Origin: Engraulis encrasicolus
Lineage: Eukaryota; Chordata; Actinopteri; Clupeiformes; Engraulidae
Reading direction: 5' to 3'
Assembly (NCBI RefSeq): GCF_034702125.1
Contig: NC_085869.1
Location: 56,092,841 to 56,156,840, forward strand
Length of the DNA stretch: 64,000 nucleotides
The position numbers were made by a program, and so were the translations under genes. Numbering within the stretch: position 1 is the first letter of the stretch; every line of letters starts with the position of its first letter. The notes below the pieces were generated by a model, which had not been told where the DNA came from, did no database searches, and was given only the letters and a program-made list of their open reading frames with translations. Positions 1 to 64,000 of this stretch are shown here, one piece after another.

Positions 1-2043
<2,043 letters not shown>

Positions 2044-2124
2044 TGTTACCAGATTATTAGGTTGAAGATCGTCATACGGCCCACACGCCCAGATCCGCAA
2101 CTATGAAGTCCAGCAGAGACAGTG
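2044..2124 (+). CDS. First coding exon of the titin-like gene (start codon at 2103)
   Basis: The exon lies between an acceptor (polypyrimidine TTTTCTCCATCTGCAG) and a strong donor (GTGAGT at 2125). It carries a 59-nt 5' untranslated part and then ATG at 2103, giving MKSSRDS plus one base of the next codon (phase 1). An in-frame TAG at 2058-2060 upstream supports this ATG as the start. The last base G joins the first two bases GC of the Ig exon at 5580, giving MKSSRDSGKGSEAGPG across the junction. There is no obvious signal peptide, which suits a cytosolic or sarcomeric protein. Another small exon between 2124 and 5580 cannot be excluded. Transcript data would settle the model. Confidence 0.6.
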
Positions 2125-2861
2125 GTGAGTGCAGAGATACCTCTTCTCACGTCTGACTTTATTTTAGACATCAGTTAGTTATTAAAGATTAATTAAAGAA
2201 CCCCCATAACCCACCTAAAAAGCATCACTGTGGTTCAGAAATACATTATACAGACATTTTAGTTATTTATATATATTTTATATATTTTATTTATTTAAAA
2301 TACTTAATTGAATACATTTACTGTTGAAATTAATGCTGTTCGAATCTTACTGCAATGTATCGTATATTGTATTTATTAATATAAATCAATATTTATGTTG
2401 ATGTTACTTGTTGCTATTCATTTGTTTATTCATTTATATTATATGATGGTTATCATAAAATGCAATATTTTTTTCCTTTTGCTAGCATGCACAGTTACAA
2501 TACATAGCATGCGTGTTACAGTAATGCCAAACTGGGTATTGGCAATCTTCAGTACGCGGGGACAATGGTAGGTGAACTGAGATCTTCTTTCTGCAAGCCG
2601 CAGAGCTTGCATGCTGCTATCAGGAGATGTGGCTATATCAGCTGTGCCATGCCATATGGGGCGTTACTTACTGTAACTTATGCTGCAACTTATTTTCTGT
2701 CCTGGTAGTACTGTAGCTGTGTAGTGTATCTATCTAATACGCTTTTATTGCTCCTTGGTTGTGAATGTGTATGTTTTGTAATCTTATATCAACGATATAT
2801 ATTACAGTTTTGAGCTTATCCAAGAACTATGACTTCTCTCCAGAGCAAGGACCTTTCACTC

Positions 2862-3121
<260 letters not shown>

Positions 3122-4275
3122 GTGGAAAAAAGAAAACTTGTTCTTTGTACGAGACCAAGTCCAAAATGTACAGTTGTTTCCTTGGTTTGCCAACCAAATG
3201 ACTGGATCTGGAGCAGGTAAGGCGTTGGGCGGTGTTAGAAGCAGGCAGGCCATTGGTCAGCACTAATGTGACATCATCGTGACATCACAGTGACGCCACT
3301 GACTGAAGACTGACTGCCCTCCCAGTACACACGTTCTTTGAAGCATGTAGGTTGACACACTTTGAAGCACGCAGGTTGACACACTTTATTTCCAAACCAT
3401 TTTATTTCCATTACTTCACTCCACATGACATTTTCACCACTAATAACATTTATCACACACATGGCGTTGGATATACGTATACATATCACAAACACAGGTG
3501 TGATGTTAACACATGAGTCCGTGACTCAACACAGGAGTTTGAGAAACACAACACTGAGTGTGTTTATATGCAGTTCAGTATCCCGAATATTATTGGGGTA
3601 TTAGGCCTATCCCAAATTTGTATTTGAACATATGAACACCTTTTCCCGACCCTTATTCGACTTTGAGTAATCGGGATATGCTAGGTGGAGTATTCCGACA
3701 GAAGTTTGACACATGGAAACACCATACCAAATACAAGGGCTTCCCATAGAACGCTGTTGCTGGTATCCAGGCTACAAGCGTTTGAAGAGAATTCTATAAC
3801 AGCCAAGAATGTAGACTGGGATATAACTTGTTTAACTCCAATAAACACCATATCCTGAATTTGATCATAACCGGGATACACCTCCTATTCAGGATACTGA
3901 ACTGCATATAAACACATTCAATGGTAGAAAGGATTATGGTAGACAGTTCATCTCTAGAGGTTACATAATAAAAGTCCTTACATGGTGCAGGCTGTGACAC
4001 CCCCCTGTCGGAGGACTCGTCATCATGAAGCATGGCACACACACCTTTAATGTAATGTACAGCCTTTAAAGGTGTGTGGTAGTAGTAGCCTGCATGAGAC
4101 ACATGGTATGTGAACACATATCATGTTGTCACTTCATTCTCTGTGTGTGTGTTGATTAAGTTTGCAAATCTTTCCAACAACCCATTTTATTTATTTCTTC
4201 ATTTATTTATTTTATGATGGACAGATACTGTATTTTGCATGTGGGATTTGTGATGCATGTCGCTTAGCTATTATT

Positions 4276-4280
4276 ATTAT

Positions 4281-4331
<51 letters not shown>
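4276..4331. repeat. (AGT)n trinucleotide repeat
   Basis: About 18 uninterrupted TAG/AGT units, followed by a short imperfect extension (GGCCTAGTAGTAG). It lies in intron 1. Confidence 0.95.
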
Positions 4332-5579
4332 GCCTAGTAGTAGTGCTGTAGAGACTGAAACTATCAATAATGCGTCTTCATATATATTTTTTTAAATATC
4401 TTATTAAAAAAGTCAAAAGACAGAAAAATGCAGGTGGCAGAATTCTGGCCACATTGCAGTAGCCCCTCTTCTCTTACACCGGAGTCACTTCCTTGGAATA
4501 GACTATGAGCATGAAGACCCCAAAGAGATCTACAATGACGTTTGGAATGTTGATGATCTCTTGTAGCCTGCTATCCACACTTTTAGAGTTAAAGTACTGT
4601 ACACAGCACGACCTAGAACCCTCTTACAATCTTATTCAATATCCTATAGAACTATCCTTTGGAGAAACGGCACGCTAAATGATAGATATGAAACCATCCA
4701 TCTCTTTGAGAATGCTATCGTCAACTTTACAGATACTGTATACTAGGCTACATGACGGAATGTCTACAGCCATCTTACTTCTCCATCCTACTCTCCTATC
4801 GTCACCTGTCACCTGTTGCGATGCAACACAAATGATCTAACGCCATCTTGCCATCTCCTGGTTTGCTAACATCACCATCATCCACATGTTGCAAACAGCA
4901 CACAAGGTTTAGATCCATGTTACTACTGTATCTTACAGTTTTCTTGAGTCCACCAGTCCAACATATGTAAGAAAGAAAGAAGAAACATTTGTTAAAAAGT
5001 GTGAAAAGAAGATTAAAAAACACTCAGATTTGCTTTTTTGCCCCCCTTTCCCCACTTTTTGCTCCCTTCCCTACCAATCGCACCTATTACATCAAAGGAC
5101 AACAGTCGCATTCCTAGTTGGAAGAGGTTTCTTGGGATGTCTTTTGGTGAAACTCAATACTAAAAAACACTGACTGTGTCTGGAAACAGGACTACATGTT
5201 CTTCCAAGGTGCCACTGCCTCAGAGACGTCCTCTTGTGGTGTACAGTCAAGGACAGATTACTGCACGGGCCTACTGGGCCTAAGCCCAAGCCTCTACAAT
5301 TCCATTCCCATATTGAGTTAATCACACTTTTAACAACAACATTTTATTTTATTTTTTTCTCAGGACTACCCCCATACTCTCAACAATATACACTATCTCA
5401 CATCTGGCCTAAAACCCTGAATAGTTTTGTACACCAGCAGGACCCATGCAGGAGGGCTTGTTGTCTGGCCCAGGGACCCATGGAATCATAATCGGTTCCT
5501 GTCTACAGTACGTCAGCGTGTTGCTTGATCGGTGATTGTCCTTCACAGACTCTTTTCAGGACACTATTGTCCCTTTCAG

Positions 5580-5891
5580 GCAAGGGGAGCGAGGCGGGAC
5601 CAGGGCAGGCACCGCGCTTTGTCAAGCCAATGGAAGACATGTGCATCCCCCCTCAAAACAAGCTGCGCCTGGAGTGCAAGTACACAGGCTCCCCCAAGAT
5701 GTTTGTGACGTGGTTCAAGGATGGCAGGCAGCTGTTCGGGTCCATGCGCTTCAAGAAAGATGCGACGGATGACGGCTGTGTCCTGGAGTGCCGCCACCAG
5801 TGCGACAAGGACACTGCAGGGAAGTACTCCTGCGAGGTTAAAAATGCCTATGGCACTGAAATGTGTCACGCACAGGTCACGGTGGAGGGAG
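5580..5891 (+). CDS. Exon encoding Ig domain 1 (I-set-like) of the titin-like gene
   Basis: A 312-nt exon (104 aa), phase 1-1, with acceptor CCCTTTCAG and donor GTTAGT. A 10-residue Gly-rich leader (GKGSEAGPGQ) precedes the fold, which starts at APRFVKPMED. The core cysteines are exon residues 33 (LEC) and 85 (YSC), with Trp45 in VTWFKDG. Additional cysteines at 22, 67, 71, 75 and 96 are unusual. Three of them (67, 75, 96) line up with extra cysteines shared by all later Ig exons of the gene. The usual DxGxYxC signature is D-T-A-G-K-Y-S-C. Domains of this type bind partners or act as folded spacers in sarcomeric proteins. That family assignment comes from the fold; a specific partner cannot be inferred. 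Its sequence is the most divergent of the seven Ig exons, so it is probably the oldest. Confidence 0.88.
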
Positions 5892-6889
5892 GTTAGTATA
5901 GCACGCCATTGCTCCAACACATACAACCAACGCACGCCTAATGCTCACGCTAATACGCACCCGACTGGCTACATGCACTCCCTGGATGGTCACGTAAGTG
6001 GCCCAGGGTTGCCCGCGGGTGACCCATCCCTGCTGCTCACCCCCACTGGAGCTCACAGCTCACTGCTGTTACAATTTGCCTTGAAGTACCTGTCGTGTAT
6101 TCAACAGTGTTGTTCTTTTACAAACTGCATTGAAGTACCTGTCACGTCCTCAACAGTGCTGTGCTATTATGAACTGCCTTGAAGTATCTGTCACATTTAC
6201 ACCAATGTCGTGCTGTTCAATACTTTTTTGCTATTGTCTGGTACCCTCTCCAAGCTAACCTGGCCTGCCTCTGGTTGTTGTCAGACGTGATGTGCTGGCC
6301 CAGTCAAATTTATCGAAAATTTGCCAATCAAAAAAGCTATGTAGCACAAAATCATGCAATAGGCTATGCTATCAATATGCTATCAGTGCTAGCTATTGCT
6401 TGATGGCACATCTAGTCAGTTGGCAATTAGTCTTGCCTTGCTCCTAAGTAAGTTTGTTAAGTTGGCTGTCCATCTAAAATGCATGTGTTTCTACGTTGCG
6501 TTAGAAACACTATGTCTTTCTGGTGTGATGTGGTTAATACTAAAAAATAGTAGTTGTAATCATTTTACACGTAAGAACTATCCATGGACTACATATCTGT
6601 GAGGCATTCAAACAGCTAATGGATGCTAACACAGTCTTGTAATGCATCCCTGGGAACTGACCAGTTCTTATTTTCAGCCATATTACAATTGTACTTATAG
6701 TCTCTTGCAATGCATTTTCACTCCTTTTTCTGCAAATGTTGCACTTTAAATGCATTTCTGCAGCAACTCTGCATCTATCGCTTATTCTGTCTTGCATTAC
6801 TATAATGGTTTGGGATGACCATGCTCCACGTGGCATGAGTGCACACTGCCTGTTTGCTGAGGGGAGAACATGGGGTGTTTAGAGATACT

Positions 6890-6894
6890 GTAGA

Positions 6895-6966
<72 letters not shown>
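6890..6966. repeat. (GATA)n(GACA)n microsatellite
   Basis: About five GATA units run directly into about 13 GACA units. Such compound GATA/GACA runs are common in fish genomes. Confidence 0.95.
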
Positions 6967-6967
<1 letters not shown>

Positions 6968-9335
6968 TCAGGAGCCGTGATAATTTAGCTGATGAACTGA
7001 AACCTAAAACATGCAAAGCACACAAAATACCTCTCTTTTTATTGTGGACTTTGTCCAGATGGGCCAACCTAATTTCATTTCATTGAGGTCAGGTAAGCAG
7101 TGTAATTGCCATTTAGATGGACAGACCAACAGCTAACTAGCGATAGACCAATCTTTATTCATTCATCCCAAAAGGTCACATGCCACTTGTCTGCTCATTG
7201 AGTGCAGTTACATGCATTTAGTATTCCAATTTCAAACAGAATATTATATTCCATTCACAGGTTTGAAACAGCGTTCTGCAATTGAAATATTCCTGGAACA
7301 CGGCCACGTTTAGAACAAAAGAGTTTTCATGACTTGTTTGCAAACCCACTACTGCCACCATTCTGTTGAAAATCAGAATATTGCTCGCATGTAACTGATC
7401 TCATAGAATCCAATGTAAGTCGCTAACCCCTGTCTACAGAGTAACATCTGCACCCACTTATCAGTACCCTAATAACAAAGCCAATTCCACTTGAGACTCT
7501 CGCTCACTTACTGTCTGTAGTTTTACAAAGCCCAATTCCAGTTGGGACTCTTGCTCTCAAATATACATACATACCGTAGGTTCCCTTAGAACAATATATT
7601 GCCAGTTAAGTTTGGACTCAGGTATGTTTTTTCCTAAGGAGAATATTATGCAATCTGAGATCGCACTCAAGTATTGTTTCCCTATCAAGGACTAAGCACT
7701 CAATCATGGTTTGCCATCGAGGTGAAAGTGCCATGCAATGGTTTCTGAATGGGGGAACACGCAAGTAGTTACTGAAAGAGCAGGGGAGTCCCTCTCTCTT
7801 TTCAAGAGACTCTTGAAAAGGCTTTTGTACAATAAATAAGACTGCACCTATCTCGAGAGCGCTAACTCACTAACCAGCTTACCAACACTCACCTGCGTTT
7901 TTACTTGTTCCCCCATCACTTTTCAAAGTCATATGCGTTTGGCAGTTCCATCATCATCAGGTATAGGGGCGGACGAAATGGATTGTAGAAAGTCAAAGTC
8001 CTGCTGGATATTCCGTTTGCCTGAGTTCACTTAATAGCCTATCCACCTGGCTGAAGAGGTGTGGTAAGTAGCATCAGCTGGTTCATATAATTGGCTAATG
8101 GAAATATGTGGTAGGGTCTTTACTTTCTGAACCGGAGACATATCAGCCTGATCAGGGATTCCATTGTATGAGTTCCCTCATCAATGTTTTTCACATGCAC
8201 CAATACGTGTACAAATGCCACTTCCATCGATATCAGGGAATCCATCCTGAGTGTTTCATTTCCCCCTGGGAGGCCAATGGTGCCCATCCTCCACCTCATC
8301 CCATGCTCTGTCTGTCTTGAGGTTATGTGTGTGTGTGGTCTCTGTCCCCTCTGCCGCCCATACTCCAACTCATCCCATGCTGTGTCAGCCTTGCTTAGTG
8401 TCGTTTATGTCGCCTGCTCTTTGTTGCCCCCAGTGGTGGCTTGGACTCATGGTTACTCTGCTTGACACATGGTCTCCATGTCGACAACAAGGTCTCTGTT
8501 AGTGTTCTCAGGCCATTACAGAACCGAGATTGATTGGTGTGTTCAGTTCATGTCGAAATTCAGGGCGTTTGGCAAAAATTGATTTCCCGGAACCCAAGAA
8601 AAACTTTGTTTTCCGAAGCAAACCGTAATTACAAAGTAGAGGTCAGCAGGTGCTGTGTCCATATGAGCTACCTGTTGAGCAGCTCTACCAGGTCATTACA
8701 ATAGTGCCTCTTGGGGTTACGATTAGGAAGAGGGTTTTAGTTTCGGCTATGTTAAAAGCCTATTGGTAGGTCATCTCGATGAAGCAGTTCATGCTGACGG
8801 AAAATTGAATGATAGAACACATGGTAGAACAAACTCTATTGACATGCATAGAACACTTATGGCTGTGTCCAGGACGGCCTTATGATTCTACCAGGAAGCT
8901 TGCCTGTGGTAAGATAGCTACCCTGTGGAACCTGAGGTAATGGCCCAGCTGGATGTGGATCCATCATGCGTTTGTGACACTTTTGTTCTTAGTTGAGTAC
9001 ATTTTAAAAGACAGTACCTCTAATAGCTATTTAAGTAAAGATTTGTAAACACTGTTGTTCAGACTGGTTCACTGTTTGTCGTAAGATGACTGCTGTGTGC
9101 AGACATTTGACTCTGCTGACCAACACGGATGAGTTTTGTAGTGTTCTATGCATGTCTATGACTTCTGGCCGGCCTGAGAACAGATTTGGTGTCAAGCAGA
9201 AGAGCAGAGCAGTTCCAGTCTACAGCTGTTCCACAACTACCCGCTTCCTGCAGTGGAAATTGAGATGCTTTATTTGGTAGCACTTTACAATAACTACTTC
9301 CTAATAAACATATTTGTTTCACATTCACTTAAAGT

Positions 9336-9560
9336 ACATGGGTCAAAGACGTTTGTTTGTGGCTCAGACGTCAGGTGGCGCAACGACATCTAATGCCCAT
9401 AAATTAATAAGTAATAAGTGGTTGATATGCTGCAATGAATATGCTTCTTAGATAGTCCACTAAAAATAAACAAAAAAGAAATCCATACTATAGTGGTACT
9501 CGCTGTCGTTGCGCTGCCCTGACGTGTGCTACTGCTGAAACGTCACTGACCCATATATGT
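9336..9560. mobile_element. Short inverted-repeat element (MITE-like)
   Basis: The left arm (ACATGGGTCA, then ACGTCAGGTGGCGCAACGAC) is matched in reverse by the right arm (GTCGTTGCGCTGCCCTGACG, then TGACCCATATATGT). It is about 225 bp with an AT-rich centre and no coding capacity. The exact ends and target duplication are not clear. Confidence 0.55.
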
Positions 9561-9869
9561 GAAGTTGAGATTCATCAGTCATCCAGATAATGTTATGAAG
9601 AGTTTAGTGATAAGCAGCTAGACGTCTTGGAATTTGACAGACATTTTGTTCCTGTTAGAGGAAACACTCCATACTCCTCTTGACAAAGGAGTCACAGGTG
9701 AAGGTGTGAGGAGTCATTGAAGTTGCCCCTCCATAGAGACAGATGACTGCTTCTCATGGTGATTAGCAGTTAAACATGTCACATCATTGTGTAACCCTTG
9801 CTCAGCGGTAAAACATTTCCAAGTATCCTCCTGGGTAACACTTTATAAGGGTCCACTATTTAGCTATAG

Positions 9870-10210
9870 TTAAAGTGATACTGTCCCATTTTTGGAAATA
9901 AGCTTATTTTACACATCCCCTTGAGTTAAATAATAGGGTTTTACCTTTCTCCTGTACTTTCAACCGTTCTCTGGGTATGGCAGTGCAAATTTTACCTTCA
10001 TGCTAGCAGTTAACATTGAGTCCTATGAGATCAGCTCACGGCTAACTGGTCTCATAGGACTCAATGTTAACTGTTAGCTTGGGGGTAAAATGTGCACTTC
10101 CATAACTAGAAAACGGATGGAAGTACAGGAGAACGGTAAAAGCCTATTATTCAACTCAAGGGGAGGTGTAAAATAAGCTTATTTCCAAAAATGGGACAGT
10201 ATCACTTTAA
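9870..10210. mobile_element. 341-bp palindromic MITE
   Basis: Both ends read TTAAAGTGATACTGTCCCAT in inverted orientation, and the two halves match over nearly their whole length. The centre is GAGTCCTATGAGATCAG...CTCATAGGACTC. A diverged relative is at 13023-13312. There is no coding capacity. Confidence 0.85.
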
Positions 10211-10217
10211 GCATTAA

Positions 10218-12394
10218 AGGACCATTTCAGTCGTCTACAACATCCAGCTTGATTGCCCATACTAGCCATGATTTAACAACAGCAAAGATGAGAACATTTT
10301 TCATCCAACCCTGACAGTGTTGCTTGCACAGAGAGTTCAGATTGACAGCTTACCCATTGGGGCAGAACTTTACATTGTGTTTTAAATGTGTTAACATGCT
10401 CCAAAAATCACCCCAAAAATATGTAACATCAGCAGACACCTTACAACTCTCTAGCGTGTATGACTCAAAAAGAATGATAAAGGGTATTTCTCAAAATCTA
10501 GTGCGCACACTTCCAAGTGCATCAGCCTAATTAGTCACGCCCAGTGATTGGATACTTTTTGGTGAACTCTACGGAGTATCCAATCACTGGGTGTGACTAA
10601 TAAAGAGTATCCAATCACTGGGTGAGACTAATTAAGCTGAATACACTTGGAAGTGTGTGCACTAGGTTTTGAATACCCAATGTGTTTGAAACAGGCACTA
10701 CTTCCCACTGTCAAGTGTATTAGCCTTGGAAGTGTGTCAGCCTAAATAGTCATGCCCAGTGATTCGATACTCAGCAGAGTTCACCAAAGAGTATCCAATC
10801 ACTGGCGTGATAACGAAGCCTAATACACTTCGAAGGTGTGGTAGTGCAAGCAGCCGCATACCAGTTTGTTGACATCCCCATCTTCCGGTAGGCCAAACAA
10901 GTCCATCCATTAAGCTAGTGCATATCCGTCACGAAAACTTGAGTTTTGCAGACAGAAAAGTATTCCAGCATTTTAGATTTTCAATTTATACATTATAGAC
11001 CATGTGGCTGCTTGCACTTATACACGTTTTAAACACGTTATCTCTCTTTTTGAGTCATACACTACAGTGTAGTGTTGTAAGGTGTCTGCTGATGTTGCAT
11101 ATTTTGGGGTGATTTTTGGAGCATGTTAAGACGTTTAACCCTATTCAGACTCTGCTTGTTTTGGCATTTCTGGGCCTGGGGAGCCTCATAGTAACAGAAA
11201 ACCATATGACCACCAATCTTGTAGGAGATAATCTACATATGAAAAGCATTATTTTGGTGTCATTATTTGGTATTATGACGTCATTATGACGTCATTATCT
11301 GATTTGAATGTCACCATAATGTATTTTCCTTCAAAGTTAGGTGATGCACTTCAATTTTAATGATTATATGCTTCAGGGTCAAACTACACGACACCCGATT
11401 GCGTGTCCGATTTTGACGTCGGGGGGCACCGCAAACTAGAAGAGAATCACAACTGTCAATCTTATCCCTGCTCGCAATCACTGAGACAATACCCGACGTT
11501 CTATTTCCAGTCGCAAATATCAAACAGTGTTTGATTTCTACAATTTGTGATCGGCGAGTCTTTGAGCTGCCAAAGTTCTATCTTAGAACGTCAGCCAAGA
11601 CGAGGAAATTTTGCCTGATAAACGCTTGCGATGGTCCTGGGGGGTAATGTTCCACCGGTTGTCGTAGGGGGGGTTAAGCCGAGAATCGGGCCGATAGTCG
11701 TGTAGTTTTAAATGTTCACAAAGTTTTCTGATGCTAATGGAAATAACAAGAAATATGAAAGATTATGTCACAAAATGGCGTCATATGGCAAAGTGGCTTC
11801 AGTTTCTTTTAACATTACACCAAGTAAGTCCTCAACAACAGGATATCTCATTACCAAATTTGCAGGGCATGATATACATGACATACGGAAGGAATGAGAA
11901 ATAAAAATAATGAATGAAATTGAGGTGAAATGTGCGTTGGTAAAGACAAAGTCCACCAATTAAATAGGTGGTGATGTCATCATTAGCATAAATTAAAATG
12001 CATGAATGATAATTAAAGAAGATGATATTAGATTAGGTAAAGTTATGCTAATGTATTGGAATAACTATACGATAATAGTATGTGATAAGGAAGGAACACT
12101 AAAAGAGTTGGCAACAGGACAAAATGACAAACCTGATCTTTTGGTACTAAATTGTAGCCAACTGAATTTTAAGACAAGTCACCAAGTTTCGTAGTCATAG
12201 CAAAAGTCGTTAAGGAATGATACGGGTTAAAGCACAATGTAAACTTCGGCCCCCATGGGTAAGGTTTCAATACGAACTCTCTGTGCAAGCAACACTGCCA
12301 GGGTTGGATGACAATTTTTTGCATCTTTGCTATTGTTAAGTCATGGGTAGCCTGGTCAATAAAGCTGGATGTTGTAGATGACCGAAATGGTCCT
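10218..12394. mobile_element. TTAA-flanked fold-back element, split by a second insertion
   Basis: TTAA occurs at 10214-10217 and 12395-12398. The termini are AGGACCATTTC in inverted orientation. The left arm (10218-10475) is matched by a right arm in two pieces, 11030-11134 and 12231-12394, because another element lies between them. The inner part (10500-10830) contains several inverted copies of GAGTATCCAATCACTGG. TTAA targets are typical of piggyBac-type transposition, but no transposase is present. Confidence 0.65.
11139..12226. mobile_element. Nested TTAA-flanked element (piggyBac-like, non-autonomous)
   Basis: TTAA at 11135-11138 and 12227-12230 flanks a 1,088-bp insert that starts CCCTATTCAG and ends GATACGGG. 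The insert interrupts the right arm of the surrounding fold-back element exactly at a TTAA, as shown by comparison with the intact left arm. Short terminal repeats (CCC.TAT) fit the piggyBac group. No transposase frame was found. Confidence 0.6.
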
Positions 12395-12915
12395 TTAACA
12401 CATGATTAATTACTCATTTTTCAAGTGCAGTAAGTGATTATTAGGTATCGTGTTCCTGTGCTCCTAGTTAGAGTAGTTATCGATTTGTTAATGCATGACT
12501 AATGCTAAATAGTGGGCCCATATTGTGGAGTGTTACAGCACACTGTATATTAAAATGCTAAAGCATACAGAGACTGTGACAATCAGAAAGGCAGCAGCCT
12601 AAAAGGTCAGCATCAGATAGAAGACAAGCAGGCAGTCATTCAGATAGTTTCTCAGCTGATACAGACAGATATGCATTGGTATTGAAAAAAATATATGTAA
12701 AAATTCAATATTAACGAGAAAAGCTATAAAAGCAATGGTTACCAAATGATGAAAAAAGTGTTAAGGGTTAACAAATTGAAAATATTAGGAAGTAGTTGTT
12801 GTACTGTGCAAACATTTTCATTTTGGTTAAGACGTTGACTTAAAGATAACTATTGACATTGAGAAAAAAGTTGTGATTCCTTTAATGTTAATCATGTAAA
12901 TAAACATGTTCATAG

Positions 12916-12972
12916 GAACTCTTAATGGGACTGAGATATTTGGTCAAGCGCCCATTCTCGGTGGAGTTTCAG
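12916..12972 (+). CDS. Linker exon (19 aa)
   Basis: A 57-nt exon, phase 1-1, with acceptor TTCATAG and donor GTTAGT. It encodes GTLNGTEIFGQAPILGGVS. The open frame, symmetric phase and paired splice sites fit the gene, but the acceptor has only a modest polypyrimidine tract. It is probably an unstructured spacer between Ig domain 1 and the Pro-rich exons downstream. No known motif was recognised. Confidence 0.5.
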
Positions 12973-13022
12973 GTTAGTATGGGTTGTCATTCTTTACAAA
13001 AAACAAACAAACAAAAAATCTT

Positions 13023-13312
13023 TAAAGTGATACCATTTCTGGAAATAAGCTGATTTTACACCTCCCTTTGAGTTAAATAATTGAGTTTGGCAGCGCAAAT
13101 TTACCTCTAAGCTAACAAATAATGGATAGGTACCGTACTAGCTAGGTGCTAGCTGGTTCCATAGAATTCCTTCATAATTGCTAGCCTGAAGAAGTAACCT
13201 CACCAGAATAAAAGGACAACCAGAAATAAAGGAGATAGATCAAATCAATTATTTAAGTCAATGGGAAGTATAATATCAGATTATTTCCAGAAAAGTGCTG
13301 TATCGCTGTGAA
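13023..13312. mobile_element. Diverged copy of the palindromic MITE at 9870
   Basis: It shares TTTAAAGTGATACCATTTCTGG, the segment GAAATAAGCTGATTTTACAC and an inverse end (TTATTTCCAGAAAAGTGCTG) with the 9870-10210 element, but with many substitutions and indels. Confidence 0.6.
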
Positions 13313-13522
13313 AATAAGCTCATGATAGGGTCATGATGTCTCTTAGCTCTTGGAATGTCTTTGTTGGTCATGACTACAAGCTTCTGTATCCCTCTAGTTA
13401 ATAAAAAAGGACAATGGTGTCATTGCTACCTGGTATTTTTTAGGTCAGGATGGGGCAGGTTAGCACACCAAGCTTCACAAAATGGATATCAGCTAGTTAG
13501 TGCCATGTGGTCGTGGGTGGAG

Positions 13523-14196
13523 ACATATTAGACAGGTCATCAGGTGGGAAAATTAGGCCTTTACCAATCTCATCTCTGTGGGTGACTGACCAGAGGGCAT
13601 ATTGGAAGAAATTAAAACATGGCCACCTCAATTTTTGCCCAGAATTCAATATGGCCACAATTTTCCAAAATGACTTGTTTTCATTCAATGAACAATGTAC
13701 TATACAATGTACTATAAGGTGATATTCACGAAAGATTGACTATTTTCAGCACTATTCTGTCCTATTTCCTTACATACATGTTTACAAAGGTTGACTGAAC
13801 TAAAAATAATGAAAATAAAGTTGGCCACCTTGCCATATCCAAAGGAAAGTACTAAAATTAATGATTGAAATGCACGTAGAGTCTATGGCTGGGTAAATTA
13901 GGCCTATCGTCCTGTCAGGGTTTTCACAGTGGATAACAGACCAGAAGGCCTATTGCAAAAGATTAAAACTTATAGAATATAGTTAATCTTTCATGAATAT
14001 CACCTTATAGTAAAGTGTAATAATGCATAAAAACAAGTACTTTTGGAAAATGGCGACCATATTGAACTCTTCAAAAATTGAGGTGGCCCCATGTTTTAAT
14101 TTCTTCCAATAGGCCTTCAGGTCAGCAATCCACAGAGAAAAGTTTAGTAGGACGAAAAGCTTAATTTTCCCACCTGATTACCTGCCTATGTGATAT
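13523..14196. mobile_element. Long-inverted-repeat element, arms about 215 bp
   Basis: The arm at 13523-13745 (contains CAGGTGGGAAAATTAGGCC, GGCCACCTCAATTTTTG and CCTTATAGT-type ends) is matched in inverse by 13975-14196. A loop of about 230 bp separates them. It is non-coding, with no clear target duplication. Confidence 0.7.
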
Positions 14197-14873
14197 GAGT
14201 GGGGGCTGTGTATTGCTGAATGAAGACCAAAGACACTTGAGATCAAGGGGGCTTACTTGAGTCATTAATGCATCACTAATGTGTAGCATGGATGCTATTT
14301 TAGTGGGATGGATGCAGTAGAATGTTTGGTCAGTTTAGTATGACCCTTTATTCCTTTATTCCCTTTCCTCATTTTGTTCCGTCCAGTAAGCCCTCTCATT
14401 ATCAAGGTTCTTTGAGAAGACATGCACTTGCTGGGTGGGATAGTATACTGCGGGATGGACCAGTCAGTCGTTACTGTGTGTGGCCAGGTATTGCAAAGTG
14501 TGGCCATATGACGATGATGATGGGTGGAGTCACACAAGAATGGGTGGAGTCATATATGGCTGGATGGAGCTATATATGTGCATGCAGAAGGTACCTAGTG
14601 CAGCGCTGGGCCAACGGACCTAGCCTACACTTGTGACAAAGTCACACACTTTCTCGTCAGTTTAGTAGTGGTGCTTCCTCCATTATGTACCCTGTACATA
14701 ACTAATGCGCAAAGTACATAAAGGCTTACTGACTGACTTACTTACTTACTTACTTATGCACTAACTGAACATTGGGGTGTAATAGACATTTCCCTTTCAG
14801 AAGGAGCTTGCTGAAATAATAATGTGACATGTTAACTCTTCTAAAGCTAACTGCTTTATTGAATGCTTCACAG

Positions 14874-14897
14874 CTCAGCCAGCTGGTGTCGCACCAG
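14874..14897 (+). CDS. Linker micro-exon AQPAGVAP
   Basis: A 24-nt exon, phase 1-1, with acceptor TGCTTCACAG and donor GTAAGT (a near-consensus site). It encodes AQPAGVAP. The Ala/Pro/Gly composition matches the neighbouring linker exons at 19971 and 24045. Confidence 0.55.
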
Positions 14898-15382
14898 GTA
14901 AGTACCACAGCACTACACATCACTAATATAAGTGCTCTAATTGTTACTGCAGTTATTACATATAGTATAGCCTATGTGCTTAAATAGCTACCGAGTTATG
15001 ACATATGTGTATAAGTTCTTTAATAGTTATTAGAGTGATTACATATATAAGCAAAGATTCTCTTAATTCATAATACACCGTCTCTGATATAAGTGCTCTA
15101 ATAGATACCGGAGTCTGGAGTTGTGATAGCCTGGTTTTACCATCACCTCATACTAATTATATACAAACAGAGAGTCTGGAGCTGGAGTTCCGAGATAGGG
15201 TTTGGTCTTGTTATCAGAAAACCAGCTAATCAGCAAACAGTGGAAGGATGAGGGGAAGGACGAGGGTGTGCACACATCGAACATCAACAGAATTCACCCC
15301 TCCCACCAGTAATCATTTCTCAATGACATGAATGTTAGTGACTGCATAAATGAGGATGCATATTTCAAATTTCACCAGAGCT

Positions 15383-15580
15383 CATTACTTAGCTGATGCT
15401 TTTATCCAAGGCAACATTAAGTTATTTTAAGTGCATGGTAGTGCAGTCTCTGGAGCATTGTGGGGTCAGGTGCCTTGCTCAAGGGCCCTTCAGCCATGGA
15501 GGGAGTTAGGGAATGGAATGGTAGGATTTGAACCTGCAACCCTCTGATCTAAAGCCCATCTACCATTGGACCACAGCTAG
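15383..15580 (-). mobile_element. tRNA-derived SINE, minus strand
   Basis: Read on the minus strand it starts with a tRNA-like head (TGGTCCAATGGTAGATGGG, then GGTTGCAGGTTCAAATCC, resembling A and B boxes). It ends with the tail GCCTTGGATAAAAGCATCAG typical of fish SINEs. It is a relative of the plus-strand copy at 25321. Confidence 0.8.
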
Positions 15581-16059
15581 GTAAAACCTCCTTTTACTTT
15601 CTCAGAAAAGGGGATGGAAAAAAATCTGGATATAGTTGAATGGTTAGTTATTATTCAAATACAAAACTCCATGGAGCATGAGTATTACCTTACTGATGCC
15701 AAGGGGAAATTAAGGTGCCTAGCAGCCCGAATGACTCTCGCCAGACCCTTGTGTATTTCCGTTCAGCTTTGCCCGGCTCCTAAACCAAGATGCAGTAGAA
15801 CCAATCGAGACTGCAGGATTTTCAGAGATGTAACAAAGTGAAAATTTAAACTAAGTGGAGAAGGGAAAATTAAGTGAAACGCAACAGTTGTTTCAGCAAC
15901 AATGACTGCTCGCATGGAGTCACTCATCGTTATTGATTCTATAATCATATCCCCGAAACACGGAGCGTCAGAGATGTAACGGTTTCACGTGCGCTGCCGC
16001 CACTGCAGCCTTCGCGTCCGTGTCCGTCGCATTAGGTCTTTTGTGTTAACGCGATAACT

Positions 16060-16450
16060 TTTGAACCGATGGTTGGATTTGTCCCAGATTTGGTGTGTTA
16101 ATGCTCTAGGGTAGGTCCATTAACTGATTAGATGCTGGAGGCCAAGACTTTCAAGATGGCTGAATTCATGATGGCTGATATTTTGTTTGGCCCATAACTT
16201 CTGTCCGGGTAGATGGATTTGTCCCAGGTTCGGTGTGTTGATGCTCTAGGGTAGGTCCATTAACTAATTAGATTTTGGATGCCAACACTTTCAAGATGGC
16301 TGAATCCAAGATGGCCGAATTTCTGTTTTGCCCATAACTTCTGACCAGTTGGATGGATTTGTCCCAGATTTGGTGTGTTAGATTTTGGAGGCCAACACTT
16401 TCAAGATGGCGGAATTTTAATTTGGCCCATAACTTCCGACTGGGTTGAAT
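16060..16450. repeat. Tandem repeat, about 134 bp x 2.8
   Basis: Three consecutive copies of a unit with ATGGATTTGTCCCAG, GGTGTGTTA, CACTTTCAAGATGGC and GCCCATAACTTC. The third copy has an internal deletion. Confidence 0.85.
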
Positions 16451-16460
16451 GATTTGCACT

Positions 16461-16720
16461 TTATTTTAATGTTTCACCATACAAGTGGATCTAGCCACAT
16501 TAGGTACAGTGTAATAACCAATGTAACAACATTTAATACCATGCAATACTAGTGTAATACCATTGTAACAATATGTCACACCATGTAATACCACACAAAT
16601 ACATGATGTAAGTACAAAATTGGTACATGGTGTTACACTGGTATTACATGGTATTATATACTGTTACACTGGTTATTACACTGTACCTAATGTGGTAGAT
16701 CCATTGAACCATTAAAATAA
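16461..16720. mobile_element. Palindromic MITE, about 260 bp
   Basis: Inverted arms with ATTTTAATGTTTCACC, GATCTAGCCACATTAGGTAC and AGTGTAATAACC on the left, matched by GGTTATTACACTGTACCTAA and ACCATTAAAAT on the right. The internal part is made of short TGTAATACCA-like motifs. Confidence 0.75.
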
Positions 16721-19357
16721 TGTTACCATATGCCCCATTTTTTTGCTTAGTTTTCACAATAGTCGTTTCGTTTTAAGCCATGTCACTGATCTATCTATAG
16801 ATATTAAATATATTTCTTTTATATTTTGTATTTAATGTACAATTTTATAAAAAGGTGGACGGGAGTGGTAGGAATGATGGGGGACTGGAAGCATCGTGTT
16901 TAGGGGATACATGTTTAGCAGTCGGAGGGGACTGCCTAGGCCTAGTTTTAGTTGTGTTTTCGAATCTTTGAGTAGTTAAAGTAGCTCACTAAAAATGTCA
17001 AGACATATGGTTCTCCAATCACGTGCAAGATTATTTTTTGATAAAACCACGCCTTCTGAGACGTACGCCTATGGCGTACCTCCAGGTTGACCAAAGAACC
17101 ATTCATCTGGAGAGTCAGGTCACACATAGCTCACACTGCAAGAAAAACCAAACAGAGGTTATGTCACACATATAAACATAAAAATAGATCAAATATGTTG
17201 TACAGCTCTGCATTTATACAATCATTAATCACTAATCATCCTAGCAGAGAACAAGTTCTTATAATACAAGCATGACTCTGTGCTAAAATTATCTTAAGCT
17301 TCAGTGCTAACATAACTACTGTATGTGACTCTATTATGAGTAGGGATGACTATAGAACTCCTTGCCTTCCTACCGACTGCTGACTCTGTACCCTTTAATG
17401 GTAAAAGTCTGCTTCATCATACATTAGTCATACATTATGTGAGTGATTCTACGATTCCCCTACGCTTTTGGCAAAAGCAAAATGTCAATTATCAGTATTT
17501 TTTTTCAACTAAATGACCTAGATGTTTACATATTATGTATATATTTAAGTTTCCAAACAAACAAATTGCCAAGCTTAATCTTAAATCATTTTATAAATAC
17601 TCAAATGAAAGCGAACATTTGCTTAATTATTTTGTCAACAGTGTTATGGACAAATACTATGTCATTTCAAACATATATAAAAATGCTACAGAGTTGAAAC
17701 AATATACGTTTGAAAGTGCTTATGTCCCTTAGCAATAATGTTGTCATTAATCTGTGCAACTGATATAGAAAATATGATTGTTGAGCTTCATAAGTAGGAT
17801 TTTATGATTCACTGTGATACAGACTGACACATTTTTCATTATAAATCCCTGTAACATCTGATTTGAATTTAGTCACCCTCCTTACACAAGACTTCCTTCT
17901 CCAGAGATAATCCCTAGTGTCTGTTCATAGGATTTTTCCAACACATAAGGGATCAATAGCTCAAAAAAACTTTCAAAACAGTCAACCGTGTTACTCAACT
18001 GTGTTACGGTCAACAGTGCAGGGGAACAAGTCGGCACTTTTTTAGGAGAAAAAACAGAGCCGACAAACAGATCTCCCTAGAACACAAATTATTTTGTTTG
18101 TCAGTCAATATGGACATAAAGTGGCAAAAACATACTCCTCCTCAACTGTCATCAGTGTTGCCAGATTGGGCTGTTTCCCGCCCAATTGGGCTGCTTAGGA
18201 TGGCCGTGTGCGGGTAAAGATGCCATCTATCAGAAAAACCTGCCCACTTTTTGCCATAGAAATCAATAGAATTGGGCGGGATTTTGTGCTTCTAGGCGGA
18301 TTTTGAACATTTTTTGAACATCATCAGCCTCATCTGGCAACCCTGACTGTCATCGCTAATTGTAACACCATTGACGGTAACACCGTTGACATTTCAGCCA
18401 TTTTTATGGTGTTGTGCTAACTGAGGACCTCAGAAGTTCCACCACAACACCTTAATCAATTCATGTATCTGTATGCTTTATCTGTGTTTTTCTACATGTG
18501 ATTTATAATTCAGATTCTTTTGAATATGTTGAATACTCTTCCCATATCCTGCCAAAGAGGTTATGACATCACGTGATGTTATTCGTATGGCCTAAGACCA
18601 AACCATTACTGATTTATGGAGGGGGTTTCAGACCGTGACACGGTTAACACAGTTTTCGTGGACACACACAAAATGGCAAATTTCATGTACAGTGGTCTTT
18701 CTGACAGTTTTGTCATATTGTGATGATTACAGTGAATCAACATTTGCAATCGTCCTGGGCAAAACAAGTTTCTTTACATGCTAATATGACGACTGAATCT
18801 GATATTTGGAAAACAAGACGGCATGAAAACAGCCAAAACCAGTATTAAATATTCATTCTTGCTGAGGGAAATAATGCCATGTCTACACTTTCTGTATTAT
18901 ATGAAAGATAAATGTGTGCTAATGTCCAAAACATCATTGGATGCAGTTAATAGGATGCATACAGAAATACTGCTGTGCTGTGGGTGTAGTGTGTAATTAA
19001 GCAGGTAACATGCAAATGTGACACTGTGAGGTTAAGGTGCTGGTTGCATGTATCTGCATATTTTTTAACGTGGATATTTTTTTTATCCGCCTACGTATAA
19101 ACGCAACATGTGGATACAAATAAAATGTTTAGCATTTTAGCCCCATACATGGGATATACGTATATATTGAAATGCGCTTTCTAAAACTTTGGTTACATGT
19201 AAATGAGGGCCCCAAACGGATGTGTTTTCAAAAATACCCGTGTAGGCTACTTGAAAACAGTTTCATAGTGCTCTGCCAAACATGTGTGACACTGAGATAT
19301 AGTGTTGTCCTATACAGTACATGTATGACTCTCCCCTACTCATTACGTCTCTTCTAG

Positions 19358-19393
19358 GTAACTTTACAGCAGTCAAACCTGTCAGGACACCAG
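19358..19393 (+). CDS. Linker exon GNFTAVKPVRTP with two possible acceptors
   Basis: A 36-nt exon, phase 1-1. The acceptor CTCTTCTAG has a good pyrimidine tract and the donor is GTCAGT. It encodes GNFTAVKPVRTP. A second AG (TTTACAG, exon then from 19370) would remove exactly 12 nt and keep the frame (AVKPVRTP), so this could be a tandem-acceptor exon. The KPVRTP part already resembles the later PEVK-like modules. Confidence 0.55.
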
Positions 19394-19668
19394 GTCAGTA
19401 CCACCTTTCATTTGACAACACTCACTTATATCTCGTTGCCCCTGCCAATGCCATGTGGCGCCATGCTGTCCTTATGTCTGCTTGCTGTTTATGTCCTGCT
19501 TATTACCTCCACCAAGGAGGTTATGTTTTCGATCACGTTGGTTTGTCTGTCTGTCTGTGTCAAACAGCTTCCTTGAAAGAGGTATGCACTCTCTGAGTGC
19601 ATTTCTAGTTGTTATTGTTGTTGTTGCAGTCCTTATGCTTGACTGTTGTGTGTCTCCTGTCCATCCAG

Positions 19669-19719
19669 GAGCGCTGGCCATCCCCAAGGGACTGGAGAAG
19701 GAGGCAGAGCCACCCACAG
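19669..19719 (+). CDS. Linker exon GALAIPKGLEKEAEPPT
   Basis: A 51-nt exon, phase 1-1, with acceptor CTCCTGTCCATCCAG and donor GTTGGT. It encodes 17 residues, GALAIPKGLEKEAEPPT, rich in Glu, Lys and Pro. The exon is GC-richer than its introns, which supports coding use. Confidence 0.65.
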
Positions 19720-19970
19720 GTTGGTGTTACATATGGTATTATGTTTATATCTCCTGATATCATATGGTAAGGCAAGCAGGTTAGTTTTGCATTGGGACTA
19801 TACTGAACACTGTATTACTGGTATATGGCTGAGACATTATTCTTGGAGATCTAGTGTATCATACATTTGTGTCTTATATGCAAATGTGCCTCTTGTTTCA
19901 CAAAATGGCGGTGCTATGTGTTTACTGTATAAAACTGTAAACTATATGATTTCTTTCATTCTTTTTGCAG

Positions 19971-19997
19971 CTCCATTTGGCAGGGCTGGAGCACCAG
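19971..19997 (+). CDS. Linker micro-exon APFGRAGAP
   Basis: A 27-nt exon, phase 1-1, with a strong acceptor (TTCATTCTTTTTGCAG) and donor GTGAGT. It encodes APFGRAGAP. It has the same length as the modules of the later arrays, but an Ala/Gly/Pro composition. Confidence 0.65.
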
Positions 19998-20634
19998 GTG
20001 AGTCATTACAAATGCCTTTCAACCAATTAGAAGGACTTTCATTGCCATTGTCATAGGAATTAGCAACCTGAGACTCCCAATCAGAATCAGATTTGTTAAC
20101 TGAACTAAACCGATGTGTCATTGCCTCACTGGCCCAACTGAATGTGCATGACACCTGGGGCCTCATGTGCAAAACTTGATCATGCACAAAAAAACTGCGT
20201 ATGTAACTTCTCACGCAAACATGAAGACTTACTTAACATGAAGAAGTGTGTTTGCACAGTATTTCATGTTAAATTGAATGTAACATGAAAACTTGTGTGA
20301 GAACCTGTTTATGCATGACTTGATACATCTGAATTTTTGTGCAGATATATCTTTGCTGATGTTCACATTTGCAAATAATAAGTTGGAGATAAACACAAGT
20401 ATTAGTAAATGAGGCTCCAGGTGTGCTAATATTGACCAGACTTTTTACTGGTAAATATTAGCTGTCAAAATAATGTATGCACATAATATATGCTCATTTA
20501 CAAGGATTTTGATTCTGGTAAATGTTAGCAGTCTATATGTTCATGTAGAATAACATATATGTTGACCCTTGTGTTCCTTACAAAATAAAGCATAACTTAA
20601 AAATATGTTTTATTTAAAACACGGTTCTTCTCAG

Positions 20635-20670
20635 CACCTGCTAGACCCATGTTTGGTTTGAAAAAAAAAG
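20635..20670 (+). CDS. Linker exon APARPMFGLKKK
   Basis: A 36-nt exon, phase 1-1, with acceptor GTTCTTCTCAG and donor GTCAGT. It encodes APARPMFGLKKK. The first bases of the following intron (GTCAGTATTGTGT) resemble those after the Ig exons, so this exon and the Ig exons may share an ancestral donor region. Confidence 0.55.
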
Positions 20671-20834
20671 GTCAGTATTGTGTGTTTCGCATTGTGCCTG
20701 AAGCCTTGATTGTCTGTATCGCTGAATGTGCAATGTACACCGCAGAGGAATGGCACGCCTGGAGATCGCCTCTATGTGAAGGAAATGAAGCTGGCTACAT
20801 GCACCACATCTTACAGGCTTACATCTGCATTAGA

Positions 20835-21556
20835 TAAAGGTGCACTGTGTAGGATTGTGGCCAGAGTAGGTATTGCAACTATGCTCCTATTGCCAACTGT
20901 GCTGCCTATTGCCAAATTTGATCTTTCCATGAATATTTACTCAGTATTAAACTACTAACTAGTATGACCAAAGTACAATAAGTTTTGCCGCTAAAAGGTA
21001 GCCTGATAAACCAGACTAAATGTGAGATTGGATGTTTAATTTAGTCTGGCCCCGTTGAATGATACATCCGAAGATTGTTGATGAGAACAACCCGTTCTTT
21101 CAAACCTTACCTATAGGCCAACGCTCCCTCTGACCAATCAGCGCCATCTTGTTGTGCTCTCCCAGCGTCGCAGGCTTCGTCGCCACTCCCTCAAAACCCT
21201 GCCTGCTTTGATTCAAAACACATCTCTGTGTTGTGATTGGTTTGCCAGATTCAGGGCATTTTGGCAGTTCACGGCTATGGATCAAGGCTAGACCAGTCGC
21301 AGATAAAAAAAAAAATTGACCACCAGCGGGTGCCACTAGTTTACTAGGCTTGCTAAGAGGTCTTTTTCTGGACATTCAAAATGGCGGACATGGAGAAGAT
21401 CCACCTCTTCGTGTATGAAAAGGGCAATTTTTCCCTAGTCATAATGAATACTCAGAATTTGATGGTGGTGATAAGTATTCATGAAAAAGGTCATATTTGT
21501 GAATGGGCAGCATGACTTCTAGAAATAAACTACAAATATTACACAGTGCACTTTTA
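20835..21556. mobile_element. Inverted-repeat DNA element, about 720 bp
   Basis: The termini TAAAGGTGCACTGTGTA and TTACACAGTGCACTTTTA are inverted. Inside it carries segments with their own short inverted repeats (TTAGTCTGG motifs near 21005-21050), which suggests a nested insertion. It has no coding capacity. Confidence 0.65.
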
Positions 21557-21840
21557 ACTGCTATCCACACATCATAAACTCCCTTGCAGAAGACCTGTAT
21601 GATGTCAACATGTTGTGTAGAGTTCCATTCAAGCTTCATGGCAGAAATGGGAGTTTTGTGTCTTTGACTGGATCCAGATCACAATTATTTGTAAAAAAAA
21701 ATAATAAAAAAAATTAAGAAGATAGTATTTATAGCCCTCTGTGTTTGTTGACTTACTATCCATGCCACTCTCGCAGACACTCAATGTTATTTTTCAATTA
21801 GTATACTCACGTGCAGGTAACTTCAAAATTATTATTTTTT

Positions 21841-21843
<3 letters not shown>

Positions 21844-21929
<86 letters not shown>
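21844..21929. repeat. (GT)n microsatellite
   Basis: About 43 uninterrupted GT units in an intron. Confidence 0.97.
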
Positions 21930-21930
<1 letters not shown>

Positions 21931-21961
21931 TGGGGGAAGGGGAGGGTTAGACATTGTTAGA

Positions 21962-22764
21962 CATGGGGCACCTAAGTCATGCCCTCTACTTCCTGGTTTA
22001 TGGGGCAGACGGTTGCAAAAAATTGAATGGAAGTGAACGAGGCGAGTCGTGGTGGACTTGTGGTGCATAAGTGGAGGTCCAAGGTTTGGATTGTTGTCGA
22101 AAAACCACTCATTTCAAGCCCAGTAATTCATTTTTGACTCCCTCTGCCCCATGAACCAGGAAGTAGAGGGGTGACTTAGGTGCCCCATGGGGCACCTAAG
22201 TCACGGCCTTCTACTTCCGAGTCGTGGCGCTGAAGCTCTCAAAATTTTGAATGAGAGTTAATGGAGCGAGTCAAGCTAAATCCTCATCTCGTTTGGCATG
22301 TGCTCCGGATTTCACATATGATGGCAGTGAATTTAAAAGGTTTGGATTTGGGCCGTAAGACCACTCATATTTGGCACGCAAGAAAGGTTATTTTAGCTAT
22401 TGTGCAAAACTGTGTTAGAGACTACAACGTGCGCCTTGCATATTTGGCGTGAACCGAGGCACAGCCAACCTTGCCGCTGCACCGCGGCTGAAGTGGCTGC
22501 ACTTCGGACATGCGACTTCTGTGTAGTCCAAATAATTACATATTTTTGCGCGCACACAACTCAAAAAACGCTTGCCAAGTGAAGTCAACAAACACAACAT
22601 TGGTTATCTTTAATTCTGAGGTACAGCATATGTGTGATCGATGGAGGAATGGGAAGTGGATTTGAAAATAGCTTTTATCAGTCCATTAAAGCCCAGTCAA
22701 AAGTTTTGGCTTTCCCAGCCCCATGAGCCTCCCGGAAGGGGTGGAGACTTAGGTGCCCCATGGA
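21962..22764. mobile_element. Two abutting inverted-repeat elements sharing GGGGCACCTAAGTC ends
   Basis: The end motif CATGGGGCACCTAAGTC occurs at 21962, in inverse and direct form back to back at about 22175-22204 (a perfect palindrome at the joint), and in inverse at about 22745-22764. The motif CTCTACTTCCTGG sits next to each end. The pattern suggests two related MITEs, or one element duplicated head to head. Confidence 0.6.
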
Positions 22765-23176
22765 CTGTGGTCATTTCCTTATCCTCCCCCATCTCTCTCC
22801 CACTCACTTCCTGTCACCATCTCACACTGCCATATCAAATAAAGACACATAAAAGCCCCTACATTTTTTAAAAAAAAAGGAAAAGCTGAGACTTAGCTCC
22901 CATCGCTTTATGAGTCAACAGAATCTATTCAGTCATGAACGTCACAGCAGTACTATATGGCGTGTGGATAGTTCTTTTTCATTCTTATGTGTTTTTTTGT
23001 ATAGCATCTGATCATTGTTTGTTTTCGGATGTGAGCACACACAATGTTTTTTTACGTATGAGTTGGTGAGTTAGGTTCTTTTACAATTGTTGCCACGGTG
23101 TAAAGTCACATTGTTCATTGTCTCTTCACATACTGTATTCATACAATTGTAATTTTAGTCTGCATATTCTGTATGT

Positions 23177-23470
23177 CAGGGATATCAAACTCAGGCCCAG
23201 GGTCCAAATCTGGCCCTCAGGGTCATTTTATTTGGCACTGAAGATCATTTTTTCAAATATGTATTACAATTGGCCCACATACACCATTAATATTAATAGT
23301 AACATGATTTGAACATGAAATTTGGTGTGTCATAGGAATATAAGTGTGCTGAGGCTAAGGTAACATCTTACAGTCAGACAACAGAATGTCCAGGCACATT
23401 TAAACTACCATATATGAGTGTTTGTGAATTTTGCTTTATCAAGTGGGGGTGCATGCACAATTTCAGCCCA

Positions 23471-23537
<67 letters not shown>

Positions 23538-23605
23538 GTTCAGCCCACAACTTCATCCCAGATTTTCAATTTGCCCCCCGAGTGAATTTGAGTTTGACAT
23601 CCCTG
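23177..23605. mobile_element. hAT-like MITE
   Basis: Ends CAGGGATATCAAACTC and GAGTTTGACATCCCTG are inverted, a terminal type common among vertebrate hAT elements. An AT dinucleotide run lies inside. The 8-bp flanks are similar but not identical, so the target duplication is uncertain. Confidence 0.65.
23482..23535. repeat. (AT)n microsatellite
   Basis: About 27 AT units following a short A run, inside the hAT-like MITE. Confidence 0.95.
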
Positions 23606-24044
23606 CCTTTATGCACTTTTGCTTATACGTATCTCCCCACTAACAAATATCACTGAATGAACTATCTTGTCATGATCGCAAGTACTGATATTATTGTATA
23701 TCAACCTTCAGAAATTACAATGCATTCTAACCAGACTTGGCACAGCATGCAGCATCATAAGCGTGGATATGGCCCCAGCATAGGAATATGCCACAGCAAC
23801 CTGATACTCCCAATAAGAAATCGCTGGCCCATTTTGCAATCAGCAATTTGAATCATCCTATCAGAATCAGTTTTATGAGCCCAGAACAGAGGTAGGCTTG
23901 TATAAATACTAATGATGCTCTCTGTCTCTCCATTTCTCTCTCTTTCAAGCACTCTTTTTGTTATCCTTTAGCTGTTCAATCCCAATGAATGCACCACAAA
24001 AGCTAAAACTGTCTAATTGCTTATTGAAAATATTCTGTTTTCAG

Positions 24045-24200
24045 TACCAGCCCCAGCCAAGGCACAAGCCCCAGCCCCAGCCGCAGCCCCAGCCGCAGCC
24101 CCAGCCCCAGCCGCAGCCCCAGCCCCAGCCCCAGCCCCAGCCCCAGCCCCAGCCCCAGCCCCAGCCAAGGCACCAGTCCCAAGCAGGACTGGAGCAGCAG
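24045..24200 (+). CDS. Ala/Pro-rich exon (52 aa) of the titin-like gene
   Basis: A 156-nt exon, phase 1-1, with acceptor TATTCTGTTTTCAG and donor GTGAGC. It encodes VPAPAKAQ, then about 30 residues of alternating Ala and Pro, then AKAPVPSRTGAA. At DNA level the core is a CCAGCC hexamer minisatellite with occasional CCGCAG variants, so its length is likely to vary between individuals. Alternating Ala-Pro stretches form stiff extended linkers in several muscle proteins (for example the N-termini of myosin-binding protein C and of the long essential light chain). The comparison is by composition only. It directly precedes Ig domains 2-4. Confidence 0.75.
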
Positions 24201-25008
24201 GTGAGCAAGACCTTATCCAATCAGAATAAGTGTTATTGGCCCAGGTTGGTTATTAATCAGGCCTTATCCAATAAGAATAAGTCACATTGGACCTGGAGGT
24301 AATTAGTCATTCCTTATCCAATAAGAATAAGTGTTATTGGCCTTTTTGGTAATTAGTAATGTCCACACAATGTGTGTCTAAGACTGACTGAATGGAAATT
24401 GAAAAAGTGTCTGTGCAGTGACATTCATATAAGATGGGATGTGCCACGAGAATGTGTGTGAAAACATGTGTATGCATAGATTGCGACATCTGTTTTTTTT
24501 TGTGTTTGTATGTTTTCATATTTCCAAATATGAAAAGATTCAGTACGAAATCTAAGCAAGTCCTACCAGTAGCACACGAAAATGACCCGAACACCTTACA
24601 AGGGTTAGGAGATTTCACCTAGTCACAAGTGTAACTTGTGAGAACTCATAAGCGAACCGTACTGAGACCACGTCAATAGAGGTCTCAGTGCGGTTCACTT
24701 TCAAGGGGTCTGGGTACACTTTGAAGCCTTCACATATGCACCAAAAATGCACAGATCTGAGTTCACTTAAATGGCTAATAGGGACCAGGTGTGAAAACCC
24801 TAATGTTATCAGTCACACAACTCTGAATTCCATGGCTCTGGCAACGTTCAAACATCCCTCTATTTTTACTTGTACTTCTACTGCTACTTTTCTTTTTAAC
24901 ATCTCTGCTCCTCAGGTGAAATGTAGAAGATGAAGTGACACATTTAGCTGATTTCCACAATAAAGTGCCGCAATAGTTGAATATTTCTTTTTGCTTTTTC
25001 CCCCCCAG

Positions 25009-25287
25009 AACCTCCTCATTTTGAGACCAAGTTGAGTGATGTTAGTTTCACTTCAGAAAAGAAGCTCTACTTGGAGTGCACCTTCACTGGAGCTCCTCAA
25101 ATGTTTGTCACCTGGTACAAGGATGGAAAGCAGCTCTACGCCTCCTACCGCTTCAACATCAAACTCATTGGCAATAGATGCACCGTGGAGGGACTGTATC
25201 CATGCGGCAAAGACACTCCTGGAGTTTATGCATGTGAAATAAGCAACCAGTATGGAACGGAGATCTGCAAAGCCACTGTGACAATGG
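25009..25287 (+). CDS. Exon encoding Ig domain 2
   Basis: A 279-nt exon (93 aa), with acceptor TTTTTCCCCCCCAG and donor GTCAGT. The fold runs from EPPHFETKLSDV to KATVTM. The core disulfide pair is Cys24 and Cys76, with Trp36 in VTWYKDGKQLY. Extra cysteines at 58, 66 and 87 recur in all following Ig exons. The F-strand signature is KDTPGVYAC, with Pro in place of the usual residue before Gly. It has two relatives close behind (25603, 26554) and three further downstream, so it belongs to a recent tandem expansion. The role is inferred: a folded Ig spacer in an elastic sarcomeric protein. Confidence 0.9.
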
Positions 25288-25320
25288 GTCAGTATTGTGT
25301 CTTTTCACAGGATTTAACAG

Positions 25321-25540
25321 GGACAGCCGTGGCCTAATGGTTAGGGTAGTGGTCTTAAGATCACAGGGTTGCAGATTTGAATCCCACCCTTACCTCTCCT
25401 TACACTTCCATTCATGGCTAAGGTGCCCTTGAGAAAGTTACCTAACCCCACATTGCTCCAGGGACCGAAATATATACCCTGTACTAAATAACTGTAAGTC
25501 ACTTTGGGTTAAGGCGTCAGCAAAGTGTAATATAATGCAA
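25321..25540 (+). mobile_element. tRNA-derived SINE, plus strand
   Basis: It begins with an A-box-like GTGGCCTAATGGTTAGGG and a B-box-like GGTTGCAGATTTGAATCC, and ends with the tail AACTGTAAGTCACTTTGGG and GCGTCAGCAAA. It sits in the intron between Ig exons 2 and 3 and is absent from the other Ig introns, so it inserted after the Ig duplications. Confidence 0.85.
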
Positions 25541-25602
25541 ACAGAGTTTTTAGATGTAATTTACAGGCATTTGTCTATATTGGATAATTTGTTTCATCAC
25601 AG

Positions 25603-25881
25603 AACCTGCTCGCTTTGAGACCAAACTGAAAGATCTTACCCTCACTACAAAGGAGAAGCTCTACCTGGAGTGCACCTTCTCTGGGTCTCCTAAGATGTTT
25701 GTTACCTGGTACAAGGATGGAAAGCAGCTCTACGCCTCCTACCGCTTCAACACCAAACTCATTGGCAATAAATGTATCTTGGAGGGACTGTACTACTGTG
25801 GCAAAGACACCCCTGGAGTTTACTCCTGTGAAATCACCAATGATTATGGAACCGATATCTGCAAAGCAACTGTGAAAATGG
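25603..25881 (+). CDS. Exon encoding Ig domain 3
   Basis: A 279-nt exon (93 aa), with acceptor GTTTCATCACAG and donor GTCAGT. It encodes EPARFETKLKDL to KATVKM. The five cysteines sit at the same positions as in Ig domain 2. The SYRFNTKLIGNKC segment is almost invariant across Ig domains 2-7, which indicates recent duplication or gene conversion. Confidence 0.9.
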
Positions 25882-26553
25882 GTCAGTATTGTGTCTTGCC
25901 CTGAGTATTTGGGCATTTGTCCGTAACGAGTCAACACAGTAATACATATTGGTCACTGAATTGTAAAATACAAATATGTATAGGGACACATTCTCTCATG
26001 AATGTGTAAGAAAGCCTACTTTGCTCAAACCATGCCTTAACAAATATATTTGATCCGTTTCACCTACAAAACAAACTTTATGTAATACAGTCACCTCTAG
26101 AGAATGAACTGCCTGAATGCACTGCAAGTTCCAACGCCTGCTTGCATGAAAAAACTTAAGTTACCTTTTAGTCTGACTTAGGGGTCTCAAGTATGAAGTT
26201 AAATTGCACAAACATCCTGAAGTATTTCCCTCAGGTTTCCCTCAAAGGTTTCCTTTAAATCCTTATTTTAAAAGTGAAGAAATATTTCTCTGTTTCCTAA
26301 AAAGTGTAAGCAAATAAGTGGTCCCAGGATTGCCCCTGGGGGACCCCACAGTTCAAGGGTATTGGTGATAAAGTTTAGCCTCCAATGGCAATAGGTTTTT
26401 TGTTGAACATACTTGTGTTGAAAAAGAATGATTCCGGCAGTCTCATGGCTAATAAGCTCTACAAAAACCATAGACAATGAACTGATAAATGACTCATTTC
26501 CACAAAACCTTTCTTTCAACTGACTTTTAATGGATTTATTTGTTTTATCACAG

Positions 26554-26838
26554 AACCTGCTCATCTTGAAACCAAACTGAAGGACGTTACCTTCACTTCG
26601 AACCAGATGCTGTACTTGGAATGCACCTTTTCTGGATCTCCTAAGATGTTTGTCACCTGGTACAAGGATGGAAAGCAGCTCTACGCCTCCTACCGCTTCA
26701 ACACCAAAATCATTGGCAATAGATGCATCGTGGAGGGACTGTACGAGTGTGGCAAAGACAGCGCAGGAGTTTACGCCTGTGAAGTCAGTAACGATTATGG
26801 AACAGAGATGTGCAAAGCAACCGTGGCCGTGAAAATGG
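26554..26838 (+). CDS. Exon encoding Ig domain 4
   Basis: A 285-nt exon (95 aa), two residues longer than Ig domains 2 and 3 at the C-terminal end (ATVAVKM). Acceptor GTTTTATCACAG, donor GTGAGC. It begins EPAHLETKLKDV. The extra two codons are shared with Ig domains 5-7 (ANVSVKM), so this exon is the likely closest upstream relative of the downstream Ig cluster. Confidence 0.9.
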
Positions 26839-27002
26839 GTGAGCATTGTGTCTTGCCCTATCACTTATCAACATTTTCAGATGTTGTTTACTGCTAAAAA
26901 CAACAATACAGAGAGAATTGCTTCATATTCTAGTCATCTCATCAACACTTGCTATTACTCAGCTTGTTGGGTATAACTGTTTCTTTTCTTTTTTGTTTTC
27001 AG

Positions 27003-27029
27003 AGCCAAAAAAGACACCTCAATCTGGAG
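27003..27029 (+). CDS. Linker micro-exon EPKKTPQSG
   Basis: A 27-nt exon with a strong acceptor (TTTCTTTTCTTTTTTGTTTTCAG) and donor GTTAGT. It encodes EPKKTPQSG. It is the same type as the exons at 45391, 47333 and 49106, which each precede an Ig exon. Here no Ig exon follows and the first micro-exon array begins instead. Confidence 0.75.
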
Positions 27030-27404
27030 GTTAGTACTTGTGTTTCCAAATAATGATTGAACAAATTATTTGGGCTGTCTTTGGCTTATGCTGCCCTTTG
27101 GTAGAATTACATTCCCTCCTAGAACCACCTCAAAACTGTAAATATTTCTTTTAACAATACAGTATGTATAGCTAAACCACCACTGTGCAGTGTTCACTTG
27201 TGTGCCTTGGAGTGCTGTGTCACAATGACAATTTGAGCTGGAGTTTCCAGTTGGGCTTTTAAAAAAGCCAACAGTAATAATAACAATAGCTACGTATATA
27301 AAAGTAGTAGATTTGGAGTAGCAGCATTGTAAGCAGGATGTTGTATTGTCTTATTGTTCAAGGACTGAGGTAGTGCAGGGAAGGTGCAGTCTCATGGTGC
27401 AGTA

Positions 27405-27576
<172 letters not shown>

Positions 27577-28162
27577 GTGGGGTAGTGCAGGTCCAGTCCA
27601 ATAGTGGAATACAAAAAGCAAAGGTTGTGCTGTACCACACACCGTGCAGACCAGCATGGTCCATTAACTGTGCGATTAACTCACAAGGCTCGACCAGGAT
27701 CTCAAACAGTTTTGATTTTCTTGCAACCCTATGATTGCACGATCGTGAGGTGGAATTGCTTGTCGTCACCTCATGTACACTGCAGGACGTGAGACTCATG
27801 ATTGACCTGCGATTGAGCAAGAAATAGGCCCTACTCTCAAAAAGTTTTGCGAGTGTCAAATCGTGGCAAAATCGGGTAAAAAGTTGCACAGTGTAAGCTC
27901 GCTTTAACACTGCCTCCGGTAACCTCGGCTTTATACCCAGGGAAGGTTAGCTGTCAAGCTGAGTAGCTATCGTAACCTGTACACGAATGGGTAACACTCA
28001 AAGTTTGTAGCTTCCTTGCCTGTCGGCTGTGATTTTATGATGTTCTTTGGATATCCCCTACAAAGAGGACCTGCCATAGAGAGAGTAGTCGAACGAAATT
28101 CGACTGATGAGAGAACACCCAACACTTAGAGACCTTCTCATGTGAATTTGGGACATTTTCAG

Positions 28163-28769
28163 AGGTGGCAAAGCCACCGGCAACCCCATCTTGGTTTCAG
28201 TTGCATCTTGAGTTGTCAAAAGAACCTCTGTGAACTTGCTACCTTTGTTGTGATGAAATGACCGATGATACACCTCATTATAATGGTTATTAATGGTTGC
28301 ATTTTCAGAAGTGGTGAAAAAGCCAGCACCAGGTTGGTTTGAGAGTGATTGCACCTTGAGTTGTCTGAAGTACATGTTGTCCTCTGTCTGTCTGTTTGCT
28401 TCTTTGGATGCGGTAAATATACATATTGTAGTCTACATATTGTAGTTATCATTAGAAATAATTTAGAAATAATTACAAAATCATATCACCACCTAAACTT
28501 AGTAACCCTCTTGTGTGTAATGGCTGCATTTGCAGAAGTTGCAAAGCCATGTGCGACCCCAGGTTGGTTTGAAAATGTTTGCACCTTGAGGTCTCTAGGA
28601 CAAGTGTTGTCCTATGTCTCTCTGTCTGTTTGCTACTTTAGTTGTGGCAAATATTTGTCTACATATTTAGGTTAGCATATGAAAGCCTACTGTACACGTC
28701 TTTATAATGTTTGTTCATAGTTGCAATTATAGCAACTGTCTGAAGTGGCAACGCCACTAGCATCTAAAG
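28163..28769 (+). CDS. PEVK-like micro-exon unit 1 (partly decayed)
   Basis: First recognisable unit of array 1. Class a, 28163-28188 (EVAKPPATP), has lost its donor (CATCTT instead of a GT). Class b, 28309-28332, is a 24-nt version (EVVKKPAP) with intact sites. Class e, 28536-28562 (EVAKPCATP), is intact. Class f, 28743-28769, has lost its acceptor (CTG for CAG). Classes c and d are missing, apparently by deletion. The intact exons are phase 1-1 and each is followed by GTTGGTTTGAGA-like intron starts. The role is inferred: extensible, charged Pro-rich spring segment. Confidence 0.7.
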
Positions 28770-29039
28770 GTTGGTTTCTGAGTGTTGCACCTTGAGTTTA
28801 AATGGCTGTGTTTTAAAACACAAGTTGAACTCTGTCTGGTTGCTACTGTAAATGGATGCAGATATTTAAGCTAGTAAGCAAAGACAAAATAACACCCTAC
28901 ACTTAATGAGCTTCTCTTGTGTTAGTGAGCTTCTGTTATGTCTGAAAATGGTCTGTCAAAATTACGTCTACATACAGTATGTCAGTGACCATGACAACAT
29001 ACACGTCATTATAATACTTATTAATGGTTGCATTTTCAG

Positions 29040-30158
29040 AAGAGGTGAAGAAGCCAGCATCACCAGGTTGGTTTGAGAATGTTTGCACCTTGATTTGTCT
29101 GAAGTACATGTTGTCCTCTGTCTGTCTGTTTGCTTCTTTGGATGTGGTAAAGGAACAATCTACATATTGTTAATATAATTATTAATAACCACCAACACTC
29201 CATTATAATGTGGAAAATCTAATCACCACCTACACTTAGTCACCTTTTGTGCGTAATGGCTGCATTTACAGAGTTTGAAAAGCCACCCGGAACCCCAGCT
29301 CGGTTTGAGAGTGTTTTTCCCTTACGTTGTCTAAAGGACAAGTTGCACAGTATATGTAGACATTTTACTATGTGTGCTTGCTACTTCATTTGGCAAAAAT
29401 ATCCCATCTAGTTCATATTTAATGAATTACAAATCACCATCTACACTTAGTTAAATTGTGTTGTGTACTGGTTGCATTTTCAGAAGTGGTGAAGCCACCA
29501 GCAACCCCAGGTTGGTGTGAGTGTTTGCACCTTGGGTTGTCTTTGTTGATGAGTTGTCTGAAGTACCTGGTGTCCTCTGTCTGTCTGTTTGCTTCTTTGG
29601 TTGCTGTAAAGGTACAGTCTACATATTTTAGCTATAATTAGTAATATTATGCAAAATCATATCACAACCTATACTTCGTAACCTTCTTGTGTGTAATGGC
29701 TGCATTTGCAGAAGTTGCAAAGCCACGCACAACCCTGGGTTGGTTTGAGAATGTTTGCACCTTGTGGTCTCTAGGACAAGTTTTGGCCTCTGTCTCACTG
29801 TCTGTTTGCTACTGAAATTGTGGCAAATATTTGTCTACATAGTTTGGTTAGCACACGACAGCCTATTGTACACGTCTTTATAATGTTTGTTCATGGTTGT
29901 AATTGTCAGAAGTGGCAAAGCCACTGGGAACTAAATTTTGGTGTCTGAGTGTTGCACCTTGAGTTTAAATGGGCGTGTGTTTAAAAACACAAGTTGAACT
30001 GTATCTGGTTGCTACTCTAAATGGAGGCAGACATTTAAGTTAGTTAGCAAAGACAAAGAAAAACCCACACTTAGTGAACTTCTCTTGTGTTAGTGGGCTT
30101 CTCTTATGTGTGAAAAGGATTGCTTTTTCAGAAGTGAAAATGACACCTGCAACCCCAA
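29040..30158 (+). CDS. PEVK-like micro-exon unit 2
   Basis: Class b 29040-29066 (EEVKKPASP), d 29484-29510 (EVVKPPATP), e 29712-29738 (EVAKPRTTL) and a 30132-30158 (EVKMTPATP) have usable splice sites. Class c 29272-29298 has a dead donor (CAGCTCGG), and class f 29910-29936 has a dead donor (AAATTTTGG). Class a ends in A rather than G, so the codon it forms with the next exon is AAA (Lys) instead of GAA (Glu). Confidence 0.75.
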
Positions 30159-30305
30159 GTTGGTTTCAGAATGTTTGCATCTTGAGTTGTCAAAAGAACA
30201 TGTCTCCCTCTGTGAACTTGCTACCTTTGTTGTGACGAAATTACGTCTATATACAGTATGTCAGTGACCGTGACAACATACACGTCATTATAATGCTTAT
30301 TAATG

Positions 30306-32591
30306 CACTGTAAAAAATGCCCGTTGAAATTACGGCAAAAAACTGTCAAATTGCAACAGTCAGTGACCGTAAAATGTAAAACAGTTTATCTCTGTACTAA
30401 ATATGGCAAGCCACTATTTAGTCAAAAAGCGCTACATAACTTTATTTTTGACAGGTGTCATATGTAGAAAATACTGGACTGTTCTCTGTAAACGAAGATA
30501 TTGGAAAATACCGTTAAGTGAGATGAAGTAGTCAAGAAACGGTGCATAACTTTATTTTTCACTGGTGTCAATATGTAGAAAATACTGAACTGTTCACTGA
30601 AAAGAAAATATTGGAAAATACCGTTAAGTGAAGATGAAGTAGTCAAGAAACGGTACATGACTTTATTTTTCACTGGTGTACACATATGTACACAGCTAAT
30701 CTGTCAGAGTTAGATTGATCAGAGTTAGACTGGTGTTCAGCCAAAATCTAAACATCAAGAGTTGTAGCAACACTACAGAGTGTTATTTGACTCCTCTGGA
30801 TCCGAGTTGTTGGGCTAAGAGAGCTAGAGAGTTAATGTTTAACTCCCTAGAGAGTTATGAAAACACGCCTCCCCAATTTCCAAATGTTTTAGCAACATGA
30901 GCAGCCATTTTTGTTGAGTCCCCTATAAGTGAACCAAACTCAATCCTCTGTTAGTGAACCAAATTGTGAACCAACAGACAAAGAACTCTGTTCTGCTTTT
31001 CTTCACATTGTGTATACTACAAAAAGTAGGTGCTCTTTCTGGTCGTGTTAGGCTTTTTTGTCCTCTTTTAGTCCAATAGATCTCTTGTGATTGCACTTGT
31101 TCCAGGTGTAACTTGTCAAACCACTGATACGCTGGTTGTAACAGGCAGAGTTTGATGTCAACACGCTATTTGATTAGTAGCCATCAATGAGTATTAACTT
31201 AGAGTACAACCCTTTGCATGTGTTCTAGTTTATCCTGCGAAAAATTCTCCACCGCAATATTTTTTTTCCCTTATTGGACTTTGAGACTTTGCCATCAGAG
31301 TTTTCGATTGAGAGGCAAATTGACACAGTAAACCTCTTAAAAATTCAGAATATCTTTTTTTGCATTCCTCCTACCCAACAGAAAGCAATGGAGGTTATAA
31401 TGAATTAAATATTAATTACTCCACAGAAAACATATTGCCTGTCTGCTTGGCTCCAGGTGCCTCCACGTTGTAGATCTGACAACAATGAAGCTGGCAACTG
31501 AATAAACTGTGCAACAGTTAAGGACTGCAAATGGCAACAGTTTGCACATTTTGCAGTAATTCACTGAAAACTATTATTTATCCGGTAACAGCCTACAGTT
31601 TAGCCTCATTTAATGTGTAAAATATACCTATAGGCTAGTATAATCTGAAAAAGTCTACCTGGGACAGTAATCTCTTGATTTAGTCTCTTAGAAGTAGCCC
31701 AGTCTATTTGAAACTGTCATTCTACCCCATCCAAATCAATCTATCAATCAATTCCTGACCTCACCTGAGTGCTAAGGGCTGTCATGCAATGATTAACTTA
31801 CTGCCTGCACCTGCACCTGCTTCATCACTCGGGTCACATGGTTCACTTGAACATGTATTTAAACAGGGACTGTTGCATTGTACTGCTCACTGGTTGCTAG
31901 CTAGCTAGGTGGCTGGCTGGCTGGCTGTAAGGCCGGCTGGTCGGCTGGCCTGCCCTCGCCTGGCCTGGCCTGGCCGGCCCGGTTAGCAGGTCACGTTGTA
32001 AGGGTGGCTGCATGGCTTGCTAACTAGCTTGTTTGTTAGCTTGCTTGCCCCGCTAGCTTTGGCCTTCATTTTCCTTAAGGTTATTTTCAGGCCTTTTTAA
32101 AATAAAGAATGGATTTGCATACCCTTCATTGATGATACTAGACTGGCCCACCTGCCTGCACTAGACAATCTGGCAATTGGGCATTTATTTAGGTATCTAA
32201 TTAAGTTGATGTTTATTGGACTCCAATGAGTTGAATCAGTCCAATCAGTTGTCTGTGATTGCAACTCTATAATTGGACTCACCTGAGTATAATCAGTCCA
32301 ATCAGTTGTCTGATTGTAACTCTATAATTGAACTCACCTGAGTATAATCCGTTTTTACCGTAATTTATGTAATGGTACGTTTTGGCAACCACTGCTGCCA
32401 TAATTTTACCGTAAAATGTAAAAAATAATAATACCGTTATTTATTTAACGGTAGGCTTTGGCAAACACTGCTGCCATAATTTTACCGTAAAATGTAAAAA
32501 GGAAATATACCGTTATTTGTTTAAAGGTAGACTTTGGCAACCACTGCTGCCAGCAATCTACCGTAAGAACAACAGTTCTTTTTTTACTGTG
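30306..32591. mobile_element. CACTG-ended DNA element, about 2.3 kb
   Basis: Ends CACTGTAAAAAA and TTTTTTTACTGTG are inverted, and the flanking bases are a short TG repeat. The insertion splits the intron between class a (30132) and class b (32607). Near each end it has internal tandem repeats: units of about 118 bp at 30420-30690 (ACTTTATTTTTCACTGGTGT) and units of about 100 bp at 32355-32560 (TACCGTTATTTATTTAACGG). CACTG termini resemble fish CACTA/EnSpm elements. No transposase frame is present. Confidence 0.6.
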
Positions 32592-32606
32592 TGGTTGCAT
32601 TTTCAG

Positions 32607-32633
32607 AAGAGGTGAAGAAGCCAGCAACACCAG
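32607..32633 (+). CDS. PEVK-like micro-exon, class b (EEVKKPATP)
   Basis: A 27-nt exon with acceptor TTGCATTTTCAG and donor GTTGGT, identical in peptide to most class b exons of array 2. It is stranded between two large insertions: the CACTG element ends 15 bp upstream and the gypsy element starts 101 bp downstream. Its splice sites are untouched. Confidence 0.75.
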
Positions 32634-32734
32634 GTTGGTTTGAGAGTGTTTGCACCTTGAGTTGTCTGAATTACATATTGTTCTCTGTCTGTCTGTTTGC
32701 TTCTTTGGATGCAGTAAATGTAGGCCTATGTCTA

Positions 32735-33400
32735 TGTAACCCTTTGAAGCGCACTCCCGCGTTCGCCTGCCGGCTCTGGCACCTCTGCTCGCCCTCTGCG
32801 TTGTGTTACTGTTGTTAGTGGTGGCGGACAGGAGGCACAGTCGGTTGGGGAAAACACTCAGACGGACACGGAAGGGGTTCGGGATCGATGGGTTGGTTTT
32901 AATGATGAATTCAAGAGGGTTAACAGGATCTATAGGGTTGATTGACAAGACTCGCATCAGTTTTCAAACGCTAAAAACACGTTACTGTAAGATGCTAACA
33001 CATTTTCATACAAACTCCCATTGACGTTAGCATTCATTTTCATTCATACTGGATCGTTAAAAATACAAAAAAATACAAGCGCTACATTCACAAATCACTC
33101 AGCTTCTAAGAGCTTAATATTCCAACATATAAAGTAGCTCAACAAAACAAACTTTCAATGGTTCATATTTCACGTATTTCATACTTTAGATCTGAGGAAA
33201 AAGTTTGTTGCTTACCTATAGGGTTGATTGACAAGACTAAGGGAAATGGCGAACGAACTACAAACAAGTGTCAACCCTACGGGAAAACAGAAGGGCCAAA
33301 AGGCGATTCCAAAATATAAAACTCCTAGCGAAACATTGTCAAACAGCGACACCTAGTGGCGCAGCTTTAACACCAACATACACTTACTCAATACCTTACA
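32735..33400 (-). repeat. 3' LTR of the gypsy element
   Basis: 666 bp, begins TGTAACCC and ends CCTTACA on the plus strand. It differs from the other LTR at about two positions (for example GTGTTA versus GGGTTA near the start and AACAAAC versus AACGAAC further in), implying a recent insertion. Confidence 0.93.
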
Positions 33401-33415
33401 TCCACCCCTTCTTTA
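33401..33415 (-). other. Polypurine tract of the gypsy element
   Basis: On the minus strand TAAAGAAGGGGTGGA directly abuts the 3' LTR, as expected for the plus-strand primer of a retroelement. Confidence 0.75.
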
Positions 33416-33636
33416 AGAGATGGCGTCCTCGACATCAGATTCAACCAAACCTACATGCAGCATAGGCGTACTCAAAGGGGTTTAGACAAACAAACAAAAA
33501 AAAGAATTTTAAAATAGGAAACAAGTGTGTGGTGTGAGGTGAGGTGTGGTGTGTGATGCATGTAGCATAAAGTGTAAGGATATAAGGTAGGTGTACATGG
33601 GGATATTCTTCATCTAGGGGTTTGCACTAAACTGTC

Positions 33637-36311
33637 CTAGGTGTATCCAGCTGCTCTTTTAGCTTTGGCTTTTTGCCACAATTTTTTTCCTCTCTCTATC
33701 TTCTCTTGGTCACTCTCAGTTTCCACGACATGAGACTGGTACGACAGTTTCAGGGGGGGGCGTCGACTCCTTCTTGGGTACCTCCTTGGGGTGTTGGCTG
33801 TTTCAGGGGAGGTGGCCTCACTGGTCACTGGGGTATCTGCCCGTGCTTCCACATTGCCCTGCTCTTCACTGAGCTGTTCCTCCTCGTCTGTCTCAGTGGT
33901 CACACCAGCTTCTACTTCTTCCATACTGCCATTCTCCATTTCCTCTTCCCTGTCGGTCCCACATGGCTCACTGTCTGATTGGCCCTCCTCCAAGGTCACT
34001 CTGCTGCTTCGGTCCACCGGGAGGAACATGCACTGGGTAAGGAGGTTTCTGTGAAGAACTCTCTCAGGACCTCCACTCTCAGGGCGCACTACGTAGACAG
34101 GTAAGTTGGGCTGCTTCTTCACAACAAGGTATGGGCGTGACTCCCACCGGTCTCCCAACTTCTGCCTCCCCTCCACATGGCAAACTTTGACTAAGACTCT
34201 GTCCCCAGGGTCAAAGTCTTCACTCTTGGCTTTTCGGTCATAGTACCTTTTCTGTTGCTCCTTGGCATGCTGGGATGTCTGGTTGGCCAGGGCATAGGCC
34301 TGTGTCAGGGAATCATGTAGTGTCTGGACATAGTCACTGTACTCGCAGGGCTGATTAACAGGCGAGGACTTAAAGAGCAGGTCAACAGGCAGTCTTGGAT
34401 GTCTACCAAACATCAGGTAGTACGGGCTATACCCTGTGGAGTCGTGTTGTGAGCAGTTATATGCATGGGTCATGGCATCCAGATGTTCGTGCCAACGGGG
34501 CTTCAGGTGAGGTTCTAATGTTCCAAGCATGTTCATAAGGGTGCGGTTGAACCTTTCAGTGGTCCCATTGCCCTGAGGATGGTAAGGTGTTGTATGTGTT
34601 TTAGTGATGCCAGTACACTTGCACAATTCCTTCACAATGGCGCTTTCAAAGTTGCGCCCCTGGTCTGCATGCAGCTTTGCTGGGAAACCGAACCGGCAGA
34701 GGAAGTTTTTCCACAGTACTTTAGCCACGGTGCCTGCCTTTTGGTCTTTGGTGGGGTAGGCCTGCGCGTACCGGGAAAAATGGTCAGTGACAACGAGAAC
34801 ATTTTCCAGGCCACCTTTAGACTTCTCAAGTGTCAAAAAGTCAACACAGACTAGTTCCATGGGGGCACTTGTGTGGATACTGACCAGGGGCGCCTTGACA
34901 TTGGCTGTGGGGGTCTTCCTCAGGCAGCACCGCATGCACTTTTCACACCAGGCTTTCACTTCTTGGAACATTCTCGGCCAGTAGAATCTCTCCCATATCA
35001 TCTTCTGTGTTCTTTCGAATCCCAAGTGTCCTGAGTCGTCATGAAGGGCAGTCTTAACAGCTTCCTGCAGCCTCTCTGGAAGTACTAGCTGTTCCACTTC
35101 TCTATGGCAGTCCCGGACCCGGCGGTACATGATACCGTTGCGTACCACTAACCTCCTCCACTCTTTTAAGAGAAGGTGTCCACTTGCGCACACCTCCATC
35201 CTTTCACCACGGTTTGGTTTCCGGTTTCGGGATTTAAAGTGTAGGACTGGGCCGATGACTGGGTCTTCTCTTTGAGCTGCTCGGACCTCTTGCGTTGTCA
35301 TGGCGGGTAGAACCTCCATTCCCACCTCTGCATATGGCTCACTTGACTCTGGCAGCTGACTGCTCTCTCCCTGTGGATATGGCTCACTTGACTCTGGTAG
35401 CTGACGGTTCTCTCGCTCCTCTGTCACAGCGGCGGTCTCCACCGAAGGCTCCTCCACTTCCGGGGTGACTTTTGACTCATCTCGCCTCCGTTCACTGCGG
35501 GTCACTCGCTGAGGACAGGTCTGCAGGATCTCCACGACTTCTTGGTGGGACAAGCGTGAGAGGGCGTCAGCATTGGAATTGTCTTGTCCCCTCCTGTACT
35601 GGATGTCAAAGTCATAGATGGACAGGTGAGAGACCCATCTCTGGCCGGTGGCATCCAGCTTGGCTGTGGACATGACATACTTTAGAGGATTGTTGTCAGT
35701 GAGAACGGAGAACTTGCGCCCATAGAGGTGGTCATGGAACTTGTCTGTGACTGCCCACTTAAGGGCGAGGAACTCCAGCTTGTGTGCGGGATACCTCGTC
35801 TCAGGAGGGGTCAAGCCTCTGCTGGCATACGCGATGACTCTTTCTTTTCCACCCTGGATCTGTGCAAGCACAGCACCGAGCCCCTCTCTAGATGCGTCAG
35901 TCTGTAGCAAGAACGGTAGGCTGTAGTCCGGATAGCCCAGCACTGGCGCGTTGGTCAGCTTCTCTTTCAGTGCCTGGAAAGCCTCCTCACAGTCAGCGGT
36001 CCACAGGAATGGTTTGTCGGGGCAGGAACTTTTCTTGGCCCCTCTCCTCTTCATTCTGGGGTCTCCTGAGGTGAGGCGGTACAAGGGAGCAGCCAGACTG
36101 GAGTAAGACTTCACGTACCGTCTGTAGTAGCCAGCAAACCCTAGAAACTGGAGTACTTCTTTTCGATCGGTTGGTCGCGGCCAATCCTTCACCCTGCTGA
36201 TCTTCTCTGGGTCTGTCCTGATGCCGTGTGCCGACACCAGGTGGCCAAGGTAGTTCACTTCCTCCCGAACAAACTGGCACTTTGAGGGCTTAAGCTTCAG
36301 GCCATGCTGTC
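33637..36311 (-). CDS. Gypsy pol, C-terminal part: RT connection, RNase H, integrase
   Basis: An open frame of about 890 codons up to the break. It starts in the region after the RT palm (NYLGHLVS), followed by RNase H (LLQTDASREG, VLTDNNPLKY), then the integrase zinc finger (H and H before CEKCMRC) and the catalytic DDE core (VCVDFL, HADQGRNFES, PQGNGTTERFNRTL). A C-terminal domain (DRVLVKV, ESRPYLVV) and an acidic Ser/Glu-rich tail of about 110 residues follow. The frame is otherwise intact to its stop at 33637. The upstream half is separated from it by an inserted element, so the gene is broken. Confidence 0.9.
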
Positions 36312-36313
36312 TA

Positions 36314-37025
36314 AAGGGGGATTCATACTAGTCGTGAGTGGTGCTAGTCTCCTTCATACTTCACTCACGACGATGGCGCGCGCCGTCACGTGACCTAAAA
36401 TTTCGACACGCCCCCCGTCGTAAGCTCAAAATTCGGCGCGTGTCGCCACGTCGTGCACACGAGGATTTTTCTAACTTGTCGTGCGCCACCAGCGACCACG
36501 CAGATAGGCAGACAAAGCAGGAGTTGCGAAGAGAGGCTACAACTACTGTAGGCTACCACAGAATGGATCCTGCATCATTTTGAGGATAATAAAATGTCAG
36601 AGAGTTATTTTATCTTCTCTCTTAAATGTTGTTCAGTGAAACAATTGTTTACTTTGTTCAGAAGCACGTTGTGTTCGGCGATCTATTTATAAATTCTGCC
36701 GCCAGAACAATGCTCTCACATGGTCTTGGAATTATCTGGCAATGTAGGCTACAACAAAAAATATATGTTTCAATGTGGTAAGTCACAAGTCAGACGTTCA
36801 GTAGCCCTACAGCAGCCGTGTTTGGCTTTCTATTTTATACATCAGTAGAACTCACGCTGCGAGTTGCGAAAAATACTGCCGTTTCTCTCATGAACAGCAG
36901 AGGGCACTTCCGACAATGCGAGCAAGGCGCTTTTGAAGTATGAATAGTCTGTCGCAAGTGATGACGTCATTAATGGTTCTCGCGCCACTCGCGACAAAGT
37001 GCGCACGTGAAGTATGCAGAGCCCT
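36314..37025. mobile_element. 712-bp inverted-repeat element inside gypsy pol
   Basis: Terminal repeats AAGGGGGATTCATACTAGTC and, inverted from the other end, AGGGCTCTGCATACTTCACG. The flanks are a TA duplication (36312-36313 and 37026-37027). Length plus TA is a multiple of three, and pol has the same frame on both sides. The internal sequence has no transposase. TA targets suit Tc1/mariner-type or related elements; the exact family is not clear. It must be younger than the retrotransposon it interrupts. Confidence 0.75.
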
Positions 37026-37027
37026 TA

Positions 37028-38709
37028 AGTCTGTCGAAGACCCTTTGCAGTCTTTCTAGATGTTCATCAAAGGAAGAGGAAAAAATGATCAAATCATCTA
37101 AGTAAATGAGCAGCTGTGTGAAGTTCAAGTCACCGAAGCAGCAGGTCATCAGCCTTTGGAAGGTGGAGGGAGCGTTTTGGAGGCCAAACGGCATTCTATT
37201 AGCCTCAAAAAGACCCATGGGAGTGCTGAATGCGGTCTTGTGCTTATCATGTTCTGCAACTTCCACCTGCCAGTACCCGGACGTAAGGTCTAGTGTGGAA
37301 AAGTACTTAGCTTGCCCCAATGACTCCAGGGCCTCCTCAATCCTGGGCAGGGGGAACGCATCCCTGGTGCTGCAGGAATTGAGCCTCCTGTAATCAATAC
37401 ACAGCCTCAACGACCCATCCTTCTTGGTCACGACCACCACTGGGGAGGCATATGGGCTTTTACTGGGACGGATGACCCCTGCTACCTCCATCTCCGTCAG
37501 CATCTGGCGCACGTCTTGGAACTGAGATGGGGGTATCTTCCGGTACGGCAGTCGAAAGGGCCTGGGGTCCACCAGTGGAATCTCATGCTGGATGGTTGTG
37601 GTGTGACCATAGTCCAGGGAATGCTGAGAAAACACATCTGCATTCTTGTCCAGCAGCTCTTGGAGGCAGGTGCGCTGGTCTTCATTCTCCACCGCTGCTC
37701 CGCTAACATCCACTCCACAGCGCGTCACCACCTGGCCCAGACTAAGACATACCCCTCCATTGCCAGCTGCACACCGATCGTTCTCAGGGAACTCCAACAC
37801 GCTTCTTACCAGGACTGCATTTGCCAGGTGAGTATGGGGCTTGATAGTTATGGCGCGCTGGGAGAGATTCATGACTCTGACGGGAGCACACCCTCTCTGC
37901 ACATCGGCAAGGACTTTGGCAACTAGGAGGTCTTGGGGAAGACGAACTGAGGCCTGGCTCTCGATCAGGGCAGTGTATGACTTTCTTCGGGGCCCAGCTT
38001 GAATCTTGCACCTCAAATCCATCTCTTTCCCTGCAGGTATACGCACTTTGCGGCCGGTGTACACAGCAGGCCCTATCCACTCATGCGTCTCGCTTTGCTC
38101 AGCGCTCTCCACCTTCAGCAACGCTGTGTACCACTCCGGGTGCTTCTCTTTCATCAGGTGTAGGAACTGCTGGCCATAGGACGCTTGGAGGTGGCTGCGG
38201 GAGGCCCGAATGACATTGGTGCCGACAAGAAGAGGGACTGAAGAGCGGTAGTCAGAGTCAGGGACAACAAAAGTAGGCACGGCTTTATGTTCTTTCCCAA
38301 GAACATTCAGGTCAATGTGCACGACACCATGGTGAGGAACTGCCTGGCCTGCTGCACCTTCGATGGAGAACTTGGATGGCTTTAACCGCATCCCCTTTAG
38401 AGCAGGGTGGCTCCGCCAGAAGCTGTGGGTGACACTGGTTATCTGAGAGCCCGAGTCAATGAGGGCCTTGCACTTCACACCATTAACTATTACCTCCCCC
38501 TCATTATTAGGCCCGACTATTGGCGTGCCGTGGTCTCCAGTGTCGCTTCTTGATGTTGAGTGGGGCTCTTGCTGGAGGCCCATGGTTGCCCCGGCGACCA
38601 CAGGCTTCATGCGTTTAAAGTCTGGGCAGATTGGGGTGTGGGCTTCTCCACAGGGGTGGTGGGTTGGGGTGCCCCAGCGGGGCTGAGAGGGGGAAGCACA
38701 GCTCGACAA
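37028..38709 (-). CDS. Gypsy pol, N-terminal part: protease and reverse transcriptase
   Basis: The open frame overlaps the end of gag by about 100 bp and lies in the -1 frame relative to it, so Pol is probably made by ribosomal frameshifting. The aspartic protease motif ALIDSGSQITS is at about residue 83. Reverse transcriptase follows, with LCIDYRRLN, MPFGLQNAP and the catalytic YLDD at about residue 536. The frame is cut by the inserted element at 37025, after which only a few foreign codons precede a stop. Confidence 0.9.
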
Positions 38710-40370
38710 ACTCGAGCGGTGTGGTTAGGCTTACCACACCGGTGACAGACGAAGTTTGGGCGTGGGGTTGCTCTCAACGGCGCTGGTTGGGCTGCTGGGG
38801 CAAGGGGTGGTGTCCAGTGGTGAGGGGCGGGGGCTGGTGATGCTAGTCTTAGCTCAAGATGAGACAACTTAACCATCTGGTCCTCCTGATTGCGAGCCAG
38901 CCTCTGTATCATCTCTGTCAGCTCAGACAATTGAGTACTTTGGCTGTTTCCCACATTTTCACTTTCCTCTGGCATAACATGAACTTGGTTTACCACCTTC
39001 TTGGCTCTGTTCTGGGGCTGAAATGTTTTGCTTTCTCGTGCCAGGTTGCGGAGCTCAGCTTGCAGCTCTCGGAAACTGCTGAAACGGGGTGTCATGGGCG
39101 CTATCCTCATGTACACATCTTCCTCGGTGAGGCCTCTCATAAACTGACGGGTGAGCTTACTGTTGCGATCAGGGAAGGGCCTGCCACCTCTCTGTTTCTC
39201 CTCCACATCCCGTAATTTGGACTCCAGGGCAATGGCATAGGAGCAAGCGGACTCACCAAAGTTCTGGCTCCGCTCATAAAAATCAGCTAGTGGGTCCAGT
39301 GAGCCTTGTGTGTCACCGTACTCTGCTCTCAGTTCCTCAAAGGCCTTCTCTGGGGTCTGGGTATGGGCAGGCAGGTTCAGAACCAACTTTCGGGCCTCAC
39401 CACTCAGGTGCCTCACCACTGTGGAAAAACGCAGGTGCAGAGGGAGTTCAATTGCTTCCAACAGGTACTGCATGTCATGTATCCAGTCCTCCACTAGGGT
39501 CTTACATTCGGGGGTTCCAGTGAAAACTGGGACATTTTTCACTTGATGGGTTTGCCTGAAACCGCCATAGGCTGACACTGGGAGGCTTTGGCTGGCCATG
39601 GCATGAGCAGGGACAACTGACTGAGGCACATTTGGAGTCGTGTACAGACTGGGTAATGTGGTGGGGCTGGCATGTACACCAGCAGTGATAGGCTCTGGGG
39701 CTACATGGGGGCTGTACGTGTTTGAATGTGGGGCGCTCACATGAGGATTGGAGAGGGGCAAAGACTCAGGATAACCTGGACTCAGAGCAGTATACGAAAA
39801 ATGCGCTTGGGGAGGCCGTGTTGTAATGGCAGGGGTGCTTGCACTGCTGATTGGCAGTGGCGTTTGAAAGCGTGGGCCAGGCAGCTGGGTTGCAGGGCTG
39901 GAGTGTGGGTAATTCTGAAACACCTGCGAGTTTGATTCAATAGACTGGGCTGCATAGGGGTAAGCAACTGGGGAGGGCTTTGCGAACAGGTAGGAGGCTA
40001 ATGGTACAGTGCTGGCAGTAGATAAGATGTTTTGTAGAGGCACAAGGCCTGTGGAGCCATGTGCGCTGAGGCTTGGAAAAGAAGCACCCGCTGTTTGCTG
40101 TGCCAAACTGCTTGCATTAGTGATGGGGCTAGTGTCAAGGCAGAGTGGGGGTACCTGTACTGGAGCCCTGGAGCTGAGCAGCCTGGGTGGAAGGGCTGAG
40201 GTGATGTGCTGATCTGTGTAGGATGGACGCACGAGGGGTGGGGTGGAGTGTCGGAGTGGCAGCACATCAGCAGCTGGGGGTAAGAGGCTAGGCATAACAG
40301 TGGAGGGGGACTGCAACTCAAGTGCTGGGTTAGTGTAATTCTGTGTCATTTTGCTATATGTAATATGCAA
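38607..40370 (-). CDS. Gypsy gag-like protein (587 aa)
   Basis: The first 250 or so residues are Ser/Thr/Pro-rich and low complexity. A helical capsid-like region follows (about 275-450, including LEDWIHDMQYLLEAIEL-type and FYERSQNFGES segments). One CCHC zinc knuckle (CX2CX4HX4C, residues about 542-555) lies near the C-terminus. This is the arrangement of Ty3/gypsy Gag. The frame appears intact. Assignment as Gag rests on its position before protease and on the knuckle. Confidence 0.88.
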   Translation of the reverse strand: MHITYSKMTQNYTNPALELQSPSTVMPSLLPPAADVLPLRHSTPPLVRPSYTDQHITSALPPRLLSSRAPVQVPPLCLDTSPITNASSLAQQTAGASFPSLSAHGSTGLVPLQNILSTASTVPLASYLFAKPSPVAYPYAAQSIESNSQVFQNYPHSSPATQLPGPRFQTPLPISSASTPAITTRPPQAHFSYTALSPGYPESLPLSNPHVSAPHSNTYSPHVAPEPITAGVHASPTTLPSLYTTPNVPQSVVPAHAMASQSLPVSAYGGFRQTHQVKNVPVFTGTPECKTLVEDWIHDMQYLLEAIELPLHLRFSTVVRHLSGEARKLVLNLPAHTQTPEKAFEELRAEYGDTQGSLDPLADFYERSQNFGESACSYAIALESKLRDVEEKQRGGRPFPDRNSKLTRQFMRGLTEEDVYMRIAPMTPRFSSFRELQAELRNLARESKTFQPQNRAKKVVNQVHVMPEESENVGNSQSTQLSELTEMIQRLARNQEDQMVKLSHLELRLASPAPAPHHWTPPLAPAAQPAPLRATPRPNFVCHRCGKPNHTARVCRAVLPPLSPAGAPQPTTPVEKPTPQSAQTLNA

Positions 40371-40845
40371 AGAGCAAATGAAATGTCATAGAACTTTAAG
40401 ATAAAAGTGAATGTGTGTGTGCCAACAAAAATGAAAAACCCCTATTGGTAATTAACTAGAATAAATACCAGTAGAGTAGGCAATTATAACAGACCTATTA
40501 AATATGTCTAAAGAGACTAAATTAAAGTATCTTGTCTATTCACTGCAGCATTCAATTTAAAGGGTAATTAAATATCAGTTAGCTACAGGCACAACAGTAT
40601 ATAAAACCCCAAAACCATCAAATATCATTAAAAGATCATCATGTCACTCAGAATTACTGAAAATACACAGAAAAATCATCAACTTGCAATATAAAAAATG
40701 TAGATTCATAAACTCTTTAAATAATATAAAGGGATGAAGATCAAGAAATCACTGGAAAAGTCCATTTATCAGATAAACAGTTCAATGGTCAATATCCGAT
40801 ACCGGTATGATAAACGATAACGTCCTCAGAAATCCAACTTCACCA

Positions 40846-40863
40846 TCCACGGGCACGGCACCA
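40846..40863 (-). other. Primer-binding site of the gypsy element
   Basis: Two bases inside the 5' LTR, the minus strand reads TGGTGCCGTGCCCGTGG. The first ten bases fit the 3' end of a histidine tRNA as I recall it; the match beyond that is poor, so the primer tRNA is tentative. Confidence 0.5.
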
Positions 40864-40865
40864 TA

Positions 40866-41531
40866 TGTAACCCTTTGAAGCGCACTCCCGCGTTCGCCTG
40901 CCGGCTCTGGCACCTCTGCTCGCCCTCTGCGTTGGGTTACTGTTGTTAGTGGTGGCGGACAGGAGGCACAGTCGGTTGGGGAAAACACTCAGACGGACAC
41001 GGAAGGGGTTCGGGATCGATGGGTTGGTTTTAATGATGAATTCAAGAGGGTTAACAGGATCTATAGGGTTGATTGACAAGACTCGCATCAGTTTTCAAAC
41101 GCTAAAAACACGTTACTGTAAGATGCTAACACATTTTCATACAAACTCCCATTGACGTTAGCATTCATTTTCATTCATACTGGATCGTTAAAAATACAAA
41201 AAAATACAAGCGCTACATTCACAAATCACTCAGCTTCTAAGAGCTTAATATTCCAACATATAAAGTAGCTCAACAAAACGAACTTTCAATGGTTCATATT
41301 TCACGTATTTCATACTTTAGATCTGAGGAAAAAGTTTGTTGCTTACCTATAGGGTTGATTGACAAGACTAAGGGAAATGGCGAACGAACTACAAACAAGT
41401 GTCAACCCTACGGGAAAACAGAAGGGCCAAAAGGCGATTCCAAAATATAAAACTCCTAGCGAAACATTGTCAAACAGCGACACCTAGTGGCGCAGCTTTA
41501 ACACCAACATACACTTACTCAATACCTTACA
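40866..41531 (-). repeat. 5' LTR of the gypsy element
   Basis: 666 bp, the same length as the 3' LTR and about 99.7% identical to it by eye. It carries the promoter for the minus-strand element, although no TATA box could be placed with confidence. Confidence 0.93.
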
Positions 41532-41644
41532 TCTACATTTTGTTAATATAATTATTAATAAACACCAACACTCCATAATAATGTGGAAAATCTAATCACC
41601 ACCTACACTTAGTCACCTTTTGTGCGTAATGGCTGCATTTACAG

Positions 41645-42324
41645 AATTTGAAAAGCCACCCGGAATCCCAGCTCGGTTTGAGAGTGTTTTTCCCTTACGC
41701 TGTCTAAAGGACAAGTTGCACAGTATATGTAGACATTTTACTATGTGTGCTTGTTACTTCATTTGTGAAAAATATCCCATCTAGTTCATATTTAATGAAT
41801 TGCAAATCACCATCTACACTTAGTTAAATTGTGTTGTGTACTGGTTACATTTCCAGAAGTGGTGAAGCCACTAGCAACCCCAGGTTGGTGTGAGAGTGTT
41901 TGCACCTTGGGTTGTCTTTGTTGTTGAGCTGTCTGAAGTACCTGGTGTCCTCTCTCTGTCTGTTCGCTTCTTTAGTTGCGGTAAAGATACAGTCTACATA
42001 TTTTAGTTATAAATAGTAATAATATGAAAATCATATCACAACCTAAACTTAGTAACCTTCTTGTGTGTAATGGCTGCATTTGCAGAAGTTGCAAAGCCAC
42101 GCACAACCCCATGATGGTTTGAGAATGTTTGCACCTTGTGGTCTCTAGGACAAGTGTTGTCCTCTGTCTCTGTCTGTTTGCTATTTCAGTTGTGGCAAAT
42201 ATTTGTTTACATATTTTGGTTAGCACATGGTACACGTTAGCCTATGGTACACGTCTTTCTAATGTTTGTTCATGGTTGTAATTGTTGCAATTATCAGACG
42301 TGTCAAAGCCACTAGCGACTAATA
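41645..42324 (+). CDS. PEVK-like micro-exon unit 3, part after the gypsy insertion
   Basis: Class d 41857-41883 (EVVKPLATP) and class f 42298-42324 (DVSKPLATN, donor GTAGAG) keep usable sites. Class c 41645-41671 has a dead donor (CAGCTCGG, as in unit 2), and class e 42086-42112 has a dead donor (GATGG for GTTGG). The introns closely match unit 2, so units 2 and 3 are a recent duplication. After 42330 the repeat homology ends. Confidence 0.7.
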
Positions 42325-43369
42325 GTAGAGTCTTTTAAAGGTTTTACCGTTACAGAAGTGACCAGTACCAGACTTTGCATGGTCTTTCTTTGGGATATAT
42401 GCTGCAATTCTAGCCTATAAGCCCTCGGAAAATTCATTCTACCATGTCATATACAATATGGCATGTGTTAATGCATTACATTGTTATTACATTACATTAT
42501 ACTTATACTTAGCTGAAAATGTCAAACCCAGCAGAGAATAAGCAAGGGCAGTGGTAGCCTGCTTGACCAGATTGATGAAACTACAAAAATGTACATAGTG
42601 TGAAAGTATGGGTGAGTCTGTGCTTACATGCTTGACAGCAAATTTAACATTGTGAACTATTTGAGAAGATTCTTCTGAATTAAAATGAGCATTTCCCACA
42701 CGAAAACTATGGTGAGAATAGACTGCTGCTAATGCTCACTCAACAGCATAGTGCAAAATTGTATCCAAGGTAGCAGCTTCTCCATCCTCTAATTTCCATA
42801 ACATATATTTTTTTTATTTGCATGAGAGAGGGTAAAAGACAGGACTTCTCCATATGTATGAAGTACCCATACGATCACCAATTTCTACATTTTCACAAGG
42901 TGCATTGTGCATAATAGTGAGTGCATTTCAGTTATCTTTAAGAATGGCATTACAAATTACTCAATATACATGTAGGCTATATCTTCAGTTCAAATTAAAT
43001 GGAAATGATTTCTAAGTTTGTGTTGAGTAAGTCGGCAGAGGTCAATTGTTTTTTTCCCGAATTTGCAAACAAGTCCACACCTAGTACTTGTGTCACAAGT
43101 TGTATTACAGTTAGCTCAGTAATCATTGAGTACTTCAATTGCTACTTCAAAACTGACAACTGATGGACAACATGCCTTTGCCACCCTTACCCATAGGAGA
43201 ACTATCTATATCAAACAACAATTCTCATATGGTATATACTATAAAAGTGAATCGTTACTCATTTCCTTGATATGCAAGCCACACAAATAGTCCGGGCGGA
43301 AGGATAGCCTACCATGAGGCATCATTGAGGCATTATACATACGCATATATTTATATATTGAATATTTAA

Positions 43370-45125
43370 CCCTATAAGACCTGAACCATGAAAGCATAGA
43401 CAGAAAATTCTAATTTCTTGGAATTTGCCTCAATATTGGTCCGTTATAAGAAATGTAAAAAAGGGTCAGATAAGAGATATTTAATGCATCATATATGATG
43501 CATCAGGCTTTAAATAGTTGACCAGACCAATTTCATTTCTTAATTTACAGAAGTTGTCAGACAATTTAATTTGAGGACTATCTTTAAATATTTAGTGAGA
43601 TCCTGCCATTTTTTTTAGCCTGTCCTTGTTTTAGCAGGACCATATTTTACATTTTCCACAGCCTGGTTGGGTAATTTTTTTAAAATCTATATAAAAACAT
43701 AGCTGATCGAATGCTTATCAACCTATTTATGAGTGTAATATAGATCATTATTCATTTTTGATGTGGAATTTGAATATATGGCTCAATTACTACAATTGGA
43801 CCATTTCTCCATTCACTTCAATGTTTTTTTTTATGAGATCATAATTTCAACATTTTGCATTACATTTTCAAAATTGCAAGTAAAACCTGTTTCTTAAGGC
43901 AATATCTTTGTCTTGAAGGAAAACAACTTTTGTGTTTTGTTAAATGATCGTAGTGGTATGCTTTGTAAGTTTCCCTATATTACTATGGCAAAATGCACTG
44001 ATGGCGGACTTCCTGTTAACACCGGATATTGCTTATTTGTTTCATCAGTTTTATCACGATCTCTCTGCAACACGTAAAAATATAAACTCTTCCTTGATTA
44101 ATTGCACAAAGTAAATGTTCAAGTTGAAGTATATAGAATTATATTTCAGAAATTTGTACACAAACCCTTTGCAATTTGACGATATCTCTGCTCCGGTCAA
44201 GGAAACCGCTTCTACCCCTGTGGTACTATGTTTTGCCGAGCTATGGTGAACTTGTTGTTGACCGCTGCTCTCTTGTGGCGGTTTCTGTGTACTGCAGGAC
44301 GTTTTGAAATGACACGCAAGATGTTTTTGAGATCGATTTTTTTTTGTGTCAGCAGGGAGAGGGCTTTGAATTTGATGAAACAAATATGATGCAACCGGCG
44401 CGATAGGGTTGAGGTCTCCTTACCATTGCCCAAGACATACAATATAATAACTAGAGTTGGAAAATTACAACAGAAGTTGAGCATCTCATGGATCCCCTTA
44501 GGGTCATAAATTACATTTCTTGTAGAGGTGCACCGTATATTCGGCAACCGAAAATATTCATCCGAAAGTGCAAAAAAAAAGACACACAGTGGTCACATAG
44601 TGCCTAGTGGTGACGCAAAATGATCCGAGCAGACAACGTGCTAGCTCAATGCTCACCATTGTTCTCAAAAGAGTAATACAAATGCAGAATAATTTGTTTT
44701 GAAGTTGTTTTGCTATCAAATGCAAAAATATGAAATGAATTTTAAAAAAATGACAATGACAAAAAACATTTATTTTCTTTGAAGAACATGTCAAACCTTT
44801 TAATGTAAGCCATAGATTTAAACAATATTTTAAAATAGTGAAAACCCTAACTTTTGATAACTGGATTGTAACATTCGGTTTTGGTATTCGGCCAAGTGAT
44901 TCATTATTATTTGGCTTTGGCCACAAATTTTCACTTTGGTGCATTTCTTTTTTGACTACAATTATTCCTAAATAGATAAATCAATCCCCACAAAATTAAA
45001 TCCGGACATGCAAAACATATGTACTGACAACCTTCTAGAAGGAAAAATGTTTCTGATGAAAATGACTGAAAATGCCACAAAATGGTGCCCGGAGTCATAA
45101 TTGACTCCACCCGGTCGCTTTAGTG
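43370..45125. mobile_element. Possible TTAA-type element, about 1.76 kb
   Basis: The left end is TTAA followed by CCCTATAAGACC. The right end is GGTCGCTTTAGTG followed by TTAT, so the termini are imperfect inverted repeats. The start resembles the element at 11139. No transposase was found, and the boundaries are tentative. Confidence 0.35.
44523..44946. mobile_element. Possible hAT-like MITE nested in the previous element
   Basis: Ends AGAGGTGCACCGTATATTCGG and CACTTTGGTGCATTTC, with imperfect inverted GGTGCA termini and internal CATTCGGTTTTGG / CAACCGAAAAT repeats. The ends are not certain. Confidence 0.35.
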
Positions 45126-45390
45126 TTATGCAGACATTTAAGATAGTAAACTACCATTAGGTAGGGATAAGTGATCTTGATTTATGCAATGGTTGCATTT
45201 TTAAAAGTGGTGAAAGAAGCCAGCAACCCCAGGTTGGTCTCAAAATATTCTATATTTGTCTTACCTTGAGCACCAGTAGCATTCTTATATGGGATTGATA
45301 CTCTGCCTCCCATGTCTTGTGGAAAACATTGGCATTCCAGACAGGAAAGCATCAGTTATCTTTGCTCATCTTGTTTTGTTTATTTTTCAG

Positions 45391-45417
45391 AGCATAAAAA
45401 GCCATCTGGACCCGCAG
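45391..45417 (+). CDS. Linker micro-exon EHKKPSGPA
   Basis: A 27-nt exon with acceptor TTTATTTTTCAG and donor GTTAGT. It encodes EHKKPSGPA. It is paired with Ig domain 5, 208 bp downstream. Confidence 0.72.
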
Positions 45418-45625
45418 GTTAGTGTCAGAATATTTAGTGTTTGAGAAGAAATACTTCTGTTATACTACTGTAAGAATGCAGAATGTTTGAAATAATGTTT
45501 TGAAGTGTTGTGCCTTAAGATTGATTAAGTAAAATTTAGACAATTAAATGACACACATATTTATATTTCAACAATATTTTATTTATTTTCTACTGGCGTA
45601 ATGTTTGAATTCTATTTCCTACCAG

Positions 45626-45910
45626 AGCCTCCTCACTTTGTTACCAAACTGAAGGATGTTACATTCACTTCAAACCAGAGGCTCTATCTGGAGTGCACCT
45701 TTTCTGGATATCCTGAGATGTTTGTCACCTGGTACAAGGACGGAAAGCAACTCTACGCCTCCTACCGCTTCAACACCAAACTCATTGGCAATAAATGCAT
45801 AGTGGAGGGCCTGTATGAGTGTGGCAAAGACACCCCTGGAGTTTACTCCTGTGAACTCAGCAATCAGTTCGGAACGGACACCTGCAAAGCAAATGTGTCT
45901 GTGAAAATGG
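45626..45910 (+). CDS. Exon encoding Ig domain 5
   Basis: A 285-nt exon (95 aa) with acceptor TCCTACCAG and donor GTCAGT. It encodes EPPHFVTKLKDV to ANVSVKM. Its cysteine set matches Ig domains 2-4 (core 24 and 76, extra 58, 66 and 87). The F-strand motif is KDTPGVYSC. It differs from Ig domains 6 and 7 mainly in the YPEMF segment and the SNQFGTDTC loop. Confidence 0.9.
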
Positions 45911-47332
45911 GTCAGTATTTTTTCTTGTCCCATCACTTAAAAAAAGAAAAATAGACAGCACAGTAAAAACCATTGGTCATTGGAATGGGAAATGCAAATA
46001 TATTTAGAGCCACAGTCACCCATTGAAAATGTAAACAATAGTGATCATAGATGGTAACCTAGAGTACCCTTCAGACAGGGCTGATACATTGGACAAATAC
46101 ACAGATAAACAGACCGACAGATGTATTATGGTCTTTGTGTCTAACTATTGAATCAAATCAAAACGAGGTTTTTCTATTGTTTCAGACATGGACATACTTT
46201 TACTTTTAGGTATGGGTGGTGGGGACATGTCCATACCACTTTTGAGGCTAACCTATTTATAATGCAAAAATAGCGTACCTGGACAATTAGTCATATTAAT
46301 GGATAAAATTATCCTTTATCTGACATGTTTAAGCATGTCACACATCAACATCAATGTGACCCTGTGATGAAGATGGAAGCTATACTGTTGAAAGATGTCA
46401 GGTAAAGGATAAAACTTTTATACAGTATGTTTGAAACAAAAGAAAAACCTAAGACTAAACAGACAAACAGACAGACAGGATAATTGCAGTACCTGGCCAA
46501 ACCGTCTCTGAGAGACTAGGTAACGACTTTGCTTTGCTAGAACTACACCTGAAGTTAGTATTAGATGATTCATTGGACCAATATACTGAGGACAAATGAC
46601 TCCCAAATCAAAACAATTTCTGTTATCTAAGATGAAATGTTTAAAGGGGTAATTTCAGTATTTTCTAAACTTCAAAGCCCCGTTTTCAGATAGAAATGAT
46701 ATACAATGGTTAAGATGGAAATGCCAATCCTTGCGAGAAGAGTCGATCTTCTTTATTCTATAGAAAGACTCTTGAGTGTAGTAGCAAAAGACCTATAAGT
46801 ATTTGCCCAGCTGATGCACTAGTTCTGAGGAAAGTTCAGCGAGCAGAATAGTCTGTTCTGCTGCAATTAATTCATGGTGATCAAACAGGCTTAATTGAAC
46901 TGAGCCCTGAGGAATGTCAGTAGACCGAAAGCTTGGCCGATTATTAAAAAGAACACAAAGGGGATTTAAGTGTGCAGACATTTTTCTTTCAATTTTACAC
47001 GGTTTTTGTTTATGTTTGGCACCTTCTAATCGAGAGTGTGGTGTGATCCGGTTAAACATAGATCAAACAGACTTAATTAAAACAGAATGACTATATTTAG
47101 CATTAGACACGTACTAAATACTGTTAACTCCGATTCTGCCCCTACTGGATGCACAAAAGACATTTGACCATGTTGAGTGGGACTACCTATTAAACATACA
47201 TCATAAAAAGCTTTCAGCATCCACATGTTATTCAGAGTATTTGCACCTTCATAGCCAATGCATGCACAGCCAATCCATAGACAATCTACAAAGCAGCCAC
47301 TCAACATGTTTTGTGCAACTTTTTTTTTTCAG

Positions 47333-47359
47333 AACCGAAAAAGTGCACTGGACCTCCAG
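47333..47359 (+). CDS. Linker micro-exon EPKKCTGPP
   Basis: A 27-nt exon with a strong acceptor (CTTTTTTTTTTCAG) and donor GTTGGT. It encodes EPKKCTGPP. The cysteine is shared with the exon at 49106 but absent from those at 27003 and 45391. Confidence 0.75.
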
Positions 47360-47633
47360 GTTGGTGTGAGAATATCTAGTCTTTCATAAACAATAGCTGT
47401 GTTGCTTACAAATGACCTGAATAATGATTTTGATATCGTATGGCTGTAAAGCTTTCCAGTTAAAACCCCAGCAGATAGAGTAAATAGACATATAATCTTT
47501 TTCTTTGAGAATCAATACTTCTGCGGCATATGAATGATTGAAAAAATGACTTGGGCATTCTTGTGACATAAAACATAAAATGACACGTGGATCAATTGTA
47601 GTGTCGTAATGGTTGCATTTTGTTTCTTCCCAG

Positions 47634-47918
47634 CACCGGCTCACTTTGTTACCAAACTGAAGGATGTCACCTTCACTTCCAACCAGAAGCTCTTTCTGGA
47701 GTGCACCTTCTCTGGATCTCCTAAGATGTTTGTCACCTGGTACAAAGACGGAAAGCAGCTCTACGCCTCCTACCGGTTCAACACCAAACTCATTGGCAAT
47801 AGATGTACTGTGGAGGGCCTGTATGAGTGTAGCAAAGACACTCCTGGTGTTTATGCTTGTGAAGTCAGCAATAAGTACGGAACCGAGATCTGCAAAGCCA
47901 ACGTGTCTGTGAAAATGG
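47634..47918 (+). CDS. Exon encoding Ig domain 6
   Basis: A 285-nt exon (95 aa) with acceptor TTTGTTTCTTCCCAG and donor GTCAGT. The first codon formed at the junction is GCA (Ala), giving APAHFVTKLKDV. One change from its relatives is YECSKDT where the others have a Gly. The extra cysteines are all kept. A decayed class d micro-exon copy lies downstream at 48069-48094 (acceptor CTG). Confidence 0.9.
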
Positions 47919-49105
47919 GTCAGTATTCTGTTAGTGCCAAGTCCTTACGTGTAGTTACAATAATAAACCTACATGTATATTTTAAATCACCAGTCATACT
48001 CTCTCTGATAACTACGTTGCATGTGGACTATCACTTACAGATACATGTATTTCTGTAAACCTTTTCTGAAGTGGTAATGCCACCAGCATTCACAGGTTAA
48101 TTTCACAGTACTACACCTTCAGAGACAATATACTGTATGTGACACAAGCATTCTTATATGGGATTTCTACACTACCTGCTAGTTCTTATGGAAACCTGAA
48201 GACATTTTAGTCAGCAAGTCATCAGTGGTGATTCTGGACCAAAATCACCAGGGGGGCCGAATAGAGGCTAACATGTTTTTAGGGGGGTACATACCACCGC
48301 AGCAAAATTTGACAGACCTGCTCGAAATTAGCTGTTTCTCTGGTCTTCCCACTTATTGGCATGTGTTTCAGTAAAGTGAACATTGTTGTTTCATTCTATA
48401 AACTTCTGACAACATTTCCTCTGAATTTTGAATGAAAATATTGTCATTTAGAACATTTATTTGCAGAAAGTTACAGCACAAATGGTCAAAATAACACAAA
48501 AGATGCAATGTTTTCGAATCTTAAAAAGTTACGTTGTTTTAAAGTGAATATCATTTTCCTGGGATTTTTTGAGGTCTGAAAACATTGCATATTTTGTGTT
48601 TTTTGACCAAAACCCAGTGTTGCTTAAAACAACAGTTAGAACGTCTGCTTCAGGATCTGAAGCACATAAAAAGCATGAAATTAATTGTATTAAAAGCCAA
48701 GGCCCTCATCTTGTACTCCTAAAGCTGATGAGCCTAAAGCTACAGTACATCATGCAGCTCCTGGCGCTAGGCTCAGTGTTGCACTATACCGTATCCAGCA
48801 TCAATGGGTTTATCAACATACCTATTTTGTACTTAATTTAACCGTTAAAGTGAAATTAACTACATGTCTTGTTTGAATTGTGCTAAACCAAGAACCATTA
48901 TGGCAAACATACAGTATATTGGCAAGACATTCAGCTTTTATACAGTATTTTTGTTGTATCACTGGCTGCTCTGCACAGGGGCCATAGCAAGGACAATTGT
49001 ACAGGGGCCCTGGCCCACCCTGGCCCCTGTCTAGATATGCCCATGCAAGTCATTCCTTGGTATCACTGAACATGTTTTGTGCAACTCTTTTTTCTTCTTC
49101 TTCAG

Positions 49106-49132
49106 AACCGAAACAGTGCGCTGGACCTCCAG
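49106..49132 (+). CDS. Linker micro-exon EPKQCAGPP
   Basis: A 27-nt exon with acceptor TTTTTTCTTCTTCTTCAG and donor GTTGGT. It encodes EPKQCAGPP. Both the exon and the first 80 bp of its intron closely match 47333, so linker and Ig exons were duplicated together. Confidence 0.75.
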
Positions 49133-49412
49133 GTTGGTGTGAGGATATTTAGTATTTCAGAAACAATATTTGTGTGGCTTACAAATGATTTGAAAAAAAT
49201 ATTTTGATTGTCTTATGGCTGTAAAGCTTTCCATTTAAAACCATAGCAGATAAATAGACACATAGTATTCGTCTTTAAGAGTCAATAATTATGTTGCCTA
49301 CGAATGATTGAAAGAATAACTTTCTTCTTGTCATTCTTGTGACATGTGGATCCCCTTTCCACAATGCATTGCTTTGCAGTGTCATAATGGTTCGATTTTT
49401 GTCTCTTTCCAG

Positions 49413-49697
49413 AACCTGCTCACTTTGTTACCAAACTGAAGGATGTCACCTTCACTTCCAACCAGAAGCTCTATTTGGAGTGCACTTTCACTGGATCTCC
49501 TAAGATGTTTGTCACCTGGTACAAGGATGGAAAGCAGCTCTACGCCTCCTACCGCTTCAACACCAAACTCATTGGCAATAGATGCATCGTGGAAGGACTG
49601 TATGAGTGTGGCAAGGACACCCCTGGAGTTTATGCTTGTGAAGTCAGCAATACACACGGAACCGAGATCTGCAAAGCAAATGTGTCTGTGAAAATGG
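49413..49697 (+). CDS. Exon encoding Ig domain 7
   Basis: A 285-nt exon (95 aa) with acceptor TTGTCTCTTTCCAG and donor GTCAGT. It encodes EPAHFVTKLKDV to ANVSVKM. It is nearly identical to Ig domain 6 except in the SNTHGTEIC loop. It is the last Ig domain before the second micro-exon array. Confidence 0.9.
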
Positions 49698-52600
49698 GTC
49701 AGTATTCTGTCTTGCCCAATTAAGTTTTCAGATGTTATGTGTAGGGGTGTGTTCCAATATACAATGTACGACCTTGCATCCTCCACTTGTGCTTGTGGCC
49801 TCGTACCAGGAAGTAATACTTCGTGATGACATCACTGACAACAGCATTATACTTCAATATCTCGCAAAAGCTCAATTGTGAAGTCATTTTCTCATTTGCA
49901 AACTGCATGGTGAATGAGGAATAGTCCCGCAAAAATTGTTGTGGCTAGGCTGACAGCAGGGAAACTGAATTGTGTTCTCCTTGGAGGCCGGGCGTCAGAA
50001 AAACGTGAGGCCACAAGCACAAGTGGAGGACGCAAGGTCGCATATTGGAATGCACACTAGGTATTTGTGCCTTACAAAACTTTGACAACACGGTAAGAAC
50101 CGGAGCCATGGAAGTAAGCGTAATCTCATTGACCTCTGTGTTCCTTATTTACACAAAGATGGCAGCTCATGGAGCCCTTGACACACAGATTGCCATTGAC
50201 ATAGTACAAAAATAGTTACCGGAAGTGAGCTTGGAAAACAGAAAGTGCAGTAAACGTACGTTAAATTCTTTTAAGTCATTTTTGCTTGTTTCTTAGTGAT
50301 TCCGTGTTAGTCTCCAGCGAAAAGAAAGCCACTGCTTAAAATTATTTGAACCTACGTGAATCATGTCACCAACTGACTTCCGGTTCCCCGATTGTCACAA
50401 CTCTTAATTCCATGGCTCTGTTAAGAACCATTGGTATGGAAACGGCAAATATCTTTAGAGCTGCGTTCCCCCATTCTGAACGTGAACAAGCTTGCTTGGC
50501 TTGCAATGCTTGAGATTTAAATTTGTCACATTAGTACATTTCTCATGTTCACCAGCATGTATTGAAACTTTATCCCTCACCATTGTACAAATTTCACCAC
50601 AAAAAATCTGAAAACCTAGGCTATGGGTGTAAAATAGTGAACTTAGCCAGTTAGCTGTAAATTATGTGGGATTGCTAGGCTGCTAATGCTATATCGCCTC
50701 CATTTCAGTCAACATCACAGTACAGAGACTACAGTACATACTGTAACTGTGTACAAACATTAACCCAACACCTAAGCCTATGTAACAATCTGAGCGTAGC
50801 GTGACAAGAAAAAGCTTGGAAGAACATTGCGGTGCTTGGGGAAATATTCTCTGCACGCGTAGCCTGGTTCTCACTGACGGTGCGTGTGTGTAGCTCTGAA
50901 AACGCGCCGTCGGTGACAACCAGGCTTATGCACACGCCCTCTCTCACACACACACATACACACGCGCGCGAGCGGGCGGACATTCTTCAACCAGTCTGAA
51001 CTCTTTGCATTGCATGCTTGAAGCCGATACAAATTGTGAGGGGTAAATAAATGTGGACACATGATACATTGTAAAGATTTTTCTCAGTTGCCGTGTCTGC
51101 AGTATTGAGCAAAGAAAACAGGTGCACACATGTTTCCAACATTCCAGTAGCCATGTTGACACGCCTCACGACTGATTGCGCATTTCTTGTACCGCATCTC
51201 TGCCGAAAACTGTTAAAACTCTGCGTTATTTCGGTGCACCTATCTCAACTTCGTCTGCACCATCATCACCCATCACTACCACGCACTTAACTTCGGCACC
51301 ATGCAGACTGGGAATAATGTGAATAATGATGCCGAATGACTGTTACCTAAGAGGACGATGAGAATAAAATATGAAACACTCCGCTGAATTGATATGCAAG
51401 TTGTGAAAGAGTTTGCAGGCACATTTATAGCCTAGTCTTCATCGCAGCCACTAACTGTCTAACTGAGTCGACATTTTGGCAATCTTGAAGTTCAAGAAAT
51501 GTGGCCCGAGCAAGCTTTTCCCTCATTCGCTTTCCTATACTCCGCGCAGACTTGTGACCACCACCTGCATGCATTGCATTCCCTTCTTGATTGCTTACAG
51601 AAACACTCCAGTTGCTAAAGAGATATGTTATACAGTAGGTTTGAGTCTTTTAACTGCCTGCACGTAAAGGCAATAATAACTGAGCAGGCTTAGTAGAACC
51701 TCTGGCCATAGTAGGCCAATGCATTTTATTATCATGTATTTAATATTAAACAAAAATCAATAGACTCTCCAGCGAGTTTAGGAAGACGACTGCTCGAATA
51801 TATTATTATCCTATAGCCTAGCTAATACAATTTGTAATAATGAGGACACAAATAGACAAAGCAACATTTAAGTAGGCTATAACTTAAGACATTCACTATT
51901 GCCCTGGCCCAGTTCGATATGAAAAGGCACCCTGCGTCTCCGCAAAACATGTGATTGCGTTATTCTCACCGCCAAACAAAGGACATGCTGTAGTGCAAAC
52001 TCTACATAGCATAACATAGCTTGTTATCCACTAAGTTGCAGAAGCACACACCAGGCAGGAAGAAGTTAGAATTATACAGTAACCAACTCAGCTACCATTC
52101 ATCAGAGGGACTTCCACTGGGTAGAACCACACCATTCAAACTCAGGGAAACTTGAGGACACGTGCGTGCTATGCGAAAAGACAGGGTGAACCATGATGGG
52201 TAAATTATTTGTTCATTGTGTAAAAAACCTCTACATGTCTATCACTCTTTATTTATTTAGGCTTAGTTCTACTTACAAATAGCACCCTGGTGCCAATAAA
52301 CTTCCTCGATGCATGTTTGCCATGGCCGCGTCTTCTGCTCCGCTACAGTTGACGTCATAACGCCGCCACTCTCAGTTAACAGGTGTAAGGAATTGTCCTG
52401 ATGACTCCTGGGTCACATTGATCAGATATATCCGATCTGACTGATTACACTGTAGACAGACACATTCACTTATATCCGATTTGTATCTGGAAAGGGCCTG
52501 TATCTGATCTGAGAAGATCGGAATTCATAGGCTTTTGTGCTGTTTACATATGGGTCGCATATATCAGATATGTGTCACATTGGAGAAAAAAATTGGATAT

Positions 52601-53065
52601 GAGTAACTTCAAGTGACTAATCTAAACACGGTCTATATTGCCTGTGCTATCATGATTATTGTTGCAGCCAAAATCACATTAATTTTGATTAATTGTGCAT
52701 TCATACAATATATTTCTGCTAGCAAGACTCAGGAAACAAGGTTAGGATCAGTCAAGTCTTTAATTTGCAAACATGAACCAAGTCAGGAAAAATAAACAAG
52801 GTTTGGAAGTAAACGCTCAGAAGATCATGACTTGATCCAAAGATCCAAACTTGCAAGGGTGTATCATCCAACAGAAAGGTTGGTGTCTGAGTGTTGCACC
52901 TTGAGTTTAAATGGGTGTGAGTTCAACACAAGTTGAACTCTGTTTGGTTGCTACATGGGTACAGACATTTAAGTTAGTGAGCAAAGACAAATCACACCCC
53001 ACACTTAGTGACCTTCTCTTGTGTTAGTGAGCTTCTTTTATGTGTGGAAATGGTTGCATTTTCAG
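49698..53065 (+). other. Long intron before array 2; no exon recognised
   Basis: Contains the MITE at 49743-50059 and a short inverted repeat at 50857-50932 (AGCCTGGTTCTCACTGACGG matched by CCGTCGGTGACAACCAGGCT). Array homology starts abruptly at about 52874 inside a class f copy (AAAGGTTGGTGTCTGAGTG), which marks the left edge of the duplicated block. Confidence 0.45.
49743..50059. mobile_element. Inverted-repeat MITE, arms about 55 bp
   Basis: The left arm GTGTTCCAATATACAATG, ACCTTGCATCCTCCACTTG, is matched in inverse by CAAGTGGAGGACGCAAGGT, CATATTGGAATGCACAC. About 317 bp, non-coding. Confidence 0.8.
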
Positions 53066-54707
53066 AGGTGACAAAGCCACCCACATCCCCAAGTTGGTTT
53101 CAGAGTGTTTGCATCTTGAGTTGTCAAAAGAACATGTTTCCCTATGTGACCTTGCTACCTTTGTTGTGACTAAATGACATCTAAATACAGAGTATACTAG
53201 TGACCATGACTACATACATGTACATGTCATTATAATGGTTATTAATGGTTTCATTTTCAGAAGAGGTGAAGAATCCAGCAACACCAGGTTAGTTTGAGAG
53301 TGTTTGCACCTTGAGTTGTCTGAAGTACCTGTTGTCCTCTGTCTGTCTGTTTGCTTCTTTGGTTGCGGTAAAGGTGCAGTCTACATATTTTAGTTATCTT
53401 AAAACCACCATTAATCCATAATAATGTGCTAAATCAAATCACCTACACTTAGTCACCTTTGTGTGTAATGGCTGCATTTGCAGAAGTAGCAAAGCCACCC
53501 GCAACCCCTTGTCGGTTTGAAAGTGTCTTTCCTTCACGGTCTAAAGGACATGTTGCACAGTATATGTAGTTTTACTATGTGTGCTTGCTACTTCATTTGT
53601 CGAACATATCCATATCCGTATTTAATGAATTACAAATCACCACCTACCCTTAGTAATGTTGTGTTGTGTAATGGTTGGATTTCCAGAAGTGGTGAAGGAA
53701 GCAGCAATCCCAGGTTGGTTTGAGATTGCTTGCACCTTGATTTCTCTGAAGGACATGTTGTACATTAAATGTACAACACACGTTTTATTCTATGTGCCTG
53801 CTACTTCAATTAGGGAGAACATCACTTCTAGATAGATATGTAAGGGATAACGGTCGACGAGGTGACTGATTCCAAAAAGTTAATGGCGAGGCGGCGGCTC
53901 TGAACTCTGGCGACGTGCCCAGCACTGAGACAGAGTTGCCTCCTCCAAACCATTAACTTTGTGGAACCGGTCGACCTTGAAGGCCGTCATCCTGCTTATC
54001 TGTTATTAAAGGTAGGGTACAATTTTAATTTGATTACTGTCTGTAAAGTTGTAGGAACCATGCCAACTGCACTAGCATCTTGTAAGCAAGATAGACACAT
54101 CCATAATCTGGAGTTTGAACGTTTTACTATGTGTGTTTGCCACGTCATTTGGCTAAAATATCCCTTCCAGTTCATATTTAATGAATTGCAAATCACTATC
54201 TACCCTGAGTTAAATTGTGTTGTGTAATGGTTGCATTTTCAAAAGTGGTGAAGCCACCAGCAACCCCAGGTTGGTTTGAAAGTGTTTGCACCTTGGGTTG
54301 TCTTTGTTGTTGAGTTGTCTGAAGTACCTGGTGTCCTCTGTCAGTTAGTTTGCTTCTTTGGTTGCGGTAAAGGTACAGTCTACATATTTTAGTTAGAATT
54401 AGTAATAATATCCAAAATCATATCACAACCTAAACTTATTAATCTTCTTGAGTGTAATGGCTGCATTTCCAGAAGTTGCAAATCCATGCGCAACTCCAGG
54501 TTGGTTTGAGAATGTTTGCACCTTGTGGTCTCTAGGACAAGTGTTGTCTTCTGTCTCTCTGTCTGTTTGCTACTTAAGTTGTGGCAAACATTTGTCTTCA
54601 TATTTTGATTAGCACATGACAGCCTACATTATACGTCTTTATAATGTTTGTTCATAGTTGCAATTGTTGCAATTGGCATAATGTGGCAACGCCACTAGCA
54701 ACTAAAG
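53066..54707 (+). CDS. PEVK-like micro-exon unit 4 (start of array 2)
   Basis: Intact: a 53066-53092 (EVTKPPTSP), b 53261-53287 (EEVKNPATP, donor GTTAGT), c 53484-53510 (EVAKPPATP, weak donor GTCGGT), d' 53687-53713 (EVVKEAAIP) and e 54473-54499 (EVANPCATP). Dead: d 54243-54269 (acceptor CAA) and f 54680-54707 (acceptor CAT plus an extra base). The d' class, with KEAA in place of KPPA, occurs only here and in unit 5. It is followed by a hairpin insert (53849-53994). Confidence 0.78.
53849..53994. repeat. Hairpin insert in the intron after exon d', copy 1
   Basis: GGTCGACGAGG and AAAAAGTTAATGG on the left are matched in inverse by CCATTAACTTTGTGG and CCGGTCGACC on the right. The loop is GC-rich. 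A second copy lies at 56028-56166 in the next unit, so the insert was present before that duplication. Confidence 0.65.
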
Positions 54708-54895
54708 GTTGGTGTCTGAGTGTTGCACCTTCAGTTTAAATGGCTGTGTGTTTAAACACAAGTTGAACTCTGTCTGGTTGCTACATGGGTACAGACATTT
54801 AAGTTAGTGAGCAAAGACAAATAACACCCCACACATAGTGACCTGCTCTTGTGTTAGTGAGCTTCTTTTGTGTGTGGAAATGGTTGCATTTTCAG

Positions 54896-56807
54896 AAGTG
54901 ACGAAGCCACCCACATCCCCAAGTTGGTTTCAGAATGTTTGCATCTTGAGTTGTCAAAAGAACATGTTTCCCTCTGTGAACTTGCTACCTTTGTTTGTGA
55001 CGAAATTATGTCTGCATAAAGTATATTAGTGACCATGACAACATGTACATGTAATTTTAATGGTTATTAATGGTTGCATTTTCAGAAGAGGTGAAGAAGC
55101 CAGCAACACCAGGTTGGTTTTCATAGTGTTTGCACCTTGATTTTTCTGAAGTACACATTGTCCTTTGTCTGTCTGTTTGCTTCTTTGGTTGCGGTAAAGG
55201 TACAGTCTACATATTTTGTTATCTTATAACCACCAACACTCCATGATACTGCGCAAAATCAAATCACCACCTACTCTTAGTCACCTTTCTGTGTAATGGC
55301 TGCATTTGTAGAAGTTGCAAAGCCACCCGCAACCCCAGGTCTAAAGGACTTGTTGCACAGTACATGTAGCTGTTTTACTACTGTATGTGTGCTTTCTACT
55401 TCATTTGACTAAAATATCCCTTTTAGTTCATATTTAATGAACTACAAATCACTATCTACCCTTAGTTAAATTGTGTCGTGTATTTGTTGCATTTCCAGAA
55501 GTGGTGAAGCCACCAGCAACCCCAGGTTGGTGTGAGAGTGTTTGCACCTTGGGTTGTCATTGTTGATGAGTTGTCTGAAGTACCTGGTGTCCTCTGTCTG
55601 TCTATTTGCGTCTTTGGTTGCTGTAAAAGTACAGTCTACATGTTTTAGTTATAATTTGTAATAATATGCAAAATCACATCACAACCTAAGCTTAGTAATC
55701 TTCTTGCGTGTAATGACATTTTACTATGTGTGCTTGAATGATGTTTTACTTTGTGTGCTTGCTACTTCATTTGGCAAAAATATCCCTTCTAGTTCATATT
55801 TAATGAATTACAAATCACCACCTATACTTAGTAACGTTGTGTTGTCTAATGGTTGCATTTCCAGAAGTGGTGAAGGAAGCAGCTACCCCAGGTTGGTTTG
55901 AGATTGCTTGCACCTTGATTTTTCTAAAGGACATGTTGTACAGTAAATTTGCGACACACGTTTTACTCAATGGGCCTGCTATTTCAATTAGGGAGAACAT
56001 GACTTCTAGATAGATATGTAAGGGATAACGGTCAACGAGGTGACTGATTCCAAAAAGTGAATGGGGAAGTGGCGGCTCTGAACTCTGGCGACGTGCCCAG
56101 CACTGAGACAGAGTTGCCTCCTCCAAACCATTAACTTTGTGGAACCGGTCGACCTTGAAGGCCGTCATCCCAGCAACTGCACCAGCATCTTGTAAGCAAG
56201 ATAAAAACATCCATAATCTGGAGTTTGAACGTTTTACTATGTGTGTTTGCCACGTCATTTGGCTAAAATATCCCTTCTAGTTCATATTTAATGAATTGTA
56301 AATCACTATCTACCCTTAGTTAAATTGTGTTGTGCAATGGTTGCATTTTCAGAAGTGGTGAAGCCACCAGCAACCCCAGGTTGGTGTGAGAGTGTTTGCA
56401 CCTTGTCTTTGTTGTTGAGTTGTCTGAAGTACCTGGTGTCCTCTATCTGTTTGCTTCTTTGGTTGCGGTAAAGGTCTACATTATTTTAGTTATAATTAGT
56501 AATAATAGGCAAAAACATATCACAACCTAAACTTAGTAATCTTCTTGAGTTAATGGCTGCATTTGCAGAAGTTGCAAAGCCATGCGCAACTCCAGGTTGG
56601 TTTGAGAATGGTTGCACCTTGTGGTCTCTAAGACAAGTATTGTCTTCTGTCTCTCTGTCTGTTTGCTACTTAAGTTGTGTCAAACATTTGTCTACATATT
56701 TTGATTAGCATATGACAGCCTACGTTATACAGTACGTCTTAAAGATTTTTGTTCATGGTTGCAATTGTTGCAATTGGCACAAGTGGCAACGCCACTAGCA
56801 ACTAAAA
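54896..56807 (+). CDS. PEVK-like micro-exon unit 5 (extended)
   Basis: Intact: a 54896-54922 (EVTKPPTSP), b 55086-55112 (EEVKKPATP), c 55312-55338 (EVAKPPATP, donor GTCTAA after a deletion), d 55499-55525 (EVVKPPATP), d' 55865-55891 (EVVKEAATP), a second d 56353-56379 (EVVKPPATP) and e 56569-56595 (EVAKPCATP). Dead: f 56781-56807 (acceptor CAC). The first class e copy of this unit was removed by a deletion near 55715. This unit gives the largest number of usable exons of any unit. Confidence 0.8.
56028..56166. repeat. Hairpin insert, copy 2
   Basis: About 95% identical by eye to 53849-53994, but the left GTCGAC has become GTCAAC and the stem is slightly eroded. It follows exon d' in the same position as in unit 4. 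Confidence 0.65.
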
Positions 56808-56997
56808 GTTGGTGTCTGAGTGTTGCACCTTGAGTTTAAATGGCTGTGTGTTTTAAAACACAAACTGAACTCTGTCTGGTTGCTACATGGATGCAGACAT
56901 TTAAGTTAGTGAGCTAAGACAAATAACAAACCATACATAGAGACCTTCTCTTGTGTTAATGAGCTTCGTTTGTGTGTGGAAATGATTGCATTTTCAG

Positions 56998-58095
56998 AAG
57001 TGACACAGCCACCCTCATCCCCAAGTTGGTTTCAGAATGTATGCGTCTTGAGTTGTCAAAGGAACATGTTTCTCTCTGTGAACTTGCTACCTTTGTTGTG
57101 ACGAAATAATGTCTACATACAATATATTAGTGACCAGGACAACATATACATATGCACATGTCATTATAATGGTTATTAATGGTTGCATTTTCAGAAGAGG
57201 TGAAGAAGCCAGCAGCACCAGGTTGGTTTGATAGTGTTTGCACCTTGAGTTGTCTGGAGTAGACGTTGTCCTTTGTCTGTCTGTTTGATTCTTTGGTTGC
57301 GGTAAAGGTACAGTCTCCATATTTCGTTATCTTATAAACACCAACACTCCATAATATTGTGCATAATCAAATCACCACCTACTCTTAGTCACCTTTGTGT
57401 GTAATGGCTGCATTTGTAAAAGTTACAAAGCCACCCGCAACCCCAGTTCGGTTTGAGAGTGTCTTTTCCTGACGTTGTCTAAAGGACATGTTGCACAGTA
57501 TATGTAGACGTTTTACTATATGTGCTTTCTACTTCATTTGACTGAAATATCCCTTTTAGTTTATATTTAATGAATTACAAATCACTACCTACCCGTAGTT
57601 ACGTTGCGTTGTGTAATGGTTGCATTTCCAGAAGTGGTGATGCCACCAGCAACCCCAGGTTGGTCTGAGAGTTTTTGCACCTTGGGTTGTCATTGTTGTT
57701 GAGTTGTCTGAAGTACCTGGTGTCCTCTGTCTGTCTGTTTGCTTCTTTGGTTGCTGTTAAAGTGCAGTCTACATATTTTAGTTATACTTAGTTATAATGT
57801 GCAAAATCATATCACAACCTAAACTTAGTAATGTTCTTGTGTGTAATGGCTGCATTTGCAGAAGTTGCAAAGCCATGCACAACTCCAGGTTGGTTTGAGA
57901 ATGTTTGCACCTCGTGGTCTCTAGGACAAGTGTTGTCTTCTGTCTCTCCGTCTGTTTGCTACTTAAGTTGTGGCAAACATTTGTCTACATATTTTAATTA
58001 GCACATGACAGCCTACGTTATACGTCTTGATAATGTTTGTTCATGGTTGGAATTCTTGCAATTGGCATTAGTGGCAACGCCACTAGCAACTAAAG
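56998..58095 (+). CDS. PEVK-like micro-exon unit 6
   Basis: Intact: a 56998-57024 (EVTQPPSSP), b 57195-57221 (EEVKKPAAP), d 57632-57658 (EVVMPPATP), e 57862-57888 (EVAKPCTTP) and f 58072-58095 (24 nt, VATPLATK). In f the ancestral acceptor is gone, but a T created TTAG three bases downstream, giving a shorter exon in the same phase. Dead: c 57420-57446 (acceptor TAAA). It forms the first half of a two-unit block that is repeated in units 8-9. Confidence 0.8.
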
Positions 58096-58284
58096 GTTGG
58101 TGTCTGAGTGTTGCACCTTGAGTTTAAATGGCTGTGTGTTTTAAAACACAAGTTGAATTCTGTCTGGTTGCTACATGGATGCAGACATTAAGTTAATAAG
58201 CAAAGACAAATAGCAACCCATACATAGTGACCTTCTCTTGTGTTAGTGAGCTTCGTTTGTGTGTGGAAATGATTGCATTTTCAG

Positions 58285-59383
58285 AAGTGACACAGCCACC
58301 CTCATCCCCAAGTTGGTTTCAGAATGTATGCGTCTTGAGTTGTCAAAGGAACATGTTTCTCTCTGTGAACTTGCTACCTTTGTTGTGACGAAATAATGTC
58401 TACATACAATATATTAGTGACCAGGACAACATATACATATGCACATGTCATTATAATTGTTATTAATGGTTGCATTTTCAGAAGAGGTGAAGAAGCCAGC
58501 AACACCAGGTTGGTTTTCATAGTATTTGCACCTTGAGTTGTCTGAAGTAGACGTTGTCCTTTGTCTGTCTGTTTGCTTCTTTGGTTGCGGTAAAGGTACA
58601 GTCTCCATATTTTGTTATCTTATAAACACCAACACTCCATAATATTGTGCATAATCAAATCACCACCTACTCTTAGTCACCTTTGTGTGTAATGACTGCA
58701 TTTGTAGAAGTTGCAAAGCCAACCGCGACCCCAGTTCCGTTTGAGAGTGTCTTTTCCTGACGTTGTCTAAAGGACATGTTGCACAGTATATGTAGACATT
58801 TTACAATGCTTGCTTCCTACTTCATTTGACTAAAATATCCCTTTTAGTTCATATTAAATGAATTACAAATCACTACCTGCCCTTAGTTACATTGTGTTGT
58901 GTAATGGTTGCAATTGTAGAAGTGATGAAGCCACCAGCAACCCCAGATTGGTTTGAAAGTGCTTGCGCCTTCGGTTGTCTTTGTTGTTGAGTTGTCTGAA
59001 GGACCTCTTGTCCTCTCTCTGTCTGTTTGCTTCTTTGGTTGCGGTAAAGGTACAGTCTACACATTTTAATTATAATTAGTTATAATGTGCAAAATCAAAT
59101 TACAACCTAAACTTAGTAACATTCTTGTGTTTAATGGCTGCATTTCAAAAAGTTGCAAAGCCACGCGCAACCCCAGGTTGGTTTGGGAATGTTTGCACCT
59201 TGAAGTGTCTATGACAGGTGTTGTCCTCTGTCTCTCTGTCTGTTTGCTACTTTAGTTGTGGTAAATATTTGTCTACATATTTTGGTTAGCACATGACAGC
59301 CTATGGTACACATCTTGATAATGTTTGTTCATAGTTGCAATTGTCGCGATTGTCAGAAGTGGCAAAGCCACTAGCAACTAAAG
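58285..59383 (+). CDS. PEVK-like micro-exon unit 7
   Basis: Intact: a 58285-58311 (EVTQPPSSP), b 58482-58508 (EEVKKPATP) and f 59357-59383 (EVAKPLATK). Dead: c 58708-58734 (CAGTTCCG: the only GT would leave a 26-nt, frame-breaking exon), d 58920-58946 (EVMKPPATP, donor AT for GT) and e 59150-59176 (acceptor CAAA). Half of this unit's exons are unusable. Confidence 0.75.
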
Positions 59384-59570
59384 GTTGGTGTCTGAGTGTT
59401 GCACCTTGAGTTTAAATGGGTGCGTTTTTTAATACACAAGTTGAACTCTGACTGGTTGCTACATGGATGCAGACATTTAAGTTAGTAAAGAAAGACAAAT
59501 AACTACCCACGCTTAGTGACCTTCTCTTGTGTTAGTGAGCTATTGTCTGTGGAAATGGTTGCATATTCAG

Positions 59571-61487
59571 AAGTGACAAAGCCACCCACATCCTCAAGTT
59601 GGTTTCAGAATGTTTGCATCTTGACTTGTCAAAAGAACTCCCTCTGTGAAATTACTACGTTTGTTGTGACGAAATGATGTCTACATAAACTATATTAGTG
59701 ACCATGACAACATGTACATGTCATTATATTGGTTAATAATCGTTGCATTTTCAGAAGAGGTGAAGAAGCCAGCAACACCAGGTTGGTTTTCATAGTATTT
59801 GCACCTTGAGTTGTCAGAAGCAGGGCTTTGAACCGTTATTTTTTTCCAAACGTTCCGTTCCGAACAGAAACGGAATTATAACGTTTCCGGTTTTGAGTTC
59901 CACCAATAAATTGACGTTCCCGAACCGGTTAGAACCAAAAAATATTGTTCCCGGAACGGTTAATTTCGTTCCTGTCAGCTGATTACTCCCAATAGGCCTA
60001 ACTGACGTTAACCAAGAAAGACGGAAGTGCAAAACAGTCAGCCTACATTCAAAACTGCTTATTCAAGCGGATGAAAAGAATATCCTCCAGAATTTTGTCA
60101 TTCAGGGACGACCTAAGCGGAGAAGCAGAGAATAAACCTCAATTATGAAAATGTACGCTGACTTGGGTCACGGGGAGCACTACTGTATGATGGACATTGT
60201 GAGTTTGTGCATATTTGAAGCGGCCATGGATGCCCAATAACGCCGAAACATTGTCGGTGCGCTTTACACGCGCTTCCCTGCAATGTCTTACAATAATGCA
60301 ATGCAAACTCTGTCCTTTTTTATGACAGTGGTTTCTCTTAATAAAGATGTGGAGTGAAGACTTTGTAATCTACAGCTCTCTCTCCATTCAGTCAGAGAAT
60401 GTCTGATGTCACACAAGACGTGAACCTCAGCCGTCATGGTAACGTGCGCAGGAAAATAATTACTTTTTTTTTAGTTTAAGGAACGATATTAACCGGTATT
60501 AACCGGTTACCATTATTTTTAAATAAGTGTTCCCGTTCCAGAACATAAAAAATAATAACGTTTCCGGTTTCGTTTCTGTTCCCTGTAAAATACAAAAAGT
60601 TCCTGGTTTTCGTTTTCGTTCCTTGAACCGGTTCGAAGCCCTGGTCTGAAGTACTCGTTGTCCTTTGTCTGTCTGTTGGCTTCTTTGGTTGCGGTAAAGG
60701 TACAGTCTCCATATTTTGTTATCTTATAAACACCAACCCTCCATAATATTGTGCATAATCAAATCACCACCTACTCTTAGTCACCTTTGTGTGTAATGGC
60801 TGCATTTGTAAAAGTTGCAAAGCCACCTGCAACCCCAGTTCGGTTTGAGAGTGTATTTTCCTGACGTTGTCTAAAAGACATGTTGCACAGTATATGTAGA
60901 CGTTTTACTATATGTGCTTTCTACTTCATTTGACTGAAATATCCCTTTTAGTTTATATTTAATGAATTACAAATCACTACCTACCCTTAGTTACGTTGCG
61001 TTGTGTAATGGTTGCATTTCCAGAAGTGGTGATGCCACCAGCAACCCCAGGTTGGTGTGAAAGTTTTTGCACCTTGGGTTGTCATTGTTGTTGAGTTGTC
61101 TGAAGTACCTGGTGTCCTCTGTCTGTCTGTTTGCTTCTTTGGTTGCTGTTGAAGTGCAGTCTACATATTTTAGTTATAATTAGTAATGATATGCAAAATC
61201 ATATCACAACCTAAACTTAGTAATGTTCTTGTGTGTAATGGCTGCATTTGCAGAAGTTTCAAAGCCATGCACAACTCCAGGTTGGTTTGAGAATGTTTGC
61301 ACCTTGTGGTCTCTAGGACAAGTGTTGTCTTCTGTCTCTCTGTCTGTTTGCTACTTAAGTTTTGGCAAACATTTCTCTACATATTTTGATTAGCACATGA
61401 CAGCCTACGGTATACGTCTTTATAATTTTTGTTCATGGTTGGAATTCTTGCAATTGGCATTAGTGGCAACGCCACTAGCAACTAAAG
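59571..61487 (+). CDS. PEVK-like micro-exon unit 8, containing a hAT insertion
   Basis: Intact: a 59571-59597 (EVTKPPTSS), b 59755-59781 (EEVKKPATP), d 61024-61050 (EVVMPPATP), e 61254-61280 (EVSKPCTTP) and f 61464-61487 (24-nt form VATPLATK with the same shifted acceptor as unit 6). Dead: c 60812-60838 (acceptor TAAA, as in unit 6). From class b onward this unit is the duplicate of unit 6. Confidence 0.8.
59821..60643. mobile_element. hAT-type non-autonomous transposon, 823 bp
   Basis: Termini CAGGGCTTTGAACCG and CGGTTCGAAGCCCTG are inverted. The 8-bp target duplication is GTCAGAAG (59813-59820) and GTCTGAAG (60644-60651), with one mismatch. The sibling unit at 58482-58708 lacks it and shows the empty site. 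Internal GGAACGG / CCGTTCC motifs are repeated. There is no transposase. Confidence 0.85.
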
Positions 61488-61676
61488 GTTGGTGTCTGAG
61501 TGTTGCACCTTGAGTTTAAATGGCTGTGTGTTTTAAAACACAAGTTGAACTCTGTCTGGTTGCTACATGGATGCAGACATTAAGTTAGTAAGCAAAGACA
61601 AATAACAACCCATACATAGTGACCTTCTCTTGAGTTAGTGAACTTCGTTTATGTGTGGAAATGATTGCATTTTCAG

Positions 61677-62768
61677 AAGTGACAAAGCCACCCTCATCCC
61701 CAAGTTGGTTTCAGAATGTATGCGTCTTGAGTTGTCAAAGGAACATGTTTCTCTCTGTGAACTTGCTACCTTTGTTGTGACGAAATAATGTCTTCATACA
61801 ATATATTAGTGACCAGGACAACATATGCACATGTCATTATAATGGCTATTAATGGTTGCATTTTCAGAAGAGGTGAAGAAGCCAGCAACACCAGGTTGGT
61901 TTGATAGTATTTGCACCTTGAGTTGTCTGAAGTAGACGTTGTCCTTTGTCTGTCTGTTTGCTTCTTTGGTTGCGGTAAAGGTACAGTCTCCATATTTTGT
62001 TATCTTATAAACACCAACACTCCATAATATTGTGCATAATCAAATCACCACCTACTCTTAGTCACCTTTGTGTGTAATGGCTGCATTTGTAGAAGTTGCA
62101 AAGCCAACCGCAACCCCAGTTCCGTTTGAGAGTGTCTTTTCCTGACGTTGTCTAAAGGACATGTTGCAGAGTATATGTAGACATTTTACAATGCTTGCTT
62201 CCTACTTCATTTGACTAAAATATCCCTTTTAGTTCATATTAAATGAATTACAAATCACTACCTGCCCTTAGTTACATTGTGTTGTGTAATGGTTGCATTT
62301 GTAGAAGTGATGAAGCCACCAGCAACCCCAGGTCGGTTTGAAAGTGCTTGCGCCTTCGGTTGTCTTTGTTGTTGAGTTGTCTGAAGGACCTCTTGTCCTC
62401 TCTCTGTCTGTTTGCTTCTTTGGTTGCAGTAAAGGTACAGTCTACACATTTTAGTTATACTTAGTTATAATGTGCAAAATCATATTACAACCTAAACTTA
62501 GTAACCTTCTTGTGTTTATTGGTTTCATTTGAAAAAGTTGCAAAGCCACGCGCAACCCCTTGTTGGTTTGGGAATGTTTGCACCTTGAAGTGTCTAGGAC
62601 AGGTGTTGTCCTCTGTCTCTCTGTCTGTTTGCTACTTTTGTTGTGGTAAATATTTGTCTACATATTTTGGTTGGCACATGACAATCTACGGTACACGTCT
62701 TGATAATGTTTGTTCATAGTTGCAATTGTCGCGATTGTCAGAAGTGGCAAAGCCACTAGCAACTAAAG
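61677..62768 (+). CDS. PEVK-like micro-exon unit 9
   Basis: Intact: a 61677-61703 (EVTKPPSSP), b 61868-61894 (EEVKKPATP), d 62305-62331 (EVMKPPATP, donor GTCGGT) and f 62742-62768 (EVAKPLATK). Dead: c 62093-62119 (CAGTTCCG) and e 62535-62561 (acceptor GAAA). It is the duplicate of unit 7, except that its class d donor is a GT whereas unit 7 has AT. Confidence 0.78.
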
Positions 62769-62957
62769 GTTGGTGTCTGAGTGTTGCACCTTGAGTTTAA
62801 ATGGGTGCGTTTTTTAATACACAAGTTGAACTCTCTCTGGTTGCTACATGGATGCAGACATTAAGTTAGTAAGCAAAGACAAATAACAACCCATCCATAG
62901 TGACCTTCTCTTGTGTTGGTGAGCTTCTATTGTCTGTGGAAATTGTTGCATATTCAG

Positions 62958-63840
62958 AAGTGACAAAGCCACCCACACCCTCAAGTTGGTTTCAGAATGT
63001 TTGCATCTTGACTTGTCAAAAGAACATGTCTCCCTCTGTGAACTTGCTACGTTTGTTGTGACGAAATGATGTCTACATAAACTATATTAGTGACCATGAC
63101 AACATGTACATGTCATTATATTGGTTAATAATCGTTGCATTTTCAGAAGAGGTGAAGAAGCCAGCGACACCAGGTTGGTTTTCATAGTATTTGCACCTTG
63201 AGTTGTCTGAAGTACTCGTTGTCCTTTTTCTGTCTGTTTGCTTCTTTGGTTGCGGTAAAGGTGCGGTCTAAATATTTTGTTATCTTATAACCACCAACAC
63301 TCCATAATATTGTGCAAAATCAAATCACCACCTACTCTTAGTCACATTTGTGTGTAATGGCTGCATTTGTAGAAGTTGCAAAGCCACCTGCAACCCCAGA
63401 TCGGTTTGAGAGTTTCTTTTCTTGACGTTGTCTAAAGGACATGTTGCACAGTATATGTAGACGTTTTACTAGGTGTGCTTTCTTCTTCATTTGACTAAAG
63501 TATCCCTTTAGTTCATATTTAATGAATTACAAATCATTACCTACCCTTAGTTAAATTGTGTTGTGTAATGGTTGCATTTCCAGAAGTGGTGAAGCCACCA
63601 GCAACCCCTGGTTGGTGTGAGAGTGTTTGCACTTTGGGTTGTCTTTGTTGTTGAGTTGTGTGAAGGACCTGGTGTCCTCTCTATGTCTGTTTGCTTCTTT
63701 GGTTGCGGTAAACGTACAGTCTACATATTTTAGTTATGATTAGTTATAATGTGCAAAATCAAATTACAACCTAAACTTAGTAACCTTCTTGTGTTTAATG
63801 GCTGCATTTGAAAAAGTTGCAAAGCCACGCGCAACCCCAG
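62958..63840 (+). CDS. PEVK-like micro-exon unit 10 (runs to the window end)
   Basis: Intact: a 62958-62984 (EVTKPPTPS), b 63147-63173 (EEVKKPATP) and d 63584-63610 (EVVKPPATP). Dead: c 63373-63399 (donor AT for GT) and e 63814-63840 (acceptor GAAA). The final bases of the window match the intron that leads to class f, so the array continues beyond 64000. Confidence 0.78.
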
Positions 63841-64000
63841 GTTGGTTTGGGAATGTTTGCACCTTGAAGTGTCTATGATAGGTGTTGTTCTCTGTCTCTC
63901 TCTCTGTTTGCTACTTTAGTTGTGGTAAATATTTGTCTACATATTTTGGTTAGCACATGACAGCCTACGGTACACGTCTTGATAATGTTTGTTCATAGTT

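What the first reader, a model, noticed from the sequence alone, without database searches (positions are those of the whole stretch)
28163..64000. A titin-like gene with arrays of 9-residue PEVK micro-exons
About 59 copies of a 27-nt (sometimes 24-nt) phase 1-1 exon are spread over two arrays. Each encodes a 9-residue module made of P, E, V, K, A and T, and 41 of them have usable splice sites in one common phase. Titin PEVK exons are also symmetric phase 1-1, but are known to be around 28 residues. A spring built from dozens of 9-aa exons would be a different architecture, with very fine length control by exon skipping. The exon boundaries are seen in the sequence. The spring role is inference from composition and the neighbouring Ig domains.
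Basis: partly seen in the sequence, partly recalled or inferred. Interest (0 to 1): 0.88.

Follow-up and report, generated by a model that had tools for sequence, protein, structure and literature searches.

The report
Nine-residue spring micro-exons in titin-like gene
A stretch of a likely fish titin-like muscle gene carries 62 aligned copies of a tiny 27-base exon-like unit, each spelling about nine spring-type amino acids, of which 41 could still be joined in frame at about that size; they are predicted to be spliced in or out to tune the protein's elasticity, but no RNA was available to show that any is used.

Summary
A profile finds 66 copies of a micro-exon unit. Of 62 I anchored, 42 keep AG and GT and 41 join in one phase (1-1) without a stop; 8 of the other 20 keep a possible 24-nt form. 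A composition filter finds 35 such exons on the + strand of 28163-64000, none on the - strand or in 1-28162, and 0.43 on average in random sequence. New here: six subfamilies (A-F) in a ~1.28 kb higher-order repeat, a young Ty3/gypsy-type element splitting array 1, four divergent solitary micro-exons near Ig exons, and a nearly dead subfamily (B). The seven Ig exons are one class, the titin Ig that in medaka directly precedes domains collinear with titin structure 3B43, so 'titin-like' is supported. No N2A or 26-28-residue PEVK exon was recognised. Slow exon change shows in A and C only and is modest after correcting for choosing them. No protein with the arrays was found within the search's length limits. 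Best reading: a PEVK-like cassette array among titin tandem-Ig exons; use in mRNA and a spring role are inferred.

The parts
5610..5891 (+). Ig exon 1 (I-set), donor G|GTTAGT; acceptor and start phase not resolved
25009..25287 (+). Ig exon 2, phase 1-1
25603..25881 (+). Ig exon 3, phase 1-1
26554..26838 (+). Ig exon 4, phase 1-1
27003..27029 (+). solitary micro-exon EPKKTPQSG, strong splice sites
   Evidence: weak profile hit E=0.01
28164..30158 (+). array 1, first part: subfamilies F, A, D, E, A, B, C, D, E, F
32607..32633 (+). array 1 micro-exon A (EEVKKPATP), just before the retrotransposon
41645..42112 (+). array 1, part after the retrotransposon: B, C, D (a partial E follows at about 42.29 kb)
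45391..45417 (+). solitary micro-exon EHKKPSGPA before Ig exon 5
45626..45910 (+). Ig exon 5, phase 1-1
47333..47359 (+). solitary micro-exon EPKKCTGPP before Ig exon 6
47634..47918 (+). Ig exon 6, phase 1-1
49106..49132 (+). solitary micro-exon EPKQCAGPP before Ig exon 7
49413..49697 (+). Ig exon 7, phase 1-1
53066..64000 (+). array 2: higher-order repeat of micro-exon subfamilies A-F (plus C'), about 1.28 kb per six exons, running off the window
57252..63212 (+). youngest duplication in array 2 (57252-59820 vs 60644-63212, 96.35% identical)
32733..41536 (-). Ty3/gypsy-type LTR element inserted in array 1 between a micro-exon A and a B; LTRs 99.55% identical over 673 bp. Not part of the exon system

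Best explanation
This is part of a likely fish titin-like I-band gene in which arrays of 27-base, phase 1-1, PEVK-type exon-like units lie among repeated copies of one titin Ig exon, and the intact units would be spliced as optional cassettes that each add nine likely disordered, spring-like residues. Shown: the Ig class and its link to titin, the exon-sized units, their common phase with the Ig exons, donor sites as strong as those of the Ig exons in most intact copies, the ordered A-F higher-order repeat, and its growth by tandem duplication. Inferred: that the units are exons in mRNA, that combinations vary by skipping (Ig-Ig, Ig-micro and micro-micro joins keep frame, barring the copies that end in T), and that the product is an extra entropic spring. 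Subfamilies A and C and the four solitary copies are the likeliest working exons; B is carried along as a nearly dead passenger.
For: 35 vs 0.43 expected, none on the - strand or in 1-28162 by the same filter. Donor scores: A, C and D median 80.1, solitary 83.6, vs 78.5 for five of seven Ig exons; only 3.4% of 4486 window GT sites reach 78 (frequency table recalled). The four solitary copies keep 27 nt, phase, composition and good splice sites. Ig6/Ig7 exons differ at 23 of 285 sites vs 65 of 296 intron sites, p=2.7e-6, so the Ig part is under constraint. A+C exons: 10 of 378 sites vs 585 of 7235 intron sites, p=2e-5; parsimony 10 changes in 54 columns vs 181 in 279, p=5e-6; no shifted placement of 126 is as low for A+C. 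Donor flank (+1 to +8) 12 of 322 vs 585 of 7235, p=0.003. Ig class: 82-102 bits for the matching complete domains in titin-like P0030 and medaka P0033, at most 59.4 for any domain outside the class in the 11 proteins listed. In P0033 the next three domains align collinearly to titin 3B43.
Against: No RNA or protein evidence for any micro-exon. A search with a 261-residue joined array gave only 2 hits, at E=0.1 and 0.7. Of 62 anchored copies, 20 lack the AG/GT form and 12 of these have no 24-nt form either; one more makes a stop. D+F exons change as fast as introns (34 of 378 vs 585 of 7235, p=0.5), B+E likewise (24 of 345, p=0.54). A and C were chosen; if the two slowest of six subfamilies are taken at every shift, 9 of 126 shifts are as slow. 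By parsimony C alone gives p=0.07, and A owes part of its p to a high intron rate (0.93) that may reflect misalignment; the donor flank of C is not slow there (5 changes in 8 columns). The acceptor flank is not slower than introns (60 of 841). Between subfamilies the downstream intron looks about as conserved as the exon. F donors are weak (68.2). Related tandem Ig models in Alosa and Fundulus (P0031, P0030) show no nine-residue PEVK-like insert between Ig domains.
Confidence: 0.55

Rival explanations
1. The arrays are mostly neutral intronic higher-order repeats. They were seeded from one or a few real micro-exons and then amplified by unequal crossing-over; most copies are skipped and only the solitary copies, if any, are used.
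For: B is dead in 8 of 9 copies (7 lack AG or GT, one makes a stop) yet is copied along, and E keeps the 27-nt form in 2 of 8. D, F, B and E exons evolve at about intron rate. Flanks look as conserved as exons between subfamilies. The youngest duplication is 96.35% identical.
Against: A keeps AG and GT in 10 of 10 copies and changes about three times more slowly than introns, C similarly. Donors of A, C and D match those of the Ig exons. Half or more of the E copies keep a 24-nt form (6 of 8 with either form).
Confidence: 0.33
2. This is the ordinary PEVK segment of a fish titin, and short PEVK exons are simply normal there.
For: Composition and symmetric phase fit PEVK. Short exons are commonly missed by annotation, and the tested minimum lengths for human and mouse PEVK exons began at 10, just below the shortest known (units not clear in the passages; PMC6469411), so a single short PEVK exon may not be unusual.
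Against: The units lie between repeated copies of a middle-Ig-type domain. A scan of 1-28200 and 42300-53100 for 15-120 nt exons found no PEVK exon longer than 27 nt at its thresholds. The PPAK motif is 26-28 residues (PMC9100103, passages). The fish papers seen (PMC12241362, parts 1-2 of 5 and passages; PMC4720518, passages) mention no 9-residue unit.
Confidence: 0.08
3. The unit is a dispersed repeat or a non-coding RNA gene, not an exon.
For: The conserved core reaches about 40 nt beyond the exon.
Against: No Rfam family reaches its gathering score in the window. No unit hit at E<1e-4 lies before 28 kb or on the - strand. Four diverged copies keep frame and splice sites near Ig exons. Dispersal in the rest of the genome could not be tested (genome search not answered).
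Confidence: 0.04

Closest known systems
Vertebrate titin PEVK segment (PPAK and poly-E exons)
   Same: P/E/V/K/A-rich product, many tandem exon copies, tissue-specific splicing, and exon duplication thought to be linked to retroelements (PMC12241362, PMC6469411, PMC9100103: passages seen); symmetric phase is recalled
   Different: 9 rather than 26-28 residues per unit; lies among repeated Ig exons of one class; arranged as a six-exon higher-order repeat with dead members
Titin middle tandem-Ig segment (6-Ig and 10-Ig super-repeats, PMC12241362)
   Same: One Ig per exon, symmetric phase here; the Ig class sits directly before domains collinear with titin 3B43 in medaka
   Different: A single Ig class occurs seven times here (exons 2-7 form one clade, support 0.999) rather than whole super-repeats, and PEVK-type micro-exons intervene
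Schistosome micro-exon genes (MEGs)
   Same: Tandem symmetric exons of 6-36 bp thought to generate variants by alternative splicing (PMC3961193, passages)
   Different: Unrelated genes and proteins; here one repeated 9-residue module inside a giant muscle gene

Membership tests
titin (gene) | I-band Ig domains of a recognisable titin class | tested here: met
titin (gene) | one Ig domain per exon with equal phases | tested here: met
   6 of 7 Ig exons have phase 1-1; Ig1 start unresolved
titin (gene) | Z-disc, Fn3 A-band, kinase and M-band parts in the same gene | not testable with these tools
   window too short; the genome search not answered
titin PEVK segment | PEVK(+A) ratio of at least 0.54 (PEVK_Finder threshold, PMC6469411) | tested here: met
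   42 of 42 intact exons; 0.77 over their 377-residue join
titin PEVK segment | PPAK units of 26-28 residues | tested here: not met
   9 residues per unit, 8 in one; PMC9100103
titin PEVK segment | position between N2A and the distal Ig segment | tested here: inconclusive
   only one middle-Ig-type class seen among the arrays; no N2A identified
micro-exon cassette system (as in MEGs) | tandem symmetric exons of 6-36 bp | tested here: met
   41 joinable exon-like units of 24-27 nt
micro-exon cassette system (as in MEGs) | micro-exons present in mRNA | not testable with these tools
   no transcript data

The most novel reading that the evidence does not exclude
A vertebrate titin has evolved a second, digital spring: dozens of 9-residue micro-exons inside its tandem-Ig region that add or remove contour length in steps of about 3.4 nm (9 x 0.38 nm, recalled), grown by a self-propagating six-exon repeat.
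Probability: 0.35. Interest if true: 0.85.

Novelty: new variant of a known kind. Interest (0 to 1): 0.6.

Why it matters
If the exons are used, spring length in a sarcomeric titin could be tuned in steps about a third the size of a PPAK unit, and the locus would show exon birth, amplification and death caught in the act. Ig copies of several ages, dead and living micro-exon subfamilies and a young retrotransposon in one place make it a test bed for how modular elastic proteins grow.

Tried and rejected
Neurofascin or another cell-adhesion gene: PDB hits include neurofascin and contactins, but titin leads (the leading titin chain has six Ig domains, and its best single domain scores only 43 bits for Ig1). 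The one 'neurofascin-like' relative (P0031) is four tandem domains of this same class. RNA gene: no Rfam match at gathering score. Longer PEVK exons in 1-28200 and 42300-53100: none at the thresholds used; the only other candidate was a 24-nt one at 19370, not pursued. Other titin Ig classes in the window: none found with the five relatives and one profile used. Relatives in viral and prokaryote contigs: none. Origin of the micro-exon acceptor from the Ig acceptor: only a 28-base match upstream of Ig6, E=0.001, left open. Literature searches for such exons (listings, of which one search found 0 papers) showed none in the titles and abstracts listed; passages were read in five papers. Most subscription papers are not held. 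A search for tropoelastin small exons gave 0 papers, so I make no claim on elastin. My hand anchors for two decayed copies (28164 by about one base, 29914 by several) were off; neither has a donor at the homologous place, so the 42 and 41 stand, but E counts are slightly affected.
Full report
What is there. The window encodes seven I-set Ig exons on the + strand (two of the seven were scanned against Pfam). Six of them begin and end in phase 1; the start of Ig1 is unresolved. Among them lie copies of a short exon-like unit: acceptor (typically TTGCATTTTCAG), 27 nt, donor (typically GTTGGT). A profile search with a second round finds 69 hits at E<1, all on the + strand, and 66 at E<1e-4. I anchored 62 (58 in arrays, 4 solitary). 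AG and GT are both present in 42 of 62; one of these gives a stop at its junction, so 41 can be joined. Of the other 20, 8 keep a 24-nt form and 12 keep none. In 42 of 62 copies the acceptor is a tandem NAGNAG, which could give 9- or 8-residue versions; none of the 4 solitary copies has it. The filter used for the chance test (27 nt, at least 7 of 9 residues P/E/V/K/A/T) gives 35 in 28163-64000 on the + strand, 0 in 1-28162, 0 on the whole - strand, and a mean of 0.43 (maximum 3) in 200 Markov-1 sequences.

Order. The copies fall into subfamilies that mostly follow each other as A-B-C-D-E-F, with about 1.28 kb per round. Typical products are A EEVKKPATP (KEVKKPATP after an F), B EVAKPPATP, C EVVKPPATP, D EVAKPCATP, E EVAKPLATK and F EVTKPPTSP. 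Array 2 (53.0 kb to the window end) holds several rounds. Its youngest duplication, 57252-59820 vs 60644-63212, is 96.35% identical; arrays 1 and 2 are about 80-88% alike in the larger matches. Array 1 is split by an LTR element at 32733-41536 with 99.55% identical LTRs; two of its three long - strand frames hold reverse transcriptase, RNase H, integrase and a weak protease match, the third none. Four solitary, more divergent micro-exons (27003, 45391, 47333, 49106) lie after Ig4 and before Ig5, Ig6 and Ig7.

Which gene. A search with a joined Ig and micro-exon product (487 residues; only the 7991 candidates sharing most words were scored) gave 99 proteins, led by P0030-P0033. A profile of the window Ig domains scores 86.5, 90.3 and 81.6 bits on three complete domains, and 62.3 on a fourth, cut domain, of a protein its source calls titin-like [Fundulus diaphanus] (P0030). 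It scores 102 on one domain of a medaka protein (P0033), and 59.4 or less on every domain outside this class in the 11 proteins listed. In P0033 the three domains that follow align collinearly with the first half of titin structure 3B43 (307 bits; more weakly, 192 bits, with its second half). An Alosa protein (P0031, named neurofascin-like by its source) is four domains of the same class in tandem. Window Ig exons 2-7 are one clade among the 42 domains compared (0.999), so the Ig expansion looks like this lineage's own. The species is unknown; the nearest named relatives are teleosts. The Ig exons are under constraint (Ig6/Ig7 23 of 285 vs intron 65 of 296, p=2.7e-6).

Are the micro-exons working exons? 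For: donors as strong as those of the Ig exons in A, C, D and the solitary copies; conserved donor flank (12 of 322 vs 585 of 7235, p=0.003); slow exons in A (4 of 162) and C (6 of 216) against introns (585 of 7235). Against: B is nearly all broken and E keeps its 27-nt form in 2 of 8; D (19 of 216) and F (15 of 162) evolve like introns, and the acceptor flank is not slow (60 of 841). The one solitary pair that could be compared differs at 2 of 27 sites vs 65 of 296 in its introns, p=0.08. I pooled A with C. With A+C fixed, none of 126 shifted placements is as slow; when the two slowest of six subfamilies are chosen at each shift, 9 of 126 are. By parsimony C alone gives p=0.07, and the high intron rate of A (0.93) may include misalignment. 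The aligned pairs overlap in part, so p-values are optimistic. The A and C exon changes are too few for a synonymous test (10 in all). No transcript could be consulted. The protein search with 29 joined array exons gave no significant hit, but it sees only proteins of 0.55-1.75 times the query length, so full titins were out of reach.

Mechanism. The exons here start and end in phase 1 (Ig1 start apart), so subsets can be joined without a frameshift. With composition near PPAK (P 26%, K 16%, V 13%, E 12%, T 12%, A 11%) the product should be a disordered, slightly basic linker. I infer that intact copies are optional cassettes that lengthen a titin I-band region by nine residues each, and that unequal exchange between ~1.28 kb rounds changes copy number. 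The loss of the 27-nt form in 20 of 62 copies fits weak selection on any single unit.

Comparison. The PPAK motif has 26-28 residues (PMC9100103, passages). Elephant shark connectin has 300 exons, with PEVK segments of 372-424 residues in heart and 634-774 in skeletal muscle (PMC12241362, parts 1-2 of 5 and passages). Zebrafish ttna resembles human titin, and ttnb has shortened middle-Ig and PEVK regions (PMC4720518, passages). PEVK_Finder tested minimum exon lengths from 10 upwards, chosen just below the shortest human and mouse PEVK exons; the unit is not clear in the passages (PMC6469411), so single short PEVK exons may already be known. None of these passages mentions an array of 9-residue exons. 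Architecturally the nearest case found is the schistosome micro-exon gene: tandem symmetric exons of 6-36 bp (PMC3961193, passages). I call this a new variant of a known kind.

A recount added the 24-nt forms, which softened my earlier wording on subfamily E, and the limits on A and C by parsimony were added.

Noticed in passing
32733-41536: Young Ty3/gypsy-type LTR element (LTRs 673 bp, 99.55% identical) on the - strand, inserted in the intron between a micro-exon A and a B of array 1.
   Followed up: partly
59820-60644: About 0.8 kb of extra DNA in one A-B interval of array 2 (spacing 1057 instead of about 226); absent from the six other A-B intervals of array 2. Likely a mobile-element insertion.
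   Followed up: no
first bases of 42 of 62 micro-exon copies: Tandem NAGNAG acceptors (mostly CAGAAG), which could give 27- or 24-nt versions of the same exon.
   Followed up: partly
P0030 523-775, P0031 1-375: The same titin Ig class is also tandemly repeated in a Fundulus and an Alosa protein, without nine-residue inserts, so this Ig position may be a duplication hot spot in teleost titin.
   Followed up: partly
999-1174, 2894-3119, 21843-21929, 27407-27572: Long CA/GT microsatellites (88, 113, 43 and about 83 repeats).
   Followed up: no
array units, about +27 to +65 of each micro-exon: A conserved downstream intron stretch (GTTGGTTTGAGAGTGTTTGCACCTTGAGTTGTC) looks as constant between subfamilies as the exon; it could be a splicing enhancer or just shared ancestry.
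   Followed up: partly
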